Positions 1 to 64,000 of a stretch of 64,000 nucleotides of DNA are shown here, one piece after another. Where the stretch lies: positions 682,001 to 746,000 of the forward strand of contig NZ_JAKQZC010000001.1 in assembly GCF_023736115.1 (NCBI RefSeq). The letters are read 5' to 3'. Every line of letters begins with the position of its first letter. Within the stretch, counting starts at the first letter, position 1. The stretch comes from Salinicola avicenniae (GTDB taxonomy: Bacteria > Pseudomonadota > Gammaproteobacteria > Pseudomonadales > Halomonadaceae). The position numbers were made by a program, and so were the translations under genes. The notes beneath the pieces were generated by a model that worked only from the letters and a program-made list of their open reading frames with translations, searched no databases and had not been told where the DNA came from.

Positions 1-135
1 GAGGGTCAGGAGATCGACTATGAAGGCGCTTCCGGCAGTCAGGACTTCGATGACAACGGCGACGTGCCGGGCATCGTGGTTGAAATGGCGGTCGAGGACG
101 GTGCCTTCGTGACGAAGGGACCGGTTGGCGAATAG
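1..135 (+). CDS. C-terminal end of a branched-chain amino-acid-type ABC transporter substrate-binding protein (partial)
   Basis: The open frame enters from the left edge and stops with TAG at 133-135, leaving the last 44 residues. The fragment reads YEGASGSQDFDDNGDVPG and then a short tail. The YEGASG..DFD..GDVPG stretch is typical of the C-terminus of LivK-type (periplasmic binding protein type 1) proteins for branched-chain amino acids or amides. The adjacent livMHFG genes supply the permeases and ATPases, but they run on the opposite strand and converge on this gene, whereas the binding protein is more often in the same operon. The substrate cannot be told from this fragment. Confidence 0.75.
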   Translation, partial: EGQEIDYEGASGSQDFDDNGDVPGIVVEMAVEDGAFVTKGPVGE

Positions 136-195
136 TCCCACGGTACTATGACTCCGGGATGCAGCAGGCCCGGGGCGTAACCGGAAGCAATAAAT

Positions 196-232
196 GCAGA
201 ACCCCGAGCTCAGGCTCGGGGTTCTGCGTTTT
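196..232. terminator. Strong terminator between the convergent binding-protein gene and livM
   Basis: A perfect 14-bp stem (GCAGAACCCCGAGC at 196-209 with 214-227) closes a TCAG loop and is followed by GTTTT. It lies 60 bp after the binding-protein stop and 20 bp beyond the livM stop. The A-rich flank on its left (AATAAAT) gives T residues on the other strand, so it may work for both convergent transcripts. Confidence 0.85.
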
Positions 233-250
233 CGGGCGGCGCGGCCGCTC

Positions 251-1585
251 TCAATCGTGATGCTTGACCTTCTCCGGGATCAGCCCGCCCGGCGCGAAGC
301 GCAGCACCAGCAGGATCAGCAGGCCAATGACGAAGACGCGCGCCTGCAGCGCCCGGCTGTCGAGGTTGCCGGGCTGCCAATCGAACCAGTGTGCGCCGAG
401 GGCAGTCACGCCGTGCATGACCGCCAGCGCCAGCGGGCCGGACATGATCCAGATCACGTAAACCAGCACCGCCCCGAACAGCGTGCCCAGGTTGTTGCCG
501 GGGCCGCCCAGAATCACCATGACCAGCACGAGAAAGGTGTGATTGAGCGGCAGGTAGCCCTGCGGGTCGAAAATGCCGGTGAAGCTGGTCAGGGCCGCGC
601 CGCCTAGCCCCATCAAGATGCAGCCGAAGACGAAGATCTCCTGGCGGCGGCGGTTGATCGACTTGCCCATCGCCGCAGCGGAGACCTCGTTGTCGCGGAT
701 GGCACGGATCATTCGCCCCCAGGGCGCATGATAGGCGCGGTGGAGCAGAAAGAAGATCACCGCGATCATGATCACGGTCACCGACAGATAGAGCGCACGA
801 GCGGTGACGAAGCCGACGGCGCCGGGATCTGGCACTGGCCAAGGCAGTGGCGAGATGGTGGCGGTGCCGCGGGTCAGCCAGTCCGAATTCTTGAGAAACG
901 CCTTGATGATCTCGGCGATCCCCAGCGTGGCGATGACCAGGTAGTCGCTGCGCAGCCCCAGGCAGATATGGCCGATGAGGTAGCCGACGCCGCCGGCCAG
1001 GGCGCCGCCGACGATCCACCCGAGCCACACGGGCAGCCCCAGTCCGCCGACGAAGTCGACCTGCGACTGGATATCGCCGGTAACCTCGCGCAGCCAGCTG
1101 ACCACGACCAGGTAGGCGACAAGCCCCACGACGACGGCGAGCAGCGTGCGCAACAGCTTCGGCACGCCGAGACGGTCGACGCGACAGACCGCCCAGACCA
1201 GCGCGATCGCGGCGACGATCGCCAGCAGAACGCCACCCAGCCGCCACGGCAGGTCGCTGGCCCAGAAGTCATGATTGACCGGGATACTGAAGAAGGTTGC
1301 CGAGAAGCCGCCGAGCGCGACAAAGCCCATGATGCCGGCGTTGAACTGGCCGGCGTAGCCCCACTGAATGGTCAGCCCGAGCGCGAGAATGGCGTAGCAG
1401 GCGGCTTCCACCAGCATGCGCGTGGCGTAGGCCGGCCCCATCATCGCGAAGACGCCGAGCACGATCGCGGCGAGACCGCCGAACAGTACCAGCTCGCGGA
1501 TCGGGCGCGTCGGTGGGGTGGGGGCGGGCGCCTGGCGGCGGTGCTGCGAGGCGTCGTCGCGGTTGGGCGAAGTAGACATCGTCAT
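251..1585 (-). CDS. livM: Branched-chain amino-acid ABC transporter permease LivM
   Basis: This is an inner-membrane permease of the LivM family: 444 residues with many hydrophobic helices and a hydrophilic N-terminal extension of about 30 residues. The cytoplasmic coupling-loop (EAA-like) stretch RAIRDNEVSAAAMG is followed by the family segments FGCILMGLGGA and ILGGPGN. It is the last gene of the livG-livF-livH-livM group. Its ATG overlaps the livH stop by one base (TGATG arrangement), so it is probably translated by coupling. MST, two codons downstream, is a possible alternative start. It should pair with LivH to form the channel for branched-chain amino acids or a related amide; the real substrate is not determinable here. 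Confidence 0.93.
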   Translation of the reverse strand: MTMSTSPNRDDASQHRRQAPAPTPPTRPIRELVLFGGLAAIVLGVFAMMGPAYATRMLVEAACYAILALGLTIQWGYAGQFNAGIMGFVALGGFSATFFSIPVNHDFWASDLPWRLGGVLLAIVAAIALVWAVCRVDRLGVPKLLRTLLAVVVGLVAYLVVVSWLREVTGDIQSQVDFVGGLGLPVWLGWIVGGALAGGVGYLIGHICLGLRSDYLVIATLGIAEIIKAFLKNSDWLTRGTATISPLPWPVPDPGAVGFVTARALYLSVTVIMIAVIFFLLHRAYHAPWGRMIRAIRDNEVSAAAMGKSINRRRQEIFVFGCILMGLGGAALTSFTGIFDPQGYLPLNHTFLVLVMVILGGPGNNLGTLFGAVLVYVIWIMSGPLALAVMHGVTALGAHWFDWQPGNLDSRALQARVFVIGLLILLVLRFAPGGLIPEKVKHHD

Positions 1586-2583
1586 CAGATCACCTTCCCT
1601 TTGAAAATGCCGGTCGGGCGCCAGATCAGCACCGCGATCAGGATGAAGAAGGGCACCACGATCTTGTACTCGGTGCCGACCAGCGCGAGATTCGCGGGCA
1701 ACGCCAGCCAGTCCGGCAGGCTGTCACGGATCGGGCGCAGCAGCACTGACCAGTTGAAGACCGCTAGCGTCTCGGCAAAGCCGACCAGGAAGCCGCCGGC
1801 GATGGCGCCGAACGGATGACCGACGCCACCGACGATCGCCGCGGCGAAGATCGGCAGCAGCAGGAAGAAACTCAGGTCCGGCTTGAAGGCGACATCCAGC
1901 GACAGCAGCGTGCCGGCTAGGGTCGCGAGCGACCCGGCGATGACCCAGGTCAGCGTGATGATCAGCCGGGTATTGATGCCGGAAGCGCGAGCCAGATCCG
2001 GGTTGTCTGACATCGCGCGCATGGCCTTGCCGAGACGCGACCGGGTCAGAAAGAGATGCAGGCCGACCACGGCGGCGATCGTGACGACGAACAGGATGAC
2101 CTGCGGCTCGGTCAGAATGATCGGTCGGGTAATGCCCGGCACCTCGAGGCGGAAGATCTCCTTGCGCGCATCCACATAAAGGCTCTGCGCACCGGTGCCG
2201 GCGAACAGGCGAATCAGACCCTGCAGCATCAGCGTGACGCCGAGCGAGGCGATGACCATCACGATCGGCTTGACCTTGTGCGTTCTCAGCGGTTGGTAGA
2301 ACGCCCGGTCGATGCCCACCGCGACCAGCGAGGTGAACACCATGCCGATCGGCAGCATGACGATCGCGGTCGGCAGGCCGAGGGCATCCCCCGCATGCGG
2401 GAAGAGCATGGTCAGCAGCAGCACGACGAAGGCGCCCAGCGTCATCATGTCGGCATGGGCGAAGTGGGCGAAGCGCAGAATGCTGTAGATCAGCGTTACG
2501 CCGACCGCGCCCATGGCATAGATGCAGCCGGTGACGCTGCCGGCAACCACGACATAGTTGAAGAAGTAGATCAGCTCATTCAC
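1585..2583 (-). CDS. livH: Branched-chain amino-acid ABC transporter permease LivH
   Basis: A 332-residue multi-spanning permease of the LivH family. It shows the conserved YSILRFAHFAHADMMTLGA segment near the N-terminus and the EAA-like loop KAMRAMSDNPDLARASGI about two thirds along, followed by GGVGHPFGAIAGGFLVGFAET. These are standard LivH features. It lies upstream of livM with a one-base overlap and 90 bp downstream of livF. A short direct repeat sits just before its start codon (2597-2625). Confidence 0.93.
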   Translation of the reverse strand: MNELIYFFNYVVVAGSVTGCIYAMGAVGVTLIYSILRFAHFAHADMMTLGAFVVLLLTMLFPHAGDALGLPTAIVMLPIGMVFTSLVAVGIDRAFYQPLRTHKVKPIVMVIASLGVTLMLQGLIRLFAGTGAQSLYVDARKEIFRLEVPGITRPIILTEPQVILFVVTIAAVVGLHLFLTRSRLGKAMRAMSDNPDLARASGINTRLIITLTWVIAGSLATLAGTLLSLDVAFKPDLSFFLLLPIFAAAIVGGVGHPFGAIAGGFLVGFAETLAVFNWSVLLRPIRDSLPDWLALPANLALVGTEYKIVVPFFILIAVLIWRPTGIFKGKVI

Positions 2584-2596
2584 GGCGACATCTCTT

Positions 2597-2630
2597 GGAT
2601 CAGAAAGACTTTCTGGGATCAGAAAACCCT
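2597..2630. repeat. Two-copy 19-bp direct repeat in the livF-livH gap
   Basis: GGATCAGAAA occurs at 2597-2606 and 2616-2625, a period of 19 bp. Inside it is the inverted repeat CAGAAAG-A-CTTTCTG (2601-2615). It lies 14 bp before the livH ATG and resembles the other short tandem repeats of this window. Confidence 0.6.
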
Positions 2631-2673
2631 GGAAATCGAATTCATGCCGGCTGCGCCAGCGTGAAGGTCGGCC

Positions 2674-3378
2674 TCAACCGCCGAGGAAACTCCTGGCCAC
2701 CTGTGGATCGTTCAGCAGCGCCTCGCCGCTGTCGGTAAAACGGTTTTGCCCGGCGGCCAGCACGAAACCCTTGTGCGCGATGCGCAGCGCCTGCTTGGCG
2801 TTCTGCTCGACCATCAGCACGCCAACGCCGGTCGCGGCAATCGCCTTCACGCGTTCGAAGATCTCGTTCATATAGCGTGGTGAGAGTCCGGCAGTGGGCT
2901 CGTCGAGCAGCAGCACGCTGGGCTCGTTCATCAACGCGCGCCCCATGGCGACCATCTGGCGCTGGCCGCCGGAAAGCTCGCCGGCGGGCTGGCGACGCTT
3001 CTCCTTCAGCGGCGGGAAGAATTCGTAGATCTGCTGCTTGAGGCGCGAGGCGCTGGCCGGCTTGAGAAAGGCGCCCATCTCGAGGTTCTCCTCGACCGAC
3101 AGGCTGGGGAAGATGTTCTTCTCCTGGGGGACGAAGCCCATGCCCCGTTCCACCAGCTTGTGCGGCGAGAGGTTGGCGATTGGCTCGCCGCGCAGGCGAA
3201 TGTCGCCGTCGGTGACGCTCAGCAGGCCGAAGATCGCCTTGAGCATGGTCGATTTGCCGGCGCCGTTGGGGCCGACGATGACGCCGATCTCTTCGGCTTC
3301 GATCGCCATGTCGACGCCGTTGAGAATGTTCATGCCGCCATAGCCGCCATGAACGTCGATCGCTTCGAGTAGTGGCAT
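2674..3378 (-). CDS. livF: Branched-chain amino-acid ABC transporter ATP-binding protein LivF
   Basis: A 234-residue cytoplasmic ATPase. The Walker A motif GPNGAGKS is at residues 36-43, the signature LSGGQ at 135-139 and Walker B LLLDEP at 156-161. The LivF-typical stretches GMGFVPQEKNIFPSLSVEENL and YMNEIFERVKAI are present. The start was set at the ATG at 3378 because MPLLEAIDVHGGYGG is the usual LivF N-terminus and AAAGAG lies 6-7 bases before it; the frame is open further upstream but without family resemblance. It should partner LivG on the LivHM permease. Confidence 0.93.
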   Translation of the reverse strand: MPLLEAIDVHGGYGGMNILNGVDMAIEAEEIGVIVGPNGAGKSTMLKAIFGLLSVTDGDIRLRGEPIANLSPHKLVERGMGFVPQEKNIFPSLSVEENLEMGAFLKPASASRLKQQIYEFFPPLKEKRRQPAGELSGGQRQMVAMGRALMNEPSVLLLDEPTAGLSPRYMNEIFERVKAIAATGVGVLMVEQNAKQALRIAHKGFVLAAGQNRFTDSGEALLNDPQVARSFLGG

Positions 3379-3501
3379 GCGTCGCTCTTTCGTTGTTGTT
3401 TGGCCGGTGGTTGCCGCGGATGTCATCGCGTAGGGGCTTACCGTTTGTCCGGGGCAACGAAACCGCCACGGTGACCCTCGGTTTCCCCCCAAGGCAAACC
3501 G

Positions 3502-4272
3502 CTAGGCGGTTTCAGCGCCGAAATAGGCCTCGATCACGGCCGGAGTGTTCTGGATCTCCTCGATCGAGCCCTGCATCATCACCTGGCCTTGAGCAAGCAC
3601 GATCACCGGATCGCAGAGCCGCGCGATCATGTCCATGTCGTGCTCGATCACCAGGAAGGTGTAGTCCAGTTCGCGATTCAGGCGCTCGATATTGCCGATC
3701 AAGTCGCCGAGCAGGGTGCGGTTGACCCCGGCGGCGATCTCGTCGAGCAGCACCACGCGCGCGTCGGTCATCATGGTGCGGCCGAGCTCCAGCAGCTTCT
3801 TCTGGCCGCCGGAGAGGTTGCCGGCCAGTTCGTTGCGGACGTGGGCGAGACCGATGAAGTCGAGCACCTCGAGGGCACGGCGGCGGGTCTCCGCCTCCTG
3901 GCGGCGGACCTCGCCTGGCTTGAACCAGGTGCTGAAGAGGTTCTCGCCCTCTTGCGCGGGCGGCACCATCATCAGGTTTTCCAGCGCGGTCAAATGGCTG
4001 AACTCGTGCGCGATTTGAAAGGTGCGCAGCAGCCCCTGGTGGAAGCGCCGGTTGGCGGGCAGGTCGGTGATCGGCTTGCCGTCGAGCAGGACTTCGCCGC
4101 TGTCGGGCATCAGGCTGCCGGCGATGATATTGAACAGGGTCGACTTGCCGGCGCCGTTGGGGCCGATCATGCCGGTGATCGAGCCTTGCGCGACCTGAAG
4201 GGAACAGTCATCGATGACCGTCAGGCCGCCGAAGGATTTTCTGATATGACGGACATCGATGATGGGGCTCAT
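3502..4272 (-). CDS. livG: Branched-chain amino-acid ABC transporter ATP-binding protein LivG
   Basis: A 256-residue ATPase with Walker A GPNGAGKS at 37-44, signature LSGGQ at 153-157 and Walker B VVLLDE at 173-178, ending in the LivG-like segment on H-loop usage (VIEHDMDMIARLCDPVIVL). The start at 4272 (MSPIIDVRHIRKSFGG) matches family length; the 83 upstream open codons look non-coding and lie over repeat-like DNA. It is the first gene of the liv group, with a 123-bp gap before livF. Confidence 0.93.
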   Translation of the reverse strand: MSPIIDVRHIRKSFGGLTVIDDCSLQVAQGSITGMIGPNGAGKSTLFNIIAGSLMPDSGEVLLDGKPITDLPANRRFHQGLLRTFQIAHEFSHLTALENLMMVPPAQEGENLFSTWFKPGEVRRQEAETRRRALEVLDFIGLAHVRNELAGNLSGGQKKLLELGRTMMTDARVVLLDEIAAGVNRTLLGDLIGNIERLNRELDYTFLVIEHDMDMIARLCDPVIVLAQGQVMMQGSIEEIQNTPAVIEAYFGAETA

Positions 4273-4390
4273 CGCGTCTCTCCGAGGCGTTGTTGCTGTT
4301 GTTATCGTGCTGTCGTTGCCGACGCTATCGTGATCGCGGGTTCCGCGGTGGCAGCGGCGTGGACAATGTTGCCGATTGTACAGGGGTCTG

Positions 4391-4510
4391 AACGTCTGAA
4401 TAGTCCCGCGTTTCGAATAGTCTTCTGACCGGTCTTTCTGAACAGCCTTTTGGCGTAGCCCTCTCTTACCTAGCCCTTTTTGCGTAGCTCTACTGAACAG
4501 TCCTGCCTGA
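4391..4510. repeat. Degenerate repeat-like leader upstream of livG
   Basis: This stretch between livG and typA carries loosely repeated words: GAATAGTC (near 4398 and 4415), GAACAGCC, GTAGCCC, CTAGCCC, GTAGCTC and GAACAGTCC. They are spaced about 12-25 bp apart, with pyrimidine-rich filler. It is AT-richer than the genes around it. The repeats are too diverged to fix a unit, so this entry is tentative. Confidence 0.35.
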
Positions 4511-4514
4511 AACG

Positions 4515-4542
4515 ACGACACCCGCCGATTGGCGGGTGTCGT
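4515..4542 (-). terminator. Terminator hairpin downstream of typA
   Basis: A perfect 12-bp stem, ACGACACCCGCC (4515-4526) with 4531-4542, closes a GATT loop. It lies 20 bp beyond the typA stop. Read in the typA direction it is followed by CGTTTC, a weak T tract. Confidence 0.75.
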
Positions 4543-4562
4543 GGCAACGGATCGGCGGGCGA

Positions 4563-6413
4563 TCAGCTCTTCTTGGCGCGCTTGCGCTCGTTCTCGGTGA
4601 GGTGCTTCTTGCGCAGGCGGATGTGCGACGGTGTCACCTCGACGAGTTCGTCGTCATCGAGGAACTCGATCGCCTGTTCCAGCGTGAAGCGGACCGGCGG
4701 CGTCAGCACGATGTTCTCGTCGTTGCCCGTGGAGCGCATGTTGTCGAGCTTCTTGCCCTTGGTCGGGTTGACCACCATGTCATCGGCACGGTTGTTGATG
4801 CCGATCAGCATGCCTTCATAGACCTCGGTGCCGTGCTCGATGATCAGCTTGCCGCGATCCTGCAGGGCGTAGAGCGCGTAAGCGAGCGCCTTGCCGGGAA
4901 CCATCGACACCAACACGCCATTGCGGCGCTTGATGGCGGCGTCGGGCTTGAGCGGGCCGTAATGATCGAAACGGCTGGTCAGAATGCCGGTGCCCGACGT
5001 CAGCGTCAGGAACTGACCGCGGAAGCCGATCAGACCGCGAGCCGGGATGATGAAGTCCAGACGCACGCGCCCCTTGCCGTCCGGGTTCATGTTGGAGAGC
5101 TCGCCCTTGCGGTAGCCGAGCTCTTCCATCACCGCGCCCTGATGCTGCTCTTCGCAGTCGATGATGACCTCTTCGTACGGCTCCTGCTTGACACCATCGA
5201 TCTCGCGGATGATGACTTCCGGGCGGCCCACGGCCAGCTCGAAACCTTCACGACGCATCGATTCGATCAGCACCGACAGGTGCAGCTCGCCGCGGCCGGA
5301 AACCTTGAACTTCTCGGCGGATTCGCCCTGCTCGACGCGCAGTGCCACGTTGTGGATCAGCTCCTGGTCGAGACGATCCTTGATGTTACGGCTGGTGACA
5401 TACTTGCCTTCCTTGCCGGCGAACGGCGAGTCGTTGACCTGGAAGGTCATCGAGACGGTCGGCTCGTCCACCGACAGCGCCGGCAGTGCCTCGACCGCGC
5501 TCTGCTCGCAGAGCGTGTCGGAGATCGCCAGATCTTCGATACCGGTAATGCAGACGATGTCGCCGGCGGTCGCCAGATCGGTCTGCACGCGGTCGAGCCC
5601 CAGATGGGTCATGACCTGGCCGACCTTGCCCTTGCGGACGTTGCCTTCCTTGGTGATGACGCTGATCTGCTGGCTCGGCTTGACGCTGCCGCGCTTGATG
5701 CGGCCGAGGCCGATGACGCCGACGTAGCTGTTGTAGTCGAGCGCCGAGATCTGCATCTGGAACGGGCCGTCGATTTCGACCTTCGGCGGCTCGACGATGT
5801 CGACGATCGACTGGAACATGGGCGTCATGTCGTCGGTCAGCTGATCCGGCTCCATGCCGGCGATGCCGTTGAGCGCCGAGCAGTAGATGATCGGGAAGTC
5901 GAGCTGCTCGTCGGTCGCGCCGAGGTTGTCGAACAGGTCGAAGATCTGATCGATGACCCAGTCAGGGCGCGCGCCGGGACGGTCGATCTTGTTGACCACG
6001 ACGATCGGCTTCAGGCCCTGGGCGAACGCCTTCTGGGTCACGAAGCGGGTCTGCGGCATCGGGCCGTCGACGGCGTCGACCAGCAGCAGCACGGAGTCGA
6101 CCATCGACATGACGCGCTCGACCTCGCCACCGAAGTCGGCGTGTCCTGGGGTGTCGACGATGTTGATGTGGTAGTCGCGGCCGTTGCCATCGTTCCAGCG
6201 GATCGCGGTGTTCTTCGCCAGGATGGTGATGCCGCGCTCTTTTTCCTGGTCGTTGGAGTCCATGATCCGCTCCTGACCTTCGGCCTTGCGGTCCAGGGTG
6301 CCGGATTGGCTCAGGAGCTTGTCGACCAGTGTGGTCTTGCCGTGGTCGACGTGGGCAATAATAGCAATGTTTCTGATGCTCTCGATGCGAGCGTCGGCGA
6401 CGTTGTCACTCAT
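4563..6413 (-). CDS. typA: Ribosome-associated GTPase TypA/BipA
   Basis: A 616-residue translational GTPase. The G1 motif AHVDHGKT is at residues 20-27, followed by the switch region with [10 protein letters not shown]3 [15 protein letters not shown] and G4 VNKIDRP. The C-terminal part has the BipA-specific segment [18 protein letters not shown] and ends in a basic tail ([15 protein letters not shown]). Length and motifs match BipA, which assists 50S assembly and stress adaptation and acts on ribosomes. It is a single gene with its own terminator; the long antisense frames are composition shadows. Confidence 0.97.
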
Positions 6414-6674
6414 GGGGCGTTATCCATCGTAAAATGTAGGCGCCCATGTTCTGTATCGATGACCCGCTGACAATGCGGATCGACGAGTCCCCTGGGCACG
6501 GGTAGGAAGGTTGGGCGCGCATTGTACAGGCAAGGGCGCGACACTGGCTACTTTCGTCGACGACGGCCACACCTGCCGCGGCATGCGGCCGATTCCTGGG
6601 TGCGGTGGGGGTAACGCTGGCAGCTCATGGCGGTGCAGAAGATGGCAGGGAGACGACGGCAGGGAGGCGAGACG

Positions 6675-7289
6675 ATGGCAACGAACGCGGCATGGGGCGA
6701 TGCCATGCGCCTGCTCGGCTGGCTGCGCGAGGATCGCTTTCGCCTGACGGCGCTCGAGCGGGCGCGCGAGCTCGGGCTGACCGACTGGTGCCTGGCGGCG
6801 GGCTTTGTCCGCAACCGGGTCTGGGATTGGTTGCATGGACCGGCGTTTTCGACCCCGCTGAACGATCTCGATCTGGTCTATTTCGATCCGGAGCGTTCGC
6901 ATGCCGAGCGGGATCGGATACTGACAGCGCGCCTGCGGGCGGAGACGGGGTTGCCCTGGTCGGTGAAGAATCAGGCGCGCATGCATCGGCGTCATGGTCA
7001 CCTGCCCTACGCCTCGCTGGCCGAAGCGCTTCTCCGCTGGGTCGAGTGCGAGACCGCCGTTGGCGTGCGGCTCGAGGGTGATGACCGACTGACGCTGATC
7101 GCGCCGCTGGGTATCGATTCGCTGCTCGCCGGCCGTGTCTCGCACAACCCTCGCCATGGCGATCCCGCCGTGTTTCGCCGCCGCGTCGCGCAAAAGGGCT
7201 GGCGGCAGCGCTGGCCGCGCCTGGTGATCGAGGACGGACGGGCCGGCGATGCGGGCTCGTTCGGCGGAGGCGCTACGGAGACGCGCTGA
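6675..7289 (+). CDS. Nucleotidyltransferase family protein (PF06042, former DUF925)
   Basis: A 204-residue protein with LAAGFVRNRVWDWLHG followed by NDLDLVYFD, which is the nucleotidyltransferase-fold signature of this family (G..RN..WD, then D-x-D). WSVKNQARMHRRHGHLPY and ETAVGVRLE follow, also family hallmarks. The start at 6675 is chosen because AGGGAGGCGAG sits at optimal distance; an in-frame ATG at 6627 lacks a ribosome site. The cellular substrate of this family is not established. It is monocistronic, divergent from typA, with a 16-bp tandem repeat right after its stop. Confidence 0.8.
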   Translation: MATNAAWGDAMRLLGWLREDRFRLTALERARELGLTDWCLAAGFVRNRVWDWLHGPAFSTPLNDLDLVYFDPERSHAERDRILTARLRAETGLPWSVKNQARMHRRHGHLPYASLAEALLRWVECETAVGVRLEGDDRLTLIAPLGIDSLLAGRVSHNPRHGDPAVFRRRVAQKGWRQRWPRLVIEDGRAGDAGSFGGGATETR

Positions 7290-7296
7290 GCGGGGG

Positions 7297-7360
7297 CGGA
7301 TCTCACGAGGTACGGATTTTACGTGATGTGGATCTCACGTGGTACGGATCTCACGAAGAG
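7297..7360. repeat. Four tandem 16-bp degenerate repeats
   Basis: Four abutting 16-bp units begin at 7297, 7313, 7329 and 7345: CGGATCTCACGAGGTA, CGGATTTTACGTGATG, TGGATCTCACGTGGTA and CGGATCTCACGAAGAG. They fill the gap between two convergent genes, and the last unit contains the stop codon of the deacetylase-like gene (7351-7353). Confidence 0.85.
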
Positions 7361-8328
7361 AGATTGCCTAGCAGGCGGTCGAACAGTAGCCCGGGACTGT
7401 TGGCCAGCGGCTGCGTGATGGTGAAGCGCGGCAGCAGGGGGCGCTCCGCCGGCAGCGACAGCCACCCGGGCTGACGAGTCAGCACGTGATCGAGCCCCAG
7501 TCTGGCAATCAGGCGGCCCAGAGATTCGGCATCGCTGATCGCCTCTTCGTCGCAGGCGGCGACCGGCAGTGGCGACTCGCAGAGAGCTTGTAGACGTTGG
7601 TGATCATGCGGGATGCGTTGTGAGGCGGCGTCGGCATCTCGCGGCAGCAGGCTGCCGAAGCGCAGCAGACCGCCCTGCTCGAGCCGCCGTACGCTGAAAG
7701 TGTCGAGCGCCTGGTCGGCGAGGCCAGAGGCGGGAAGCAGCGTTGTCGCCAGGGCGTCGAGCGTCTTGACGGCGATCTCGCTGAAGGGCGTCAGGTAGTT
7801 GAGTATCGTCTGGCTGTAGCGGGCGTCGCGCGCCGCGACCGGCGGTGGCGCGGGCAAGCCGGCATCGCCGAAGGCGTCATCCACGGGCCCGGCCGATGTT
7901 CTTTGCCACAGTGCCTCACCCAGCACGGCTTGCCAGGGCGCCCGGAAACGCGGTGCGGCAAGCGGCGCGAGAAAGATGCTGGCAGGAAGGGCGCGGCGCT
8001 CCAGCGTCGGTGCCACCTGATGGTTGAGATCCTGCCAGCCGCCATCGAAGGTCAGCGCGATACGCGGGCGCGCATCGTGATGGAGCTGCAGTGCGCTCTC
8101 CAAGCTGACGATCTGCGCGCTCTCGCTCAGGCTGTCCAGCAGCTGCGCGAAGCTGTCAGGCCCTAAACACCAGCCGGCGCGATGCGGCAAGCGTGCCTCG
8201 GCTTCGTCATCGAGTACGCGCTGCAGGGCCAGCACGGCACTGCGTCCCCACAGAGGCTCATTCACGTTGAGACGCCAATGCCCACGCAGGCGCTGCACGA
8301 CAGCCTGAGGGCCTTCCAGTTTGGGCAT
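7351..8328 (-). CDS. Polysaccharide deacetylase-like protein with an altered metal motif
   Basis: A 325-residue protein. RIALTFDGGWQDLNHQVAPTL at about 89-109, followed by ALPASIFLA, aligns with the NodB homology motif 1 (usually TFDDG) and the strand after it. The first Asp (D95, normally the base) is kept, but the second, metal-binding Asp is Gly96, and no clear HxxxH motif 2 follows. Metal-dependent deacetylation is therefore doubtful. No signal peptide is visible. The start at 8328 has AAGGAG upstream. It is divergent from glnA, and its 3' end is formed by a tandem repeat. Confidence 0.65.
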   Translation of the reverse strand: MPKLEGPQAVVQRLRGHWRLNVNEPLWGRSAVLALQRVLDDEAEARLPHRAGWCLGPDSFAQLLDSLSESAQIVSLESALQLHHDARPRIALTFDGGWQDLNHQVAPTLERRALPASIFLAPLAAPRFRAPWQAVLGEALWQRTSAGPVDDAFGDAGLPAPPPVAARDARYSQTILNYLTPFSEIAVKTLDALATTLLPASGLADQALDTFSVRRLEQGGLLRFGSLLPRDADAASQRIPHDHQRLQALCESPLPVAACDEEAISDAESLGRLIARLGLDHVLTRQPGWLSLPAERPLLPRFTITQPLANSPGLLFDRLLGNLSS

Positions 8329-8463
8329 GGGCGAACTCCTTGCGCTGTCTCGGACCCGTTCGCGTTGGCGAGTCGGATTGACAGTATCCGCACCCGGCGC
8401 GGTCGGGGCAAAGACTCATTGATCGGCAAGTGTGGTTTATCTTGGTGCAAAGGGGATGTTTTT

Positions 8464-8480
8464 CGCCCCTTTTTGGTGCT
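8464..8480 (+). promoter_or_regulatory. NtrC-like enhancer site upstream of glnA
   Basis: CGCCCCTTTTTGGTGCT matches 10 of 13 defined positions of the enteric NtrC site TGCACC-N4-TGGTGCA, with GC.CC and TGGTGC intact. It lies about 130 bp above the sigma-54 promoter, a normal enhancer distance. A perfect right half (TTGGTGCA, 8442-8449) lies 20 bp further upstream and may be a second weaker site. Confidence 0.65.
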
Positions 8481-8609
8481 TTGCGATGCCAGGCGAGAAA
8501 GGTTTGGCGTTCAATCGGTAAACAAATTGTCGGTAGTACCACGCTGTTAGGAAAAAATAAGCTTTCAACTCATGAGGTTATTACCTTGCCCCAATGTCGT
8601 GCCTCATTT

Positions 8610-8625
8610 TGGCACATCCTATGCA
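8610..8625 (+). promoter_or_regulatory. Sigma-54 (RpoN) promoter of glnA
   Basis: TGGCACATCCTATGCA has GG and GC separated by exactly 10 bases, close to the consensus TGGCAC-N5-TTGCA. It is placed about 125 bp before the glnA ATG. With NtrC-like sites above and ntrBC below, it explains nitrogen-limited induction of glnA. Confidence 0.8.
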
Positions 8626-8748
8626 TTGTCATGGAAAAACGGCGTGCGCGTGGGCAAGGCCTTCGACCCATGCTAAAACGATGCATGCTACAAAGCGGTG
8701 TTGGATATTCGCCAACGAATCGAGCCATGGCTCACAGTGGAGGACAAC

Positions 8749-10155
8749 ATGTCTGAGAAAACCCTCGCCCTTATTGAGGAACACGACGTCAAGTGGGTAG
8801 ACCTGCGCTTTACCGATACCAAGGGCAAGGAGCAGCACGTCACGATCCCGGCCAGCGCCGTCGATACAGAGTTCTTTGAAGATGGTCAGATGTTCGACGG
8901 TTCTTCGATCGAAGGCTGGAAGGGCATCAACGAATCCGACATGATCCTGCGTCCGGAAGATGGCACCGCCTTCCTCGACCCGTTCACCGAAGACGCCACT
9001 CTGATCCTGCGCTGCGACATCATCGAGCCTTCCACCATGCAGGGCTACGAGCGCGATCCGCGTTCCATCGCCAAGCGTGCCGAGGCCTACCTGAACAGCA
9101 CCGGCCTGGGTGACACCGCCTTCTTCGGTCCGGAGCCCGAGTTCTTCATCTTCGACGAAGTCCACTTCAAGTCCGACATCGAAGGCTCGATGTACAAGAT
9201 CTCTTCCGAGGAAGGGGCCTGGGCGACCGATCGTCAGTTCGAAGGTGGCAACTTGGCGCACCGTCCGCGCGTCAAGGGTGGCTACTTCCCGGTACCGCCG
9301 GTCGACAGCTTCCACGACATCCGTAGCGCAATGTGCAACACGCTGCAGGCGATCGGCCAGGGCGTCGAAGTGCATCACCACGAAGTGGCGAACGCAGGCC
9401 AGAACGAGATCGGCGTCAAGTTCAACACGCTGGTCAAGAAGGCCGACGAAGTTCAGGAGATGAAGTACGTCATCCACAACGTCGCCCACGCCTACGGCAA
9501 GACCGCGACCTTCATGCCCAAGCCGCTGGTTGGCGATAACGGTTCCGGCATGCACGTCCACCAGTCCTTCTGGAAAGACGGTACCAACCAGTTCGCGGGC
9601 GACGAGTACGCGGGCCTGTCGGAGATGGCGCTCTACTACATCGGCGGCATCATCAAGCATGCGCGTGCCCTGAACGCCTTCACCAACGCCTCGACCAACT
9701 CGTACAAGCGTCTGGTCCCGGGCTTCGAAGCCCCGGTCATGCTCGCCTACAGCGCGCGTAACCGTTCCGCTTCCATCCGTATCCCGTACACCGCCAGCCC
9801 GAAAGGCAAGCGTGTCGAGGCGCGTTTCCCCGACCCGACGGCCAACCCGTACCTGGCCTTCGCGGCGATGCTGATGGCCGGTATCGACGGCATCAAGAAC
9901 AAGATTCATCCTGGCGACGCCATGGACAAGAATCTATACGACCTGCCGCCGGAAGAAGGCAAGAAGATCCCGACGGTCGCCAACAGCCTGGATCAGGCGC
10001 TGGAAGCGCTCGACGCCGATCGTGCCTTCCTGACCGAAGGCGGTGTCTTCACCGACAGCATGATCGATGCCTATATCGAGCTGAAGGGTGAAGACGTCGA
10101 GCGCCTGCGTCTGGCTACGCATCCGGTCGAGTTCGAGCTGTACTACAGCGTCTGA
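8749..10155 (+). CDS. glnA: Type I glutamine synthetase
   Basis: A 468-residue enzyme, the normal length for GSI-beta, which makes glutamine from glutamate, ammonia and ATP. Visible signatures are [24 protein letters not shown], the [19 protein letters not shown] loop and [10 protein letters not shown]. The adenylylation Tyr is residue 397 in [10 protein letters not shown], so activity should be controlled by GlnE. The start at 8749 gives [18 protein letters not shown] and has GTGGAGG upstream; an upstream in-frame ATG extends past the family N-terminus. It is followed by its own terminator and then the DUF4124 gene and ntrBC. Confidence 0.98.
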
Positions 10156-10193
10156 GCGCGGCAGCCTTGCGGCATGCCCGCGGGATCGGAACG

Positions 10194-10223
10194 AAAAGCC
10201 CCACCCTCGGTGGGGCTTTTTTT
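10194..10223 (+). terminator. glnA terminator
   Basis: A 12-bp stem, AAAAGCCCCACC (10194-10205) with 10209-10220, closes a CTC loop and runs into seven T residues. It starts 39 bp after the glnA stop. Confidence 0.93.
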
Positions 10224-10366
10224 ATGCCGGATTCGTGTCCCGCTCATCGGCGTGGTGTCTCGTCCGGCCGAGTCTCGTCCGGGGTTTATGCGGCGAGCGC
10301 GGGGCAATTGTCGGACGGTCGGGTCGATATCGACCCGGCATCGGAATCATTAGGGAGCGTGGGGTC

Positions 10367-10951
10367 ATGCCGGGGATAAACGGACTGAAGGGGATGGGTG
10401 GGCGGTGGGGCTGGTTGTTGATGGGTGCCTTGCTGGTGGCGGCGCCGTCGATGGCTGCGCCGGTCTATCGCCACGTCGACGGCGATGGCAACGTGGTCTA
10501 TAGCGACGAACCGGGCGCGGGCCGAGAGGTGCCGCTGCAACCGATTACCGTGGTTGACCCGGCACAAGGTATGGATCGCGAGACCGTTGCCCCCCGTACC
10601 GAAACGCGCGAAGGCGACGCCGCCCGCTACACCCGCTTCGAGATCGCCGAACCCGGTGATGGTGAAACGCTGCCAACCGGTCGGGCAGGCAACGTGCAGG
10701 TACGACTCGAGATCGAGCCGCCGTTGCAGCCGGGCGACCGCGTGCAGCTGCGCGTCGACGGCGAGGTCCGCCAGTCGCCCATGCGCGCCAGTGTCTTTGC
10801 ACTCAACCAGCTGGCGCGTGGCGAGCATCGACTCCAGGCCGAGTTGGTGGGGGGGGGAGGCGAGGTTCGCCTGGCCAGCGCGCCGGTGACGCTGTATGTC
10901 CAGCGGGCCAGCGTCAACCTGCCGGCCAACCCCAACAATCCCAATCATTAA
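10367..10951 (+). CDS. DUF4124 domain-containing secreted protein
   Basis: A 194-residue protein with an N-terminal signal peptide (hydrophobic stretch to about residue 30, ending SMAA). A DUF4124 domain with the typical YRHVDGDGNVVYSDEP follows, then a beta-rich C-terminal part (EIAEPGDGETLP, then VQVRLEIEPPLQPGDRVQL). A gene of this family often sits between glnA and ntrB in gammaproteobacteria; its role is unknown and probably periplasmic. The start is at 10367, with GGGAG upstream. A run of nine G residues (10849-10857) lies inside the coding region at about codons 161-164 and could make it prone to frameshift. Confidence 0.8.
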   Translation: MPGINGLKGMGGRWGWLLMGALLVAAPSMAAPVYRHVDGDGNVVYSDEPGAGREVPLQPITVVDPAQGMDRETVAPRTETREGDAARYTRFEIAEPGDGETLPTGRAGNVQVRLEIEPPLQPGDRVQLRVDGEVRQSPMRASVFALNQLARGEHRLQAELVGGGGEVRLASAPVTLYVQRASVNLPANPNNPNH

Positions 10952-10968
10952 GCATGAGTTTCTTCTTA

Positions 10969-10985
10969 TGCGCTATTTTGGTGCA
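10969..10985 (+). promoter_or_regulatory. NtrC-like site upstream of ntrB
   Basis: TGCGCTATTTTGGTGCA matches 11 of 13 defined positions of TGCACC-N4-TGGTGCA. It lies about 100 bp before the ntrB start, where enteric bacteria have an NtrC site that represses the glnL promoter. It suggests autoregulation of ntrBC. Confidence 0.7.
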
Positions 10986-11081
10986 TTAGAGGGCTCTCGT
11001 TGATGCCGCGCTCCCGTCGATGTGCGAATTCGGGGAGTGGCGCGGTTCTTGCACTGTATAGGTACATGCTGGATCACCACG

Positions 11082-12137
11082 ATGGAACAACGTATGTATC
11101 AACGCTTGCTGGAGCACCTGACGACGGCCGTTGTGCTGCTCGACGACCGCTTGCGCGTGCGCTGGCTAAATCCGGCGGCGGAGGCGCTTCTGGCGGCCAG
11201 TCGGCCCCGCGTCGTGGGGCAGTGGCTGGAGTGTCTCGAAGGTGAAGGGGGGGCGATCCGGCAGGTGCTCGAGAAGGCCATGCAGGAGTTCCACCCCTAT
11301 ACCCAGCGGGAGGCGGCACTGGTGCTGGCGGTCGGCGAGCCGATCACGGTGGACTTCACCGCCACGCCGATGACCAGTCGCGAGCTGCTGGTGGAGATCG
11401 AGCCGCGCGATCGGCTTCTGCGCATCTCGCGCGAGGAGGCCCTGATCGCCCGCCAGGAAACGGTCAAGGTGCTGATGCGCGGGCTGGCGCACGAGGTCAA
11501 GAATCCGCTTGGCGGCATTCGTGGCGCGGCCCAGCTGCTGGAGCGCGATTTGCCGGACCCGCAGTTGACCGAGTTCACCCGGATCATCGTCGAGGAGGCC
11601 GACCGGTTGCGCGATCTGGTCGACCGCATGCTGGGGCCGAACACGCTGGTCCACCACGAGCCGCTCAACGTGCACAAGGTGCTGGAACGTGTGCGCGCGT
11701 TACTCGAGGTGGAGCACCAGCATCTCACCTTCGAGCGTGACTACGACCCCAGCGTGCCGGACCTGATCGGCGACGAGGCACAGTTGATCCAGGCGGTGCT
11801 GAATATCGCCCGCAACGCGGTGCAGGCGATGGAGGAATTCGGCACGCCGGCGCCGCGCCTGTTGTTGCGCACCCGGGTCCGGCGGCAGTTCACGCTCGGG
11901 GCCGAGCGTCATCGACTGGTGTGCGAGGTGGCCGTGATCGATAACGGCCCGGGTATTCCCGAGCATATCCGCGAGACGCTGTTTTTCCCCATGGTCTCCG
12001 GCCGCGCCGAGGGCAGCGGGCTGGGGCTATCGATCGCGCAGTCGATCCTGCACCAGCATCAGGGTCTGATCGAGTGCGAGTCGCAGCCCGGGGCCACCGA
12101 GTTTCGCCTGCTGATCCCGTTCGAGGCGCCGCAGTGA
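11082..12137 (+). CDS. glnL: Nitrogen regulation sensor histidine kinase NtrB (GlnL)
   Basis: A cytoplasmic two-component kinase/phosphatase of about 351 residues. An N-terminal PAS-like domain (TTAVVLLDDRLRVRWLNPAAE) is followed by the H-box GLAHEVKNPLGGIRGAAQLL with His137. An HATPase domain shows N-box NIARNAVQAM, G1 DNGPGIP and G2 GSGLGLSIAQSI. Length and the soluble architecture fit NtrB, which reads PII and controls NtrC. The start is uncertain between ATG 11082 and ATG 11094, as neither has a strong ribosome site; the frame upstream is not NtrB-like. Confidence 0.95.
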   Translation: MEQRMYQRLLEHLTTAVVLLDDRLRVRWLNPAAEALLAASRPRVVGQWLECLEGEGGAIRQVLEKAMQEFHPYTQREAALVLAVGEPITVDFTATPMTSRELLVEIEPRDRLLRISREEALIARQETVKVLMRGLAHEVKNPLGGIRGAAQLLERDLPDPQLTEFTRIIVEEADRLRDLVDRMLGPNTLVHHEPLNVHKVLERVRALLEVEHQHLTFERDYDPSVPDLIGDEAQLIQAVLNIARNAVQAMEEFGTPAPRLLLRTRVRRQFTLGAERHRLVCEVAVIDNGPGIPEHIRETLFFPMVSGRAEGSGLGLSIAQSILHQHQGLIECESQPGATEFRLLIPFEAPQ

Positions 12138-12226
12138 GACCGACCGAACACCAGGCCGCGTGACGGTGCGGCTTGTGATACCCAAGTCGCCGAGCACGCG
12201 ATTCACCGTTCTGCTGGAGGAGTGTC

Positions 12227-13636
12227 ATGACTGATGTCGCTCGTATCGTGATCGTCGATGACGACCGTGCGATCCGCTGGGTGCTGGAACGGGCACTGGC
12301 GCAACCCGACCTCGAGGTACAGTCCTTCGAGCGGGCCGATGTCGCGCTGGAGACGATCGAGCGCCATCCGCCCGACGTGCTGCTGACCGACATCCGCATG
12401 CCGGGGCTGGATGGCCTCGATCTGATGGCCAAGGTCCGCGAGAAGCATCCGGATCTACCGGTGATCGTGATGACCGCGCATTCGGACCTCGACAGCGCCG
12501 TGGCCTCCTATCAGGGCGGCGCCTTCGAATACCTGCCCAAACCGTTCGATGTCGACGATGCGCTGGCGCTGGTTCGCCGTGGCGTGGCGCACGCCCGCGA
12601 GCGCCGCTCGCCGGCGGCGATGCCGGAAGGGCTCTCCGCCGAGATCATCGGTGAGGCCCCGGCGATGCAGGAGGTCTTCCGCGCCATTGGCCGGCTGTCG
12701 CAGTCGCATATCACGGTACTGATCAACGGCGAATCGGGGACCGGCAAGGAGCGGGTCGCCCAGGCATTGCACCAGCATAGCCCGCGCGCCGGTCATCCCT
12801 TCATTGCGCTAAACATGGCGGCGATTCCCAAGGACCTGATGGAGTCTGAGCTGTTCGGGCACGAGAAGGGCGCGTTCACCGGCGCCGCGGCGCAGCGTCG
12901 TGGCCGTTTCGAGCAGGCCGACGGCGGTACGCTATTCCTTGACGAGATCGGCGACATGCCGGCGGATACCCAGACCCGACTGTTACGGGTACTGGCGGAC
13001 GGCGAGTTCTATCGGGTTGGCGGTCATACCCCGGTGAAGGTGGACGTGCGCATCATCGCCGCCACGCACCAGAACCTGGAGCAGCTGGTCACCGACGGCC
13101 GCTTCCGCGAGGATCTTTTCCATCGCCTGAACGTGATCCGCGTGCATCTGCCACGGCTCTCCGAGCGGCGCGAGGATATCCCGCGGCTGGCGCAGCACTT
13201 TCTGGCCGAGGCGGCCAAGGAGCTCTCCACCGAGCCCAAGGTGCTGACCCAGGAAGCCGAGGCGCATCTGACGCGGCTGCCATGGCCCGGCAACGTGCGC
13301 CAGCTCGAGAACACCTGCCGCTGGCTGACGGTAATGGCTTCCGGGCGTGAAGTGCTGGTCGACGACCTGCCGCCGGAGCTGCGCGAGCTGGCGGGCACCG
13401 AAACCAGCAGCGGCGACTGGCGCAACGCCTTCCGTGAATGGGCCGACCGCGCGCTCGCCTCCGGGCATACGCATCTACTGGAAGAGGCGGTGCCCGATTT
13501 CGAGCGCATCCTGATCGAGACGGCGCTGAAGCACACCGGCGGGCGCAAGGGCGAAGCCGCCGAGCTGCTCGGCTGGGGCCGCAACACCCTGACGCGCAAG
13601 CTGAAGGTGCTGCTGCCGGCGCTGGCCGACGACTGA
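12227..13636 (+). CDS. glnG: Nitrogen regulation response regulator NtrC (GlnG)
   Basis: A 469-residue sigma-54 activator. The receiver domain has acidic residues at 11-13 and phospho-acceptor Asp55 ([12 protein letters not shown]). The AAA+ domain has Walker A GESGTGKE, the sigma-54 contact loop GAFTGA and Walker [13 protein letters not shown]. The C-terminal Fis-type helix-turn-helix reads [31 protein letters not shown] lies just before the ATG. It follows ntrB by 89 bp and should act on the NtrC-like sites upstream of glnA and ntrB. Confidence 0.97.
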
Positions 13637-13703
13637 ACTTGTCGATTCCGGTCGCGGTCACACCCCTTAACTTGAATTAAGGAAAGCGGCTAGGCTGACA
13701 AGT

Positions 13704-13727
13704 GACGCCCGGACCGGTCCGGGCGTC
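13704..13727. repeat. Perfect 24-bp palindrome downstream of ntrC
   Basis: GACGCCCGGACC followed directly by its reverse complement. It lies 67 bp past the ntrC stop and 69 bp before the alpha-glucosidase start. It has no T tract, so it is a weak terminator at best or a protein-binding palindrome. Confidence 0.55.
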
Positions 13728-13796
13728 GTCGTCTGCGCGCGGCGAGGGGAGGCTAGCGCGCCGACACCGTGATCCAGTGACCAATGTGGGGAGACT

Positions 13797-15539
13797 ATGC
13801 CCGACAAGACCCAGTGGTGGCGCGGCAGCGTCATCTATCAGATCTATCCGCGAAGCTTCATGGACGCCCGGGGCGACGGCATCGGCGATCTCCCCGGCAT
13901 CACCTCGAAACTCGACTACGTCGCCGAACTGGGCGTCGATGCCATCTGGATTTCGCCGTTCTTTCCGTCCCCGATGAAAGATTTCGGCTACGACGTGACC
14001 GACTACCGCGGTGTCGATCCGATGTTCGGCTCGTTTCAGGATTTTCAGGCGCTGCTCGAGCGGGCTCATGAGCTGGGGCTGAAGGTGATCATCGATCTGG
14101 TGCTGAGCCATACGTCGGATCAGCACCACTGGTTCCTCCAGAGCCGCAGCTCGCGGGAGAACCAGAAGTCGGACTGGTATGTGTGGGCCGATCCCAAGCC
14201 GGATGGCACGGCCCCCAACAACTGGCTGTCGTTCTTCAGCGGCAGCGCCTGGACCTTCGACAGCCGGCGCCGGCAGTACTATCTGCACAATTTTCTGTCG
14301 TGCCAGCCGGATCTCAATTTCCACAATCCGGCGGTGCGCCGCGCCCAGCTCGAGAACGCCCGTTTCTGGCTCGATCTGGGCGTCGACGGCTTCCGTCTGG
14401 ATACTTCCAATTTCTATTTCCACAGTCTGGCGCTGCAGGACAATCCGGCGCTCGGCAGCGGTGAGCTGAAGACACCCAGCGTGCCTGCGTCGAATCCCTA
14501 CTCGATGCAGCGCCACCAGTTCGATATCAGCCAGCCCGAGAACCTCGGCTTCTTGAGCGAGCTGCGCGCGTTGATGGACGAGTATCCCGGTACCGTGACG
14601 GTGGGCGAGATCTCCGACGACAAGCCGCTGGAGCGGATGGTCGAGTACACCATCGGCAATGATCGTCTGCACATGGCCTACACTTTCGATCTATTCGACG
14701 CCCGTTTCGAGGCCAGCCAGCTGCGCGACATCATCGAGCATTTCCAGTACTACGCCGGCGACGCCTGGCCGTGCTGGGCGCTTTCCAATCACGATGTCAT
14801 GCGGGTGGTGTCGCGCTGGGCGAGTCACGAGCATCTCGAGCATCAGGGGCCGCTGGTCGCGCGCGTGGCGATGGTCATGCTCTGCTCGCTCTATGGCAGC
14901 ATCTGCCTCTATCAGGGCGAGGAGCTGGGGTTGCCGGAGGCCGACGTGCCCTACGAGCGGCTGGTCGACCCCTATGGGCTGGCGTTGTGGCCGGAGTACA
15001 AGGGGCGTGATGGCTGCCGCACGCCGATGCCGTGGAGCGACGGAGAGCGCGGCGGCTTTTCGACGCGCGAGCCCTGGCTGCCGGTGGACGTCCACCATCG
15101 CCGGCTCTGCGTCGACCGCCAGCAGGACGACGCGGAGAGCCCCCTCAACGTGACGCGGGAATTCCTGCGCTGGCGCAAGACCCAGTCGGCGATGGTCGAC
15201 GGGACGCTGATTCTCGGCGACTTCGACGATGACCTGCTGGGCTGGCTGCGGGTCTCCCGCGATCAGGCGATTCTGGCAGTCTTCAACCTGACGGATGCCA
15301 CGCGATCGACCAGCCTGCCGACGGGGGCCGGGCAGATCGTCTACCGTCACGGCTTCACCGCGCAGCTGCGCGAGGGGTGGCTGACCCTGCCGCCGTTTCA
15401 GGCGGCCTTCATCCATGTCGACCGTGACAGCATCGACCCTCAGGCGCTGATCGAGCAGGAGCCCGATCCCGAGCGCAAGGGTTTCCTCAGCAGGCTACTG
15501 GGGTCGTTGATCGGCCACGACGACCAGGAGCCGCGCTGA
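13797..15539 (+). CDS. GH13 alpha-glucosidase (Halomonas HaG-like)
   Basis: A 580-residue cytoplasmic glycoside hydrolase family 13 enzyme. The conserved regions are DLVLSHTSDQH (about 100-110), GVDGFRLDTSNF with nucleophile Asp202, VTVGEIS with acid/base Glu271, and SNHD with Asp333. These positions equal those of the Halomonas sp. H11 alpha-glucosidase, and Thr203 after the nucleophile is also the same. The sequences WWRGSVIYQIYPRSF and FGYDVTDYRGVDPMFG are near-identical to that enzyme. It should release glucose from maltose, sucrose or other short alpha-glucosides. It is monocistronic, with no sugar transporter beside it. The C-terminal tail is about 40 residues longer than HaG. Confidence 0.93.
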   Translation: MPDKTQWWRGSVIYQIYPRSFMDARGDGIGDLPGITSKLDYVAELGVDAIWISPFFPSPMKDFGYDVTDYRGVDPMFGSFQDFQALLERAHELGLKVIIDLVLSHTSDQHHWFLQSRSSRENQKSDWYVWADPKPDGTAPNNWLSFFSGSAWTFDSRRRQYYLHNFLSCQPDLNFHNPAVRRAQLENARFWLDLGVDGFRLDTSNFYFHSLALQDNPALGSGELKTPSVPASNPYSMQRHQFDISQPENLGFLSELRALMDEYPGTVTVGEISDDKPLERMVEYTIGNDRLHMAYTFDLFDARFEASQLRDIIEHFQYYAGDAWPCWALSNHDVMRVVSRWASHEHLEHQGPLVARVAMVMLCSLYGSICLYQGEELGLPEADVPYERLVDPYGLALWPEYKGRDGCRTPMPWSDGERGGFSTREPWLPVDVHHRRLCVDRQQDDAESPLNVTREFLRWRKTQSAMVDGTLILGDFDDDLLGWLRVSRDQAILAVFNLTDATRSTSLPTGAGQIVYRHGFTAQLREGWLTLPPFQAAFIHVDRDSIDPQALIEQEPDPERKGFLSRLLGSLIGHDDQEPR

Positions 15540-15550
15540 CCGGCGCGTGG

Positions 15551-15582
15551 GCGAACGGGCGGCTGAGTCGCCGCCCGTTCGC
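15551..15582. terminator. Hairpin between the convergent alpha-glucosidase and MetE-like genes
   Basis: A perfect 13-bp stem, GCGAACGGGCGGC (15551-15563) with 15570-15582, closes a TGAGTC loop. It lies between two convergent genes. No T run is present on either side, so efficiency is uncertain. Confidence 0.6.
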
Positions 15583-15611
15583 TGGCGTCGGCATTGTGGC
15601 CGATCGCGGGA

Positions 15612-16724
15612 TCAGCCCTGCGGCCAGTAATCGGCGGCGATGTCGCGCACCAGGCGGATCTTCTCCCACTGCGCCTGCTCGGCCAGATTGTTGCCTTCCT
15701 CGGTCGAGGCAAACCCGCACTGGGGGCTCAGGCAGAGCTGCGACTTGTCGACGAACTGCGTGGCCTCGTCGAGCCGCGCACGCACGGCGACCGGGTCCTC
15801 GAGCTCGCCGACCTTGGTGGTCACCAGCCCCAGCACCGCCTGCTGATGCCCTTCGGGAATATGGCGCAACGGGTCGAAGCTGCCGGCGCGGTCGCTGTCG
15901 TACTCCAGGAACCAGGCATCGACGCCAACCTTGCCGAACAGCGTCTCCGCGACCGGTTCGTAACCGCCTTCGCTGATCCAGGTCGAGCGGAAGTTGCCAC
16001 GGCAGACATGCAGGCCGACATGAAGATCGTCGGGTTTGTCGGCCAAGGCGTGGTTGAGCATGTCGGCGTAGATCGCCTGCAGCTGATCGGGATCGTCGCC
16101 GCGATCGCGCGCCGCCTGCAGCTCCTTCTCCGAGCAGAGATAGGCCCAGACGGTGTCGTCGAGCTGCAGATAGCGGCAGCCGGCGTCGTAGAAAGCGCGA
16201 ACGGCGTCGCGATAGGCATCGGCGGTGTCGGCGAAGAAGGCGTCCAGTGTCGGATAGACGCTGCTGTCGATCTTCTTGCGGCCCCCGCGGAAGTGCAGCA
16301 CGCTGGGGCTGGGAATCGTCATCTTGGGTGTCACGTGGGTGACCCCGGCCAGATAGCGGAAATGCTCGAGCATCGGATGCGCCGGGTTGAAGGCGACCTT
16401 GCCATCGACGCGAATCTGCTTGTTGCCGGTCTGCACGCCCTGGAACTGAATGCCCTGATCGCCGAAGAAGCCGGTGACGCCCTCGAGCTGCTCGAGAAAA
16501 TCGAAGTGCCACCAGGCGCGCCGGAACTCGCCGTCGGTGACGACCTCGAGGCCGTTCGCTTCCTGCTGCTCGACCACGCGACGGATCTCCTGATCCTCGA
16601 CCGCCTTCAAGCTGGCGGCGTCGATCTCGCCCTGCTGGAAGCGCGCGCGGGCTTCCTTCAGTGCCTGAGGGCGCAGGAAGCTGCCGACGATATCAGCTCG
16701 GAATGGGGGATGCGTTTGTGACAT
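15612..16724 (-). CDS. MetE C-terminal-like cobalamin-independent methyltransferase (YxjG/YxjH type)
   Basis: A 370-residue protein related to the catalytic half of B12-independent methionine synthase. The zinc ligands are visible: His239 and Cys241 in HVGLHVCRGN, Glu274 in WFLEYDS and Cys336 in LSPQCGF. The N-terminal half of full MetE is absent, as in the YxjG/YxjH group. It probably moves a methyl group to homocysteine or another thiol; the methyl donor is not known. The start at 16724 has CAGGAG upstream and gives MSQTHPPFRADIVGSFLRP, the typical N-terminus. Confidence 0.85.
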   Translation of the reverse strand: MSQTHPPFRADIVGSFLRPQALKEARARFQQGEIDAASLKAVEDQEIRRVVEQQEANGLEVVTDGEFRRAWWHFDFLEQLEGVTGFFGDQGIQFQGVQTGNKQIRVDGKVAFNPAHPMLEHFRYLAGVTHVTPKMTIPSPSVLHFRGGRKKIDSSVYPTLDAFFADTADAYRDAVRAFYDAGCRYLQLDDTVWAYLCSEKELQAARDRGDDPDQLQAIYADMLNHALADKPDDLHVGLHVCRGNFRSTWISEGGYEPVAETLFGKVGVDAWFLEYDSDRAGSFDPLRHIPEGHQQAVLGLVTTKVGELEDPVAVRARLDEATQFVDKSQLCLSPQCGFASTEEGNNLAEQAQWEKIRLVRDIAADYWPQG

Positions 16725-17171
16725 AAGATGATCTCCTGAAATTCGGGTAGCCGGCCAGTAAGCGAGGCGAGTGCCGTCACGGCACGGAATGGCCTGTCGA
16801 GCGTCGACGGGATTCGGATCGTATGCCGCAATTCGAGCCGATGACATCCGCGTTTTCGCCGAGGTTACGCGCTTTTCCCTCTTCGAGGCCGCGCCGGTGA
16901 CGAAATCCTAGGGCGCTAATGATGCGGCTTTCCCGTGGCCGCCACCAGTGAAGGCGGCTCAAGGTCGACATGCAGCAGCTTCACGTTGTAGGGCGCCAGC
17001 ATGGCCGTGAGGAATCGCTCCCTCCCACTTTAGTGGTAGGATGTTCGGCCGCGCCGAGGCATTCATCGTGACCTTTACCGGCCATCGGCGGGCGTACCCC
17101 ACACCGCCGAGGGCCGCATCGCCGTACTTCGCGAGCGCGAGCCGGGCGGGCGAGAACGACAGGAGATTTTC
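16725..17171. other. Gene-free divergent region between the MetE-like gene and the oxaloacetate decarboxylase gene
   Basis: 447 bp between divergent starts. I see no convincing gene, riboswitch or clear sigma-70 promoter. The only structure is a small inverted repeat, CCACTTTAGTGG, near 17026-17037. Confidence 0.5.
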
Positions 17172-18035
17172 GTGACGACCCCATCGCAGCATGATCTACG
17201 CAACGCCTTTCGTGAACTGCTCGCCAGCGAGCAGTGCTACTACACCGCCTCGGTCTTCGATCCGATGTCGGCGCGCATCGCCGCCGATCTCGACTTCGAG
17301 GTCGGCATCCTCGGCGGCTCGGTCGCCTCCCTGCAGGTTTTGGCGGCCCCCGACTTCGCGCTCATTACGCTGAGCGAGTTCGTCGAGCAGGCGACGCGCA
17401 TCGGCCGTGTCGCCCGCTTGCCGGTGATCGCCGACGCCGACCACGGCTACGGCAACGCGCTCAACGTCATGCGTACCGTGACCGAACTCGAGCGGGCGGG
17501 CGTCGCGGCGCTGACCATCGAAGACACGCTGCTGCCGGCCCAGTACGGCCACAAGTCCACCGACCTCATCCCGGTCGAAGAGGGCGTCGGCAAGATGCGT
17601 GCGGCGCTGGAAGCGCGCATCGACCCGGCGCTGTCGATCGTCGCGCGGACCAACGCCGGTCAGCTCGACGACGACGCGGCCGTGGCGCGTATCCGGGCCT
17701 ATCAGGCTGCCGGCGTCGATGCTATCTGTCTGGTCGGCGTGCGCGACTTCGCTCATCTCGAAACGCTTGCCTCCGTGCTCACGGTGCCGCTGATGCTGGT
17801 CACCTACGATAACCCGGCGCTGCGCGACCGGGCGCGGCTGGCCGCGCTCGGCGTGCGTATCGTGGTCAACGGCCATGCAGCTTACTTCGCGGCGATCAAG
17901 GCAACCTACGACTGCCTGCGGGAACAGCGCGATATCGCCGCGCATGACCTCGATGCCTCGCAGCTCTCCACGCGCTACTCCACCCTCGAGGAGTATCGGA
18001 TCTGGGCGCGTGAGTATATGGATGTGAAAGAGTAG
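17172..18035 (+). CDS. Oxaloacetate decarboxylase of the PEP mutase/isocitrate lyase superfamily (PA4872 type)
   Basis: A 287-residue protein, the same length as P. aeruginosa PA4872, and nearly collinear with what is remembered of that sequence ([91 protein letters not shown]). Family members decarboxylate oxaloacetate to pyruvate using a divalent metal; the DADHGYG and ED motifs supply ligands. It acts in the cytoplasm. The start at 17172 has AGGAGATTTTC upstream. It is a single gene, followed by a degenerate repeat. Confidence 0.9.
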
Positions 18036-18092
18036 GTAGGGACGTCGATAGAGTCGGTAGAGACGTCAATGCGTCGATAGGGACGTGAAGCG
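18032..18092. repeat. Three degenerate 20-21-bp tandem repeats
   Basis: Three units of the form T(A/C)G(G/A)TAG(G/A)GACGT. The GACGT core occurs at 18041, 18062 and 18082. They start at the stop codon region of the preceding gene and run toward dgt. Confidence 0.65.
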
Positions 18093-18215
18093 ATCCACCA
18101 CCGCCTGCGAGCGTGGTGCAGGTCGTCAGGTCGGCGCGCCGCCTGCTTGACTCGTCGCGGGGACACGGCATGCTGTCCTGCTCGCAGCGCCGATGTTTTC
18201 TGACCGGAGAGCCCG

Positions 18216-19550
18216 ATGACCGCCATGCAATGGGAACGCCTGCTCGATCCCGTGCGTCTCAACGACGCCCGCACCTCGCGAGGCGAGGTGGGGCGCAGCC
18301 CTTTCCACAAGGACTACGATCGTATTGTCTTCTCGGGCTCGTTCCGGCGTCTCGGGCGCAAGACGCAGGTCCATCCGCTGACCGACAACGATCATATCCA
18401 CACCCGGTTGACGCACTCGATCGAGGTCGGCTGCGTCGGCCGCAGTCTCGGCATGATCGTCGGCGAGCAGCTGCGCGATCGCCTGCCGACCTGGGCGAGC
18501 CCGGCCGATCTAGGGGTGATCGTGCAGGCCGCCTGTCTGGGACACGATATCGGTAACCCACCCTTTGGCCACGCCGGCGAATACGCCATCCGCGACTGGT
18601 TCAAGTGGGCCGAGCTGCAGGGAAGCGGTTTGCTCGACGGGCTCGACGAGGCGCAGCGCCGCGATCTGCTGACCTACGAGGGCAACGCTCAGGGCTTCCG
18701 CGTCGTCACCCAGATCGAGTACAACCAGTTTCGTGGCGGCATGCGCCTGACCGCGGCGACGCTAGGGACGCTGCTCAAGTACCCATGGACCGTGGAGCAC
18801 GGCGGGGCCATGGGCAAGTTCGGCTGCTATCAGTCCGAGAAGCACTTGCTGGCCGAGCTGGCGGAGCGGCTGGGACTGAAGTCGGCGGGGGAGTCACGCT
18901 GGTGCCGCCATCCGCTGGCCTATCTGGTCGAGGCGGCCGACGACATCTGCTATGCACTGCTCGACCTCGAGGATGGCCTGGAGATGGGCATCCTGCGCTA
19001 CGAAGAAGTCGCCGACGTGCTGCTGCAGATCGCCGGTGAGCCACCGGCCGGCTATCACGGCATGGCCGAGGCCGGTGTCTCCCAGCGGCGGCGCATCGCC
19101 GCGCTGCGTGGAGCGGCGATGGAGCGGGCGGTCAATGAAGTCGGCGATGTCTTCGTGCAGCACGAAAGCGCGCTGCTCAACGGCACGCTGAACGACGACC
19201 TGCTGGAGCTTTGCCATCCGGATCTGACCTGGGGTGTGGCCTCCGCCAAGCAGCTTGCCCGTGAACGTATTTTTCAGAACGAGCGCAAGGCCAAGCTGGA
19301 GATCGGCGCCTACACGACCCTCGGCATTCTGCTCGAAGCGTTCATCGGTGCGGCCCACGAGCTGCACCACACCGGCGAATCGTCGTTCAAGCATCAGCGC
19401 GTGCTGGCGTTGATCGGTGAGAACACGCCGAAGGCCAACTGGCCGCTCTACGATAGCTATCGGCGCATGCTCGATTTCATCGGTGGCATGACCGATCACT
19501 ATGCGGTCGAGCTCGCCCAGGAGATGGGCGGGCGTCTCAAGGGTGAGTAG
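18216..19550 (+). CDS. dgt: Deoxyguanosinetriphosphate triphosphohydrolase (dGTPase)
   Basis: A 444-residue HD-domain enzyme that cleaves dNTP, classically dGTP, to the nucleoside and triphosphate. HD motifs are HTRLTHSIEVGCVGRSLG near residues 66-83 and CLGHDIGNPPFGHAGE near 108-123. Further family segments are TYEGNAQGFRVVTQ and VEAADDICYALLDLEDG. The N-terminus (RTSRGEVGRSPFHKDYDRIVFSGSF, about 20-44) is typical. The start at 18216 lies 7 bases after CGGAGAG. The gene stands alone. Confidence 0.93.
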   Translation: MTAMQWERLLDPVRLNDARTSRGEVGRSPFHKDYDRIVFSGSFRRLGRKTQVHPLTDNDHIHTRLTHSIEVGCVGRSLGMIVGEQLRDRLPTWASPADLGVIVQAACLGHDIGNPPFGHAGEYAIRDWFKWAELQGSGLLDGLDEAQRRDLLTYEGNAQGFRVVTQIEYNQFRGGMRLTAATLGTLLKYPWTVEHGGAMGKFGCYQSEKHLLAELAERLGLKSAGESRWCRHPLAYLVEAADDICYALLDLEDGLEMGILRYEEVADVLLQIAGEPPAGYHGMAEAGVSQRRRIAALRGAAMERAVNEVGDVFVQHESALLNGTLNDDLLELCHPDLTWGVASAKQLARERIFQNERKAKLEIGAYTTLGILLEAFIGAAHELHHTGESSFKHQRVLALIGENTPKANWPLYDSYRRMLDFIGGMTDHYAVELAQEMGGRLKGE

Positions 19551-19859
19551 TCGCTCACTCTCGACTGTACCGCACAACGCCGCATGACCGCTGCTCGCCT
19601 GATGCCAGTCTGACGCCAGCGACACGCGGCGTTGGCGATTGCGGCCCCCGCCCCCCCCCGCCCGATGGAAAAACGCCAATGCCTGGGTGCCCGTGGCGCC
19701 CGGGCGGCGCACGCCATCGGGGGCCGCAAGTTGCCGACTCCCGCCGTCACTCACGCTCCGCCACGCCCGATTCCCGTTTTCCTGTCCGACCCTCGGCCTT
19801 GCCTCAGGCTGGCTCCCTCGCGGTCGGTTGTCACGCCGTGCATAAAATTTCGAGATCAG

Positions 19860-19888
19860 TTGAAAGCGCATCGATAACGCCGTATTTT
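19860..19888 (+). promoter_or_regulatory. Sigma-70 promoter of the BCCT transporter gene
   Basis: TTGAAA (19860-19865), 17 bp spacing, then TATTTT (19883-19888). The -10 element overlaps the inverted repeat at 19887-19906, so a bound repressor would block it. Confidence 0.6.
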
Positions 19889-19906
19889 GATTGAATGATC
19901 AATCAA
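19887..19906. promoter_or_regulatory. BetI-like operator
   Basis: TTGATTGA-ATGA-TCAATCAA is a perfect 8-bp inverted repeat with 4-bp spacer. It resembles the choline-responsive TetR-family BetI operator (ATTGA-centred arms around ACGT). It overlaps the -10 region of the BCCT gene. No betI gene is in the window, so the regulator would be encoded elsewhere. Confidence 0.65.
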
Positions 19907-20057
19907 TAAAAATCGAGGCTAGGTACCGTATCCTTGTGAGCTCGCCGCTCGTTACCCAACGCGACGGTCCTGCGTTGAAAGCGGTGCCTGGTTTCAACGA
20001 CCAAAGTCGACTTAACTCATCGCAAGGCCATCTGGCCCGAGACGGAGTATTCACCAC

Positions 20058-21752
20058 ATGCGCAATGCTTTTGCCAATATCGACAAGCCGATCTTCTTCG
20101 GGTCGCTCGGCCTCCTGCTGGCGGTGACCCTGCCGCTGATCATCTTCCCCGAGGTGGGGCGAGTGTGGGTCAACGCCGCCCAGGCCTTCGTGACCGAAAA
20201 CTTCGGCATGCTCTACCAGGCCATGGGACTGGGAGCGCTGGGGTTCATGTTCTACATCATCTTCAGCGATATCGGTCAGATCAAGCTCGGCGACGTCGAT
20301 GACGAGCCGGAGTTCTCGCTGTTCTCGTGGGGCGCCATGCTGTTCGCGGCCGGTATCGGTGGCGCCGTGGTGTTCTGGGGTATGGTCGAATGGATGTATT
20401 ACCTGCAGAACCCGCCGTTCCACGTTGAACCCTTCTCCGAAGAGGCGACCGCCTGGGCCGCAACCTATGGCATGTTCCACTGGGGGCCGGTGGCCTGGTC
20501 GATCTATCTGGTGCCGGCGCTACCGATGGCCTACTTCCTCCACGTGCGCAAACACAAGGTGCTGCGCATCAGCGAGGCGATTCGTCCCGTGCTGGGCGAA
20601 AAAATGGCGCGCGGTTGGCTCGGACGCATCATCGACGTGCTGTTCATCTTCGGCATGCTGGGCGGTGGCGCCACGTCGCTGGGGATTCTGGTACCGCTGA
20701 TCAACGAAGGCCTGGGCGATCTGTTCAGCTTCACACCCAATGCCTTCAGTCAGATCTGCGTGCTGATCGGCACCACGGCGATCTTCGCGGTCAGTGCCTG
20801 GCGCGGCCTCAAGGGCGGCATCGAAATTTTGTCCGACATCAACATGTGGCTCGGTCTGGCGGTGCTGCTGTTCGTGCTGGTCGTCGGCCCGACGGTCTTC
20901 ATTCTCGACACCGGGCTCAACTCCATCGGGCTGATGCTCTCGAACGTCGTGCGCATGTCGACCTGGACCGAACCCTTCGGGGCGCTCGACGGCTTCACCG
21001 ACAGCGGCTTCCCGCAGGCCTGGACGATCTTCTACTGGGCATGGTGGCTGGTGTTCGCGCCGACCGTAGGGCTGTTTATTGCGCGTATCTCCAAGGGACG
21101 CCGCATCAAGACCATGGTGGCGGGTTCGATGTTCTTCGGGTCGCTCGGCTGTGCACTGTTTTTCGTGATTCTTGGCAACTACGGCCTGTACCTCCAACTG
21201 ACCGGTGCCGTCGATCTGATCCAGATCATGAACGACCAGTCGGCCAATGCTGCCTTCTACGCTGTGCTGCACCAGTTGCCGATGTCGTGGCTGCTGATCG
21301 TCGCCGTGGTTGTGCTGCTGGCGATCTTTACCGCGACCACTTTCGACTCGATCGCCTACATTCTCTCGTCGGCGGCGGAGAAGGATCTCGACGAGGAGCC
21401 GATGCGCTGGCACCGCCTGTTCTGGGCCTTTGCGCTGTCGCTGTTGCCCATGTCGCTGCTGTTCCTCGGTGGGCTACAGACCCTGCAGACCGCGAGTATC
21501 GTGAGCGGGGTGCCGCTGCTGGCGATCTCGCTGATGCTGATGATCTCGATGGTGCGCGCGGCCAAGTACGATCTGCGGTTCCAGCCCGATTACACCGAGC
21601 CGGAGATCAACATCGAGGAGTTTCCGGAGAACGACCCCTGGACCGAAGAGGGGACCTGGGAATTGCCGGATGACACTGGCGAGAGTGCCGCAAGCGGCGG
21701 GACTTCACAGGGTCGTGACGACGCGGGACGCAATCCCTCGCCCGCGGGCTGA
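20058..21752 (+). CDS. BCCT family choline/betaine-type transporter
   Basis: A 564-residue secondary transporter with about 12 membrane helices. The BCCT signature WTIFYWAWWLVFAP is at about 330-343, and FGMLGGGATSLGILVPL forms the cation/substrate helix region. The C-terminal tail of about 60 residues is acidic and cytoplasmic. BCCT proteins take up choline, glycine betaine, carnitine or ectoine. The BetI-like operator upstream favours choline or betaine, but the tail is much shorter than that of E. coli BetT. No bet enzymes are adjacent. A terminator follows. Confidence 0.9.
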   Translation: MRNAFANIDKPIFFGSLGLLLAVTLPLIIFPEVGRVWVNAAQAFVTENFGMLYQAMGLGALGFMFYIIFSDIGQIKLGDVDDEPEFSLFSWGAMLFAAGIGGAVVFWGMVEWMYYLQNPPFHVEPFSEEATAWAATYGMFHWGPVAWSIYLVPALPMAYFLHVRKHKVLRISEAIRPVLGEKMARGWLGRIIDVLFIFGMLGGGATSLGILVPLINEGLGDLFSFTPNAFSQICVLIGTTAIFAVSAWRGLKGGIEILSDINMWLGLAVLLFVLVVGPTVFILDTGLNSIGLMLSNVVRMSTWTEPFGALDGFTDSGFPQAWTIFYWAWWLVFAPTVGLFIARISKGRRIKTMVAGSMFFGSLGCALFFVILGNYGLYLQLTGAVDLIQIMNDQSANAAFYAVLHQLPMSWLLIVAVVVLLAIFTATTFDSIAYILSSAAEKDLDEEPMRWHRLFWAFALSLLPMSLLFLGGLQTLQTASIVSGVPLLAISLMLMISMVRAAKYDLRFQPDYTEPEINIEEFPENDPWTEEGTWELPDDTGESAASGGTSQGRDDAGRNPSPAG

Positions 21753-21779
21753 CCCCCTTCGCTGTCTCTATCTCTCGAC

Positions 21780-21804
21780 AACCCCGGCCCTCTGGCCGGG
21801 GTTT
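21780..21804 (+). terminator. Terminator after the BCCT gene
   Basis: A 10-bp stem, AACCCCGGCC (21780-21789) with 21794-21803, closes a CTCT loop and is followed by a T. It lies 27 bp after the stop codon. Confidence 0.75.
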
Positions 21805-21978
21805 CTGGTTTGGGCACCATCAGGGCGAATTGTCTTGTCGGACTTTGCCGTTCGGTCGGTGCGCTCGGCACGTGTCGGCGTCTTCCTACGACGATCGCCC
21901 GGACGGGCCGCTGGCCGGGGGCGTGCTACGCTAGATTTGTCGGTAGCAATGCTCGCCGCGAAGGACGCATGTCAAAAA

Positions 21979-22042
21979 GTGCGCTTGTCGAGAAGAGCAC
22001 TTGTCGAGAACGGCACTGGTCGAGAACAGTACTTGTTGAGAA
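21979..22042. repeat. Four tandem 16-bp degenerate repeats before the symporter start
   Basis: Abutting units start at 21979, 21995, 22011 and 22027: GTGCGCTTGTCGAGAA, GAGCACTTGTCGAGAA, CGGCACTGGTCGAGAA and CAGTACTTGTTGAGAA. The array ends 21 bp before the GTG start of the sodium:solute symporter, next to its ribosome site. The rest of the 311-bp gap (21753-22063) holds the BCCT terminator and nothing else recognised. Confidence 0.88.
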
Positions 22043-22063
22043 CAACAATGCGAGGACAGGGAT

Positions 22064-23689
22064 GTGGGCGCTTTCACGTGGCTGGATACCGTCGTTCTGA
22101 TTGTCTATGTGCTGGGCATTGCCTGGGTCGGGGCGCGTTTCGGCAAGGATCAGGAGAGTACGCAGGATTACTTCCTCGGTGGCCGCAAGATCCCCGGCTG
22201 GGCGATCGGGTTGTCGGTGATGGCGACGCAGGCCAGCGCGATCACCTTCATCGGCGCGCCCGGCTGGGGCTTCGAGGGCGGGCTCGAACGGCTCGCGGTC
22301 TTTATCAACGTGCCCCTGGCGATGGCGGTGCTGATCGTGGTGCTGGTGCCGATCTTCCATCGCGCCGGTATCTACAGTATCTACGAGCTGCTCGAACGCC
22401 GCTTCGGCCCCGGCACCCGGTCGCTGGCGGCGCTGCTGTTCCTCGTCGCGCGCGGCCTGGCGACCGGCGTCGTGCTCTACGCGCCGGCGCTGGTGCTGTC
22501 GGTGGTGACCGGCTGGGACGTCAACCTGACCATCGTGCTGATGGCGGTCATTGCCGTCAGCTATACCGTCCTGGGGGGGATCAGTGCGGTCATCTGGACC
22601 GACGTGATCCAGATGTTCGTACTCTGGTTCGGCGCCATCCTGAGCATGGTGCTGATGGTCTCGAGCCTGCCCGGCGGCTGGAGCGACGTGTTCGCCTACG
22701 GTGCGGCCAACGGCAGTTTCGATGCCATCGACCTGTCGCTCGACCCCACCGTCACCTATTCGCTGTGGGCCGGTCTGATCGGCGGGGTGGTCATGCACAT
22801 GGCCTACTTCGGCACCGACCAGAGCCAGATTCAGCGCGTGCTGACCAGCCCTTCGATCGCCGAGGGTCAGCGGTCACTGCTGATCGGCGGCTACCTGCTG
22901 GTGCCACAGATGCTGCTGTTCCTGTTCATCGGTGTGATGCTGGCGACCTACTATCAGCAGCATGGGTTGAGTGCGCCGGAGAACCTCAACGAGCTGTTCC
23001 CGCGCTACGTGGTCGAGGCCTTCCCCATCGGCGTGACCGGCCTGGTGATCGCCGGGGTCTTCGCGGCCGCCATGTCGAGCCTGGACTCCGCGCTCAATTC
23101 GCTCTCGGCGGTGACCGTACGCGACTTCTATGCGCGCTATCTGAAGCCGGAAGCCGACGAGCACCACTATCTCAAGGCGTCACGCTGGGCGACGGTGTTC
23201 TGGGGCCTCTACGCCACGCTGTTCGCCTTCTTTGCCGGCAACCTGGGGCCGGTGATCGAGGCGGTCAATCGTATCGGCTCGTGGTTCTACGGCGCGCTGC
23301 TCGGCGCGTTCCTGCTGGCCATTCTCAGCCATCGCAGCAACGGCCGCGGCGCGGCCACCGGTATCGTGCTGGGCATGGCGTCGGTCTGGGCAGTGTCACT
23401 GACCGAGATCTCCTGGCTTTACCAGAATGCCGTCGGTCTGGGCGTTTCGGTGGTGGCGGGTTATCTGGTCAGTCTGACCGCACCAGCGCCTGACCGGGCG
23501 CAGCTGGCGGACGTGGCGATCGACGAGCAGGCGCCGGACATGCAGGCGATCCTCAAGGGGCGCCGTGGACAGGCGGCCGTCGTCGGGCGCGACGCGCGCC
23601 TGACACGTCGCCGCTGTCTCGGGTTGCTGCTCTGGTTCGTCATCTCGCTGGTTGTGCTGGCGTGGCTGCAGGGGTGGGCCAATGCGTAG
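22064..23689 (+). CDS. Sodium:solute symporter (SSS) family protein
   Basis: A 541-residue membrane protein with about 13 helices. The SSS features are DYFLGGRKIPGWAIGLSVMATQASAITFIGAPGWGFEGG near the N-terminus, the sodium-site helix with RGLATGVVLYAPALVLS, and FGTDQSQIQRVLTSPS followed by AGVFAAAMSSLDSALNSLSAVTVRDFY. The substrate is not identifiable; related members carry sugars, pantothenate, proline or sialic acid. The start is the GTG at 22064, with GAGGACAGGG just upstream; the nearby ATG at 22048 is out of frame. Its stop overlaps the next gene by 8 bp. Confidence 0.88.
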   Translation: MGAFTWLDTVVLIVYVLGIAWVGARFGKDQESTQDYFLGGRKIPGWAIGLSVMATQASAITFIGAPGWGFEGGLERLAVFINVPLAMAVLIVVLVPIFHRAGIYSIYELLERRFGPGTRSLAALLFLVARGLATGVVLYAPALVLSVVTGWDVNLTIVLMAVIAVSYTVLGGISAVIWTDVIQMFVLWFGAILSMVLMVSSLPGGWSDVFAYGAANGSFDAIDLSLDPTVTYSLWAGLIGGVVMHMAYFGTDQSQIQRVLTSPSIAEGQRSLLIGGYLLVPQMLLFLFIGVMLATYYQQHGLSAPENLNELFPRYVVEAFPIGVTGLVIAGVFAAAMSSLDSALNSLSAVTVRDFYARYLKPEADEHHYLKASRWATVFWGLYATLFAFFAGNLGPVIEAVNRIGSWFYGALLGAFLLAILSHRSNGRGAATGIVLGMASVWAVSLTEISWLYQNAVGLGVSVVAGYLVSLTAPAPDRAQLADVAIDEQAPDMQAILKGRRGQAAVVGRDARLTRRRCLGLLLWFVISLVVLAWLQGWANA

Positions 23690-24209
23690 CGCGCGACGGG
23701 TAGCGAGACAGCTGGACGCGCCGGCCGCCTGCTCGCGGTTGCGCAGCTACGGGGCCGAGCGATTCGAATCGGCCTGGCTGACGCTGTGGGCGGCGGCCAT
23801 CGGCCGCCGAGGTGGCGAGCCGCGTGCCTGGCTGATGGCGACGACCGTGATGCCGCAGGCGCTGCTGCTGCCACACAGCGGTGCGCTGGAGGCGACAGGC
23901 GAGGATGACGGGGCGCTGCAGCTCGATGCCGGCGGCCCGCCGCCGCTGGCCCAGTTCGAGCGCTGGTGGCTGTGGGAGCGCCTAGGTCGGCCGCGTCAGT
24001 GGGCGCTGCGGGTACAGCCCGAGACGCTGTGTGCCGTCGACTTGCCGCTGTGGTTGGGATACAGCGAAGGCCGACAGACACAGTTGATCGTGCTTAGCGG
24101 GCTCTCCGGCGAGGCGCTAGGCGCGCTCAAGCCGGCGGTGCTGAGCGCGCTGCATCGGCTGTCGTCACCGGCGGACCACCTGAGCGAACGCGGCGTCGAC
24201 CGCGTCTGA
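23682..24209 (+). CDS. Hypothetical protein translationally coupled to the SSS symporter
   Basis: A 175-residue protein of no family I recognise. It is rich in Leu, Ala, Arg and Trp (RWWLWERLGRPRQWALRV), with no clear membrane helix or signal peptide. The start at 23682 lies inside the last codons of the symporter gene (8-bp overlap), so it is probably co-translated with it. Its role may be tied to the symporter, for example as an accessory or a partner in metabolising the substrate; this is inference from position only. Base composition is like its neighbours. Confidence 0.6.
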   Translation: MRSARRVARQLDAPAACSRLRSYGAERFESAWLTLWAAAIGRRGGEPRAWLMATTVMPQALLLPHSGALEATGEDDGALQLDAGGPPPLAQFERWWLWERLGRPRQWALRVQPETLCAVDLPLWLGYSEGRQTQLIVLSGLSGEALGALKPAVLSALHRLSSPADHLSERGVDRV

Positions 24210-24226
24210 TGTCGCCAGGGCGGAGG

Positions 24227-25198
24227 CTAGATCGCGTCGCCGCTGCGTTCCATCTCACTCAGCGTCTGGCGCGATGGCAGGCCTTCCATGTCGCCGATCA
24301 CCTGCACCTGGCGAGCGCCGATCAGGTTGCCGCGGTGCAGCGCCGGCGCCCAGTCGAGTCCGTCGAGGTAGGCGCTGATGATACCGACGGCGAAGCCGTC
24401 GCCGGCGCCCACGGTGTCGACCACGGTCTTGACTGGGGCGCCCTCGACGGTGCCTTCGCTGTCGGCCGTTCGGAAGTAGCTGCCCTCGGGGCCGAGTTTG
24501 ATAACCACGGCGCGGGCGCCGCGGTCGAGGTAGTCGCCGGCGATGTCGTAGGGCGTGTCGCGTCCAGTCAGCAGGCGTCCCTCGGAGAGCCCCGGCATGA
24601 CGATATCGGCCTCGGCGGCGAGCGCGTTGAGTGTCTCGATCATGACCGTTTCGCTGGGCCACAGGGTGGGACGTAGGTTCGGGTCGAAAGAGATCGACTG
24701 GCCGCCGGCGCGGGCGCGCTTGAGCAGATGAAAGGCCAGTTCGCGCGCCGAGGCGGAGAGCGCCGGCGGAATCCCCGTCGCGTGCAGATGACGTGCCGAT
24801 TCCAGCGACACCTCGGCGGCATCGTCAAGGCCGAGATGGCTGGCGGCGCTACCGCGACGGGCATATTCGACGTGGGGATCGGCACCGTCGACGGCGCGTT
24901 CCTTGAAGACGATGCCGGTGGCGTGGTTCGGGTCGCGCTGCAGGTGACGACAGTCGAGGCCTTCCGCCTCGAGCGCGCGTTGAAGAAAACGGCCGTTGTG
25001 GTCGTCGCCGATGCGACTCAGCCAGCGGACATCGAAGCCCAGCCGGGCGAGCCCGATCGCGACGTTGGTGTCGGCGCCGGCGGTGCGGCGATGAAAACGG
25101 GTCACGGCGTCGAGCGGGCCTGCCTCGTCGGCAACGAACAGGGCCATCGCTTCGCCGAAGGTGAGCACATCGAACGCGGCGGAATCTGCAGAGGGCAT
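24227..25198 (-). CDS. kdgK: PfkB-family sugar kinase, likely 2-keto-3-deoxygluconate kinase
   Basis: A 323-residue ribokinase-family enzyme. FGEAMALFVAD opens the fold, RRTAGADTNVAIGLARLG is PfkB signature 1, and VDTVGAGDGFAVGIISAYLDG is signature 2 with the catalytic Asp of GAGDGF. FDPNLRPTLWPS is typical of KDG kinases. It would phosphorylate KDG to KDPG, feeding the Entner-Doudoroff aldolase. No eda or uronate gene is adjacent, so the substrate assignment rests on similarity. It is convergent with the hypothetical gene upstream and 26 bp downstream of the NERD-domain gene, possibly in one transcript. Confidence 0.75.
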   Translation of the reverse strand: MPSADSAAFDVLTFGEAMALFVADEAGPLDAVTRFHRRTAGADTNVAIGLARLGFDVRWLSRIGDDHNGRFLQRALEAEGLDCRHLQRDPNHATGIVFKERAVDGADPHVEYARRGSAASHLGLDDAAEVSLESARHLHATGIPPALSASARELAFHLLKRARAGGQSISFDPNLRPTLWPSETVMIETLNALAAEADIVMPGLSEGRLLTGRDTPYDIAGDYLDRGARAVVIKLGPEGSYFRTADSEGTVEGAPVKTVVDTVGAGDGFAVGIISAYLDGLDWAPALHRGNLIGARQVQVIGDMEGLPSRQTLSEMERSGDAI

Positions 25199-25224
25199 GG
25201 CGTCTCCTGGGTCGGTCGTCGGGA

Positions 25225-26151
25225 TCAGCGCGTCGCGCTGCGGGAGCTCCGCTGGTGCGCGAAACGCTGGTTACGGGCATCGAGCGCTTCCACCAGGCGC
25301 TGACGCTGAGCATCGTCGATCACTTCTTCGGTGGTGGCCTCCAGCTGGGCGGCAAGGTCGAAGCCGTCGACCACGCGCACATCGCGCGTCGCGCCGAGAT
25401 GGGCCGTCTCGTCGTCGATCTGCCAGCCCGGCAGCACCAGGATGCCGCAAACCGGCACGGTCAGCTGGGCGTGTCGGGTCAGCCAATGGCGCAGCCAGAC
25501 AGTGGAAAGTCGTACCTGTCGCAGGATCTGGCGCTCCTGCCAGCCGGGGAAACGCAGACGCTCCTGCTCGACGGAGACCGTGTTGTTGGGGCGCCCCTCG
25601 AAATCCAGCGGGAATTCGCGGGCGGCCGTCTGGATCACGAAGACTCCCTGCGGCGTGATCAGCACGTTGTCGATGCAATAGCTGTTCGCCGGGAAGTCGT
25701 GAAAGACGAAATAGGGTCGCGCGACCGGCCGTATTAGATGGTCGAGGGCCTGCCCGACCGCCAGCTCGCAGGCCAGGCTGCGGGTCAGGCGGCGCAGTCG
25801 CTGGACGTCGCGCAGGATCAGAAAGCAGAACAGCATCGCCAGCAGCGTGCTGAAGACGCCGTAGAGCGACCACTCCAGCCAGCTCTGGCGCTCGGCGAAC
25901 AGCATGCGGCCCATGCCATAGACCAGTGGCATCAACGTCAGCGTGGGCGCGAGTGTGGCATCGAGAAAGAACACCACCCGCGCCTTCTCGAGGCGATCGC
26001 GATGGACCTGGGCAATCTCGCGAATCGGTTCATTGTCGTGGGGCGAGCGCAGACCGACTGTCTGCACATCGCGCAGCGTGATGGCCACCAGCGCGGCGGC
26101 ACCCAGCGGCGCGAGGAAGATCAGCGGCAGCACATACTCCAACCAGGCCAT
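25225..26151 (-). CDS. NERD-domain membrane protein
   Basis: A 308-residue protein. An N-terminal helix (residues 5-25) and two further hydrophobic helices (about 60-112) precede a soluble NERD (nuclease-related) domain beginning AVGQALDHLI, with NSYCIDNVLITPQGVFVIQTAA and then FEGRP. The NERD fold belongs to the restriction-endonuclease-like clan. Here the catalytic pattern is partly altered, with IQT where IEVK-like residues are usual. Nuclease activity is therefore unproven. It is the gene immediately before the sugar kinase. Confidence 0.7.
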   Translation of the reverse strand: MAWLEYVLPLIFLAPLGAAALVAITLRDVQTVGLRSPHDNEPIREIAQVHRDRLEKARVVFFLDATLAPTLTLMPLVYGMGRMLFAERQSWLEWSLYGVFSTLLAMLFCFLILRDVQRLRRLTRSLACELAVGQALDHLIRPVARPYFVFHDFPANSYCIDNVLITPQGVFVIQTAAREFPLDFEGRPNNTVSVEQERLRFPGWQERQILRQVRLSTVWLRHWLTRHAQLTVPVCGILVLPGWQIDDETAHLGATRDVRVVDGFDLAAQLEATTEEVIDDAQRQRLVEALDARNQRFAHQRSSRSATR

Positions 26152-26325
26152 GGGCGGGGGTCCTTGCGGTGGCGTGGACGGGACAGCGGCACCATTCTAG
26201 CCGAGGTTCGGCGTGCTCCGCGATGCCGGGAGCGACGAGGTCGACGCGTGCATGGCTCGCCGTGACCGTGGCAGGATCGACATGTGACGCGATCCCTCAT
26301 GAGTACCTGTAACGGGAGACGAGGC

Positions 26326-27222
26326 ATGCAACGGCACGCGCAGTACGATTCGTCGCGGTCGGCGACGAGCGAACGAACCGCGCACGCGGCGCTGGCGACC
26401 TTTGTCGCCGAGCATCCGGGGCTATTCGTACTGACCGGTGCCGGTGTCAGCACCGACTGCGGCATTCCCGACTATCGCGACGTGCGCGGCGACTGGAAAC
26501 GGCCGCCGCCGGTGGACCACCAGGCCTTCGTGAGCCGTCTCGACGTGCGTCGCCGCTACTGGGCGCGCAGTCTCGTGGGGTTTCGCGCGCTGGCTAGTGC
26601 CCAGCCCGGTCAGGCGCATCGGGCCCTGGCCGCGCTGCAGCGGCAGGGCCGGATATCCTGTCTGGTCACCCAGAACGTCGACGGCCTGCATCAGCGCGCG
26701 GGAACCCGGGGTGTAATCGACCTTCACGGGCAGGCGGACATGGTCAAGTGCATGCGCTGTGATGCCACGATCATGCGCCACGCTCTCCATGACGAGCTGG
26801 CGCGCCGCAATCCCGAGTGGGTGGGACTGAGCGCGGCGGTCGGCCCCGACGGCGATGCCGATCTCGAGGGGTACGACTTTTCGCGCTTTTCGGTGCCGGC
26901 CTGCCAGCGCTGCGGCACGGGCGTACTCAAGCCGGACGTGGTGTTCTTCGGCGACAGCGTGCCGCGGGCGCGCGTGGACGCCGCCTTCGCCGCCCTGGAA
27001 GCGGCCGACGCCATGCTGGTGGTCGGCTCGTCGTTGATGGTCTATTCCGGCTACCGTTTCGCCCGCTACGCCGCGCAGACGGGCAAGCCGATCGCCTGCG
27101 TCAACCTGGGGCGAACGCGGGCGGATGACCTCTACACGCTGAAGGTGGCGACGTCGATCGGACCGACACTCGGCGCGCTGGCCGATACCCTGGCCGGGCG
27201 GCTCGCCAGCGCGCCCGAGTGA
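26326..27222 (+). CDS. NAD-dependent protein deacylase (sirtuin)
   Basis: A 298-residue Sir2-family protein that removes acyl groups from lysine using NAD+. The NAD site GAGVSTDCGIPDYR is at residues 38-51, TQNVDGLH at 115-122, the catalytic His134 in DLHGQ, and the zinc ligands Cys142, Cys145, Cys193 and Cys196. Length and sequence resemble the class II bacterial/SIRT4-like group. The start at 26326 follows GGGAGACGAGG; GTG 26284 and ATG 26299 are open but lack a ribosome site. It is monocistronic. Confidence 0.9.
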   Translation: MQRHAQYDSSRSATSERTAHAALATFVAEHPGLFVLTGAGVSTDCGIPDYRDVRGDWKRPPPVDHQAFVSRLDVRRRYWARSLVGFRALASAQPGQAHRALAALQRQGRISCLVTQNVDGLHQRAGTRGVIDLHGQADMVKCMRCDATIMRHALHDELARRNPEWVGLSAAVGPDGDADLEGYDFSRFSVPACQRCGTGVLKPDVVFFGDSVPRARVDAAFAALEAADAMLVVGSSLMVYSGYRFARYAAQTGKPIACVNLGRTRADDLYTLKVATSIGPTLGALADTLAGRLASAPE

Positions 27223-27273
27223 TCCGGCTTGCCCGGGGCGATCCGGCCAGGGACGTGTCGACGCCGGGGAAGC

Positions 27274-28263
27274 CTAGTCGCGCGTGGGCGGCGCCATGAA
27301 CTCCGGCCCGACCGGGTCCGTGACGTGCTCGGCGAGAATGGCGTCGATATCGCGCAGATCCTCCGCGCTCAGTTGCCAGCCGTCGATCCCGTCGAGGGGG
27401 GTGACCTGATCCGGCCGGCGCGCCCCCCAGAGGGCGGCGATGTTCGGCGAACGGTCGAGCAGCCAGCGCACGGCCAGCTCGAGGACGCTCTTGCCGTGGC
27501 GCGTCTGAGCCAGCGTCGAGAGCGCATCGACGGCGCCGAGATACTGGGAAAAGCGCGGCGGCTGGAACTTCGGGTCCTTGTTGCGCAGGTCGTCGCCGTT
27601 GAAGGTGTACTCCTCGTGCATCTTGCCGGTAAGCAGGCCCCGGCACAGGGCACCGTAGGTCAGCAGCGTCAGGTCGTGGCGCTGGGCGTAGGGCAGAATG
27701 GCGTTGTCGATATCGCGTTCGAACAGATTGTAGGGGGGTTGCAGCGTGTGCAGCGGGGCGCTTTCGCGGAAGGTATCGCACTGCTCGGGCGAGAAGTTGC
27801 TGACGCCGATGGCGCGAATCTTGCCCTCGCGATGAAAACGCGCCATGGCTTCGGCCGTCTCTTCGATCGGCACCAGCGGGTCGGGCCAGTGAATCTGGTA
27901 GAGATCGATGTAGTCGGTCTGCAGGCGCCGCAGGGAGTCTTCCAGCTCCTGTGCCAGTCGCCGGGCGGTGGCGTTACGCGCCGGGGCGCCGCTGTCGAAT
28001 TCCAGCCCCGCCTTGGTCGCCAGCACCAGCCGGTCTCTTCCTCCTTGCTCGGCCACCGCCCGGCCGACGACCTCCTCGGCGTGACCGAAGCCATAGGCGG
28101 GGGCGGTGTCGATCAGCGTCACGCCACGATCGACGGCGGCATGCAGCGTGCGAATCGCGCTCGGATCGTCAGCGCCGCCCCACAGGCGCCCGCCCATCGC
28201 CCAGGTGCCGAGTCCGATGCGCGACATCTCGATATCGGTACCGGGAAGTGTCAAGGTTTCCAT
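27274..28263 (-). CDS. Aldo/keto reductase
   Basis: A 329-residue NAD(P)H-dependent oxidoreductase with a TIM-barrel fold. The catalytic tetrad is visible: Asp52 and Tyr57 (LIDTAPAYGFG), Lys84 (LATKAG) and His125 (QIHWPD). ELAVRWLLDRSPNIAALWGARRPDQV near the C-terminus carries cofactor residues. It resembles the YghZ/Tas-like subgroup. The substrate is unknown. It is 102 bp upstream of the next minus-strand gene and probably independent. Confidence 0.88.
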   Translation of the reverse strand: METLTLPGTDIEMSRIGLGTWAMGGRLWGGADDPSAIRTLHAAVDRGVTLIDTAPAYGFGHAEEVVGRAVAEQGGRDRLVLATKAGLEFDSGAPARNATARRLAQELEDSLRRLQTDYIDLYQIHWPDPLVPIEETAEAMARFHREGKIRAIGVSNFSPEQCDTFRESAPLHTLQPPYNLFERDIDNAILPYAQRHDLTLLTYGALCRGLLTGKMHEEYTFNGDDLRNKDPKFQPPRFSQYLGAVDALSTLAQTRHGKSVLELAVRWLLDRSPNIAALWGARRPDQVTPLDGIDGWQLSAEDLRDIDAILAEHVTDPVGPEFMAPPTRD

Positions 28264-28365
28264 CCGATCCTCCTGGCCAGAAAAAGCGCCGCATCATGCG
28301 GCGCTCGGAATGCGTCTTGCGTCTTTCCAGCGTGGCCAAGATGACGCTCGTCGACAAGTCGACCT

Positions 28366-28779
28366 TCAGCGAGCTTCCGCGCCGGTGGTGACGACCGGAA
28401 TGTCGGGCTCGCCGGGATCGTCGACGCCGAACACCGAGACGGTCTCCCGATTGAGATAGCGGATGCGGCCGTCGGCCCGAATCTGGGCGTCGAGACGATA
28501 GAGATTGTCACGATCGATGGCGGCGGGGGCGTACTGCAGCGTGACCGGAATCGGCAGCTGAGAGAGGTTTTCGTAGTGGCTGCTGGCCAGCACGTCACCG
28601 GTGCTGAAGTCTGTCAGCTGGATATCCAGCGTCGCGTTCTCGGGCAGGGCGACCGGCTGCTCCGAGACCACGCGGGCAGCAAGCGTCTCGAACTGCGGCC
28701 CGCTGGCGCAGCCGGCGAGCGCGGCCAGCGTCAGCAGGGCGACGACGAGACGATAGCGGCGGAGACTAGCGGACGGCAT
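28366..28779 (-). CDS. YbaY/YscW-family lipoprotein
   Basis: A 137-residue lipoprotein. The signal peptide ends in a lipobox (LAALAGCAS) with Cys at about residue 25. The mature part (ENATLDIQLTDFSTGDVLAS, then PIPVTLQYAPAAIDRDNLYRLDAQI) is the YbaY-like beta-sandwich (PF09619). Members are outer-membrane or periplasmic; their function is poorly known. The start at 28779 is set by the signal peptide; upstream codons are in repeat DNA. A 16-bp tandem repeat lies 25 bp before the ATG. Confidence 0.8.
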   Translation of the reverse strand: MPSASLRRYRLVVALLTLAALAGCASGPQFETLAARVVSEQPVALPENATLDIQLTDFSTGDVLASSHYENLSQLPIPVTLQYAPAAIDRDNLYRLDAQIRADGRIRYLNRETVSVFGVDDPGEPDIPVVTTGAEAR

Positions 28780-28803
28780 GGCAGACTTCCTCGATGGCGC
28801 GGC

Positions 28804-28851
28804 GATAAATAGGCGAGACGGTAAACAGGTCCGACGATAAATAGACGCGAC
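28804..28851. repeat. Three tandem 16-bp degenerate repeats before the YbaY-like gene
   Basis: Abutting units: GATAAATAGGCGAGAC (28804), GGTAAACAGGTCCGAC (28820) and GATAAATAGACGCGAC (28836). The array is 25 bp upstream of the lipoprotein ATG on the minus strand. Confidence 0.8.
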
Positions 28852-28922
28852 CGGAGAGCCGATGATGGCCGCGCCGGAGCTGAGACAGGCGAGACGGCGG
28901 GAAATTCCGCACGGCCACCAGC

Positions 28923-29297
28923 TCAGCCGCCGGCCAGTTTGACCTGATAACCGCGGGCTTCGAGTTCGCTCTTGAGCACGTCGCGGTGGTCGCCCTGGAT
29001 CTCGATCACGCCCGCCTTGACTGACCCCCCGGTGCCGCAACGCTTCTTCAGCGCCTTGGCCAGCGTCTTCAGCGCGGCCTCTTCCAGCGCCACGCCCTCG
29101 ACGGTGGTCACGCCCTTACCCTTGCGGCCGCTGGTCTCGCGTCGGATACGCACGATGCCGTCGAGTGCCGCCAGGCGCTCGGCTTCTTCGCGGGCCTGGC
29201 AGTCGCAGGCGCTGACGGGCTGTCGGCAGCCGGGACAGGTCTCGCCATGTTCAGTCGAATAGACCAGCCCGCGCAGTTGATCCTGTAGGGAAGGCAT
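28923..29297 (-). CDS. yciH: SUI1/YciH-family translation factor
   Basis: A 124-residue protein with a small N-terminal zinc-knuckle-like stretch (CPGCRQPVSACDC, about 20-32) and a C-terminal SUI1 domain (GIVRIRRETSGRKGKGVTTVEGV, then GTGGSVKAGVIEIQGDHRDVL). It is the bacterial homologue of eIF1 and affects start-site fidelity on the 30S subunit. The start is at 29297, with an acceptable GGAGCG upstream. It is a single gene 143 bp above the lipoprotein gene. Confidence 0.9.
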   Translation of the reverse strand: MPSLQDQLRGLVYSTEHGETCPGCRQPVSACDCQAREEAERLAALDGIVRIRRETSGRKGKGVTTVEGVALEEAALKTLAKALKKRCGTGGSVKAGVIEIQGDHRDVLKSELEARGYQVKLAGG

Positions 29298-29432
29298 GAA
29301 CGCTCCGGTGTGACGGGAAAAGCGTGATGATAACGTGCGCTGGCGTCGGTTCGACAGCGTCGCCGAGCGGCAGGAGGTTGCCGGGCGCAAAGGCGGACGT
29401 GGCGGCGTCGCCTGATGACGCCGCCGACGGGC

Positions 29433-30113
29433 TCAGAGAGAGTTGGCGATCAGCGACGGTATGAGGCGGTCGATCGCCGCCGGCAGGTCGCCCATGCTGC
29501 GGATGCCGATGGCACCGGCGGGCGTCGTCTCGCGCTCGGGGAAGCGGTTGATGTGGATCACTCGCATGCCTGCCGCCAGGGCCGCGCGTACGCCGACCTC
29601 GGCGTCATCGATCACCACGCAATCGGCGGGGGCGAAGCCCATGTCGCGCCCGGCGTGCAGGAACAGCCCCGGTTCCGGCTTCCAGCTGCCGACGGTATAG
29701 GCGCTGTAGATGCTGTCGCCGAAAAAGGGGCGCAGCCCGGTACTGTCCAGGGCGCGGCGGATCTTGTGCTCGGGGCCGTTGGAGGCGACACAGCGCGGTA
29801 GCGAATCGAGTGCCTCGAGGGCTTTCGAGACGCCATCGATCGGCGTCAACTCGCTGCCCATGCGCTCGTGCATCTCGCCACGCATGGCGCTTTCGATCTG
29901 CTGGCGTACGGCGTCGTCGATGCCGCCGTGGACGCGTTCCAGATGGGTGACGATGCTGGCGAAGCGGGCGCCACGGAAGTCGGTCATGTAGTCGCTGGCC
30001 TGGAAGGGCAAGCCAGCCTGGCTCAGGTGTTTGGCCATGATCTCGGCGAGCAGCGGCTCGCTGTCGACCAGGGTGCCGTCACAATCGAACAGCAGACAGA
30101 GCGGATCGGGCAT
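29433..30113 (-). CDS. HAD-family phosphatase, YieH-like (6-phosphogluconate phosphatase type)
   Basis: A 226-residue HAD subfamily IA enzyme. The nucleophile is Asp10 with Asp12 (FDCDGTLVDSE), motif II is CVASNGPEHKI, motif III is GSWKPEPGLFLHA and motif IV is VIDDAEVGVRAALAAGM. CVASNGP and the WKP.P..F.HA stretch are shared with E. coli YieH, a 6-phosphogluconate phosphatase, rather than with generic beta-phosphoglucomutases. Substrate assignment is by resemblance. The frame is open far upstream, but the start at 30113 is where the domain begins. Confidence 0.75.
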   Translation of the reverse strand: MPDPLCLLFDCDGTLVDSEPLLAEIMAKHLSQAGLPFQASDYMTDFRGARFASIVTHLERVHGGIDDAVRQQIESAMRGEMHERMGSELTPIDGVSKALEALDSLPRCVASNGPEHKIRRALDSTGLRPFFGDSIYSAYTVGSWKPEPGLFLHAGRDMGFAPADCVVIDDAEVGVRAALAAGMRVIHINRFPERETTPAGAIGIRSMGDLPAAIDRLIPSLIANSL

Positions 30114-30290
30114 GATGAGTCGCCTCGAGGGCGCGGTCGGTGGCTGAAGGGCAGCCGAAGGTGGATCGGCCGTCGTTCTGGCGGGCGGAGACCGCCCCGC
30201 ACCAGTCTTCCGATTATCGGCGCCATGTCGCCTTAACTGTAGATAGAGTTGCGGAACACTGTTTTCAATGTCGCTCTCGAACTTTAGTCG

Positions 30291-30321
30291 CCCCGCTCCG
30301 GCCTGACAAGCCGGAGCGGGG
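30291..30321 (-). terminator. Hairpin at the end of the TRAP operon
   Basis: A perfect 12-bp GC-rich stem, CCCCGCTCCGGC (30291-30302) with 30310-30321, closes a 7-base loop. It lies 38 bp past the dctM stop. The tail is poor in T on either strand. Confidence 0.65.
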
Positions 30322-30358
30322 ATCTGCGCGTTGATTGCACACTTTCTGGGGGCGGCGC

Positions 30359-31666
30359 TCAGCCGGCGTCCGGGCCGAAAGTCTGAGGCAGGTAGAGAAT
30401 CAGCTCGGGGAAGGCGATCAGCGCGCCGATGACCACCAGCATCACGGCGAGATAGATCATGGTGGTACCGAGTGCCTTGAGCAGCGGAATGCCGCCGATC
30501 TTGGCGGAGATCATCAGGCACAGCCCGTAGGGCGGTGTGATCAAGCCGAGCCCCAGCGCCATCACGCTGATGACACCGAACTGCAGCGGGTCGACGCCGG
30601 CCTGGGCGGCCAGTGGCTGAAAGATCGGTGCCAGGATCGCCATCGCCGGCAGCGAGTCCATGAAGGTGCCGACCAGCAGCATGACGACGGTGGCAATGAT
30701 CAGCAGCGTGGTCGGATCGCTGATCTCGACGCCGGTCATCAGCTGCGGCGGGATGCGATAGAAGCTGATCAAATAACCGAAGATCGCCGCGCCGACCAGA
30801 CTGAACAGCGATAGCGAGCAGAGTCGCACGGTATCGGTCGATGCGGTCAGGACGCTCTTGAGATTGAGTTCACGGTAGACCACGAAGCCCAGCACCAGCG
30901 CATAAAGTACGGCCATCACGGCCGCTTCCGTGGGCGTGACGATGCCCAGCGTAATGCCGCCGATGATCAGTACCGGAATACCGGCGGCAAGCAGGCCGTC
31001 CTTGCCGGAACTGGCGAGCTGTCGGAAGGTGGCGCGCTTGCGGGTCGGTACGTCGTAGCGGCGCACGTAGCCCAGGTTCATCAGCAGCTGTGCCCCGGCG
31101 ATCAGGATGCCGGGTACGATGCCGCCGAGGAACAGCCCGGCGATCGAGGTGCTGGTCAGCGCGCCCCAGACGATCATGTTGATCGAGGGAGGGATGATGA
31201 TCCCCATCACCGACGAGGCGGCGGTGACGGCGACGCTGAAGTGGGTCGGGTAGCCCTCTTTCTTCATGGCCGGGATCAGCACCGTGCCGATGCCCGCGCT
31301 GTCCGCGGTGGAGGAGCCGGAGACGCCGGCGAAGAGCATGCTGACCAGCACGTTGACGTGGGCCAGCGCCCCCTTCACATGCCCGACCAGGTTGAGACAC
31401 AGCGTGATCAGGCGGTCGGTGATGCGTGCGGCGTTCATCAGGTTGCCGGCGAGCAGGAACAGCGGCACCGCCAGCAGCACGAAGGAGTCCATGCCGTAGT
31501 ACATGCGCTGGAACAGGATCCACGGCGTCAGGCGCGGGTCGAGCACGATGATCGAGAACGACGTCAGCACCAGCGACATGGCGATCGGCACGCCAGCCAC
31601 GATCAGCACGCCGAGCAGCACGAAGAGGAGCCAGGGCAGCAGCGGTAACCAGTCGGCGGGCATCAT
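30359..31666 (-). CDS. dctM: TRAP transporter large permease DctM
   Basis: A 435-residue membrane protein with about 12 helices. Family segments are SFVLLAVPLFLLAGNLMNAARITDRLI, NVLVSMLFAGVSGSSTADSAGIGTVLIPAM and IIIPPSINMIVWG. It forms the sodium-driven pore of a TRAP system with DctQ and the periplasmic DctP. Its start overlaps the dctQ stop (ATGA). It is the last gene of lacI-dctP-dctQ-dctM. Confidence 0.93.
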   Translation of the reverse strand: MMPADWLPLLPWLLFVLLGVLIVAGVPIAMSLVLTSFSIIVLDPRLTPWILFQRMYYGMDSFVLLAVPLFLLAGNLMNAARITDRLITLCLNLVGHVKGALAHVNVLVSMLFAGVSGSSTADSAGIGTVLIPAMKKEGYPTHFSVAVTAASSVMGIIIPPSINMIVWGALTSTSIAGLFLGGIVPGILIAGAQLLMNLGYVRRYDVPTRKRATFRQLASSGKDGLLAAGIPVLIIGGITLGIVTPTEAAVMAVLYALVLGFVVYRELNLKSVLTASTDTVRLCSLSLFSLVGAAIFGYLISFYRIPPQLMTGVEISDPTTLLIIATVVMLLVGTFMDSLPAMAILAPIFQPLAAQAGVDPLQFGVISVMALGLGLITPPYGLCLMISAKIGGIPLLKALGTTMIYLAVMLVVIGALIAFPELILYLPQTFGPDAG

Positions 31667-32283
31667 GGGGCGGGCTCCTGGTGGCGATCTTGGCGGGCGG
31701 TCAGGTGGCTATCGAGTTCCTGGGTCGGCGGTGCGCTCGGTGCTTCCGGATCGATCAGCTCGTCGATCTCCGAGGGCGTGTCCAGCTCGCGCTGCATGGC
31801 GTCGACGCCGTGCGCGGCCGCCAGCAGCAGGCGCTGCAGGCTGAACGAGACGATCAGCACGCCACAGGCGAAGAAGGTCGAATAGGTCACCACCATCGGC
31901 AGCTGCGAGGCGCTGGCGATGCGATGGAAACCCGACAGCAGGAAGCCGAAGCCGAAGATGACGAAAATCGCGCCGACCAGCAGGCAGGCAAGGTCACGAA
32001 TCACGCGGGTGACACGGTCGGCCCGCGAGCCGCGCGGGAACGCCTCGAGCACGAAGTGGTCGGCGTGCAGCACGCCGATCGCGGTGCCCAGCATGATCAT
32101 CCACTGGAAGGCAAAGCGGCTCATCTCCTCGGTCCAGTAGATGCGCGGCAGGAAGCCGAGGTTGCGACTGACGATCTGATAGACGATCAGCACGATGAAG
32201 CTGGCCAGCAGCAACAGCAGCACGACGTTGAGAACGCGCTCCAGCTGGCGATTGACGCGGCCCAGGGCCGTTGCGAGTGCCAT
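31663..32283 (-). CDS. dctQ: TRAP transporter small permease DctQ
   Basis: A 206-residue membrane protein with four helices. The DctQ pattern is RNLGFLPRIYWTEEMSRFAFQWMIMLGTAIGVLHADHFVLEAFPRG. The C-terminal 50 residues are acidic and hydrophilic, longer than usual. It lies 10 bp after dctP and overlaps dctM by 4 bp. Confidence 0.9.
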   Translation of the reverse strand: MALATALGRVNRQLERVLNVVLLLLLASFIVLIVYQIVSRNLGFLPRIYWTEEMSRFAFQWMIMLGTAIGVLHADHFVLEAFPRGSRADRVTRVIRDLACLLVGAIFVIFGFGFLLSGFHRIASASQLPMVVTYSTFFACGVLIVSFSLQRLLLAAAHGVDAMQRELDTPSEIDELIDPEAPSAPPTQELDSHLTARQDRHQEPAP

Positions 32284-32293
32284 GCGATTCTCC

Positions 32294-33325
32294 TCAATCC
32301 GTGTTGACGATCAGCTCGTAGACGTCGCGCAGCCCCATCTCATCGATCACCTTGCCCAGCGGCTCGGCGACCATGGCCTGCATGCGTTCGCGATCCATCG
32401 GGTAGAAGGTCGCGCCCTCGTCTTTCAGTTTCTCGCGGGATTCCGTATCGAGCCGGATCTGCAGGTTGCGGGCGTAGGTCTCGCTCTCGTCGGCGGCCGC
32501 CTGCACGGCCTGCTGCTCGTCCGGCGACAGCGTGTTCCAGGTGTCGTCCGAGATCGTCAGCAGGCGCACGGTGATGTCGTGCCCCGAGAGCCCGATATAG
32601 GGCGCGACCTCGTGGAATCGCATGCGGTAGATCCACTCCGCTTCGTTGAGCAGGCCGTCGATGGCGCCCAGTTGCAGCCCGGTGTAGATCTCCTTGTAGG
32701 CCATGACCGTCGGTTGGGTGCCGAGCGCCGCCCAGGCGGTGATGGTCGGCCGGGTCGGGTTGGTGCGCAGCTTCATGCCCTGCAGGTCGTCGAGACTCTC
32801 GAGCGGCCGGGTGCTGACGATCTGTCGGGTACTGCCGCCGTAATAGGCGAGCACCTTGACCCCGGTTTCGTCCTCGATGCGCGCGGCGATCTCGCGCCCC
32901 GCCTCGCCGTCGAGCACGTGGCGCCAGTGATCGATATCGCGATAGAGAAAGGGAATCGAGAAGATGCTGGCCGTGTGCGAGAACTCCGAGATCAGCCCCG
33001 GGTTGACGATCGAGAAGTCGAGCGCGCCGGCTGTCTGCTGTTCGAACATCTCGGTTTCGTGGCCGAGCACGCCGTTGCTGTAGAGACCGACCGTCAGCTC
33101 GCCGTCGGTCTTCTCCTCCAGCAGTGCCTTGAAGCGCGCCGCGCTCAGGTGATAGGCGGTCTCTTCGGTGGCGCCGTGGGCGAAGATCAGCTCGCGGGCC
33201 GACGCGGTGGGGGCCGCAAGCGTCACGCAAGCCAGCGTCAGCGTGGCCAGCAGCGCGAGGCCAAGGCCGCGAACGTTCAAGGGGCGAGCGTTCGAGGGGC
33301 GAGCGTTCGAGGGACGATAGCTCAT
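32294..33325 (-). CDS. dctP: TRAP transporter periplasmic binding protein DctP
   Basis: A 343-residue DctP-family binding protein. The signal peptide is unusual: MSYR followed by PSNAR, PSNAR and PLNVR before the hydrophobic core, with cleavage near ASA-RE (about residue 44). The mature part has IFAHGATEETAYHLSAARF, NPGLISEFSH, and LRTNPTRPTI with the Arg that usually binds the substrate carboxylate. The substrate is probably an organic or sugar acid, given the LacI regulator and ghrB beside it. Its start overlaps lacI by 4 bp, so lacI may be translated with it. Confidence 0.92.
   Translation of the reverse strand: MSYRPSNARPSNARPLNVRGLGLALLATLTLACVTLAAPTASARELIFAHGATEETAYHLSAARFKALLEEKTDGELTVGLYSNGVLGHETEMFEQQTAGALDFSIVNPGLISEFSHTASIFSIPFLYRDIDHWRHVLDGEAGREIAARIEDETGVKVLAYYGGSTRQIVSTRPLESLDDLQGMKLRTNPTRPTITAWAALGTQPTVMAYKEIYTGLQLGAIDGLLNEAEWIYRMRFHEVAPYIGLSGHDITVRLLTISDDTWNTLSPDEQQAVQAAADESETYARNLQIRLDTESREKLKDEGATFYPMDRERMQAMVAEPLGKVIDEMGLRDVYELIVNTD
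33271..33315. repeat. In-frame 15-bp tandem repeat inside the dctP signal peptide
   Basis: Three units (GAACGTTCAAGGGGC, GAGCGTTCGAGGGGC, GAGCGTTCGAGGGAC at 33271, 33286 and 33301). On the coding strand they encode the pentapeptides PSNAR, PSNAR and PLNVR in the n-region of the signal peptide. A unit of 15 keeps the reading frame. Confidence 0.85.
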
Positions 33326-34428
33326 GAGGACTCCTGTTCGCGCCGGGGCGAGGTCGATGTGGTGTCGCGAATCTCGAGGGTGGCCGGCAGCACGATGCGG
33401 GCGGGGGCGCCCTGCGGGTCCGCGATGCGCGCCAGGGCCAGCTCGGCGGCGGCGCGACCGATCGCCTCGGGATGCGTGGCGACGCTGGTCAGCGCAGGGT
33501 GGGTGAGCGCGGCTTCGTCGATGTCGTCGATACCGACGACCGCACAGTCGAGTCCGGGGCGCAGGCCGCGGCGCTGCAGTGCCAGTATCGCGCCGAGCGC
33601 GACCAGGTCGTTGTGACAGATCAGCGCGGTGGGCGCGGCGGCTTCGTCCAGCAGGGCCAGCGTTCGCTGGAGGCCTGCGCCGCGCGTCAGCTCGCCGCGC
33701 AGGACGCGCGATTCAACCTCGAGCCCGGCAGCCTGCATGGCCTGGCGATAGCCATCGAGCCGCTCCCGGTCGGCCGAGTGGTCACTGTCGCCCGCGAGCA
33801 GCGTGATATGGCGATGCCCCAGGCTCACCAGATGTGCCACCGCATCGTGTACGCCTTGGCGGATATCGGCGCCGACGTAGTCGCCCTGCGGTGTCTCGCC
33901 GAGGTGACGCATCAGCTGGATGCAGGGCAGCTGCCAGGTGGCCAGGGTGTCGATCAAGGCCGGCGGTGTCTCTTCGGCAGGGCAGAGCAGCAGGGCATCC
34001 ACGTGCTGTTCGCGCATGCGCGTCAGGAAGCGTTCCTGGCGCGCGGGGCTGTCGCCGCTGTTGGCGAGGAAGGGAACATAGCCGGCCGCCTGCAGGACAT
34101 CGTCGATGCCGGCGACCATGGCGCCGAAGAAGGGGTTGGCGATGTCGTGGACGACCACGCCGACCGTGGCGGTACGGGCGCTGCGCAGCATGGCGGCGCC
34201 ACGGTTGTAGACGTAACCGAGCGCTTGGGCGCTGGCCTGCACGCGGGTCCGCGTCGTCTCCGCGACCAGCGGGCTCTCTTGCATGACCAGCGAGACGGTC
34301 GATCGCGAGACCCCCGCGTGCGCGGCGATCTCCTTGAGCGTGACCCGGGGCGCGCCCGGCCCGGCAGGGCCGGACGGCGGCGAGCGGTGGTCGAAGTGGT
34401 CTTCCTGCCTCATCTCGATATCCGTCAT
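33322..34428 (-). CDS. LacI-family transcriptional regulator
   Basis: A 368-residue repressor. After a 27-residue N-terminal tail comes the LacI helix-turn-helix VTLKEIAAHAGVSRSTVSLVM, the hinge-linked domain (TATVGVVVHDIANPFFGAMVAGIDDVL) and the sugar-binding core ending DDIDEAALTHPALTSV. It should bind the perfect palindrome at 34428-34443 and control its own operon with dctPQM. The ATG at 34428 touches that palindrome. The ATG at 34413 (MRQEDHF), with GGATATCGAG before it, may be the real start. Confidence 0.92.
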   Translation of the reverse strand: MTDIEMRQEDHFDHRSPPSGPAGPGAPRVTLKEIAAHAGVSRSTVSLVMQESPLVAETTRTRVQASAQALGYVYNRGAAMLRSARTATVGVVVHDIANPFFGAMVAGIDDVLQAAGYVPFLANSGDSPARQERFLTRMREQHVDALLLCPAEETPPALIDTLATWQLPCIQLMRHLGETPQGDYVGADIRQGVHDAVAHLVSLGHRHITLLAGDSDHSADRERLDGYRQAMQAAGLEVESRVLRGELTRGAGLQRTLALLDEAAAPTALICHNDLVALGAILALQRRGLRPGLDCAVVGIDDIDEAALTHPALTSVATHPEAIGRAAAELALARIADPQGAPARIVLPATLEIRDTTSTSPRREQESS

Positions 34429-34443
34429 TTGGATCGATCCAAA
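34428..34443. promoter_or_regulatory. LacI-type operator of the lacI-dctPQM operon
   Basis: TTTGGATCGATCCAAA is a perfect 16-bp palindrome with a central CG, the form bound by LacI/PurR-family dimers. It ends on the first base of the annotated lacI start codon. Confidence 0.8.
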
Positions 34444-34585
34444 ACGTCAATCGCAGGCTAGCCGGGTCGACTGACATCGACTATCCGTCTTTGGTGGAAG
34501 AGCTTGTAGACGAGCGACAAGACGCTGGCCTGTCGGGCGTCAGGCCCCGGACCGTGTCACGCCGCGGGCATCGCCGGACTCACCT

Positions 34586-34627
34586 GCCGCCAGGAGATAG
34601 CGGCCAAGAGACAGCCGCCAGGAGACA
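34586..34627. repeat. Three tandem 14-bp repeats after ghrB
   Basis: Abutting units: GCCGCCAGGAGATA (34586), GCGGCCAAGAGACA (34600) and GCCGCCAGGAGACA (34614). They lie 14 bp beyond the ghrB stop, in the lacI-ghrB gap. Confidence 0.8.
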
Positions 34628-34641
34628 GGGGATGGCTGGGA

Positions 34642-35628
34642 TCAGGTGGCCGTTTCGTTGCGTACCTCGGGGTTGACCGGGCTGATCGGTGCCTTGCCGT
34701 CGAGCGCCAGCAGGATGTTGTCGACCGCGCGTTGCGCCATGGCCGTGCGCGTCTCATGAGTGGCAGAGCCGATATGCGGCAGCGCGACCACGTTCGCCAT
34801 CTGCGGCAGCGGCGAGTCGGCGGGCAAAGGTTCCTTCTCGAACACGTCGAGGCCGGCGGCGCGGATCTGGCCACGCTTGAGGGCGTCGATCATTGCCGGC
34901 TCGTCGACCACCTGGCCGCGCGACAGGTTGATGAAGATGGCGCTCTCCTTCATGCGTTCGAACTCGCGGGCGCCGATCAGCCGACGCGTCTCGTCCGTCA
35001 GCGGCACGATGGCACAGACGAAATCGGATTCGCGCAGCAGTTCGTCGAACTCGCAGCGACGTGCACCGAGTTCGCGTTCGATCTCCGGCTTGGGCGAGGC
35101 ATTGGAGTAGAGCACCTGCATGCCGAAGCCGAGCGCTCCGCGCCGGGCGATCGCCTGCCCGATACGACCGAAGCCGACCATGCCGAGCGTCTTGCCATGC
35201 ACGTCGCTGCCGAACTGCTCGGGGCCGATGCTCGCTTTCCAGTCGCCGCGCTTGACGAAGTCGGCCAGCTCGACGACCCGACGCGCACTGGCCATGATCA
35301 GCGAGAAGCCAGTGTCGGCGGTGGTTTCGGTCAGCACGTCCGGGGTGTTGCAGAGCAGGATGCCGCGGCGGGTCAGTTCGTCGACGGGGTAGTTGTCCAC
35401 GCCGACGGAGATGCTGGCGATCGCCTCGAGTTTGGGTGCGGCGTCGAGCAGTACCGGGGTGATGTTGACGCCGGCGCCGATCAGGCCGTGGGCCTCGGCC
35501 AGCGCTTCGCGGAACGCCGGATCATCGGCGGAGGAAAGCTTGCCGAAGTAGTCGACGTGGTACCGGCTGCGTAGCTGCTCGAGCTGCTGCTCGTCGAGAC
35601 GGCGATAGGCCAGTATGCGTTTGCTCAT
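34642..35628 (-). CDS. ghrB: D-2-hydroxyacid dehydrogenase, GhrB-like (glyoxylate/hydroxypyruvate/2-ketogluconate reductase)
   Basis: A 328-residue NAD(P)-dependent reductase. The Rossmann motif is GMVGFGRIGQAIA. Catalytic residues are Arg in NLSRGQVVDE, Glu in GLDVFEKEPL and His in LPHIGSATHETR. The overall run closely follows E. coli GhrB, which reduces glyoxylate, hydroxypyruvate and 2-ketogluconate. It sits above the LacI/TRAP operon on the same strand, with a 213-bp gap, which suggests a shared substrate such as a keto sugar acid; this is inference. Confidence 0.85.
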   Translation of the reverse strand: MSKRILAYRRLDEQQLEQLRSRYHVDYFGKLSSADDPAFREALAEAHGLIGAGVNITPVLLDAAPKLEAIASISVGVDNYPVDELTRRGILLCNTPDVLTETTADTGFSLIMASARRVVELADFVKRGDWKASIGPEQFGSDVHGKTLGMVGFGRIGQAIARRGALGFGMQVLYSNASPKPEIERELGARRCEFDELLRESDFVCAIVPLTDETRRLIGAREFERMKESAIFINLSRGQVVDEPAMIDALKRGQIRAAGLDVFEKEPLPADSPLPQMANVVALPHIGSATHETRTAMAQRAVDNILLALDGKAPISPVNPEVRNETAT

Positions 35629-35814
35629 GGAAAATCTCTCCGGCTGAAATCGGGAACGGACGTCGTTCGGACGATGCGCAACACGAACCGCCGAACGAGA
35701 CGACGAATGCCCGAGCTTAACCGACGCACCCCGGGCTGCGGTGGGACGCTTCGACGAAAGTCTAGCGAATGCCCGGCCGAACGGGTGCGTACCGGCAGGC
35801 AGAGGCGGCCCGGC

Positions 35815-36450
35815 TCAGGCCGCGGCGCGCTTGACCTGACGCCGCTGACGGATCTTCGGCAATTGGCGCGCGATGGGCGGGATGCGCAGGATCATCAGGC
35901 AGGCGCCGACGGCGGCATAGGCGCTCCACTGGCCGAGATCGGCACGCACCACCCAGAGGAAGTGCAACAGCCCCAGCCCGAGTACCGGGTAGACGATCCG
36001 GTGCAGTGTCTTCCAGCGCCTGCCGAGCCGGCGCATCGACCACTGGTTCGAGGTCACGCCCATGGCGATCAGACCGAGCAGCGCCAGCATGCCGACGATG
36101 ATGTAGGGCCGGCGCACGATCTCGCTGCCGAGCCGGGAGAGATCGAGCCCGAGGATGAACAGCGCATAGCAGAGCAGATGCGCCACGGCGTAGGCGAGCG
36201 TCCACAGGCCGAGCTGTCGGCGGATCAGGGTGAACCCTTTCCAGCGCGTGAGCTTGGACAGCGGCGTCAGCGAGAGGGTCAGGAGCAGCATCCACAGGAT
36301 GCCCTGGCCGATATTGAGCAGCAGGTAGCGACCCGGTTCCGGCCCGGCGGCGTTGATCGCCACCTGCCAGCCCCAGTAGACCAGCGGTGCCAGCGCGGCG
36401 ATGAAGACGGCCACGCGCCAGAGGGTCAGGACACGACGCGAAGTGGCCAT
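35815..36450 (-). CDS. msrQ: Heme-binding membrane subunit MsrQ of methionine sulfoxide reductase
   Basis: A 211-residue membrane protein with six predicted helices and family His residues (LAYAVAHLLCYALFILGLD; RIVYPVLGLGLLHFLWVVRADLG). MsrQ passes electrons from the quinone pool to periplasmic MsrP. The start at 36450 overlaps the msrP stop by one base (TGATG). The basic C-terminal tail (KIRQRRQVKRAAA) faces the cytoplasm. Confidence 0.92.
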   Translation of the reverse strand: MATSRRVLTLWRVAVFIAALAPLVYWGWQVAINAAGPEPGRYLLLNIGQGILWMLLLTLSLTPLSKLTRWKGFTLIRRQLGLWTLAYAVAHLLCYALFILGLDLSRLGSEIVRRPYIIVGMLALLGLIAMGVTSNQWSMRRLGRRWKTLHRIVYPVLGLGLLHFLWVVRADLGQWSAYAAVGACLMILRIPPIARQLPKIRQRRQVKRAAA

Positions 36451-37472
36451 CAGTACTGTTTCCTCAGATCCATGCCGGCGTAGAGACTGCCGACCTCGTC
36501 GGCATAGCCGTTGAACATCCGGGTATCGATGATGTTCGGGCTGAAAAGACTGTTGGGCAGGCGCCGTTCGGTCGCCTGGCTCCAGCGCGGGTGGTCGACC
36601 TCGGGATTGACGTTGGCGAAGAAGCCGTACTCGTCCGGGGCGATCGCCTGCCAGGAGTTGACCGGCTGTTCTTCGACCAGAGAGATGCGCACGATCGACT
36701 TGATGCTCTTGAAACCGTATTTCCACGGCACGATCAGGCGGAAGGGGGCGCCGTTCTGATTGGGCAGCTCGCGGCCGTACATGCCGAGCCCGAGGAGGGC
36801 GAGCGGGTGCATCGCTTCGTCCAGGCGCAGGCCCTCGACATAGGGCCAGTCGATCAGCGCGAACGAGGAGTCCTGCCCCGGCATCTGTTCGGGGCGTACC
36901 AGCGTTTCGAATCGGACATAACGCGCCTTGGCGGTCGGCTCGGCGCGCCGGATCACGTCGCTGAGCGGGATGCCGAGCCACGGAATTACCATTGACCACG
37001 CCTCGACGCAGCGTAGCCGGTAGATCCGTTCCTCGAGCTGCGACGGTCTGGCGATATCCTCCAGGGCGAAGCGCCCACCGTTATTCACTTCGCCATCGAT
37101 CACCACGCTCCACGGTTGCGTTTCCAGGCGGTCCGCCCGACGTGCGGGATCCCCCTTGCCGGTACCGAACTCGTAGAAATTGTTGTAGTGGGTCGCGTCA
37201 TCGAACGGGGTGTTTTTGTCGACCTCGCGGTCGGCGGGAACGACGGCGCCCCACTTGGCATTCTCGAGCTTGGGGCCGAACCAGCCAGGCGGGTTGCCCG
37301 CGGGAACATCCGCGTAGTCCGGTCCGGTGGCAGCTTGGGCGCGGCCAGCCAGTGCCAGCCCTGCACCGACGCCGATCACGCCCCCCATGAAGCGCCGGCG
37401 CGAAAGATAAACCGATTCCGGGGTGACGTCCGATTCGCGCAGATCGCTGGGTTTGGCAATCTTGATCAACAT
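36450..37472 (-). CDS. msrP: Periplasmic methionine sulfoxide reductase MsrP (molybdoenzyme)
   Basis: A 340-residue sulfite-oxidase-family molybdoenzyme exported by the Tat system (twin-arginine SRRRFMGG at 24-31). The molybdopterin Cys is Cys155 in YRLRCVEAWSMVIPW. Later segments (PYVEGLRLDEAMHPL, GAPFRLIVPWKYGFKSIKSI) are standard. It repairs oxidised methionine in periplasmic proteins. It is the first gene of msrPQ. Confidence 0.95.
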   Translation of the reverse strand: MLIKIAKPSDLRESDVTPESVYLSRRRFMGGVIGVGAGLALAGRAQAATGPDYADVPAGNPPGWFGPKLENAKWGAVVPADREVDKNTPFDDATHYNNFYEFGTGKGDPARRADRLETQPWSVVIDGEVNNGGRFALEDIARPSQLEERIYRLRCVEAWSMVIPWLGIPLSDVIRRAEPTAKARYVRFETLVRPEQMPGQDSSFALIDWPYVEGLRLDEAMHPLALLGLGMYGRELPNQNGAPFRLIVPWKYGFKSIKSIVRISLVEEQPVNSWQAIAPDEYGFFANVNPEVDHPRWSQATERRLPNSLFSPNIIDTRMFNGYADEVGSLYAGMDLRKQY

Positions 37473-37590
37473 GATGACTCTCCTGCGGTGACTGTTGACA
37501 AGGGTAGTTACTCATACGCTGTCCGGCCGTTGCTGGATGCCTTGGCGTTCTGACCATGGCGGGGTCTATGTTGAGGCAACGTTGCTCATG

Positions 37591-37618
37591 GATGAGACAG
37601 TCAGGATGAGACAGTGAC
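37591..37618. repeat. Two tandem 14-bp repeats touching the quiC-like start codon
   Basis: GATGAGACAGTCAG (37591) and GATGAGACAGTGAC (37605). The second unit ends on the base before the ATG at 37619. Confidence 0.75.
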
Positions 37619-38443
37619 ATGAAAAGATCGATGGCCACGCTCTGTTTGAGCGGTGAACTGGATGCCAGGCTGGAAGCCATTGCGCGAGCCGAATTCGGCG
37701 GCGTGGAAATCTTCGTCGACGACCTGGACGGCAGCGTGCTGACGGCAAGGGAGATCGGCGAGCGCTGCCGGGATCTCGGACTCTCGGTGGTCGCACTGCA
37801 GCCGTTTCGGGATGCCGAGGGGCTTCCGGCGCCGGCTCATCGCCAGAAGCTCGAGGCGGCGCGCCGACAGTTCGAGACGCTCGCGACACTGGGCGGCGAC
37901 TTCCTGCTCCTGTGCAGCAACACGCGCGAAGATGCCAGTGAAGCGTCCGATGACATTGCCGCCTCGCTTCACGACTTCGCTGCGCTGGCGACGGAACACG
38001 GCATGCGTATCGGCTACGAGGCGCTGGCCTGGGGGCGACACGTCGACGACTACCGTGAGGCCTGGCGGCTCGTCCGGCTGGTCGATCATCCGGCACTGTC
38101 GGTCGTGTTGGACAGCTATCACGTTCTCGCCCGCGATCTGGATCTACAGACGCTCGCGGATATCCCGGCCGAGCGTATCGGGCTGGTGCAGCTGGCTGAT
38201 GCGCCGCGGCCGCCGGCCAACGCCGACAGGCACGCGTTGCAGTCGCTCAGCCGCCATCGCCGCGCCTTCCCGGGCCAGGGCGAACTGGCGATCGGCGCGT
38301 TTCTCGAGGCGGTCGGGCGGACAGGCTATGCGGGGCCAATCTCGCTGGAGATCTTCAGCGACATTCTCGGCGTGATGCCGACCGGCATGTCCGCGCTGGA
38401 AGGCAAGCGGACGCTGGACGAGGCGCTGGCCGAGCGGCCCTGA
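37619..38443 (+). CDS. quiC: Single-domain 3-dehydroshikimate dehydratase (QuiC-type TIM barrel)
   Basis: A 274-residue AP-endonuclease-2-like TIM barrel. It follows the N-terminal domain of Pseudomonas QuiC (RSMATLCLSGELDARLEAIA, EFGGVEIF, LQPFRDAEG, LLCSN, RIGYEALAWGRHVDDY). The metal-site residues Glu134, Asp165 and Gln191 fall at the same numbers as reported for QuiC1, with Glu244 in LEIF as the fourth. It would convert 3-dehydroshikimate to protocatechuate. The C-terminal dioxygenase-like domain of QuiC1 is absent. The MHS transporter of shikimate type 1.2 kb away supports the role. No clear Shine-Dalgarno is present; the repeat occupies that place. Confidence 0.78.
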   Translation: MKRSMATLCLSGELDARLEAIARAEFGGVEIFVDDLDGSVLTAREIGERCRDLGLSVVALQPFRDAEGLPAPAHRQKLEAARRQFETLATLGGDFLLLCSNTREDASEASDDIAASLHDFAALATEHGMRIGYEALAWGRHVDDYREAWRLVRLVDHPALSVVLDSYHVLARDLDLQTLADIPAERIGLVQLADAPRPPANADRHALQSLSRHRRAFPGQGELAIGAFLEAVGRTGYAGPISLEIFSDILGVMPTGMSALEGKRTLDEALAERP

Positions 38444-38450
38444 AGGCGCC

Positions 38451-39392
38451 CTACAGCAGAAAGGCGTGGGCGTACCAGATACCGGCCGCCAGCGTCAGCG
38501 CAGAGAGCACCGTCGCCATCACCATCGCGGCGGTGCCGAGCTCGGCGAAGCCGTAGCGCTGGCCCAGCAGCGGATACATCGAGAGCATCGGCGAGCAGGC
38601 GAAGACCATGGCTGCCGTCGCGAAGACCGGCGTCAGCCCGGGAATCAGCGCGATCATCAGCAGTACGCAGAGCGGATGCAGGATCAGCTTGGTCAGCGCG
38701 ATCTGCGCCACGTCGCTGGCCATGCCGCGCACGCGCAGCCCGCAGAGCGTGCCACCGATGACGATCAGCGCCACCGGCGACGACGAGGCGGCCAGCATCG
38801 CCAGCACGCGGGTGATCGGCTCCGGTGGATGCAGATCCAGCGCCGCCAGCAGCGTACCGACGACGATCGCGAGAATCAGCGGATGACGTAGTACCCGTAG
38901 GGCCACTGGCTTGAGCGTCCGCCAGAACCCGCCGCTCTGCCGCGCGCTCAGCTCCGCCAGTACCAGCGCGGTGGGGATCACCAGCAGATTCTCGATCAGC
39001 ATGTTGAGCGCCATGGCGATGCCGGCGGTCGGCCCGATCACCAGGACGGCCACCGGATAGCCGATAAAGCCACTGTTGGAGGCCGAGACGCCCAGGGCGT
39101 AGAGCGCACGCCGGCCCAGTGGCAGATCGCTGCGCCAGGTGGTCCAGGCGAGCATCGCCGCGAACGCGAGCCCCGAGCCGAGGCCGTAGACCAGCAGATA
39201 GGGGACGTTGAAGACGTCGGCCAGCGGGCGCTCGAGCAGCGCCTGAATCACGAGCGCCGGCAGGGCGATGTTGATCACGTAGCGACCCATGCCCTGGACA
39301 TGGGCCTTGTCGACGAGCCGCTTGAGCACAGCCAGATAGCCGATGCCGAGCAGGATGAAGATCGGGATGATGGCGCCGAGGATGGTACTCAA
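38451..39392 (-). CDS. AEC-family transporter (auxin efflux carrier fold)
   Basis: A 313-residue membrane protein with about ten helices in two halves (IIPIFILLGIGYLAVLKR at the N-terminus; GVSASNSGFIGYPVAVLVIGPTAGIAMALNMLIENLLVIPTALV). The conserved N-x-G-F-x-G-x-P of the first half is kept. AEC proteins move small organic acids such as malate or malonate. It is convergent with quiC by 7 bp and has no clear operon partner. Confidence 0.88.
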   Translation of the reverse strand: MSTILGAIIPIFILLGIGYLAVLKRLVDKAHVQGMGRYVINIALPALVIQALLERPLADVFNVPYLLVYGLGSGLAFAAMLAWTTWRSDLPLGRRALYALGVSASNSGFIGYPVAVLVIGPTAGIAMALNMLIENLLVIPTALVLAELSARQSGGFWRTLKPVALRVLRHPLILAIVVGTLLAALDLHPPEPITRVLAMLAASSSPVALIVIGGTLCGLRVRGMASDVAQIALTKLILHPLCVLLMIALIPGLTPVFATAAMVFACSPMLSMYPLLGQRYGFAELGTAAMVMATVLSALTLAAGIWYAHAFLL

Positions 39393-39626
39393 GGGCAGAC
39401 TCGAAGGGTGGAGCGCAAGTGGATATTGGTCTTATGAGCGATAGCATGATCCCGGCAGCGCGCCGAGGCAAGCGGTACACACGAGCGGGCTGGCCAGAGC
39501 GAATCGCCGCGAGGCGCCCGACGCGCTGTCGGTCACACCGCCCGCGCTGCCATTCAGCGCCCGCAGGGCTGTTGTAACGGCTGTTCTAACTGCCGCTGTC
39601 GAGAGGGCGTATCGAGAGCGCCGCAT

Positions 39627-40928
39627 TTAGCGCCGGCGCAGCATCCAGGCGGCACCGACCAGCGAGAGCAGGCAGCCGGCGGCAAGATACACCGCGACCG
39701 GTGTCCAGCTGCCCCCGGCGAGATCCACCAGGGCGGTGGCGATGAACGGTGTGAACCCACCGCCGACGACGCTCGCGACCTGATAGCCGACGCCGGCGCC
39801 GCTGTAGCGATAGCTGGCGCCGAACAGCTCGGCGAAGATCGGCTGCTGCACGCTCACCACCATGTCGTGGGCGAGGTTGGCCAGCGCCACCGCGAAGACC
39901 ACGATCCACACGATCGAACCCGACTCGAGCGCCATGAAAAACGGAAAGGCCGCCAGCACGCCGATCAGGGCGCCTGTCAGATAGACCCGGCGGCGGCCGA
40001 GCGTATCGGCGAGGAAGGCGAACAGCGGGATGGTGACGCAGCTGATCGCGCCGACCAGCAGACCGATATGCAGGAAGAGATCCCGCGACAGGTCGAGATA
40101 GCCGGTCGAGTAGCTGAGCGCAAAGGTGGTCACGATATACATCGTGAACAGTTCGGCCAGGCGCATGGCGATGATGGTGGCGAAAGCGCCGGGATGACGC
40201 TTGAGCGCCTCCAGAATCGGCGGTTTCGCCGGCTTTTCGGCGGGTTTCTCCACCGCTTCGACGAACTCGGGAGACTCCTCGAGGCTCGTGCGGATCTTCA
40301 ACGCGATCAGCACCAGCACCACGCTGAACAGAAACGGCAGGCGCCAGCCCCAGGCCTGGAAATCGGCGTCGTCGAGGAAGTGACTGAGCAGCGAGACGCT
40401 ACCGGTCGCCAGCAGTAGGCCGACGCCATAGCCGACCTGTACGCCGCTCGAGTAGAAAGCGCGCCGCCCCCTCGGTGCGCTTTCGACCGCCATCAGGGCA
40501 GCGCCGCCCCATTCACCGCCGACCGCGAAGCCCTGGATCGCACGCAGCGTCACCAGCAGGATCGGCGCCCATACGCCGATCTGGGCATAAGTGGGCAGCA
40601 GGCCGATCAGCGCGGTCGCGATGCCCATCAGGATGACGGTGATGATCAGCATGCGCTTGCGACCCAGACGGTCGCCAAAGTGTCCGAAGACGATGCCGCC
40701 GAGCGGCCGGAACAGAAAGCCGACGCCGAAGGTGGCCAAGGCCGCGAGGGTGCCGGCGGCGGGGCTGACATTGGGGAAGAACTGGGCGTTGAAAACCAGC
40801 GCGGCGACGATGCCGTAGAGCAGGAAGTCATACCAGTCGACCACCGCGCCCACGAAACTGCCGATGGCGGCCCGCCGGGCCTGGCTGATTGACGCTGCCG
40901 GGGCCGTGGTCACTGCCGATACGCTCAT
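39627..40928 (-). CDS. MHS-family (MFS) metabolite:H+ symporter, shikimate/betaine type
   Basis: A 433-residue major-facilitator protein. The MHS pattern is GAVVDWYDFLLYGIVAALVFNAQFFP, then FGVGFLFRPLGGIVFGHFGDRLGRKRML (motif A), LRAIQGFAVGGEWGGAALMAVE and GWRLPFLFS. Related carriers take up shikimate, proline/betaine, ketoglutarate or citrate. With a quiC-like gene nearby, shikimate or a related acid is the best guess. The start at 40928 has GGGAGAGCAGG upstream; the frame opens further but without family resemblance. Confidence 0.88.
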   Translation of the reverse strand: MSVSAVTTAPAASISQARRAAIGSFVGAVVDWYDFLLYGIVAALVFNAQFFPNVSPAAGTLAALATFGVGFLFRPLGGIVFGHFGDRLGRKRMLIITVILMGIATALIGLLPTYAQIGVWAPILLVTLRAIQGFAVGGEWGGAALMAVESAPRGRRAFYSSGVQVGYGVGLLLATGSVSLLSHFLDDADFQAWGWRLPFLFSVVLVLIALKIRTSLEESPEFVEAVEKPAEKPAKPPILEALKRHPGAFATIIAMRLAELFTMYIVTTFALSYSTGYLDLSRDLFLHIGLLVGAISCVTIPLFAFLADTLGRRRVYLTGALIGVLAAFPFFMALESGSIVWIVVFAVALANLAHDMVVSVQQPIFAELFGASYRYSGAGVGYQVASVVGGGFTPFIATALVDLAGGSWTPVAVYLAAGCLLSLVGAAWMLRRR

Positions 40929-41107
40929 CCTGCTCTCCCGCTGTCGGCGACGCCGATACATAGGCGTGCCGTGAACTCTTGTGATGGTTGCCGACGACGA
41001 CGACCGGGAGGGCGTCGCGTCCGGATTGGGGCTGCGCATTCTACGCGATTGCGCGGCCGGCGGCAGGGGAAAAGTCCTTCGCGAAGGGTGGGGGGCGGCG
41101 AGAGGCG

Positions 41108-42202
41108 TCAGCGTGCGTGCGACGCTTGCCGCTCGCGGCGCCAACGATCGAGGAAAGCCTGGCGTCGCAGCGGGTCGACGAAGGCGAGCAGCGTCGCGTT
41201 GATCGGAATCGGGTAGAGATGATCGCCGACCTGATCGCGCAGGCGCTGCGCCGTGTAGGGGCCGATGACATCGTCGCGCACGCTGAACAGCGGCGTGCCG
41301 CCGGCCATGATGTGCTGGCCGCGCTGGCTCAGCAGAAAGGCGACGAAGCGTTTGGCGGCGCTCGGGTGCGGGGCGTCGCGATGGACGAAGGCCATGCGCA
41401 TCAGCACCAGCGAATAGTCGTTGGGCACCTGCACGATAATGTCCGGGTGCGTTTGCGCCCAGACCATGGCGTAGGAGCCGAGCAGGTTATAGCCGAGCCA
41501 GTAGCGTCCGTCGCTCAAGCCTTCGAGCATCTGTCGGGTCGTACGTTCCGGCTGGACGTCGGCAGCGTCCATGGCGGTGAACAGGTCCCAGGCCCGCGGG
41601 GTGTAGCGCGCGTCCTGCTGCGCCAGCAGATAGCCGACGCCGCTCTCCTCGGGCGAGTAGGTCGTCAGGCGGCCCGCCAGGAGCTCGCGATAGTCGGTGA
41701 AGAGATGCAGCAGGTCGCGGTGTGTTTCCGGCGGCGGCATGTGCGAGGCGAGTTCCAGCCGATAGGCCATCACGATCGGTTCGAAGGTGAAACCGAAGAC
41801 TTCGTCGCGCCACTTGGCCCACGCGGGCCATTCGGCCGCTTCCGGGACGTCGAGCGGCTGCGCGAGGCCTTCGTTGCTCAAGGCCATCTGCCATGGCATG
41901 GCGGAGCTGATCACGACGTCCGGCGGGTCGTCGCGATCGCGGGCGCGCTGGTCCACGGTCAGGGTCGAGCGGTCGCGGTAGTCGACGTCGAGCTGGGGGT
42001 TCTCGGCGGCAAAGGCCGCCAGTACCGGTTCGAAGACATCGCGATCGAGCGCGGCCTCGACGACCAGGGCCGTTCTGGCCTCAGCCGGGGAGCTTGCCGC
42101 CAGACCGGCGAGCAGTCCGATCAGTGCCCCCGTTATCAGCCACCCCGAGGGCCGGGCGCGGGCCGCCGTTCGGCCAGTGTGGATGGCTCGTTGCCACGTC
42201 AT
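41108..42202 (-). CDS. Family 1 extracellular solute-binding protein, likely sensory partner of the adjacent kinase
   Basis: A 364-residue exported protein with a signal peptide (hydrophobic core about 20-38, cleavage near AEA-RT). The mature part (LVVEAALDRDVFEPVLAAFAAENPQLDVDY, VVISSAMPWQMALSNEGLAQPLD, FGFTFEPIVMAYRLEL) is a Fe3+/PgtC-type binding protein. It overlaps the kinase stop by ATGA and has no ABC permease beside it. This resembles Salmonella PgtC, which feeds the PgtB sensor. I infer that it detects the ligand for the TctE-like kinase rather than transporting it. Confidence 0.8.
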   Translation of the reverse strand: MTWQRAIHTGRTAARARPSGWLITGALIGLLAGLAASSPAEARTALVVEAALDRDVFEPVLAAFAAENPQLDVDYRDRSTLTVDQRARDRDDPPDVVISSAMPWQMALSNEGLAQPLDVPEAAEWPAWAKWRDEVFGFTFEPIVMAYRLELASHMPPPETHRDLLHLFTDYRELLAGRLTTYSPEESGVGYLLAQQDARYTPRAWDLFTAMDAADVQPERTTRQMLEGLSDGRYWLGYNLLGSYAMVWAQTHPDIIVQVPNDYSLVLMRMAFVHRDAPHPSAAKRFVAFLLSQRGQHIMAGGTPLFSVRDDVIGPYTAQRLRDQVGDHLYPIPINATLLAFVDPLRRQAFLDRWRRERQASHAR

Positions 42203-43608
42203 GCGCTTGTCTCCGACGGGGGCGCGCCGCGCGCAAGGTCGAGCGAGAGGCGCAAGCCGTGAGGTTGGCACGCCGCCACCGTGATATGGGTCCCGTGACG
42301 GTGCGCGATCGAGTCGGCGATGGCGAGTCCCAGTCCCGAGCCTTCGGTATCCTGGCGCTGGCCGCGCTCGAACGGCCGCGTGAGACGCGCGATGACATCC
42401 GCGGGCACGCCTGGCCCGTCGTCTTCGATACTGAGGCGCACCGCGTTATCGACCGAGGCGAGTGTCAGGGTGATGGTGCTGCCGGGCGGGGTGTAGCGAC
42501 AGGCGTTGTCGATCCAGTTATGGAGCAGCTCGGCCAGTGCCCAGGCCTCGCCCTCGACCCAGACCGGTCTCGGCGTCTGGATATCGAGGCCGAGATCGTG
42601 CGCGTGGCTCGCCTCGCGCTCGGCCCAGTCGGTGACCACCTCGCGCAGCAGCCGGTCCAGCGCCAGCGGGTGGCGCTCATGCGCCGGACCGAGATGATCC
42701 AGGCGGGTCAGGCTCAGCATCTGGCCGGCCAGGCGGCTGGTGCGCCCGGCGCTCTCGTGCACCGTGGCTAGCGCGCGGCGCCACGCGGCGGGGTCCTCGC
42801 TCGCCAGCGCCAGCTCGCTGGTGCTCTGCAGGCCAGCCAGCGGCGTCTTCAACTGGTGGGAGGCGTCGGCGATGAAGCGCAACAGCATCTCGCGATGGTT
42901 GCGCTGATCGCTGAACAGGCGATTCAAGGTGTCGACCAACTCCTGCATCTCGCGCGGCACGCCGAGATGCAGCGGACGGATGTCGTCGGCACGACGTGCC
43001 CGCAGCGCACGACGGAGCTGCTTCAGCGGGGCGAGCGCGGTGAACATGGCGATGGTCACCAGTACTGCGGTGATCATGACCATGGCGGCGAAGCGCGTGG
43101 CGCTCTTCTCGAACAGCTCGCCGGCCAGGACATCGCGACCTTGGCGCGTGTGACCGACCCAGAGCTGCACGGGCTCCTGCGTATCCCAACCGGCGGAGTT
43201 CACCTCGCGGCCGGCTAGCCGGATGGGCACGCCGTCGAGGTCGGCGTCGCGGTAGACGGTGTCGGCGCGCGCTTCACGCGCCATCATCGCGGTAATCGGT
43301 AGATCGGCATTGCGCGTGATGATGCGGCCGTTGTCCGCGCGTAGCCAGTAGAAGACGCGCTCCTGCCACGGCGTGGCAAGGATCTGCAGCGCCGAGGCCG
43401 GCATCTCCAGCGTCGGCACGCCATCGGGCCACTGCAGCGATTCGGCAATCGTCAGGCTCGCCGCCTCGAGCTGGCCATCCAGGGCGCGATTCGCCGCCTT
43501 GCGCGCGCTGGTATAGGCCTCGATCAGCAACAGCGTCCCCAGGCCGGCCACGATGACGACCAGCCACAGTGCGAGCCGCCGCTTGAGCGAAATCGCCCCT
43601 GGGGTCAC
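42199..43608 (-). CDS. tctE: TctE-like sensor histidine kinase
   Basis: A 469-residue membrane kinase. Transmembrane segments are at about 12-32 and 160-180, flanking a periplasmic domain. An N-terminal 2CSK/TctE-type domain is followed by the H-box FIADASHQLKTPLAGLQSTSE and an HATPase (NWIDNACRYTPPG, DDGPGVP, GSGLGLAI). The start is a GTG at 43608 overlapping the regulator stop (GTGA); the upstream ATG frame lies inside the regulator gene. It should sense tricarboxylate-like ligands through the neighbouring binding protein and signal to the regulator. Confidence 0.9.
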   Translation of the reverse strand: MTPGAISLKRRLALWLVVIVAGLGTLLLIEAYTSARKAANRALDGQLEAASLTIAESLQWPDGVPTLEMPASALQILATPWQERVFYWLRADNGRIITRNADLPITAMMAREARADTVYRDADLDGVPIRLAGREVNSAGWDTQEPVQLWVGHTRQGRDVLAGELFEKSATRFAAMVMITAVLVTIAMFTALAPLKQLRRALRARRADDIRPLHLGVPREMQELVDTLNRLFSDQRNHREMLLRFIADASHQLKTPLAGLQSTSELALASEDPAAWRRALATVHESAGRTSRLAGQMLSLTRLDHLGPAHERHPLALDRLLREVVTDWAEREASHAHDLGLDIQTPRPVWVEGEAWALAELLHNWIDNACRYTPPGSTITLTLASVDNAVRLSIEDDGPGVPADVIARLTRPFERGQRQDTEGSGLGLAIADSIAHRHGTHITVAACQPHGLRLSLDLARGAPPSETSA

Positions 43609-44273
43609 GCCGGTACCTCTTCCAGGCGATAGCCGAGCCCGCGCAGGGTGCGGATCGCCAGGCCGGAGTGCTGTAGACGCTTGCGCAGGCGACTGACGTA
43701 GACCTCGAGCGCGTTGGCACCGACAGCCTCGAAACCGAACAGGCGATTTTCCAGGGTTTCGCGCGCCACGATCCGGCCGGCGTTGAGCATCAGGGCTTCC
43801 AGCAGGCGACATTCGCGGCGGGGCAAATCCAGTGGCTCGCCGCCGAGCCAGGCGCTCGCCGACTGCGTATCCAGCGTCAACGCCCCGTAGCGCAGACGAT
43901 CATCGAGTCGCTGCTGGCTGCGTCGCAGCAACGCGCGGGCTCTGGCCTCCAGCTCGCTCATCGAGAACGGCTTGGGCAGGTAGTCGTCGGCACCGAGGTC
44001 GAGTCCGCGGACGCGATCCTCGAGTGCGTCGCGTGCGGTGAGAATCATCACCGGTGTGGTCATGCCGGCGTCGCGCAGCCGTTCGAGCAGCGTCAAGCCG
44101 TTGCCGTCGGGGAGCCCCAGGTCGAGCAGGACAAGATCGAAGCGCTGCTGGCGCAGCGCCTGCCAGGCATCCTCGAGTCGTGTCAGGCGGTTGACCGTGT
44201 GGCCGATCTGCGTCATCGCCTGATCCAGCGAGCGCGCCAGCAGAGGGTCGTCCTCGATCACCAGCAGGTGCAT
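43605..44273 (-). CDS. tctD: TctD-like response regulator (OmpR family)
   Basis: A 222-residue regulator. The receiver domain has phospho-acceptor Asp51 in LVLLDLGLPDG and Lys in DDYLPKPFS. The C-terminal winged helix ends in ANALEVYVSRLRKRLQHSGLAIRTLRGLGYRLE. It is the first gene of regulator-kinase-binding protein and is divergent from tctCBA by 147 bp, so tctCBA is its probable target. The palindrome at 44294-44305 in that gap is a candidate site. Confidence 0.92.
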   Translation of the reverse strand: MHLLVIEDDPLLARSLDQAMTQIGHTVNRLTRLEDAWQALRQQRFDLVLLDLGLPDGNGLTLLERLRDAGMTTPVMILTARDALEDRVRGLDLGADDYLPKPFSMSELEARARALLRRSQQRLDDRLRYGALTLDTQSASAWLGGEPLDLPRRECRLLEALMLNAGRIVARETLENRLFGFEAVGANALEVYVSRLRKRLQHSGLAIRTLRGLGYRLEEVPA

Positions 44274-44293
44274 GGCAAGGCTCTCCGACGAAT

Positions 44294-44305
44294 GTCTTAT
44301 AAGAC
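44294..44305. promoter_or_regulatory. 12-bp palindrome between tctD and tctC
   Basis: GTCTTATAAGAC is a perfect palindrome 20 bp above the tctD start and 115 bp before tctC. It could be a regulator site or cover a -10 element. A related GTCTGAAGAC lies before the second TTT operon (57145-57154). Confidence 0.4.
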
Positions 44306-44420
44306 CAAAGATTTAGATGAAAGGTTGGTGACAGCTTGGCGCCCTAGCATCGCGATCATCCGGTCATGCCAGCGAGCGTGGCCGAGGCAAGCGAGCATAA
44401 CAACCCGGGAGACTGAGAGC

Positions 44421-45410
44421 ATGCCGAAATCCTCATCCTTGCGTCGCTGGGCCGGCGCCGCCATCGCCGGTGCCACCCTCATGGCCGGTGCCGTACAGGC
44501 ACAGGCCAAACCGCCGGAGTGCATCGCACCGGCCAAACCGGGCGGCGGTTACGATCTGACCTGTCGCTTGGCCGCCAACGGGCTACAGGATGCCGACCTC
44601 ATCGACGAGCCGATGATGGTCAGCTACATGCCCGGCGGCATTGGTGCCGTGGCCTACAACCATGTCACCGGCGTGCGCGATGACGACCCCAACCTGATCG
44701 TTGCCGCGAGTACCGGGGCCGCGCTCAACCTGGCGCTGGCCAAGTTCGGCCAGCAGCACTCCGCCGACGATGTTCGCTGGCTTGGCGCGCTCGGCGTCGA
44801 CTACGGCGCGGTGGTTGTCCGTGCCGATGCGCCGTGGCAGAACCTCGGGGAGCTGATGGCAGCACTCGAGGAAGAACCCTCCAGCGTGGTGATCGGTGCC
44901 GGCGGCACCGTCGGCAGTCAGGACTGGATGAAGGCGGCACTGATGGCCAAGGCGGCCGATGTCGATCCGCGCAGCCTGCGCTACGTGGCGTTCGAGGGCG
45001 GCGGCGAGGCACTGGCCGCGCTGCTCGGCGAGCATATCCAGGTGTTCACCGGCGATCTGGCCGAGCTCAAGCCGCAGCTCGACAGCGGCGAGGTCCGTAT
45101 TCTGGCGGCGCTGTCGGAAGAGCGCATGGCTGGGCCTTATGCCGACATTCCCACCGCCAAGGAGCAGGGTTTCGACGTCGAGTGGCCGATCTGGCGCGGC
45201 TATTACATGGGGCCGAACGTCAGCGACGAGGCCTACCAGGCGTGGTCCGACCGGCTGCGCGAACTGAGCGAGACCGACAGCTTCGCCACGCTGCGTGAAG
45301 GTCGCGGTCTGTTCCCGATGGCGCGCTTCGGCGATGACTTCGACAGCTACGTGAAGCAGCAGGTCGAGGACTTCAGCCAGCTGGCGCGAGAAGTGGGTCT
45401 GACGCAATGA
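44421..45410 (+). CDS. tctC: Tripartite tricarboxylate transporter binding protein TctC
   Basis: A 329-residue periplasmic binding protein. The signal peptide ends VQAQA (about residue 29). Mature features are ECIAPAKPGGGYDLTCRLAA, the loop that binds a carboxylate, and YMPGGIGAVAYNHV followed by ASTGAALNLAL. It captures citrate or a similar acid and hands it to TctAB. GGGAGACTGAGAGC precedes the ATG. It is first in tctCBA, and the tctB start overlaps its stop (ATGA). Confidence 0.93.
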   Translation: MPKSSSLRRWAGAAIAGATLMAGAVQAQAKPPECIAPAKPGGGYDLTCRLAANGLQDADLIDEPMMVSYMPGGIGAVAYNHVTGVRDDDPNLIVAASTGAALNLALAKFGQQHSADDVRWLGALGVDYGAVVVRADAPWQNLGELMAALEEEPSSVVIGAGGTVGSQDWMKAALMAKAADVDPRSLRYVAFEGGGEALAALLGEHIQVFTGDLAELKPQLDSGEVRILAALSEERMAGPYADIPTAKEQGFDVEWPIWRGYYMGPNVSDEAYQAWSDRLRELSETDSFATLREGRGLFPMARFGDDFDSYVKQQVEDFSQLAREVGLTQ

Positions 45411-45865
45411 CCCTCGCCGCCGACCGAATCTTAAGTCTGCTGTTGCTCGGTCTGGCGGCGTTCGTCGCCGTCCAGGCCTGGCAGCTCGAAGTGCCGTTCA
45501 GCTACGACCCGGTCGGGCCAAAGGCGTTTCCGCTGATCCTGTCGGGCCTGCTGGCGATTCTGGCGATCGTGCTGTTCGTGCGTCCGGGGGCCAGCGGTCA
45601 GTGGCCCACCGGCGCACTGCTGCTGCGGCTGGTTTTCACTATGGTGCTGCTGGGGCTCTACGCGGCACTGTTCGTCAATCTCGGTTTTCTGATCACGACC
45701 GCGCTCGTCAGCGTGGTCATCGCCTGGCTGTTCGGCGCCACGCCGGGGAAGGCGCTGCTCGGTGGCGTACTGCTCGCCGTGGGCAGCTATCTCTTGTTCA
45801 CCCATGCGCTGGGGATCTCGCTGCCCGTGGGTAGCTGGATCGAGCCGCTGCTCGGAGAGCGCTAA
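45407..45865 (+). CDS. tctB: Tripartite tricarboxylate transporter small subunit TctB
   Basis: A 152-residue membrane protein with four helices (ILSLLLLGLAAFVAVQAWQ at the start; GPKAFPLILSGLLAILAIVLFV is the TctB signature). It overlaps tctC by 4 bp and is 2 bp from tctA. It stabilises the TctA pore. Confidence 0.88.
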   Translation: MTLAADRILSLLLLGLAAFVAVQAWQLEVPFSYDPVGPKAFPLILSGLLAILAIVLFVRPGASGQWPTGALLLRLVFTMVLLGLYAALFVNLGFLITTALVSVVIAWLFGATPGKALLGGVLLAVGSYLLFTHALGISLPVGSWIEPLLGER

Positions 45866-45867
45866 GC

Positions 45868-47373
45868 ATGTTCGACTTTCTGATCGATGGATTCGGTGTC
45901 GCGCTGACGCCGCTCAACCTCGGACTGGCCTTTCTCGGGGCGCTGCTCGGGACGCTTTTCGGTGCGTTGCCGGGCATCGGCCCGATCAACGGCATCGCGA
46001 TTCTGATGCCGCTCGCCTACACGCTGGGGCTGCCGGCGGAGTCGGCGTTGATCCTGCTGGCCGGTATCTATACCGGTTCCGAATATGGCGGGCGCATGTC
46101 GAGTATCCTGCTCAACGTGCCCGGCGATGCAGGCGCGGTCATGACCACGCTGGATGGGCATCCGCTGGCTAAGAAAGGGCTTGCCGGACCGGCGCTGGGG
46201 CTCTCCGCGGTGAGTTCGTTCATCGGCGCCACCGTGGCCATTATCGGGCTGACGCTGTTCGCGCCGCTGCTGGCGGCCGTGGCGGTCAAGTTCGGTCCGG
46301 CGGAGTTCTTCGCGCTGATGATCTTCGCCTTCGCCTCGATGTCGGCGATGATGGGCAAGGACCCGGTCAAGACACTGATCGGTGCCGTGCTCGGCGTACT
46401 CATCTCCACCGTCGGCGTCGATTCCGGCACCGGCGTGCTGCGTTTCACCTTCGACATGCCGGAGCTTTACGACGGCATCGATTTCGTCGTCATGATCATC
46501 GGCCTCTTTGCCGTCAGCGAGATCCTGCTGATGCTCGAGCATGCCTTCCGCCACGACGCCGAGGGCGAGATGGCCCCGATCGGCCGGGTGATGGTGAAGC
46601 TTTCCGAAGTGCTCTACTGCAAGTGGTCGATTCTGCGCTCGAGCGTGATCGGCTTCGTCATCGGCATCCTGCCGGGCACGGGCGCTTCGGTCGCCAGTGC
46701 CGTGGCCTACACCACCGAAAAGCGCCTGACCGATCACGACAACAGCTTCGGCACCGGCAACATGCGCGGTCTGGCCGCGCCGGAAGCCGCCAACAACGCC
46801 TCCGCCGCCGGCTCTTTCGTGCCCATGCTGACGTTGGGTATTCCCGGGTCTGGCACCACGGCGATCCTGCTCGGGGCGCTGATGCTTTACAACATCAATC
46901 CTGGTCCGATGATGTTCCGCGAACAGCCGGTCGTGGTCGGGGGGCTGATCGCCTCGCTCTACATCGGCAACGTGGTGCTGTTGCTCCTCAACCTGCCGCT
47001 GGCCGGCGTCTTCGCGCGCGTGCTGCAGGTGCCGCGCTGGCTGCTGGTGCCTAGCGTGGCGATTCTGGCTTTCGTCGGCGTCTATCAACTTCACTCCGAT
47101 CTGATGGCGATCTACCTGATGCTCGTCATTGGCGTGTTCGGCTACCTGCTGCGCAAGTTCGGGTTCTCGCTGGCGCCGGTGGTGCTGGGCTTCGTGCTCG
47201 GCGGGCTCATGGAGGAGAATCTGCGCCGGGCGCTGTCTATCAGCGGTGGCGACGTCGCCATCCTGTGGCAGTCCGCGCTCTCCGTCGGGCTCTGGATCGC
47301 CGCGGCGCTGGTGGTACTGCTGCCGCTGGCGGCGGGACGGCTCAAGGCGAAGCTGATGGAGAAAGCCGCGTGA
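45868..47373 (+). CDS. tctA: Tripartite tricarboxylate transporter large subunit TctA
   Basis: A 501-residue pore protein with about 11 helices. Signatures are [73 protein letters not shown] and [30 protein letters not shown]. It moves tricarboxylates with cations together with TctB and TctC. Confidence 0.94.
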
Positions 47374-47431
47374 TGCGTCACGTCCTGACGCCATTTGGTG
47401 GCCGCCACGCAGCGTCGCGGTGCGCGATGTC

Positions 47432-47511
47432 GGCGCTCGGGCTAAGGTAGGGCGCTTGGGCTAAGGTAGACAGTAGCGCGGGTCGCGGCGGCACCCGACG
47501 AGCACCCGACA
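47432..47511. repeat. Two short direct repeats in the tctA downstream gap
   Basis: A 19-bp pair, GGCGCTCGGGCTAAGGTAG (47432) and GGCGCTTGGGCTAAGGTAG (47451), is followed by a 10-11-bp pair with GCACCCGAC at 47491 and 47502. The second pair ends 17 bp before the next gene. Confidence 0.75.
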
Positions 47512-47528
47512 GGCAGGAGGCAAACGGC

Positions 47529-48257
47529 ATGCGTGACGATAGCGACGAGCGGGTCCGCCAGCAGCTGGCACCGGCGGGTGAGCTCAGGGTGGCCATCAAC
47601 TACGGCAATCCGGTGCTGGCCCAGCGTGGCGAGGACGGCGAGCCGAGCGGCGTCTCGGCGGTGCTGGCGCGAGCGCTGGCCGCCGAGCTCGATGTCGGTA
47701 TCACCTTCGCGACCTATGCCGGTGCCGGCGATGTCGTTGCCGCCGTTGCCGAGGATGCCTGGCGGCTTGCCTTCCTGGCGCGCGATCCGGTACGCGCGGA
47801 GACGATCCACTTCACCGAGCCCTACGTGCTGATCGAGGGCACCTATCTGGTACCCGCGTCGGCGCCGTTCCAGGCGGTCGACGAGCTGGACCGGGGTGAT
47901 GTGCAGATCGCCGTGGGCAAGGGGGCCGCCTACGATCTCTATCTTAGCCGGGCCCTGGAGCAGGCGAGTCTGGTACGGGCGCCGACGTCCGCCGCCGCCA
48001 TCGAGCTGTTCGTCGAGCGCGGGCTCTCGGCGGCGGCCGGCGTGCGTCAGCCGCTGGAGCGTTACGCCGCCGCGCACCCCGCTTACCGGGTACTGCCGGG
48101 GCGCTTTACGGCGATCGAGCAGTGCATGGCGCTGCCCGTCGCCCACGCCGAGGCGGCCGGCTATGTGGCCGACTTTCTGGCGCGCATGAAGCGTGAAGGG
48201 CTTATCACCCGAGCGCTCGAGGCGAGCGGTCAGTCGTCGTCGCTGGCCGCGCCGTAA
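47529..48257 (+). CDS. Family 3 solute-binding-fold protein without signal peptide
   Basis: A 242-residue protein of the amino-acid-binding (SBP family 3) fold: GELRVAINYGNPVLAQ, then PSGVSAVLARALAAELD, FTEPYVLIEGTYLVP and VGKGAAYDLYLSRAL. The N-terminus (MRDDSDERVRQQLAP) is hydrophilic, so no export is expected. It may be a cytoplasmic ligand sensor or enzyme of the cyclohexadienyl-dehydratase-like kind. The start at 47529 has AGGAGGCAAACGGC upstream. There is no transporter partner. Confidence 0.75.
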   Translation: MRDDSDERVRQQLAPAGELRVAINYGNPVLAQRGEDGEPSGVSAVLARALAAELDVGITFATYAGAGDVVAAVAEDAWRLAFLARDPVRAETIHFTEPYVLIEGTYLVPASAPFQAVDELDRGDVQIAVGKGAAYDLYLSRALEQASLVRAPTSAAAIELFVERGLSAAAGVRQPLERYAAAHPAYRVLPGRFTAIEQCMALPVAHAEAAGYVADFLARMKREGLITRALEASGQSSSLAAP

Positions 48258-48420
48258 AAGTCAGGGCCGAGAGACTTCACACCGGGCATGACTTTTCTGT
48301 TATGCTACGCCACCGCGAAACGCCGCTGGGTTTGCGCTTCGGTGCAGATTGATCCGCCCGATGACGTGAATGGCCGGAAACCGCTTCGGTGGAGGCTGGA
48401 CGGCAGCGGTTTCGCGATAA

Positions 48421-48510
48421 GGAGAGGTGGCAGAGTGGTCGAATGCACCGCACTCGAAATGCGGCATACCTTCGCGGGTATCGAGGGTTCAAATCCCTCC
48501 CTCTCCGCCA
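48421..48510 (+). tRNA. tRNA-Ser (anticodon CGA)
   Basis: A 90-nt type II tRNA. The acceptor stem is GGAGAGG with CCTCTCC, discriminator G and encoded CCA. The anticodon loop CTCGAAA (48453-48459) has CGA at 48455-48457. A long variable arm (CATACCTTCGCGGGTATC region) and the T-loop GGTTCAAATCC are present. It reads UCG codons. TATGCT about 120 bp upstream may be its -10 element. Confidence 0.97.
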
Positions 48511-48522
48511 CGAATGACGAAG

Positions 48523-48547
48523 AACCGGCTTACGAGCCGGTTTTTTT
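48523..48547 (+). terminator. tRNA-Ser terminator
   Basis: An 8-bp stem, AACCGGCT (48523-48530) with 48535-48542, closes a TACG loop and runs into seven T residues, 13 bp after the tRNA. Confidence 0.93.
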
Positions 48548-48696
48548 GTGTCTGGCGTCAGCGTCCTCGGATGTCAGCGCGATGATCCGGCGTCGATTCG
48601 GGGGGGATCGCGTTCCTGGCGCGGCGTAAGACGACCGCAAGGCTCACCGCGCGCGAGGTGTTTACCGCGAAGGCCTCCTCCACCGCCTGACCTTGG

Positions 48697-49626
48697 CTAG
48701 TCGATGCGCCGACGGCTCGGTATTACCTCCAGCACGGCGGCGGCGATCACCAGTACCGCGCCGATGACCTGAATCATCGCCAGCGGTTCGCCGGCCAACA
48801 GCGCCGCCGACAGCACCCCGACGAGAACCTCGCTCATCATCAGGATGCCGAGTCGCGCCGGTGGCAAGTGGCGTGCTGCCCAGACCACGATAGCCAGCGA
48901 GGCCGACCACCACAGGCCGGCGGCGGCGGCGATCCAGGCCGCCGCCCGCCACCACGTCTCGGCCGGTGGCAGACCCGGCCAGGCGGAGAGGAAGGGGGCA
49001 AGCAGCAGTGCCGCCAGCAGCGCTCCGACGGCGAACAGGAAGCTGCCTTCGCCCGGCCCCAGCGTGTTGTGCGCGCGCATGCCACTGGAAGCGATGGCCC
49101 ACAGCGCCCCGGAGGCCAGCCCGAGCCAATCGCCGATGCCATGCGGCAGGGGCGTCCCGCCATGGCTGCCCATGACCAGCCCGAGCCCCCCGAGGCCGAG
49201 CGCGATGACCGCCAGGCGACGCCCGGTCAGCGGCCAGCGCCACCAGAAGCGTTCGATCAGGGTGCTCCAGACCGGTGTCAGGTAGAACAGCAGTATGACG
49301 ACCGCGACCTGGCCGTGAACCAGCCCGACCGAATAACACATGAAGGCGGCGCCCCCGAGCACCACCGAGGCGAACCCCAGCGGCGAGACACGCCGCAGGC
49401 GTCCGCGATGGCGAATCGCCCATGGCGAAAGCATCACGCAGGCGGTGGCGGCGATGATCAGCGACCCCCATACGCCGCCCAGCGAGAGTGCTTCGAGACG
49501 GCGGATCGGCCACCAGTAGAGCCCCCAGAGCGCCCCCGCGAGCAGGATGCCGAGGGCGGCCAGCTGCGCGCTGCTGAGGGAGGGTGTGTCCGGTGTCTGG
49601 ATATCGGGCGTTGCCTTCCCTGGCAC
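48697..49626 (-). CDS. DMT-superfamily (EamA) transporter
   Basis: A 309-residue membrane protein with ten helices in two EamA repeats (LAALGILLAGALWGLYWWPIRRLE; GIGDWLGLASGALWAIASSGM). FYLTPVWSTLIERFWW and LMMSEVLVGVLSAALLAGEPLAMIQVIGAVLVI are typical of the fourth and ninth helices. The substrate is unknown; relatives export amino acids or metabolites. It lies 29 bp downstream of pgk and may be in that transcript. Confidence 0.9.
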   Translation of the reverse strand: MPGKATPDIQTPDTPSLSSAQLAALGILLAGALWGLYWWPIRRLEALSLGGVWGSLIIAATACVMLSPWAIRHRGRLRRVSPLGFASVVLGGAAFMCYSVGLVHGQVAVVILLFYLTPVWSTLIERFWWRWPLTGRRLAVIALGLGGLGLVMGSHGGTPLPHGIGDWLGLASGALWAIASSGMRAHNTLGPGEGSFLFAVGALLAALLLAPFLSAWPGLPPAETWWRAAAWIAAAAGLWWSASLAIVVWAARHLPPARLGILMMSEVLVGVLSAALLAGEPLAMIQVIGAVLVIAAAVLEVIPSRRRID

Positions 49627-49655
49627 GCAACCTCCTTGTCGACGAGCGCCGGGTA

Positions 49656-50819
49656 TCAGCGGGCGGCCTGTTCGAGCGCGGCCACGGCGGGCAGGGTCTT
49701 GCCCTCGACGTATTCGAGGAAGGCACCGCCGCCGGTGGAGATGTAGGAGACCTGATCGGCGATGCCGTACTTGTCGATCGCGGCCAGAGTGTCACCACCG
49801 CCGGCGATGGAGAATGCGGGGCTCTCGGCGATGGCTTTCGAGATGACCTCGGTGCCCTTGCCGAACTGATCGATCTCGAACACCCCGACCGGCCCGTTCC
49901 ACAGAATGGTACCGGCGTTCTTGAGCAGGCCGGCGAGGTCGGCGGCGGTCTGCGGGCCGATATCGAGGATCATCTCGTCGTCCGCGATCTGGTCGACCGG
50001 CTTGACCGTGGCCTCGGCGGACTCCGAGAACTCGGTCGCGACGACCACGTCGGTGGGCAGCGGGATCTTCACCTTGGCCATCAGCTCCTTGGCCTTGTCG
50101 ACCAGATCGGCCTCGAAGAGCGATTTGCCGACGTTGTAGCCGGCCGCGGCGATAAAGGTGTTGGCGATGCCGCCGCCGACGATCAGCTGATCGCACTTCT
50201 CGGACAGCGCATAGAGCACGTCGAGCTTGGTCGAGACCTTGGACCCGCCGACGATGGCGGCCATCGGGCGCTTGGGTGCGCTCAGCGCCTTCTCGAGCGC
50301 TTCGAGCTCACCGGCCAGCAGGGGCCCGGCACAAGCCTGAGGGGCGAAGCGGGCGACGCCGTGGGTCGAGGCCTGGGCACGGTGGGCGGTTCCGAAGGCA
50401 TCCATGACGTAGACATCGCAGAGCGCGGCGTAGCTCTTGGCGAGGGTGTCGTCGTCTTTCTTCTCGCCGCTGTTGTAGCGCACGTTCTCCAGCAGCACGA
50501 CTTCGCCCTCGTCGATGTCGAGTGCGCCGTCGAGATAGTCCTTCTCCAGCCGTACCGGCTTGCCAAGCAGGCCGGCGAGATGTTCGGCCACCGGCGCCAG
50601 GGTGAACTCGTCGGCCGGCTCGCCTTCGGTGGGGCGGCCGAGGTGGCTCATCAGCATGACGCGGGCGCCGGCCTTCAGGGCCGTCTGGATAGTCGGCAGG
50701 CTGGCGCGGATGCGCGCGTCGCTGGTGACCTTGCCATCCTTGACGGGTACGTTGAGGTCCTCGCGGATCAGCACGCGTTTACCGGAGAGATCCAGCTCGG
50801 TCATCTTGAGTACGTTCAT
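49656..50819 (-). CDS. pgk: Phosphoglycerate kinase
   Basis: A 387-residue glycolytic enzyme converting 1,3-bisphosphoglycerate and ADP to 3-phosphoglycerate and ATP. Signatures are [64 protein letters not shown] and GGGDTLAAI. It lies downstream of epd on the same strand, the common epd-pgk order. A 5-unit 15-bp repeat occupies its leader, ending 17 bp before the ATG. Confidence 0.98.
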
Positions 50820-50835
50820 CAGATCCTTTCCTTGA

Positions 50836-50910
50836 GAGTGCTCGAAAGCTGAGTGCTCGAAATGTCAGTGCTCGAAAACTGAGTGCTAGCAAGCGGTGTG
50901 CTCGACCACC
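50836..50910. repeat. Five tandem 15-bp degenerate repeats in the pgk leader
   Basis: Units start at 50836, 50851, 50866, 50881 and 50896, with consensus GAGTGCTCGAAAxxT. The first three are closest (GAGTGCTCGAAAGCT, GAGTGCTCGAAATGT, CAGTGCTCGAAAACT) and the last two more diverged. The array sits 17 bp upstream of the pgk ATG in the epd-pgk gap. Confidence 0.88.
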
Positions 50911-50963
50911 GCGGCGGTGTTCGGACGTCCGGCAAGGGCGCGAGTCGATCCGACGGGGCTGCG

Positions 50964-52004
50964 TCAGTCAGCCGGTGGCGGGCCGTTCGCGGTGGGCAGC
51001 TCCAGCCAGTGACGGGCGACATCGAGCATGCGGTTGGCGAAGCCCCATTCGTTGTCGAACCAGCATAGCGCCTTGAGCAGGCGCCCGCCGGCCACGCGCG
51101 TCTGAGTGGCATCCACGATACCCGAGCGCGGATCGTGGTTGAAGTCGACCGAGGCCATCGGCTCGGAGGTCACGCCGAGCAGGCCGAGAAAGCGGTCGCG
51201 GCTGGCGGCGGCGAGGCAGGCGTTGACCTCGCCAGCATCGGTATCGCGCTCCAGCGAAATCGCCATGTCCATGGCCGAGACGTTGATCGTCGGCACGCGC
51301 ACGTGCAGGCATTCGAAGCGCTCGGCGAGATGCGGCAGCAGGCGGCCGATACCACGCGCTAGCCCGGAGTCGACCGGCACGATCGACTGCATCGCGGAGC
51401 GGGTCAGGCGCAGGTCGCTGCGGTGGTAGGCATCGATGACCGGCTGGTCGTTCATTGCCGAGTGAATGGTCGTGGTGACGCCGTGGGAGACCCCGAACCG
51501 GGACTCCAGCACGTCGAGAATCGGGACCAGACAGTTGGTGGTACAGGAGGCCGCGGAGACGATCTGCATGGCGGGATCGAGCACCTGGTGGTTGACGCCG
51601 TAGACCACCGTGGCGTCGACGTCCGCTTCCGCCGGCTGGGAAAACAGCAGCCGGGCGGCGCCGGCCGCGAGATGGCGCTCGGCGGTGGCGCGATCCTTGA
51701 AGCTGCCCGAACACTCCAGCACCAGATCGATGCCCAGCGCTTCCCAGTCCAGCGCCGTCGGCTCCGCTTCGCTGCGGATCGCGATGGCACGGCCATTGAT
51801 CCACAGCAGGCCGTCACGGGCTTCGACGTGACCGGGGAAGCGGCCGTGGGTGGTGTCATAACGGGTCAGGTAGGCGATCGTCTCCAGATTGGAGAGTTCG
51901 TTGATGGCGACGATCTCCAACGGCAGGTCGGGACGCTCGACCAGCGCACGCAGCACGCTCTGGCCGATACGGCCGTAGCCATTGATGGCGACGCGATAGG
52001 TCAT
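50964..52004 (-). CDS. epd: Erythrose-4-phosphate dehydrogenase (Epd, GapB)
   Basis: A 346-residue GAPDH-family enzyme. The NAD fold begins VAINGYGRIGQSVLRAL; the catalytic Cys154 is in SAASCTTNCL and His181 in TIHSAMNDQPVIDAY. The TIHSAMNDQ form (not TVHSYTGDQ) and VPTINVSAMDM, then VDFNHDPRSGIVDATQTRV, mark Epd rather than GapA. It makes 4-phosphoerythronate for pyridoxal phosphate synthesis and may also act on GAP. It is upstream of pgk. Confidence 0.92.
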   Translation of the reverse strand: MTYRVAINGYGRIGQSVLRALVERPDLPLEIVAINELSNLETIAYLTRYDTTHGRFPGHVEARDGLLWINGRAIAIRSEAEPTALDWEALGIDLVLECSGSFKDRATAERHLAAGAARLLFSQPAEADVDATVVYGVNHQVLDPAMQIVSAASCTTNCLVPILDVLESRFGVSHGVTTTIHSAMNDQPVIDAYHRSDLRLTRSAMQSIVPVDSGLARGIGRLLPHLAERFECLHVRVPTINVSAMDMAISLERDTDAGEVNACLAAASRDRFLGLLGVTSEPMASVDFNHDPRSGIVDATQTRVAGGRLLKALCWFDNEWGFANRMLDVARHWLELPTANGPPPAD

Positions 52005-52182
52005 GGCGCACCGGGCTCGCGAAAAGAAGTGAGAAACGCATGGTAGCGCATCGCGGTGTCGTGGCCGAGTGGCGGCCGCTCATCGACGATCGGCAAAACA
52101 GTGGGGGGCCGGCAGAGTGGACGCCAAGGCTGACACACCATAGTTTGAGTTTTATACGCTGTGTCGCGCCCTGGAGGATGAC

Positions 52183-52233
52183 ATGTCTCCTGTTACCTAT
52201 CGACGAGCCCGCTGCCATGTCGCGTCGACTTGA
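52183..52233 (+). CDS. Possible 16-codon leader ORF overlapping the aconitase-X-like gene
   Basis: ATG at 52183 has a near-perfect CTGGAGG five bases upstream and codes for 16 residues (MSPVTYRRARCHVAST) to TGA at 52231-52233. It runs past the ATG at 52217 of the main gene in another frame. It could couple translation of that gene, or simply mark its real ribosome-binding region. It is not a known peptide. Confidence 0.35.
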   Translation: MSPVTYRRARCHVAST

Positions 52234-53167
52234 ATCGCTTGTCTTTCTGCTGCCGGCCGCCGCCCGTGTGGTCGATGGCGACGCCAGTGCCCCGGCCGTC
52301 GTCTCGGCGGCATCGTCGGCTGTCCGTCCAGGGGCGAGTCTGGCCGACGGCGGGTTTGCCGGTCGCGCCTGGGTCGTACGCGGTGGACGGTCGCCGGAGG
52401 GCGATCCGGGGCTGCTGGCGGCCATCCTGGCGGAAAAGGCGCCGGCGCTGATCGTGCTCGACGGCGGCGATCCGACCCTGGTGCTGGATGCCGTGCTGGC
52501 CGAGGTCATCCTCGGCATCACGCTACCGGTGGTGGTGTTGGATGCGGCGCGTTTCGCCATGGCCGAAGCCGCCGAGATGCTCTCGCTCGATCGCGGTGGC
52601 CGCCTCGTGTTAAGTGGCTCTCGGCTGACCGGGCTGGCCAATGTCACGGCCGGCGGCGAGCTGGGGCATGAGCCGCTACCGGCGGGGGCCGCCAATGACA
52701 GCTTCACGCTGACGCACGAGGACCGACGTCGCCTTGACGGGCAGACCGGCGTGGCAGCGCAGCGGGCGATGCATCTCGTGCTGCGCCTGGCGACGTTGCT
52801 CGGCGTCACGCAGCTGTTCGACGTGGGCCGCGTCGACCTGAGGTTTCCGCTGGAGGCTGCTGACCTCGCCGTCGCTGCGCGACTGGCAGCGCTGGGTGCG
52901 CGGGTATCGGTGCCGACGGTCTGGCACGGGCTGACGAGCGACGGATCGCTGGCGGACCTGTCGCGCGCGCGTCGGACGCTGGCCGCGTTGGGCATCCACG
53001 AGGGGGCGTCAGCGCCCCGCACTGGCGCCGACAGCGCGCCAGCCAACGTCGTCCCGGCGCGGCTGGCGCTTTGCATGGCGCTGGCCGGCCGTGGCTTTGC
53101 GCTGGCCGACGGGGCGGGATTCGCGACGGATAGCCGTGCCGATGCGCCCGGGCGGGTCTGGGCGTGA
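52217..53167 (+). CDS. Condensed aconitase-X-like protein (swivel domain plus shortened large domain)
   Basis: A 316-residue protein. Residues about 16-118 resemble the AcnX swivel domain (PF01989): GASLADGGFAGRAWVVRGGRSPEGD, APALIVLDGGDPTLVLDAVLAEVI, LPVVVLD. The usual Gly/Ser loop of GRGSSSGS is changed to GRSPEGDP. Residues about 164-235 resemble the start of the AcnX large domain (PF04412): LTHEDRRRLDGQTGVAAQRAM and ARLAALGARVSVPT. The rest of the roughly 400-residue domain is nearly all missing, including the usual TCAPY-like loop. AcnX enzymes dehydrate cis-3-hydroxyproline; this one is probably not catalytic. The start is uncertain (52178 or 52217). Confidence 0.55.
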   Translation: MSRRLESLVFLLPAAARVVDGDASAPAVVSAASSAVRPGASLADGGFAGRAWVVRGGRSPEGDPGLLAAILAEKAPALIVLDGGDPTLVLDAVLAEVILGITLPVVVLDAARFAMAEAAEMLSLDRGGRLVLSGSRLTGLANVTAGGELGHEPLPAGAANDSFTLTHEDRRRLDGQTGVAAQRAMHLVLRLATLLGVTQLFDVGRVDLRFPLEAADLAVAARLAALGARVSVPTVWHGLTSDGSLADLSRARRTLAALGIHEGASAPRTGADSAPANVVPARLALCMALAGRGFALADGAGFATDSRADAPGRVWA

Positions 53168-53219
53168 CGCCTTGGCCATCACTGCCTGCCGCGCTGCCGG
53201 GAGGTCGACGCGCCGTCGT

Positions 53220-53984
53220 TCAGCGGCGACCGGTGGTCCGGATCTCGTCGGCGATGGCCTCCAGCCGCTGTGCCAGCCGCGCCGGCATTTCCAGCGGCAG
53301 CAGGTGGCCGTAACCCGGGTAGACCTCGAGTTCGCCGGCGGCCAGATGCGGCATGACCTCACGACGCTGGGTCGATGGCGGCAACGACGGGTCGAGATCG
53401 CCGACCAGCACCCAGGCGGGCGTGTCGAGACGGCCGACGCGCTCGCGCCAATCCTCGGCGTAGGTTTGTGTCGGCCAGGCACGCCAGGCCGCCGGATTGG
53501 CGCCAATGGCATCTTCCACCGCCTGCTGGTAGTCGGTCGGGTCGAGGGTGACGGCGCTGGCACCGTCGATAAAGGCGCGCGCCTGCGCCTCGCTGAAGTC
53601 GAAATCGAGCTGAAAGCGATGCTCCTCGTCGCTGATGGCCTGCGGGCCCGGCGGGGAAGGGGCGATCAGCACCAGCGCGCGCAGCCAGTCGGGTTGCGCG
53701 GCGGCGAGCGTCATCGCGATGCGTCCGGAAAACGAGTGGCCGACCAGAATCACGTCGTCGAGGTCGGCGGCCTCGATCGTCTCGCGCACGTGACGGGTCA
53801 TCGAGGCGACATCGTAGCCCGACACCTCGCGAGCACTGCCGAAGCCCGGCATGTCCAGCGTGACCACGCGGCAGTCCGAAGCGATCTGCGAGATGACCGC
53901 CGTCCATTCATGGTGCGAGCTGCCGAAGAAGTGCATGAGTACCAGGGTCGGTTGCCCCTGGCCGCTGTCACTGGCGATGGTCAT
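53220..53984 (-). CDS. Alpha/beta hydrolase
   Basis: A 254-residue hydrolase with the classical fold. The nucleophile is Ser84 in VGHSFSG, the acid is Asp in LVGDLDPSLPP and the base His in GYGHLLPLE. HFFGSSHHEW forms the oxyanion strand. Substrates cannot be assigned. It is convergent with the aconitase-X-like gene and separated from lrgB. Confidence 0.88.
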   Translation of the reverse strand: MTIASDSGQGQPTLVLMHFFGSSHHEWTAVISQIASDCRVVTLDMPGFGSAREVSGYDVASMTRHVRETIEAADLDDVILVGHSFSGRIAMTLAAAQPDWLRALVLIAPSPPGPQAISDEEHRFQLDFDFSEAQARAFIDGASAVTLDPTDYQQAVEDAIGANPAAWRAWPTQTYAEDWRERVGRLDTPAWVLVGDLDPSLPPSTQRREVMPHLAAGELEVYPGYGHLLPLEMPARLAQRLEAIADEIRTTGRR

Positions 53985-54012
53985 CCTGATGGCCTCCCTG
54001 CCGGTATGGATA

Positions 54013-54035
54013 CCTCAAGCGTAGCGGGCTTGAGG
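54013..54035 (-). terminator. Possible terminator of the lrgAB operon
   Basis: An 8-bp stem, CCTCAAGC (54013-54020) with GCTTGAGG (54028-54035), lies 75 bp past the lrgB stop and just before the hydrolase start. No good T tract follows, so it may be only a leader hairpin. Confidence 0.35.
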
Positions 54036-54109
54036 GATCTGTCAGGGGGCGGATGCGGCGCGCTCGAAGGATGCGCTTGGAGAGAGCGGGACAGCCGAGG
54101 CCATTCGGA

Positions 54110-54838
54110 TCAGAAGAACAGGTGCCACACCAGGGGCAGCGCCACGGCGGTGAAGGTGCCGGTGAGGCTCATGCCGAGCGAGGCGAAGGCGCCGGCGACG
54201 CTGCTGATCTCGAAGGCGCGTACCGTGCCCAGGGCATGGCCGTTGATGCCCAGTGCCAGGCCGATCAGGCGCGGATCGCGGATTCTCAGCAGGCGGCAGA
54301 GCCACTCCACGCCGAAGATCGCGGTGACACCGGTAATGACCAGCGCGCCCATCAACAGCGCAGTCGATCCGCCCAGCTCGCGTGTCAGCCCCATGGCGAT
54401 CGGCGAGGTGACCGATTTCGGCGCCAACGAGGCCAGTATCTCGACCGGTGCGCCCAGCAGGGCGGCGATGGCCACGGCATAGAGTGCGGCCAGCGTGGCG
54501 GAGAGTGGTAGCGTCAGCAGGATCGGTTTCCACAGGGCGCGAATCTGCGGCAGCTGCTGATAGAGCGGCACGGCCAGGGCAACCGTGGCCGGGCCGAGCA
54601 GCAGCATCAGCCAGGCGGCGCCTCGGTTGTAGTCCTCGACGCCGACGGGCAGCACGGCGATCACGGCGGCGATCAGCAGGGCGGCGATCAGCATCGGCGG
54701 GCACCAGCTGGGGCGCCGCATCAGCTTGAACACCTGAATGCCCGCGAAGTAGGCGCCAAGCGTCAGCGCGATGGCGGCAACGGGCGTCTCGAACCAGCTC
54801 TGTGGCAGGCTGGCGAGGCGCGAGAGCCACTCATTCAT
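54110..54838 (-). CDS. lrgB: LrgB/CidB-family membrane protein
   Basis: A 242-residue protein with about seven helices. The family hallmarks are LAPKSVTSPIAMGLTRELGG and LGINGHALGTVRAFEISSVAGAFASLGMSLTG. It acts with LrgA in the inner membrane; proposed roles are murein-hydrolase control or pyruvate/glycolate transport. It overlaps lrgA by 8 bp. Confidence 0.92.
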   Translation of the reverse strand: MNEWLSRLASLPQSWFETPVAAIALTLGAYFAGIQVFKLMRRPSWCPPMLIAALLIAAVIAVLPVGVEDYNRGAAWLMLLLGPATVALAVPLYQQLPQIRALWKPILLTLPLSATLAALYAVAIAALLGAPVEILASLAPKSVTSPIAMGLTRELGGSTALLMGALVITGVTAIFGVEWLCRLLRIRDPRLIGLALGINGHALGTVRAFEISSVAGAFASLGMSLTGTFTAVALPLVWHLFF

Positions 54839-55196
54839 GGGCCGGTGCCTCGGTCGCCGGCGGCAGATAGCGACGCATCAGCAGCAGGCTCGACAGCACG
54901 CTGAGCAGGGTACCGACGATCAGCGCGATCAGGATCGCCGGCCACTGGTGGGCGTAGCGCCCGGCAATGAAGAAGATCTCGACCACGCCGGGCATGATCA
55001 GCAGGGCCAGCATCGCGATCAGCGGCTGGCTGACATGCACGATGTCGTCGTTCATGCGGCCGCGATAAAGGAACCACAGCGCCAGCAGCAGCATGCCGAT
55101 GACGCCGCTGGGCATGGGCAGGTCGAGCAGCTCGACGCCTGTCTGGCCGAGAAGCAGGAAACCGAGCAGCCAGAGAAAGCCGCGAAGAACAGACAT
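54831..55196 (-). CDS. lrgA: LrgA/CidA-family holin-like protein
   Basis: A 121-residue protein with four helices (GFLWLLGFLLLGQTGVELL; PMPSGVIGMLLLALWFLYRG; PLIAMLALLIMPGVVEIFFIAG). P-x-P-G-x-x-x-G-M is the CidA/LrgA signature. It is first in lrgAB. Confidence 0.9.
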   Translation of the reverse strand: MSVLRGFLWLLGFLLLGQTGVELLDLPMPSGVIGMLLLALWFLYRGRMNDDIVHVSQPLIAMLALLIMPGVVEIFFIAGRYAHQWPAILIALIVGTLLSVLSSLLLMRRYLPPATEAPAHE

Positions 55197-55681
55197 GAAA
55201 CGATTCCGGGCAGGCGAAAGGTTCGCATCATAACAAATTGCGGGATCGCGCGCGGTCGCCGGTGCGCAGGGCCCCGCACTTTCCGATGACGATTTTCAGC
55301 CACCGCGCGGATACGAATCGTGACAATCTGGGCGAGCCCCGCCATGACGTGTCGTCGACGCGACAGCCGGTGCAGAAACCATGCACGGGCGTGAACTGCG
55401 GCGCAATGTCGCTTATTCTTGGCGATGCCTTCGTTGTGAGTCGATCACCGCTGCGGCAGTACAGAGGGGGAAACACTGCACAGAGTGGCGCGCGGTGAAG
55501 CGGTCAAGGGCCTACCCGGGCGATTTCGATGATGTGCGTCGCGCTTGTCGCCACCTGCGGGTGCTGGTTGTCACCCAAGGGTGTCAGCGCCGAGCGAGCG
55601 GCGGTCATCGCGTCATGCAGGGAAGCTGCCCCGGACGATAATTCCCCAGATGAACCATCTTGAGGACAGAGGAAACGCGAC
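55197..55681. other. Gene-free region between lrgA and fbaB
   Basis: 485 bp between divergent genes. GATAAT at 55636-55641 could be the fbaB -10, but no matching -35 was found. No convincing gene or repeat is present. Confidence 0.5.
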
Positions 55682-56734
55682 ATGACCGATATTGCCAAGC
55701 TGCTGGGCGACGAAGCCGACAGCCTTCTCAGCCACACCTGCACGGGGTTCAAGAAGGACGACCTCTACCTGCCCGGGCCCGACTATGTCGATCGCGTCTT
55801 CGCCGACAGCGACCGCAGCCCGCACGTGATGCGCAACCTGCAGACGCTCTTCAATACCGGTCGTCTGGGAGGCACCGGCTATCTCAGCATTCTGCCGGTT
55901 GACCAGGGCATCGAGCACTCCGCAGGCGCCTCGTTCGCGCCCAATCCGATGTACTTCGATCCCAAGAACATTCTCGAGCTGGCGCTGCAAGGTGGCTGCA
56001 ACTGCGCCTGCTCGACGCTCGGCGTGCTCTCTTCGGTGGCGCGGCGCTATGCCCACAAGATCCCGATGATGCTCAAGCTCAACCATAACGAGAGCCTGAC
56101 GCTGCCGGCCATGTACGAGCAGACCATGTTCGCGCAGATCGAACAGGCTCACGACATGGGCTGCATCGCGGTCGGCGCCACCATCTACTTCGGCTCCGAG
56201 GATTGCCGTCGGCAGATCCAGGAAGTCAGCGAGGCCTTCGAGCGTGCTCATGAGCTGGGCATGGTCACCGTGCTCTGGTCCTACCTGCGCAACCCCGAGT
56301 TCAAGAAGGACGGCACCGACTACCATGTCGCGTCCGATCTCACCAGCCAGGCGGTGCACCTGGCGGCGACCATCAAGGCCGATATCGTCAAGCAGAAGCT
56401 GCCGGAGAACAACGGTGGCTACAAGGCGATCGGCTTCGGCCATACCCATGACAAGGTCTACAGCGAGCTGACCAGCGATCACCCGGTCGATCTGGCCCGC
56501 TACCAGGTGGCCAACTCCTTCATGGGACGTGCCGGACTGATCAACTCCGGTGGCGGCTCCAAGGGGCACTCCGACATGGGTGAAGCCGTGCGTACCGCCG
56601 TGATCAACAAGCGGGCCGGCGGCATGGGCCTGATCTCCGGGCGCAAGGCGTTCCAGAAGCCGATGAACGAAGGTGTCGAGCTGCTCAACGCGATCCAGGA
56701 TGTCTATCTCTCCAAGGACGTGACGATCGCCTGA
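55682..56734 (+). CDS. fbaB: Class I fructose-bisphosphate aldolase (FbaB/DhnA type)
   Basis: A 350-residue enzyme, the length of E. coli FbaB. It cleaves fructose-1,6-bisphosphate through a Schiff base on Lys237 ([13 protein letters not shown]). [39 protein letters not shown] and [11 protein letters not shown] are family segments. With pgk and epd nearby it serves glycolysis or gluconeogenesis. GAGGAAACGCG precedes the ATG. A stem-loop follows. Confidence 0.96.
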
Positions 56735-56751
56735 TCGGCATCTTCGTGGCA

Positions 56752-56783
56752 CGCGCCGAGTCCATCTCGGACTTGGCGCGTTC
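56752..56783 (+). terminator. fbaB terminator hairpin
   Basis: A 12-bp stem with one G-T pair, CGCGCCGAGTCC (56752-56763) with 56769-56780, closes an ATCTC loop and is followed by TTC. It lies 17 bp after the stop. Confidence 0.6.
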
Positions 56784-56859
56784 GAGACCGCCACATCCCG
56801 GCGACGTATCAGCTCTTGCCGTCCCGCCCCAGGCTTCAGTGCCTCACGGTCACGCTATC

Positions 56860-56907
56860 GACCTCGACCTCGACCTCGACCTCGACCTCGACCTCGACCT
56901 CGACCTC
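56860..56907. repeat. (GACCTC)8 hexanucleotide repeat
   Basis: Eight perfect copies of GACCTC followed by GACTCC. It lies in the 555-bp gap between fbaB and the second TTT operon and is outside any supported gene. Confidence 0.97.
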
Positions 56908-56940
56908 GACTCCGGTTGGGTTGCCACGTATCGTGCCTGT

Positions 56941-57028
56941 CCTCTGTCCTCTGTCCTCTGTCCTCTGTCCTCTGTCCTCTGTCCTCTGTCCTCTGTCCTC
57001 TGTCCTCTGTCCTCTGTCCTCTGTCCTC
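56941..57028. repeat. (CCTCTGT)12 heptanucleotide repeat
   Basis: Twelve perfect copies of CCTCTGT plus CCTC, beginning 33 bp after the hexamer array. A 7-bp unit changes frame at each copy, so it is not a coding repeat, although all frames stay open. Apart from this, the fbaB terminator and the palindrome near 57145, the gap 56735-57289 holds nothing recognised. Confidence 0.97.
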
Positions 57029-57144
57029 GCGAGCCCCCGCTGTCCGGCTCGGTCGCTGAATCTCGCCGTGTTAGACCAAAGCCGATTGGCGGCGTCTTTC
57101 CGGTAGGCGTATGTCTCAAGGGCATTTTTATCGCCGCGACTTTA

Positions 57145-57154
57145 GTCTGAAGAC
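57145..57154. promoter_or_regulatory. Short palindrome upstream of the second TTT operon
   Basis: GTCTGAAGAC, flanked by TTTA and CTAA, lies about 135 bp before the TctC-like start in an AT-richer stretch. It shares GTCT/AGAC arms with the palindrome before tctC (44294-44305), but the spacers differ. Confidence 0.3.
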
Positions 57155-57289
57155 CTAAGTTGAATTGTCTGACAAAGTTCCCTTCTTTACCTTGCAGGTC
57201 GTGATCAATGGTAACGCTATCATTTGGTTCCCGATGACGAGACAGGCCGATGCTGGCCCGCGGGAAGCAACGGTGAAGGGAGACGTATC

Positions 57290-58348
57290 ATGCGAACGAA
57301 TTGGAGCAAGACCAGCCTGGCACTGCTGGCCAGTGCCGCCATGGGGCTCGGCGCCACCGCCCAGGCCGCCGACGACTGCCCGCTGCCGGGCAACCTGCGC
57401 GTCGTGATCGGTTCGACCTCGACCGGTGGCGACACGTACCAGAATTCGAGCATCGTGGTCGATCACCTGGCCGAGAAGCTCGACATCAATGCCAAGGTCG
57501 ACGCTGTCGGTGCCATGGCCGGCTTCCGCGCACTCGAACGCAGCCGCCACGGCAATACCGTGATGATCTTCCACGACCAGTCCTACCTCGGCAATCTCTA
57601 CGGCGTGAACGGCTATCCCGACATTTTCGCGGACTACCAGATCGGACCGACGGTCGCGATCAATCCGGGTAACGCTTACCTGGTGCCCAAGGATTCGCCC
57701 TATCAGAACCTGCAGGAGATCATCGATGCCGCCGGCAACGGCGAGCAGGTGCGCGTGGCGATCCAGCCGGGCGGCGTCTCCGAGATCGGCTTTTCGGCGC
57801 TCAAGAATGCCGTGCGGCTGCAGTATCCGGGGCAGGAAGGCAACATCGTCGCGGTCAACACCGGCTCCCAGGCGGACAAGAACCAGCTGCTGTTCGACGG
57901 TGCCGTGGACGTGATCAACGGGTCGGTGCAGGCCAACGAGCAGTACACCCAGCTGCCGGAAGACGACCAGAAGGCGATGCGCTTCGTCTGGCTGACCGCC
58001 CGCGAGGATACGATCGAGCAGACCAACGAGGCGGGCATGGGCGACACCTCCCGCGAGCAGCTGCTGGCCTACGTGGCGCCCAACGTCAGCGTGCCGATGA
58101 ATGAAGGCGCGGACGAGAACTTCACCTTCGATAAGGAGTTCTTCTTCCTCTACAACAAGGACATGGACCCGGCCGCCATCGACTGCATCGACAACGCGCT
58201 GGCCGAGATCTACGACGAGGGCGGGATCCAGGAGCAGCAGAAGCGCTCGTTCTTCGTGCCCGACTTCAAGCCGTCCGCCGAAGCGGCGAGCTACCTCGAG
58301 CAGAAGCGGGATCAATACGAGTCGATCATCGACAATCTCGACGGTTGA
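57290..58348 (+). CDS. TctC-like binding protein of the second tripartite transporter
   Basis: A 352-residue periplasmic protein. The signal peptide ends TAQA-AD (about residue 27). The mature start DCPLPGNLRVVIGSTSTGGDTYQNS and the segment VAINPGNAYLVPKDSPYQNLQEIIDAA are TctC-like, though farther from citrate-type members than the first system. The ligand is unknown. GAAGGGAGACG precedes the ATG. Two membrane subunits follow on the same strand. Confidence 0.85.
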   Translation: MRTNWSKTSLALLASAAMGLGATAQAADDCPLPGNLRVVIGSTSTGGDTYQNSSIVVDHLAEKLDINAKVDAVGAMAGFRALERSRHGNTVMIFHDQSYLGNLYGVNGYPDIFADYQIGPTVAINPGNAYLVPKDSPYQNLQEIIDAAGNGEQVRVAIQPGGVSEIGFSALKNAVRLQYPGQEGNIVAVNTGSQADKNQLLFDGAVDVINGSVQANEQYTQLPEDDQKAMRFVWLTAREDTIEQTNEAGMGDTSREQLLAYVAPNVSVPMNEGADENFTFDKEFFFLYNKDMDPAAIDCIDNALAEIYDEGGIQEQQKRSFFVPDFKPSAEAASYLEQKRDQYESIIDNLDG

Positions 58349-58522
58349 TACCGCCGGCACCGGCCACGATCGCGGCCGGTGCCGCCCTTTCCACCCCGAC
58401 GAACCCCGTGATACGCCCCGCGTCGACACCCTCGCTCTGCCGCGATGGGCTCGCGCCGACGCCGCACACGGACCCGTTTTCTCGATGCTGTCGGCGGTAA
58501 GCCGGCGCAGGAGCCGCTTTCC

Positions 58523-58966
58523 ATGGAAAGCCATTGGCTATCGCTGCTCGATGTCTCCATCGACTTCGATCAATCGCATCTGTTCTTTCCGCGTATCGTC
58601 ACCTGGGTGCTGGTTATCCTGCTGGGCCTCATCCTGGTGACGCGCTACCGCCGCGTGATGCCGGGTATCCAGCGTGCCGGGCGTGTGCTGGCGGGGCGTG
58701 AAGGCCATTTCGATCACAAGCGTTTCTTCGGCACGCTGATACTGACCACGCTCTACTTCTATCTGATGGGCGTCCTGAGCGATGTCTTTCCCAATACGGG
58801 ATACAGCTTTTTGATCATGTCGGTGGTCTTCGTGCTGTCGCTGTCGCTGCTCTATCTCGACCGCTTCACGCCGCGCCTGCTGACGATCGTCATCCTGAAT
58901 GCGCTGATCGCGCCGACGCTGGCGTGGTACGTGCTCTCCCAGCTTTTCCGCATCACGCTGCCCTGA
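58523..58966 (+). CDS. TctB-like small membrane subunit
   Basis: A 147-residue protein with four helices (IVTWVLVILLGLILVTRY, LILTTLYFYLMGVLSDV, YSFLIMSVVFVLSLSLLYL and a last one at the C-terminus). Position and topology fit TctB, although sequence conservation in this family is low. The start at 58523 has CAGGAG at a rather long distance. A 174-bp gap separates it from the binding-protein gene, and 15 bp from the large subunit. Confidence 0.8.
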   Translation: MESHWLSLLDVSIDFDQSHLFFPRIVTWVLVILLGLILVTRYRRVMPGIQRAGRVLAGREGHFDHKRFFGTLILTTLYFYLMGVLSDVFPNTGYSFLIMSVVFVLSLSLLYLDRFTPRLLTIVILNALIAPTLAWYVLSQLFRITLP

Positions 58967-58981
58967 CCGGAGAGACTCATC

Positions 58982-60490
58982 ATGGATATCCTCTCTCATC
59001 TCACGCCGCTGTTCTTCGGCCTGATCGCCGCCGGTACGCTGATCGGCATCATCTTCGGCGCGATTCCCGGGATGACCGCGACCATGGCGGTGGCGGTCTG
59101 CTTGCCGCTGACCTACGCCTTCGGGCTCGAGAATGGCATCGCGCTGCTGCTGGGGCTCTACGTCGGCGGCATCTCCGGCGGCATGGTGCCGGCGGTGCTG
59201 CTCAATATTCCGGGGACGCCGTCGTCGATCACCACGACCTTCGACGGCTACCCGATGGCGCAGCGTGGCGAAGGCGAGCGGGCGCTCAAGACCGGTATCG
59301 TGGCGTCGATCTTCGGCGGGCTGTTCAGCGCCGCAGTGCTCTTCTTCTTCGCGCCGGTACTCTCGGACTTCGCGATCCAGTTTTCCAACGTCGAGAAGTT
59401 CCTGATCATTCTGCTGGCGCTGACGGTGATCGCCTCGCTCTGTTCCAACATGCTGATGGGCATCTTCAGCGGCGTGCTCGGTGTCTGGCTGAGCCTGATC
59501 GGCACCTACTCGATCATGGACGGCGGCAACGGCGAAACCCGTCTGATGTTCGACTGGATGGAGTACCACCTGATCGACGGTTTCTCGCTGCTACCGGTGC
59601 TGATCGGGATCTTCGGCTTGACCACCGTGCTGCTGGATGCCGAAAACGGTTTCAAGGACGAAGCCGCCCAGGGGCCGATCTCGCTGAAGAACGGCAAGCG
59701 CTTCTCGTTCGGTGTGTTCAAGGGGCAGCTGACCAATCTGGTTCGCTCTTCGGGCATCGGCACCTTCGTCGGCATGCTGCCGGGCGTCGGCGGCAGCGCC
59801 GCCTCGGTGCTGGCCTACAGCCAGGAGAAGAACTTTTCGCGCGACTCGTCGCAGATGGGCAAGGGCGCGCCACAGGGGATCGTCTCTTCGGAGTCCTCGA
59901 ACAACGCCCTGACCGGCGGTGCGCTGGTGCCGCTGCTGTCGCTGGGGATTCCGGGGGATTCGACCACCGCGATCCTGATCGGCGCCTTCACGCTGCAAGG
60001 GATTCAGGTCGGACCGCTGTTCATCGGCAACAACCTCGATACCTGGTACCTGATGATCATCGCTCTGGTGGTCGCCAACTTCCTGATGTTCGGCATCATG
60101 TACTTTGCAATCCGACGCATCGCCAAGGTGGTCGAGGTACCCAAGTACATCCTGTATCCGCTGATCATCATGATGTGCGTCGTCGGCGCCTATGCGATCA
60201 ACTACGGCATCATGTTCGATGTCTGGACGCTGCTGATCTTCGGTCTCTTCGGCTGGGTCGCGCACAAGATCGGGCTGGAAGTGGTGCCGCTGATCATCGG
60301 CTTCATCCTCGGCAAGTCGGCGGAGGTCTACTTCGTCAAGAGCCTGGAGTCCTACGGCAACTTCTCGATCTTCTTCACCAAGAGCCCGATCGCCATGGTG
60401 CTCTGGGCGCTGATCGCGGTGTCGCTGGCGTTCGCGATCTACCTGCGCCTGCGTAACCGTCGCGAGACCCGTACCACGACAGTGAGTTGA
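58982..60490 (+). CDS. TctA-like large membrane subunit
   Basis: A 502-residue pore protein. Signatures are IIFGAIPGMTATMAVAVCLPLTYAFGLENGIALLLGLYVGGISGGMVPAVLLNIPGTPSS and SSNNALTGGALVPLLSLGIPGDSTTAILIGAF. It forms a TTT system with the two genes before it. No two-component genes are beside this operon, unlike the tctCBA locus. A long hairpin follows. Confidence 0.93.
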   Translation: MDILSHLTPLFFGLIAAGTLIGIIFGAIPGMTATMAVAVCLPLTYAFGLENGIALLLGLYVGGISGGMVPAVLLNIPGTPSSITTTFDGYPMAQRGEGERALKTGIVASIFGGLFSAAVLFFFAPVLSDFAIQFSNVEKFLIILLALTVIASLCSNMLMGIFSGVLGVWLSLIGTYSIMDGGNGETRLMFDWMEYHLIDGFSLLPVLIGIFGLTTVLLDAENGFKDEAAQGPISLKNGKRFSFGVFKGQLTNLVRSSGIGTFVGMLPGVGGSAASVLAYSQEKNFSRDSSQMGKGAPQGIVSSESSNNALTGGALVPLLSLGIPGDSTTAILIGAFTLQGIQVGPLFIGNNLDTWYLMIIALVVANFLMFGIMYFAIRRIAKVVEVPKYILYPLIIMMCVVGAYAINYGIMFDVWTLLIFGLFGWVAHKIGLEVVPLIIGFILGKSAEVYFVKSLESYGNFSIFFTKSPIAMVLWALIAVSLAFAIYLRLRNRRETRTTTVS

Positions 60491-60550
60491 ACCTCGACGG
60501 TTACCGGTCCGGTTGGTTGTCGGCAGGGTACACCGATAGTCGGGACGATC

Positions 60551-60590
60551 ACGCAAGAGGCCACGCCGGTGACGGCGTGGCCTCTTGCGT
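60551..60590. terminator. Long hairpin between the second TTT operon and ribH
   Basis: A perfect 17-bp stem, ACGCAAGAGGCCACGCC (60551-60567) with 60574-60590, closes a GGTGAC loop. It lies between convergent genes and probably serves both directions. T tracts are short. Confidence 0.8.
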
Positions 60591-60607
60591 GTCTGGCATC
60601 GGCTGGC

Positions 60608-61105
60608 TCAGTCGGCGCTGAGCTTGCGTACCTGATGCAGGTTTTCCATCGTCGTGAGACACGCTTCGGCCGCTTCGCGCCCCTTGCTCAGGAAGTGTTC
60701 GCGGAAGAAGCTCGTGTGCGATTCGTGCTCGTGGAAGTGGTGCGGCGTCAGCACGGCTGAGATTACCGGGACTTCCTGTTCCACCTGCAGGGCCATCATG
60801 GCATCGATGACCGCGGTCGAGACGAAGTCGTGGCGGTAGATGCCGCCGTCGACGATGAAACCGGAGGCGACGATCGCAGCATAGCGGCCGCTCTTGGCCA
60901 GGAGTTTCGCCTGCAGCGGGATCTCGAACACGCCGGGAACCGTGTAGGTGTCCACCTGGTCGGTGGAGAAACCGCGCTCGGCGACGGTGGCCAGAAAGCT
61001 CGCGTGGCAGTTTTCGACGATATCGCCGTGCCAGTCGGCGCGAATGAAGGCGATGCGCCGCGAGAGTGTCTGCTCGGAAAGCTGCGGCGGATAGGGCTGA
61101 TTCAT
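60608..61105 (-). CDS. ribH: 6,7-dimethyl-8-ribityllumazine synthase, RibH2 type
   Basis: A 165-residue enzyme joining ribityl-uracil and dihydroxybutanone phosphate in riboflavin synthesis. RIAFIRADWHGDIVENCHASFL, TVPGVFEIPLQAKLLAKSGRYAAIVASGFIVDGGIYRHDFVS and VISAVLTPHHFHEHESH follow the Brucella-like RibH2 decameric type rather than the icosahedral E. coli type. It stands alone behind an FMN riboswitch; the 147-bp leader after the aptamer contains the ribosome site. Confidence 0.92.
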   Translation of the reverse strand: MNQPYPPQLSEQTLSRRIAFIRADWHGDIVENCHASFLATVAERGFSTDQVDTYTVPGVFEIPLQAKLLAKSGRYAAIVASGFIVDGGIYRHDFVSTAVIDAMMALQVEQEVPVISAVLTPHHFHEHESHTSFFREHFLSKGREAAEACLTTMENLHQVRKLSAD

Positions 61106-61252
61106 GGTCGTTTCCCGTAGTCAGTGGCGGAGGTCACGCTAACCAGAATCAGGGCTGCGGCTCGCTTGAAAACGGGAAGGCGGTGAGGCGAACGCGAGCC
61201 GGCCGGCAGCCGGGAACGCGGTCGATCGACCGAATCGTCGTTGCAAGAGACA

Positions 61253-61411
61253 CCGTTCTCTTTCATCCGGACTATGACCGTCGGCTTCGGAATTGCACCG
61301 AATCTGCTGACCCCGGAAACCGCTGCCGGGCGCTCGCGGGCTTGAGTATCGCGTGCCTGTCGGCCATCGATACGCTTTACCGCCGGTGGGGACTTTCACC
61401 CCGCCCTGAGA
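61253..61411 (-). promoter_or_regulatory. FMN riboswitch (RFN element) of ribH
   Basis: On the minus strand the conserved blocks occur in order: AGGGCGGGGTGAAAGTCCC, CACCGGCGGTAAA, AGCCCGCGAGC, CAGCAGATTCGGTGCAATTC, CGAAGCCGACGGTCATAGTC and CGGATGAAAGAGAAC. P1 is GTTCTC with GAGAAC. FMN binding should lower ribH expression; the platform (about 147 nt) shows no clear terminator with a T run, so translational control is likely. Confidence 0.96.
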
Positions 61412-61452
61412 ACCGTAGACGGCGGCCGAGGGCCGCCGTCTACGGTTCTCAG
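61406..61452 (-). promoter_or_regulatory. Perfect 22-bp hairpin overlapping the riboswitch P1 5' strand
   Basis: A 22-bp stem with a 3-base loop, arms 61406-61427 and 61431-61452. In the ribH transcript its 3' arm ends in GTTCTCAG, which is the P1 5' strand. Its 5' arm contains GAGAAC, the same word as the P1 3' strand. It therefore competes with P1. Confidence 0.85.
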
Positions 61453-61570
61453 TCTACGCCCATCGTCGCTGGCGAGAAAGGCCGAACGCGCGCGTGGCTA
61501 TGGTATCTTGAGTCGATCGACGCCGATCGCAACACAACCCCCTGACACCTCTGGAAAAACGGAAGCGTGC

Positions 61571-62563
61571 ATGAGCGAGCGCAACGACAACGCCGATATC
61601 GCCCTGATGACCGAAATCGCCTCTCTCTACTATATCGAGGGCGAGACGCAGGAAGTGATCGCCAACCGCCTGGGGATCTCGCGGGTCAAGGCGGGGCGGC
61701 TACTCAAGCGCGCGCAGGCTGAGGGGATCGTCGATGTCCGCGTGCGTCAGCACCCGGCGGTGAGCGCGGAGATCGAGCAGGCGCTGATTCGTCGTTTCGG
61801 TATCCGACGCGCGCTGATCGCGCTCGACCATGCCGACGCCGACGTGCAGCGTGCCAACGTGGCCAGCCTGGTCGCGGACCATCTGTCGCGACGCCTGACG
61901 GAGGGTGCCATCGTCGCGGTCGGCATGGGGCGCAACGTCGGTGCGGTGGCGGACAACGTCTTCGAGCAGGGGCAGCGCCAGTGTTCGTTCGTCTGCGCCA
62001 TCGGTGGTTCGGTGCGTGCCGGCGAGTACATGAACCCCGACCACATCTGCCGGCGACTGGCGACACGCTTCGGCGGCGAGAGCGAAACGCTTTATGCGCC
62101 GGCGCTGGTGCAGAATCTCGCGCTGCGTGATGCGATGTACGAGAATCCGACCGTCCGTCAGACTCTGGATCGCGCGCGGCGCGCCGATCTCGCCCTGATC
62201 GGGATCGGCGATCTGAGCGAAAACAGCAATATGGTGCGCATGGGCTGGTTCACGCCGCAGGAGACCGCCGAGGCGCGACTCTCCGGTACGGTCGGCGACA
62301 TGATGGGCTACGACTTCATCGACATCTATGGCCGGCCTTCGATGACGCCGATGCAGGGGCGCGTCATCGGCCTGACCATCACCGACCTGGCACGGATTCC
62401 CGACGTGATCGCCATTGCCGCCGAGAACACCAAGGCGGCGGGTATTCTCGGCGCGCTGCGCACCGGCGTGATCGACACGCTGGCGACCAGCGTTACCAAC
62501 GCCCACACCATTCTGCGCCTGGACGAGGCGACGCGAGTCGAGGAGACCCCGCCCGCGCACTGA
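61571..62563 (+). CDS. SorC/DeoR-type transcriptional regulator
   Basis: A 330-residue regulator. The N-terminal helix-turn-helix is ETQEVIANRLGISRVKAGRLLKRAQAEGIV (about 25-55). The sugar-binding domain has VGMGRNVGAVADNV, CAIGGSVRAGEYMNPDHICRRLA, ADLALIGIGDL and the typical C-terminus GVIDTLATSVTNAHTILRL. SorC proteins bind sugar phosphates. The convergent GH1 gene is a possible target. The start is at 61571; the frame opens 21 codons earlier without family sequence. Confidence 0.9.
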   Translation: MSERNDNADIALMTEIASLYYIEGETQEVIANRLGISRVKAGRLLKRAQAEGIVDVRVRQHPAVSAEIEQALIRRFGIRRALIALDHADADVQRANVASLVADHLSRRLTEGAIVAVGMGRNVGAVADNVFEQGQRQCSFVCAIGGSVRAGEYMNPDHICRRLATRFGGESETLYAPALVQNLALRDAMYENPTVRQTLDRARRADLALIGIGDLSENSNMVRMGWFTPQETAEARLSGTVGDMMGYDFIDIYGRPSMTPMQGRVIGLTITDLARIPDVIAIAAENTKAAGILGALRTGVIDTLATSVTNAHTILRLDEATRVEETPPAH

Positions 62564-62636
62564 TGCGGAGCGGTCCTGTCAGTCTTTCCCGGTCGCCGCT
62601 CGTGATTCGTCTCCGACGCTGGCCGCCGCTAGCCGC

Positions 62637-63995
62637 TCACGTATCGAGCGCATTTCGGCGAACGACGTCGGCGTACCAATGGAAGCTTTCCTTGGGCAGG
62701 CGCTGTTGGGTGGCATAGTCGATGTAGGTGAGGCCGAAGCGCTTGGAGTAGCCGGCCGCCCACTCGAAGTTGTCGAGCAGCGACCACGCCAGGTAGCCGC
62801 GAATATCGATGCCCTCCGCGAGCGCTTGCTCGATGACGGCCAGATGCCGACGCAGGTAGTCGATGCGTGCGCTATCGTGAACGCGGCCATCGTCGGCGAT
62901 GATGTCGTCGAAGGCGCCGCCGTTTTCGGTGATCAACAGTGGCAGGCGGTAGCGGTCGCGGAACTCGCGCAGAATCGGCAGCATGGCGTCGGCATCGATC
63001 ACCCAGTCGAAGGCGGTGCGCGGTGCCTCCGCCGGATCCTCCTGGGCAATACCGATACCTTCTGGCACTACGGCCCCGCCGGGGCCCGCCGGGTCGTGGC
63101 AGACATGCAGCGGCGCATAATAGTTCAGGCCGAAGTAGTCGAGCGGCGCCGAGATGGCTTCCAGATCCCCCGGCTCGATGAAGGGCTGGCCGCCGATCTC
63201 GGCGTGCCAGGCCAGCAGCTCGCTCGGGTAGGCACCATCCACCAGCACGTCGAGACAAGAGCGATTGAACAGCAGATCGAGCGTCTCTGCGGCCTGCTGG
63301 TGGGCTTCGCCTTCTCGCGAGGGCCGGGTTGGCCAGTAGGAGCCGACCATGCCGAACTCGCCCATGGGCTGCGCCCGGCGCATCTCGTGCACGGCGCGGC
63401 CGTGCGCCACCAGCTGATGATGGATCGCCGGCAGCACCAGACGCTGGTCCCCCAGCGCCGGCGGGAACATCCTCGTGGCATGGCCCCACCAGGTGGTGAC
63501 GGCCACTTCGTTCATGGTAGCCCAGCAGGTCACCCGATCGCTCAACAAGCGATGCGCGTCCATCGCGTACTCGGTGAAGCGTGCGATGGTATCGCGCTCT
63601 AGCCAGCCGCCACGCGCCTCGAGTGCCTGCGGAATCTCCATGTGGTTGATAGTGACCAGCGGTTGGATGCCGCGTGCAAGCAGTCCGTCCACGAGCCGGT
63701 CGTAGAAGGCCGCTCCCTTCGGGTTGAGTGGCCCGCAACCGTCGGGATGCAGGCGGGTCCAGGAAAGCGAGAAGCGATAGGCACTCACACCGAGACGTGC
63801 CATCAGGTCGAGATCTTCCTCGAACCGATGGTAATGATCGGCAGCGATGTCGGCGGTATCGCCGTCGAGGATATTGCCCGGCTGGGCGGCGAAGAGGTCC
63901 CAGTTGGACGGACCGCGACCATCCTCCCGCGTGGCGCCCTCGATCTGATAGGCGGACGTGGCGGTACCCCACAGGAATTTTTCGGGAAACGGCAT
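62637..63995 (-). CDS. GH1 family beta-glucosidase with altered motifs
   Basis: A 452-residue glycoside hydrolase family 1 protein. Typical parts are FLWGTATSAYQIEGA, the nucleophile Glu357 in LITENGG, and WSLLDNFEWAAGYSKRFGL. The acid/base is Glu163 in TMNEVAV, where NEP is usual. The sugar-contact motif after strand 3 reads NHMEIPQAL (about 117-125), where HWDLPQ is usual. These changes may shift specificity. The start at 63995 is the family N-terminus and lies 5 bases from the window edge, so upstream context is unseen. Confidence 0.88.
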   Translation of the reverse strand: MPFPEKFLWGTATSAYQIEGATREDGRGPSNWDLFAAQPGNILDGDTADIAADHYHRFEEDLDLMARLGVSAYRFSLSWTRLHPDGCGPLNPKGAAFYDRLVDGLLARGIQPLVTINHMEIPQALEARGGWLERDTIARFTEYAMDAHRLLSDRVTCWATMNEVAVTTWWGHATRMFPPALGDQRLVLPAIHHQLVAHGRAVHEMRRAQPMGEFGMVGSYWPTRPSREGEAHQQAAETLDLLFNRSCLDVLVDGAYPSELLAWHAEIGGQPFIEPGDLEAISAPLDYFGLNYYAPLHVCHDPAGPGGAVVPEGIGIAQEDPAEAPRTAFDWVIDADAMLPILREFRDRYRLPLLITENGGAFDDIIADDGRVHDSARIDYLRRHLAVIEQALAEGIDIRGYLAWSLLDNFEWAAGYSKRFGLTYIDYATQQRLPKESFHWYADVVRRNALDT

Positions 63996-64000
63996 GCAAG

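What the first reader, a model, noticed from the sequence alone, without database searches (positions are those of the whole stretch)
7297..50910. A scattered family of locus-specific 14-16-bp degenerate tandem repeats next to gene starts and ends
At 7297 (4x16), 21979 (4x16), 28804 (3x16), 33271 (3x15), 34586 (3x14), 37591 (2x14) and 50836 (5x15), abutting repeats share unit length but not sequence. Longer-unit relatives are at 2597 (2x19), 18032 (3x20-21) and 47432 (2x19). Most are within about 25 bp of a start codon or a stop codon. Similar unit length with unrelated sequence suggests a process that duplicates local DNA, such as replication slippage with a preferred length or an unknown enzyme, rather than copies of one mobile element. 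They may tune translation or transcript ends.
Basis: seen in the sequence. Interest (0 to 1): 0.8.

Follow-up and report, generated by a model that had tools for sequence, protein, structure and literature searches.

The report
Home-grown 14-16-bp repeats in gene leaders
A salt-loving bacterium (Salinicola) has copied short stretches of its own DNA, about 14 to 20 letters long, head to tail in the gaps next to genes; at the sites that could be compared, related species still carry a single copy, so the repeats arise on the spot and are a fast-changing kind of bacterial minisatellite rather than a mobile element.

Summary
Eight of the ten listed arrays are real; 37591 is a weak 2x14 pair and 2597 is mainly an inverted repeat. 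In 89.8 kb of this genome's intergenic DNA TRF finds 38 arrays with units of 12-22 bp, against 0.4 per dinucleotide shuffle. Arrays of three or more copies peak at 14-16 bp: 22 of 38 with units 9-22 bp, in three Salinicola genomes. Units are locus-specific. Origin is seen at three sites. Before the SSF symporter, 12 of 18 genomes have a 38-42-nt leader with one unit; this genome has 137 nt built of that unit, and long leaders most simply arose at least twice. At one leader of a relative, and less strictly in the DctP N-terminus, other species keep one copy. So these are locally born, quickly diverging minisatellites; start codons are enriched, stops are not. Salinicola is 7-20 times richer than the other sampled sets except one other family, which is also rich. 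Ku is absent from rich genomes. Slipped-strand duplication is inferred; the cause of the 14-16-bp step and any function are unproven.

The parts
7297..7355 (.). 16-bp x3.7 array (CGGATCTCACGTGGTA) between convergent genes 6675-7289(+, nucleotidyltransferase) and 7351-8328(-, no Pfam match)
   Evidence: TRF score 76; genes; not compared with relatives
18029..18086 (.). 20-21-bp x2.8 array starting over the stop codon of the PEP-mutase gene (17172-18035,+); in 5 of 16 relatives whose gap was read the gap holds 7-bp arrays instead
21984..22044 (+). 16-bp x3.8 clean part of the array filling the leader of the SSF symporter gene 22064-23689; the unit corresponds to the single-copy leader segment TTGTCGATAACAAAAA of relatives
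21927..21932 (+). -10-like hexamer TACGCT (motif judged by eye); 137 nt from the start codon here, 38-42 nt in 12 of 18 genomes
28796..28851 (-). 16-bp x3.5 array, 16 nt before the start of the YscW-like lipoprotein gene (28366-28779,-)
   Evidence: not present in the 16 relatives whose gap was read, one of which (L211) has a 21-bp pair of its own
33269..33317 (-). 15-bp x3.3 in-frame array in the N-terminus of the DctP-type binding protein (32294-33325,-): MSY-RPSNA-RPSNA-RPLNV-RGLG; four relatives have one related copy (MSHRPSAHRGF and similar)
34586..34628 (-). 14-bp x3.1 array 13 nt after the stop of the 2-hydroxyacid dehydrogenase gene (34642-35628,-), upstream of the LacI-type gene 33322-34428
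37590..37617 (+). 2x14 pair (13 of 14) directly before the AP_endonuc_2-family gene 37619-38443
   Evidence: not listed by TRF; not compared with relatives
47432..47469 (.). 19-bp x2.0 duplication (94%) between the TctA gene (45868-47373) and a solute-binding-protein gene (47529-48257)
   Evidence: not present in the 10 relatives whose gap was read, one of which (L258) has a 15-bp x2.8 array of its own
50836..50905 (-). 15-bp x4.7 array in the leader of pgk (49656-50819,-), ending 16 nt before its start codon, downstream of gap (50964-52004,-)

Best explanation
The arrays are minisatellites born on the spot. Shown at the sites that could be compared: a single-copy segment of about 13-17 bp in a leader (or, less strictly, in frame in a coding stretch) is present head to tail in several copies in one lineage while relatives keep one copy; copy number differs between close species; neighbouring copies differ by substitutions and small length changes. 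Shown at the SSF site: the promoter-like and ribosome-binding-like sequence on either side is kept, so growth is confined between them. Inferred: the first duplication is a slipped-strand (replication or gap-repair) event, later copies arise by slippage or unequal exchange between the repeats, and selection removes arrays from promoters and out-of-frame coding positions, which leaves leaders, spacers and multiples of 3 in genes. Inferred: a lineage-level difference in mutation or repair makes Salinicola rich in them and sets the 14-16-bp step.
For: SSF leader: -10-like hexamer to start codon is 38-42 nt in 12 of 18 genomes, with one GTCGATAACAA-type segment; 137 nt here, 144 in G021, 91, 102, 117 and 117 in the G004/G005/G022/G023 clade (in G023 the hexamer also matches at 162; I took the position shared with its clade), with different unit lengths (16, 17, 13). 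On a two-gene tree the simplest history has two or more gains. L063 leader: one copy in G004 and G023, three in G005, four in G022. DctP N-terminus: one related copy in G002, G006, G007, G010, three here, in frame (aligned by eye). L059 leader: TRF array in G005, G022 and G023 and two copies by eye in G004; copies 96% alike within G005 but different from the sisters. No shared motif between loci. Coding arrays of three or more copies with units 13-20 bp are six at 15 and one at 18, none at 14 or 16, in 0.90 Mb of Salinicola coding DNA (two of the six lie side by side in one gene); none at 15 in 1.22 Mb of other proteobacteria. Enrichment 3-25 nt before starts: 18 of 59 against 8.1.
Against: Slippage itself is not observed. 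Perfect duplications show 0-22 nt of flanking homology with no clear rule. An alignment scan of close species gave 22 well-flanked gaps of 5 nt or more out of 193, of which 1 intergenic (14 nt) and 2 neighbouring coding ones (12 nt) were tandem duplications, too few for a spectrum. For window arrays 18029, 28796, 34586, 47432 and 50836 the single-copy ancestor is not visible because the gaps do not align; 7297 and 37590 were not compared. In coding DNA 9- and 12-bp arrays (48 and 20) outnumber the 15-bp ones, also in other genomes, so the intergenic peak is not copied cleanly there. A 14-16-bp peak is not explained by slippage alone. Loss of Pol I 5' nuclease or ExoI is not the cause: both families are in 9 of 9 genomes tested.
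Confidence: 0.8

Rival explanations
1. A dedicated or unusual DNA-processing activity (a polymerase, primase or nuclease complex with a 14-16-nt footprint) makes the duplications in steps of fixed length.
For: Peak at 14-16 bp in intergenic arrays of three or more copies, with fewer at 9-13 bp where detection is not the limit; enrichment of 7-fold (TRF) to 20-fold (three or more copies) over other sampled sets; coding arrays at 15 bp in Salinicola and none in the comparison sets.
Against: G018, another family of the order, is also rich, so it is not genus-specific; G009, a Salinicola, has only 2 such arrays in 32.8 kb; coding 12-bp arrays outnumber 15-bp ones; no candidate gene was found; the step could be a physical limit of slipped loops.
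Confidence: 0.12
2. The arrays are functional regulatory sites (binding sites for an RNA- or DNA-binding protein, or spacers that tune translation) and are kept by selection.
For: 18 of 59 lie 3-25 nt before start codons against 8.1 expected; a published parallel, TAACTGA repeats upstream of start codons in Beggiatoaceae, was proposed to be regulatory (PMC4679880, abstract and section list seen).
Against: Units are unrelated between loci; absent or different in relatives at the same gene; near-start array RNA folds no differently from shuffles (mean z -0.09, n=23); stops show no enrichment.
Confidence: 0.07
3. Ku/LigD end joining of staggered breaks with fill-in duplicates the overhang.
For: Would give duplications with little homology and a length set by the overhang (general knowledge, no call).
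Against: No Ku (PF02735) match in this genome, G004, G005, G009 or G018, all array-bearing; 5 of 14 genomes searched have it.
Confidence: 0.02
4. Chance or an assembly artefact.
For: Short degenerate repeats below about 12 bp do occur by chance in shuffled DNA.
Against: 38 against 0.4 in shuffles; copies differ by substitutions; separate assemblies of relatives show related arrays at orthologous sites.
Confidence: 0.01

Closest known systems
Bacterial minisatellites / VNTR loci (used for MLVA typing)
   Same: Head-to-tail units of about 10-100 bp, copy number differing between relatives, sequence particular to each locus.
   Different: Here most arrays are degenerate, units peak at 14-16 bp, there is an excess directly before start codons, and a single-copy ancestor is seen in relatives at some sites. 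Strain-level variation was not testable.
TAACTGA heptamer direct repeats of Beggiatoaceae (MacGregor 2015, PMC4679880; abstract and section list seen)
   Same: Short tandem arrays, most of them a few nucleotides upstream of putative start codons, across many genes.
   Different: There one heptamer sequence is shared by the sites; here each site has its own unit, about twice as long.
Prokaryotic satellites surveyed by PMC6749651 (passages seen)
   Same: Tandem arrays with repeat length 10-200 nt; Burkholderia mallei and pseudomallei there have units of 12, 14 and 16 nt.
   Different: Those need at least four regular repeats, and the Burkholderia ones derive from CG-rich 6-8-nt microsatellites; the window's 14- and 16-bp units do not read as dimers of 7- or 8-mers (by eye).
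REP/BIME palindromic units and small dispersed repeats (definitions recalled; mentioned in PMC2884548 passages)
   Same: Short, intergenic, sometimes clustered.
   Different: Those are shared families dispersed over the genome; here no sharing between loci.

Membership tests
Bacterial minisatellite / VNTR | Head-to-tail tandem units of about 10-100 bp above chance | tested here: met
Bacterial minisatellite / VNTR | Copy number varies between related genomes at the same site | tested here: met
   1, 1, 3, 4 copies at L063:1700; SSF leader 38-144 nt; between species only
Bacterial minisatellite / VNTR | Copy number varies between strains of one species | not testable with these tools
   one genome per species held; nearest relatives of this genome 83-86% identical at the HD-domain gene
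Dispersed repeat family (REP/BIME, small dispersed repeats, TAACTGA type) | Same sequence at many loci | tested here: not met
   19 of 780 unit pairs share a 7-mer against 21.2 in shuffles; unit 12-mers occur 58 times outside their array against a rough 51.3 expected
Dispersed repeat family (REP/BIME, small dispersed repeats, TAACTGA type) | Units are palindromic or strongly folded (REP/BIME) | tested here: not met
   mean fold z -0.09 (n=23) for near-start arrays, -0.40 (n=42, read on the + strand) for the others, -0.33 for 80 control leaders
CRISPR array | Constant repeats split by unique spacers | tested here: not met
   copies abut; an array of CRISPR form lies elsewhere (L013)
Mobile element insertion | Unit sequence absent from the empty site | tested here: not met
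   a single copy of the unit is present in relatives at two leaders and a related one at the DctP N-terminus

The most novel reading that the evidence does not exclude
Salinicola, and at least one other family of its order, carry a lineage-level mutational process that duplicates DNA in steps of about one and a half helical turns (14-16 bp), lengthening gene leaders and, in multiples of three, protein N-termini; the step length is the mark of an as yet unnamed polymerase or repair complex.
Probability: 0.2. Interest if true: 0.7.

Novelty: new variant of a known kind. Interest (0 to 1): 0.45.

Why it matters
New minisatellites are seldom caught at birth. Here one gene's leader in 18 related genomes holds one unit in 12, and is lengthened by unit-like repeats in six (by 96 nt, or six 16-nt steps, in this genome), with promoter-like and ribosome-binding-like elements held in place. 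That gives a natural system for asking how tandem repeats start in bacteria, why the step is near 14-16 bp, and whether stepwise leader growth changes expression. The density difference between lineages makes the cause searchable by comparing repair genes.

Tried and rejected
Single shared motif or family: rejected. Ku end joining: rejected as a requirement, no Ku match in several array-rich genomes. Loss of Pol I 5' nuclease or of ExoI: rejected, both in 9 of 9 genomes. RNA-structure function: no signal. Arrays as copies of the first transcribed segment only: fits the SSF leader, but at the L063 leader and the DctP N-terminus I saw no promoter-like element by eye (no promoter tool was run), so not kept. 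Microhomology as a guide to mechanism: inconclusive. Indel spectrum from close species: too few well-flanked gaps (22 of 193). TRF alone overstates the lower edge of the length preference, because two-copy units of 12 bp or less cannot reach score 50; the lag scan shows some excess at 8-12 bp too, so the peak claim rests on arrays of three or more copies. Gene calls were home-made codon-usage calls, so distances to starts are approximate. Literature searches: in the open-access library, lists capped (for example 15 of 22, 15 of 111, 15 of 35 and 15 of 42 papers shown); no listed title or abstract start described this for Salinicola or Halomonas, which is not proof that it is unpublished.
Full report
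Where it is. The window is bases 682001-746000 of contig 3 of a 4.03-Mb genome. Its phosphoglycerate kinase is nearest to Salinicola species (90% to S. halophyticus and S. salarius), so the genome is a Salinicola or very close; at the HD-domain gene it is 83-86% identical to the 17 relatives of its genus searched.

The observation. Eight of the ten listed arrays are clear in TRF and by eye. 37591 is a 2x14 pair of 13/14 that TRF does not list; 2597 matches 15 of 19 and is mainly an inverted repeat. Window intergenic DNA gave 9 arrays of score 50 or more, which include a perfect hexamer and a perfect heptamer array; 100 dinucleotide shuffles gave 0.08 on average.

Genome scale. I took 596 kb of stretches from the same genome plus the window, 660 kb in all, called genes with a codon-usage script and left out a CRISPR-form array in L013. 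Intergenic DNA (segments of 40 bases or more, 89.8 kb) gave 38 arrays with units of 12-22 bp, against 0.4 (maximum 2) in 20 shuffles. A lag scan free of TRF gave the excess at 14-20 bp, a smaller relative excess at 8-12 bp and little above 20. Counting only arrays of three or more copies in this genome, G005 and G009 (157.8 kb intergenic), the counts at unit 9 to 22 were 2,2,2,2,1,8,6,8,2,2,0,2,0,1; eight shuffles gave 0.8 or fewer at each of these lengths. Twenty-two of 38 at 14-16 is p=1e-6 against a flat spectrum. By genome the p14-20 counts are 20, 6 and 2, so this genome carries most of the evidence.

Sequence. Units are not related between loci: pairs sharing 7-, 8- or 9-mers were 19, 3 and 1 of 780, against 21.2, 5.4 and 1.4 for shuffled units, and unit 12-mers recur outside their array 58 times against a rough 51.3 expected. 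Near-start arrays are not unusually structured RNAs; they are somewhat poorer in G+C than control leaders (0.52 against 0.60, same call).

Position. For 59 arrays (unit 12-22) in three genomes, 18 end 3-25 nt before a start codon against 8.1 by random placement in the same gaps (0 of 2000 placements reach it), while 18 lie within 25 nt of a stop against 16.0. Most of the near-start ones stop short of a Shine-Dalgarno-like stretch (by eye; one, in L019, overlaps the start codon). This may be tolerance (promoters and terminators cannot accept insertions) rather than a mutational target; I cannot separate the two.

Birth of the arrays. (a) SSF symporter leader, window 21927-22064. In 12 of 18 Salinicola genomes a -10-like hexamer sits 38-42 nt before the start codon, and the leader holds one GTCGATAACAA-type segment. 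Here the distance is 137 nt and the leader reads as 16-bp versions of that segment. In G021 it is 144 nt with 17-bp units, and in G004, G005, G022 and G023 91, 102, 117 and 117 nt with 13-bp units (TRF lists arrays in G021, G022 and G023, the other two by eye; G023 has a second hexamer match at 162). A tree of two genes puts the long leaders in two places (G000 with G021, support 0.58; and the four-genome clade, 1.00), so most simply two or more gains. (b) Leader at L063:1700-1742: one copy in G004 and G023, three in G005, four in G022, with flanks alignable throughout. (c) DctP N-terminus, window 33269-33317: four relatives read MSHRPSAHRGF or similar, this genome MSY-RPSNA-RPSNA-RPLNV-RGLG, in frame; two further relatives have an unrelated N-terminus. 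This alignment is by eye and weaker than (a) and (b). (d) For the arrays at 18029, 28796, 34586, 47432 and 50836 the orthologous gaps do not align, so the ancestor is not visible; 7297 and 37590 were not compared. In the 18029 gap 5 of 16 relatives read carry 7-bp arrays, which shows that the slot itself is prone to or tolerant of tandem repeats.

The nine G005 arrays looked up in G022, G023 and G004 came out as follows: one single-copy in two sisters (b); one shared by four species with copies alike within G005 (L059:12687); three shared with G022 (L063:5278, 17669, 18798), of which the first is the same length in all four species and so is old or not a repeat event; one 25x2 with no TRF array in the three relatives; one (L061:17090) not found in the two relatives read; two with no orthologous gap recovered.

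Coding DNA. Arrays of three or more copies with units 13-20 bp in 0.90 Mb of Salinicola coding DNA are six at 15 bp and one at 18, none at 14 or 16; 1.22 Mb of other proteobacterial coding DNA has none at 15. The p of 0.006 treats the six as independent, but two lie side by side in one gene (L084). This is what one process plus a reading-frame filter would leave; against a clean reading, 9- and 12-bp coding arrays are commoner (48 and 20) and occur in the comparison sets too (44 and 5, and 16 and 7).

Who has them. Arrays with units 14-20 bp and three or more copies per 10 kb intergenic: own genome 2.23, G005 1.70, G009 0.61, named Salinicola pgk loci 1.76; other Halomonadaceae 0.29, G017 0, other gamma- and zetaproteobacteria 0.06, but G018 (another family of the order) 1.13. 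Salinicola against the other three sets, G018 left out of the test: 31 in 174.8 kb against 2 in 221.9 kb. With TRF (units 13-22): 64 against 12. At matched pgk loci only, TRF gives 4 in 17.0 kb against 11 in 202.6 kb, p=0.025. The outgroups come mostly from one conserved locus, a weakness of the comparison.

Mechanism. Local duplication is shown at (a) and (b); slippage is inferred. Ku has no match in this genome, G004, G005, G009 or G018 (5 of 14 genomes have it), so Ku-dependent end joining is not required. Pol I 5' nuclease and ExoI families are present in 9 of 9 genomes. Flanking homology at 25 intergenic perfect duplications ranges from 0 to 22 nt, microsatellites and part third copies included, and does not decide. 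Known work on small tandem duplications (Pol alpha-primase at break ends in eukaryotes, PMC8355091, search listing with abstract start only) gives analogies, not tests. Roles of single-strand exonucleases in repeat stability are recalled, not read.

Comparison with what is known. These are bacterial minisatellites by definition. They differ from the TAACTGA repeats of Beggiatoaceae (PMC4679880, abstract and section list), which also sit before start codons but share one sequence. A survey of prokaryotic satellites (PMC6749651, passages) notes 12-, 14- and 16-nt units in Burkholderia derived from 6-8-nt microsatellites; the window's units do not read as such dimers. A study of small variable segments (PMC2884548, passages) scored only minisatellite motifs of 20 bp or more, so units like these fell below its cut. 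What seems new is the step near 14-16 bp, the lineage enrichment, and the visible single-copy ancestors; my searches (capped lists, titles and abstract starts) did not turn up this description.

Noticed in passing
L013:12971-15460 (about 4.5-7 kb left of the window): CRISPR-form array with a 28-nt repeat GTGCGCTGCCGCCCAGGCAGCTCAGAAA at 60-bp period; excluded from the array counts.
   Followed up: no
56858-57028: Perfect hexamer array TCGACC x8.8 and perfect heptamer array CTGTCCT x13 side by side before gene 57290-58348 (+), which has no Pfam match; possibly a length-variable upstream region.
   Followed up: no
L223, L224, L225, L229, L232: gap between PEP mutase and HD-domain genes: Five of 16 relatives read (G001, G009, G008, G010, G021) carry 7-bp arrays of up to 15 copies in this gap, several right after a -10-like element (by eye); the close pair G001/G008 has 14.9 and 11.9 copies, with an N inside the G001 array.
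   Followed up: partly
Similar-looking inserts sit just before pgk in several Salinicola (by eye).
   Followed up: partly
2593-2630: Inverted repeat GGATCAGAAAG-A-CTTTCTGGGATC upstream of a BPD_transp_2 permease gene (1585-2583,-), operator-like.
   Followed up: no
61251-61417: FMN riboswitch on the minus strand.
   Followed up: no
G018 stretches L085-L094: An unnamed member of another family of the order, 46.7% GC, is also rich in 14-20-bp arrays, so the trait is patchy rather than unique to Salinicola.
   Followed up: partly
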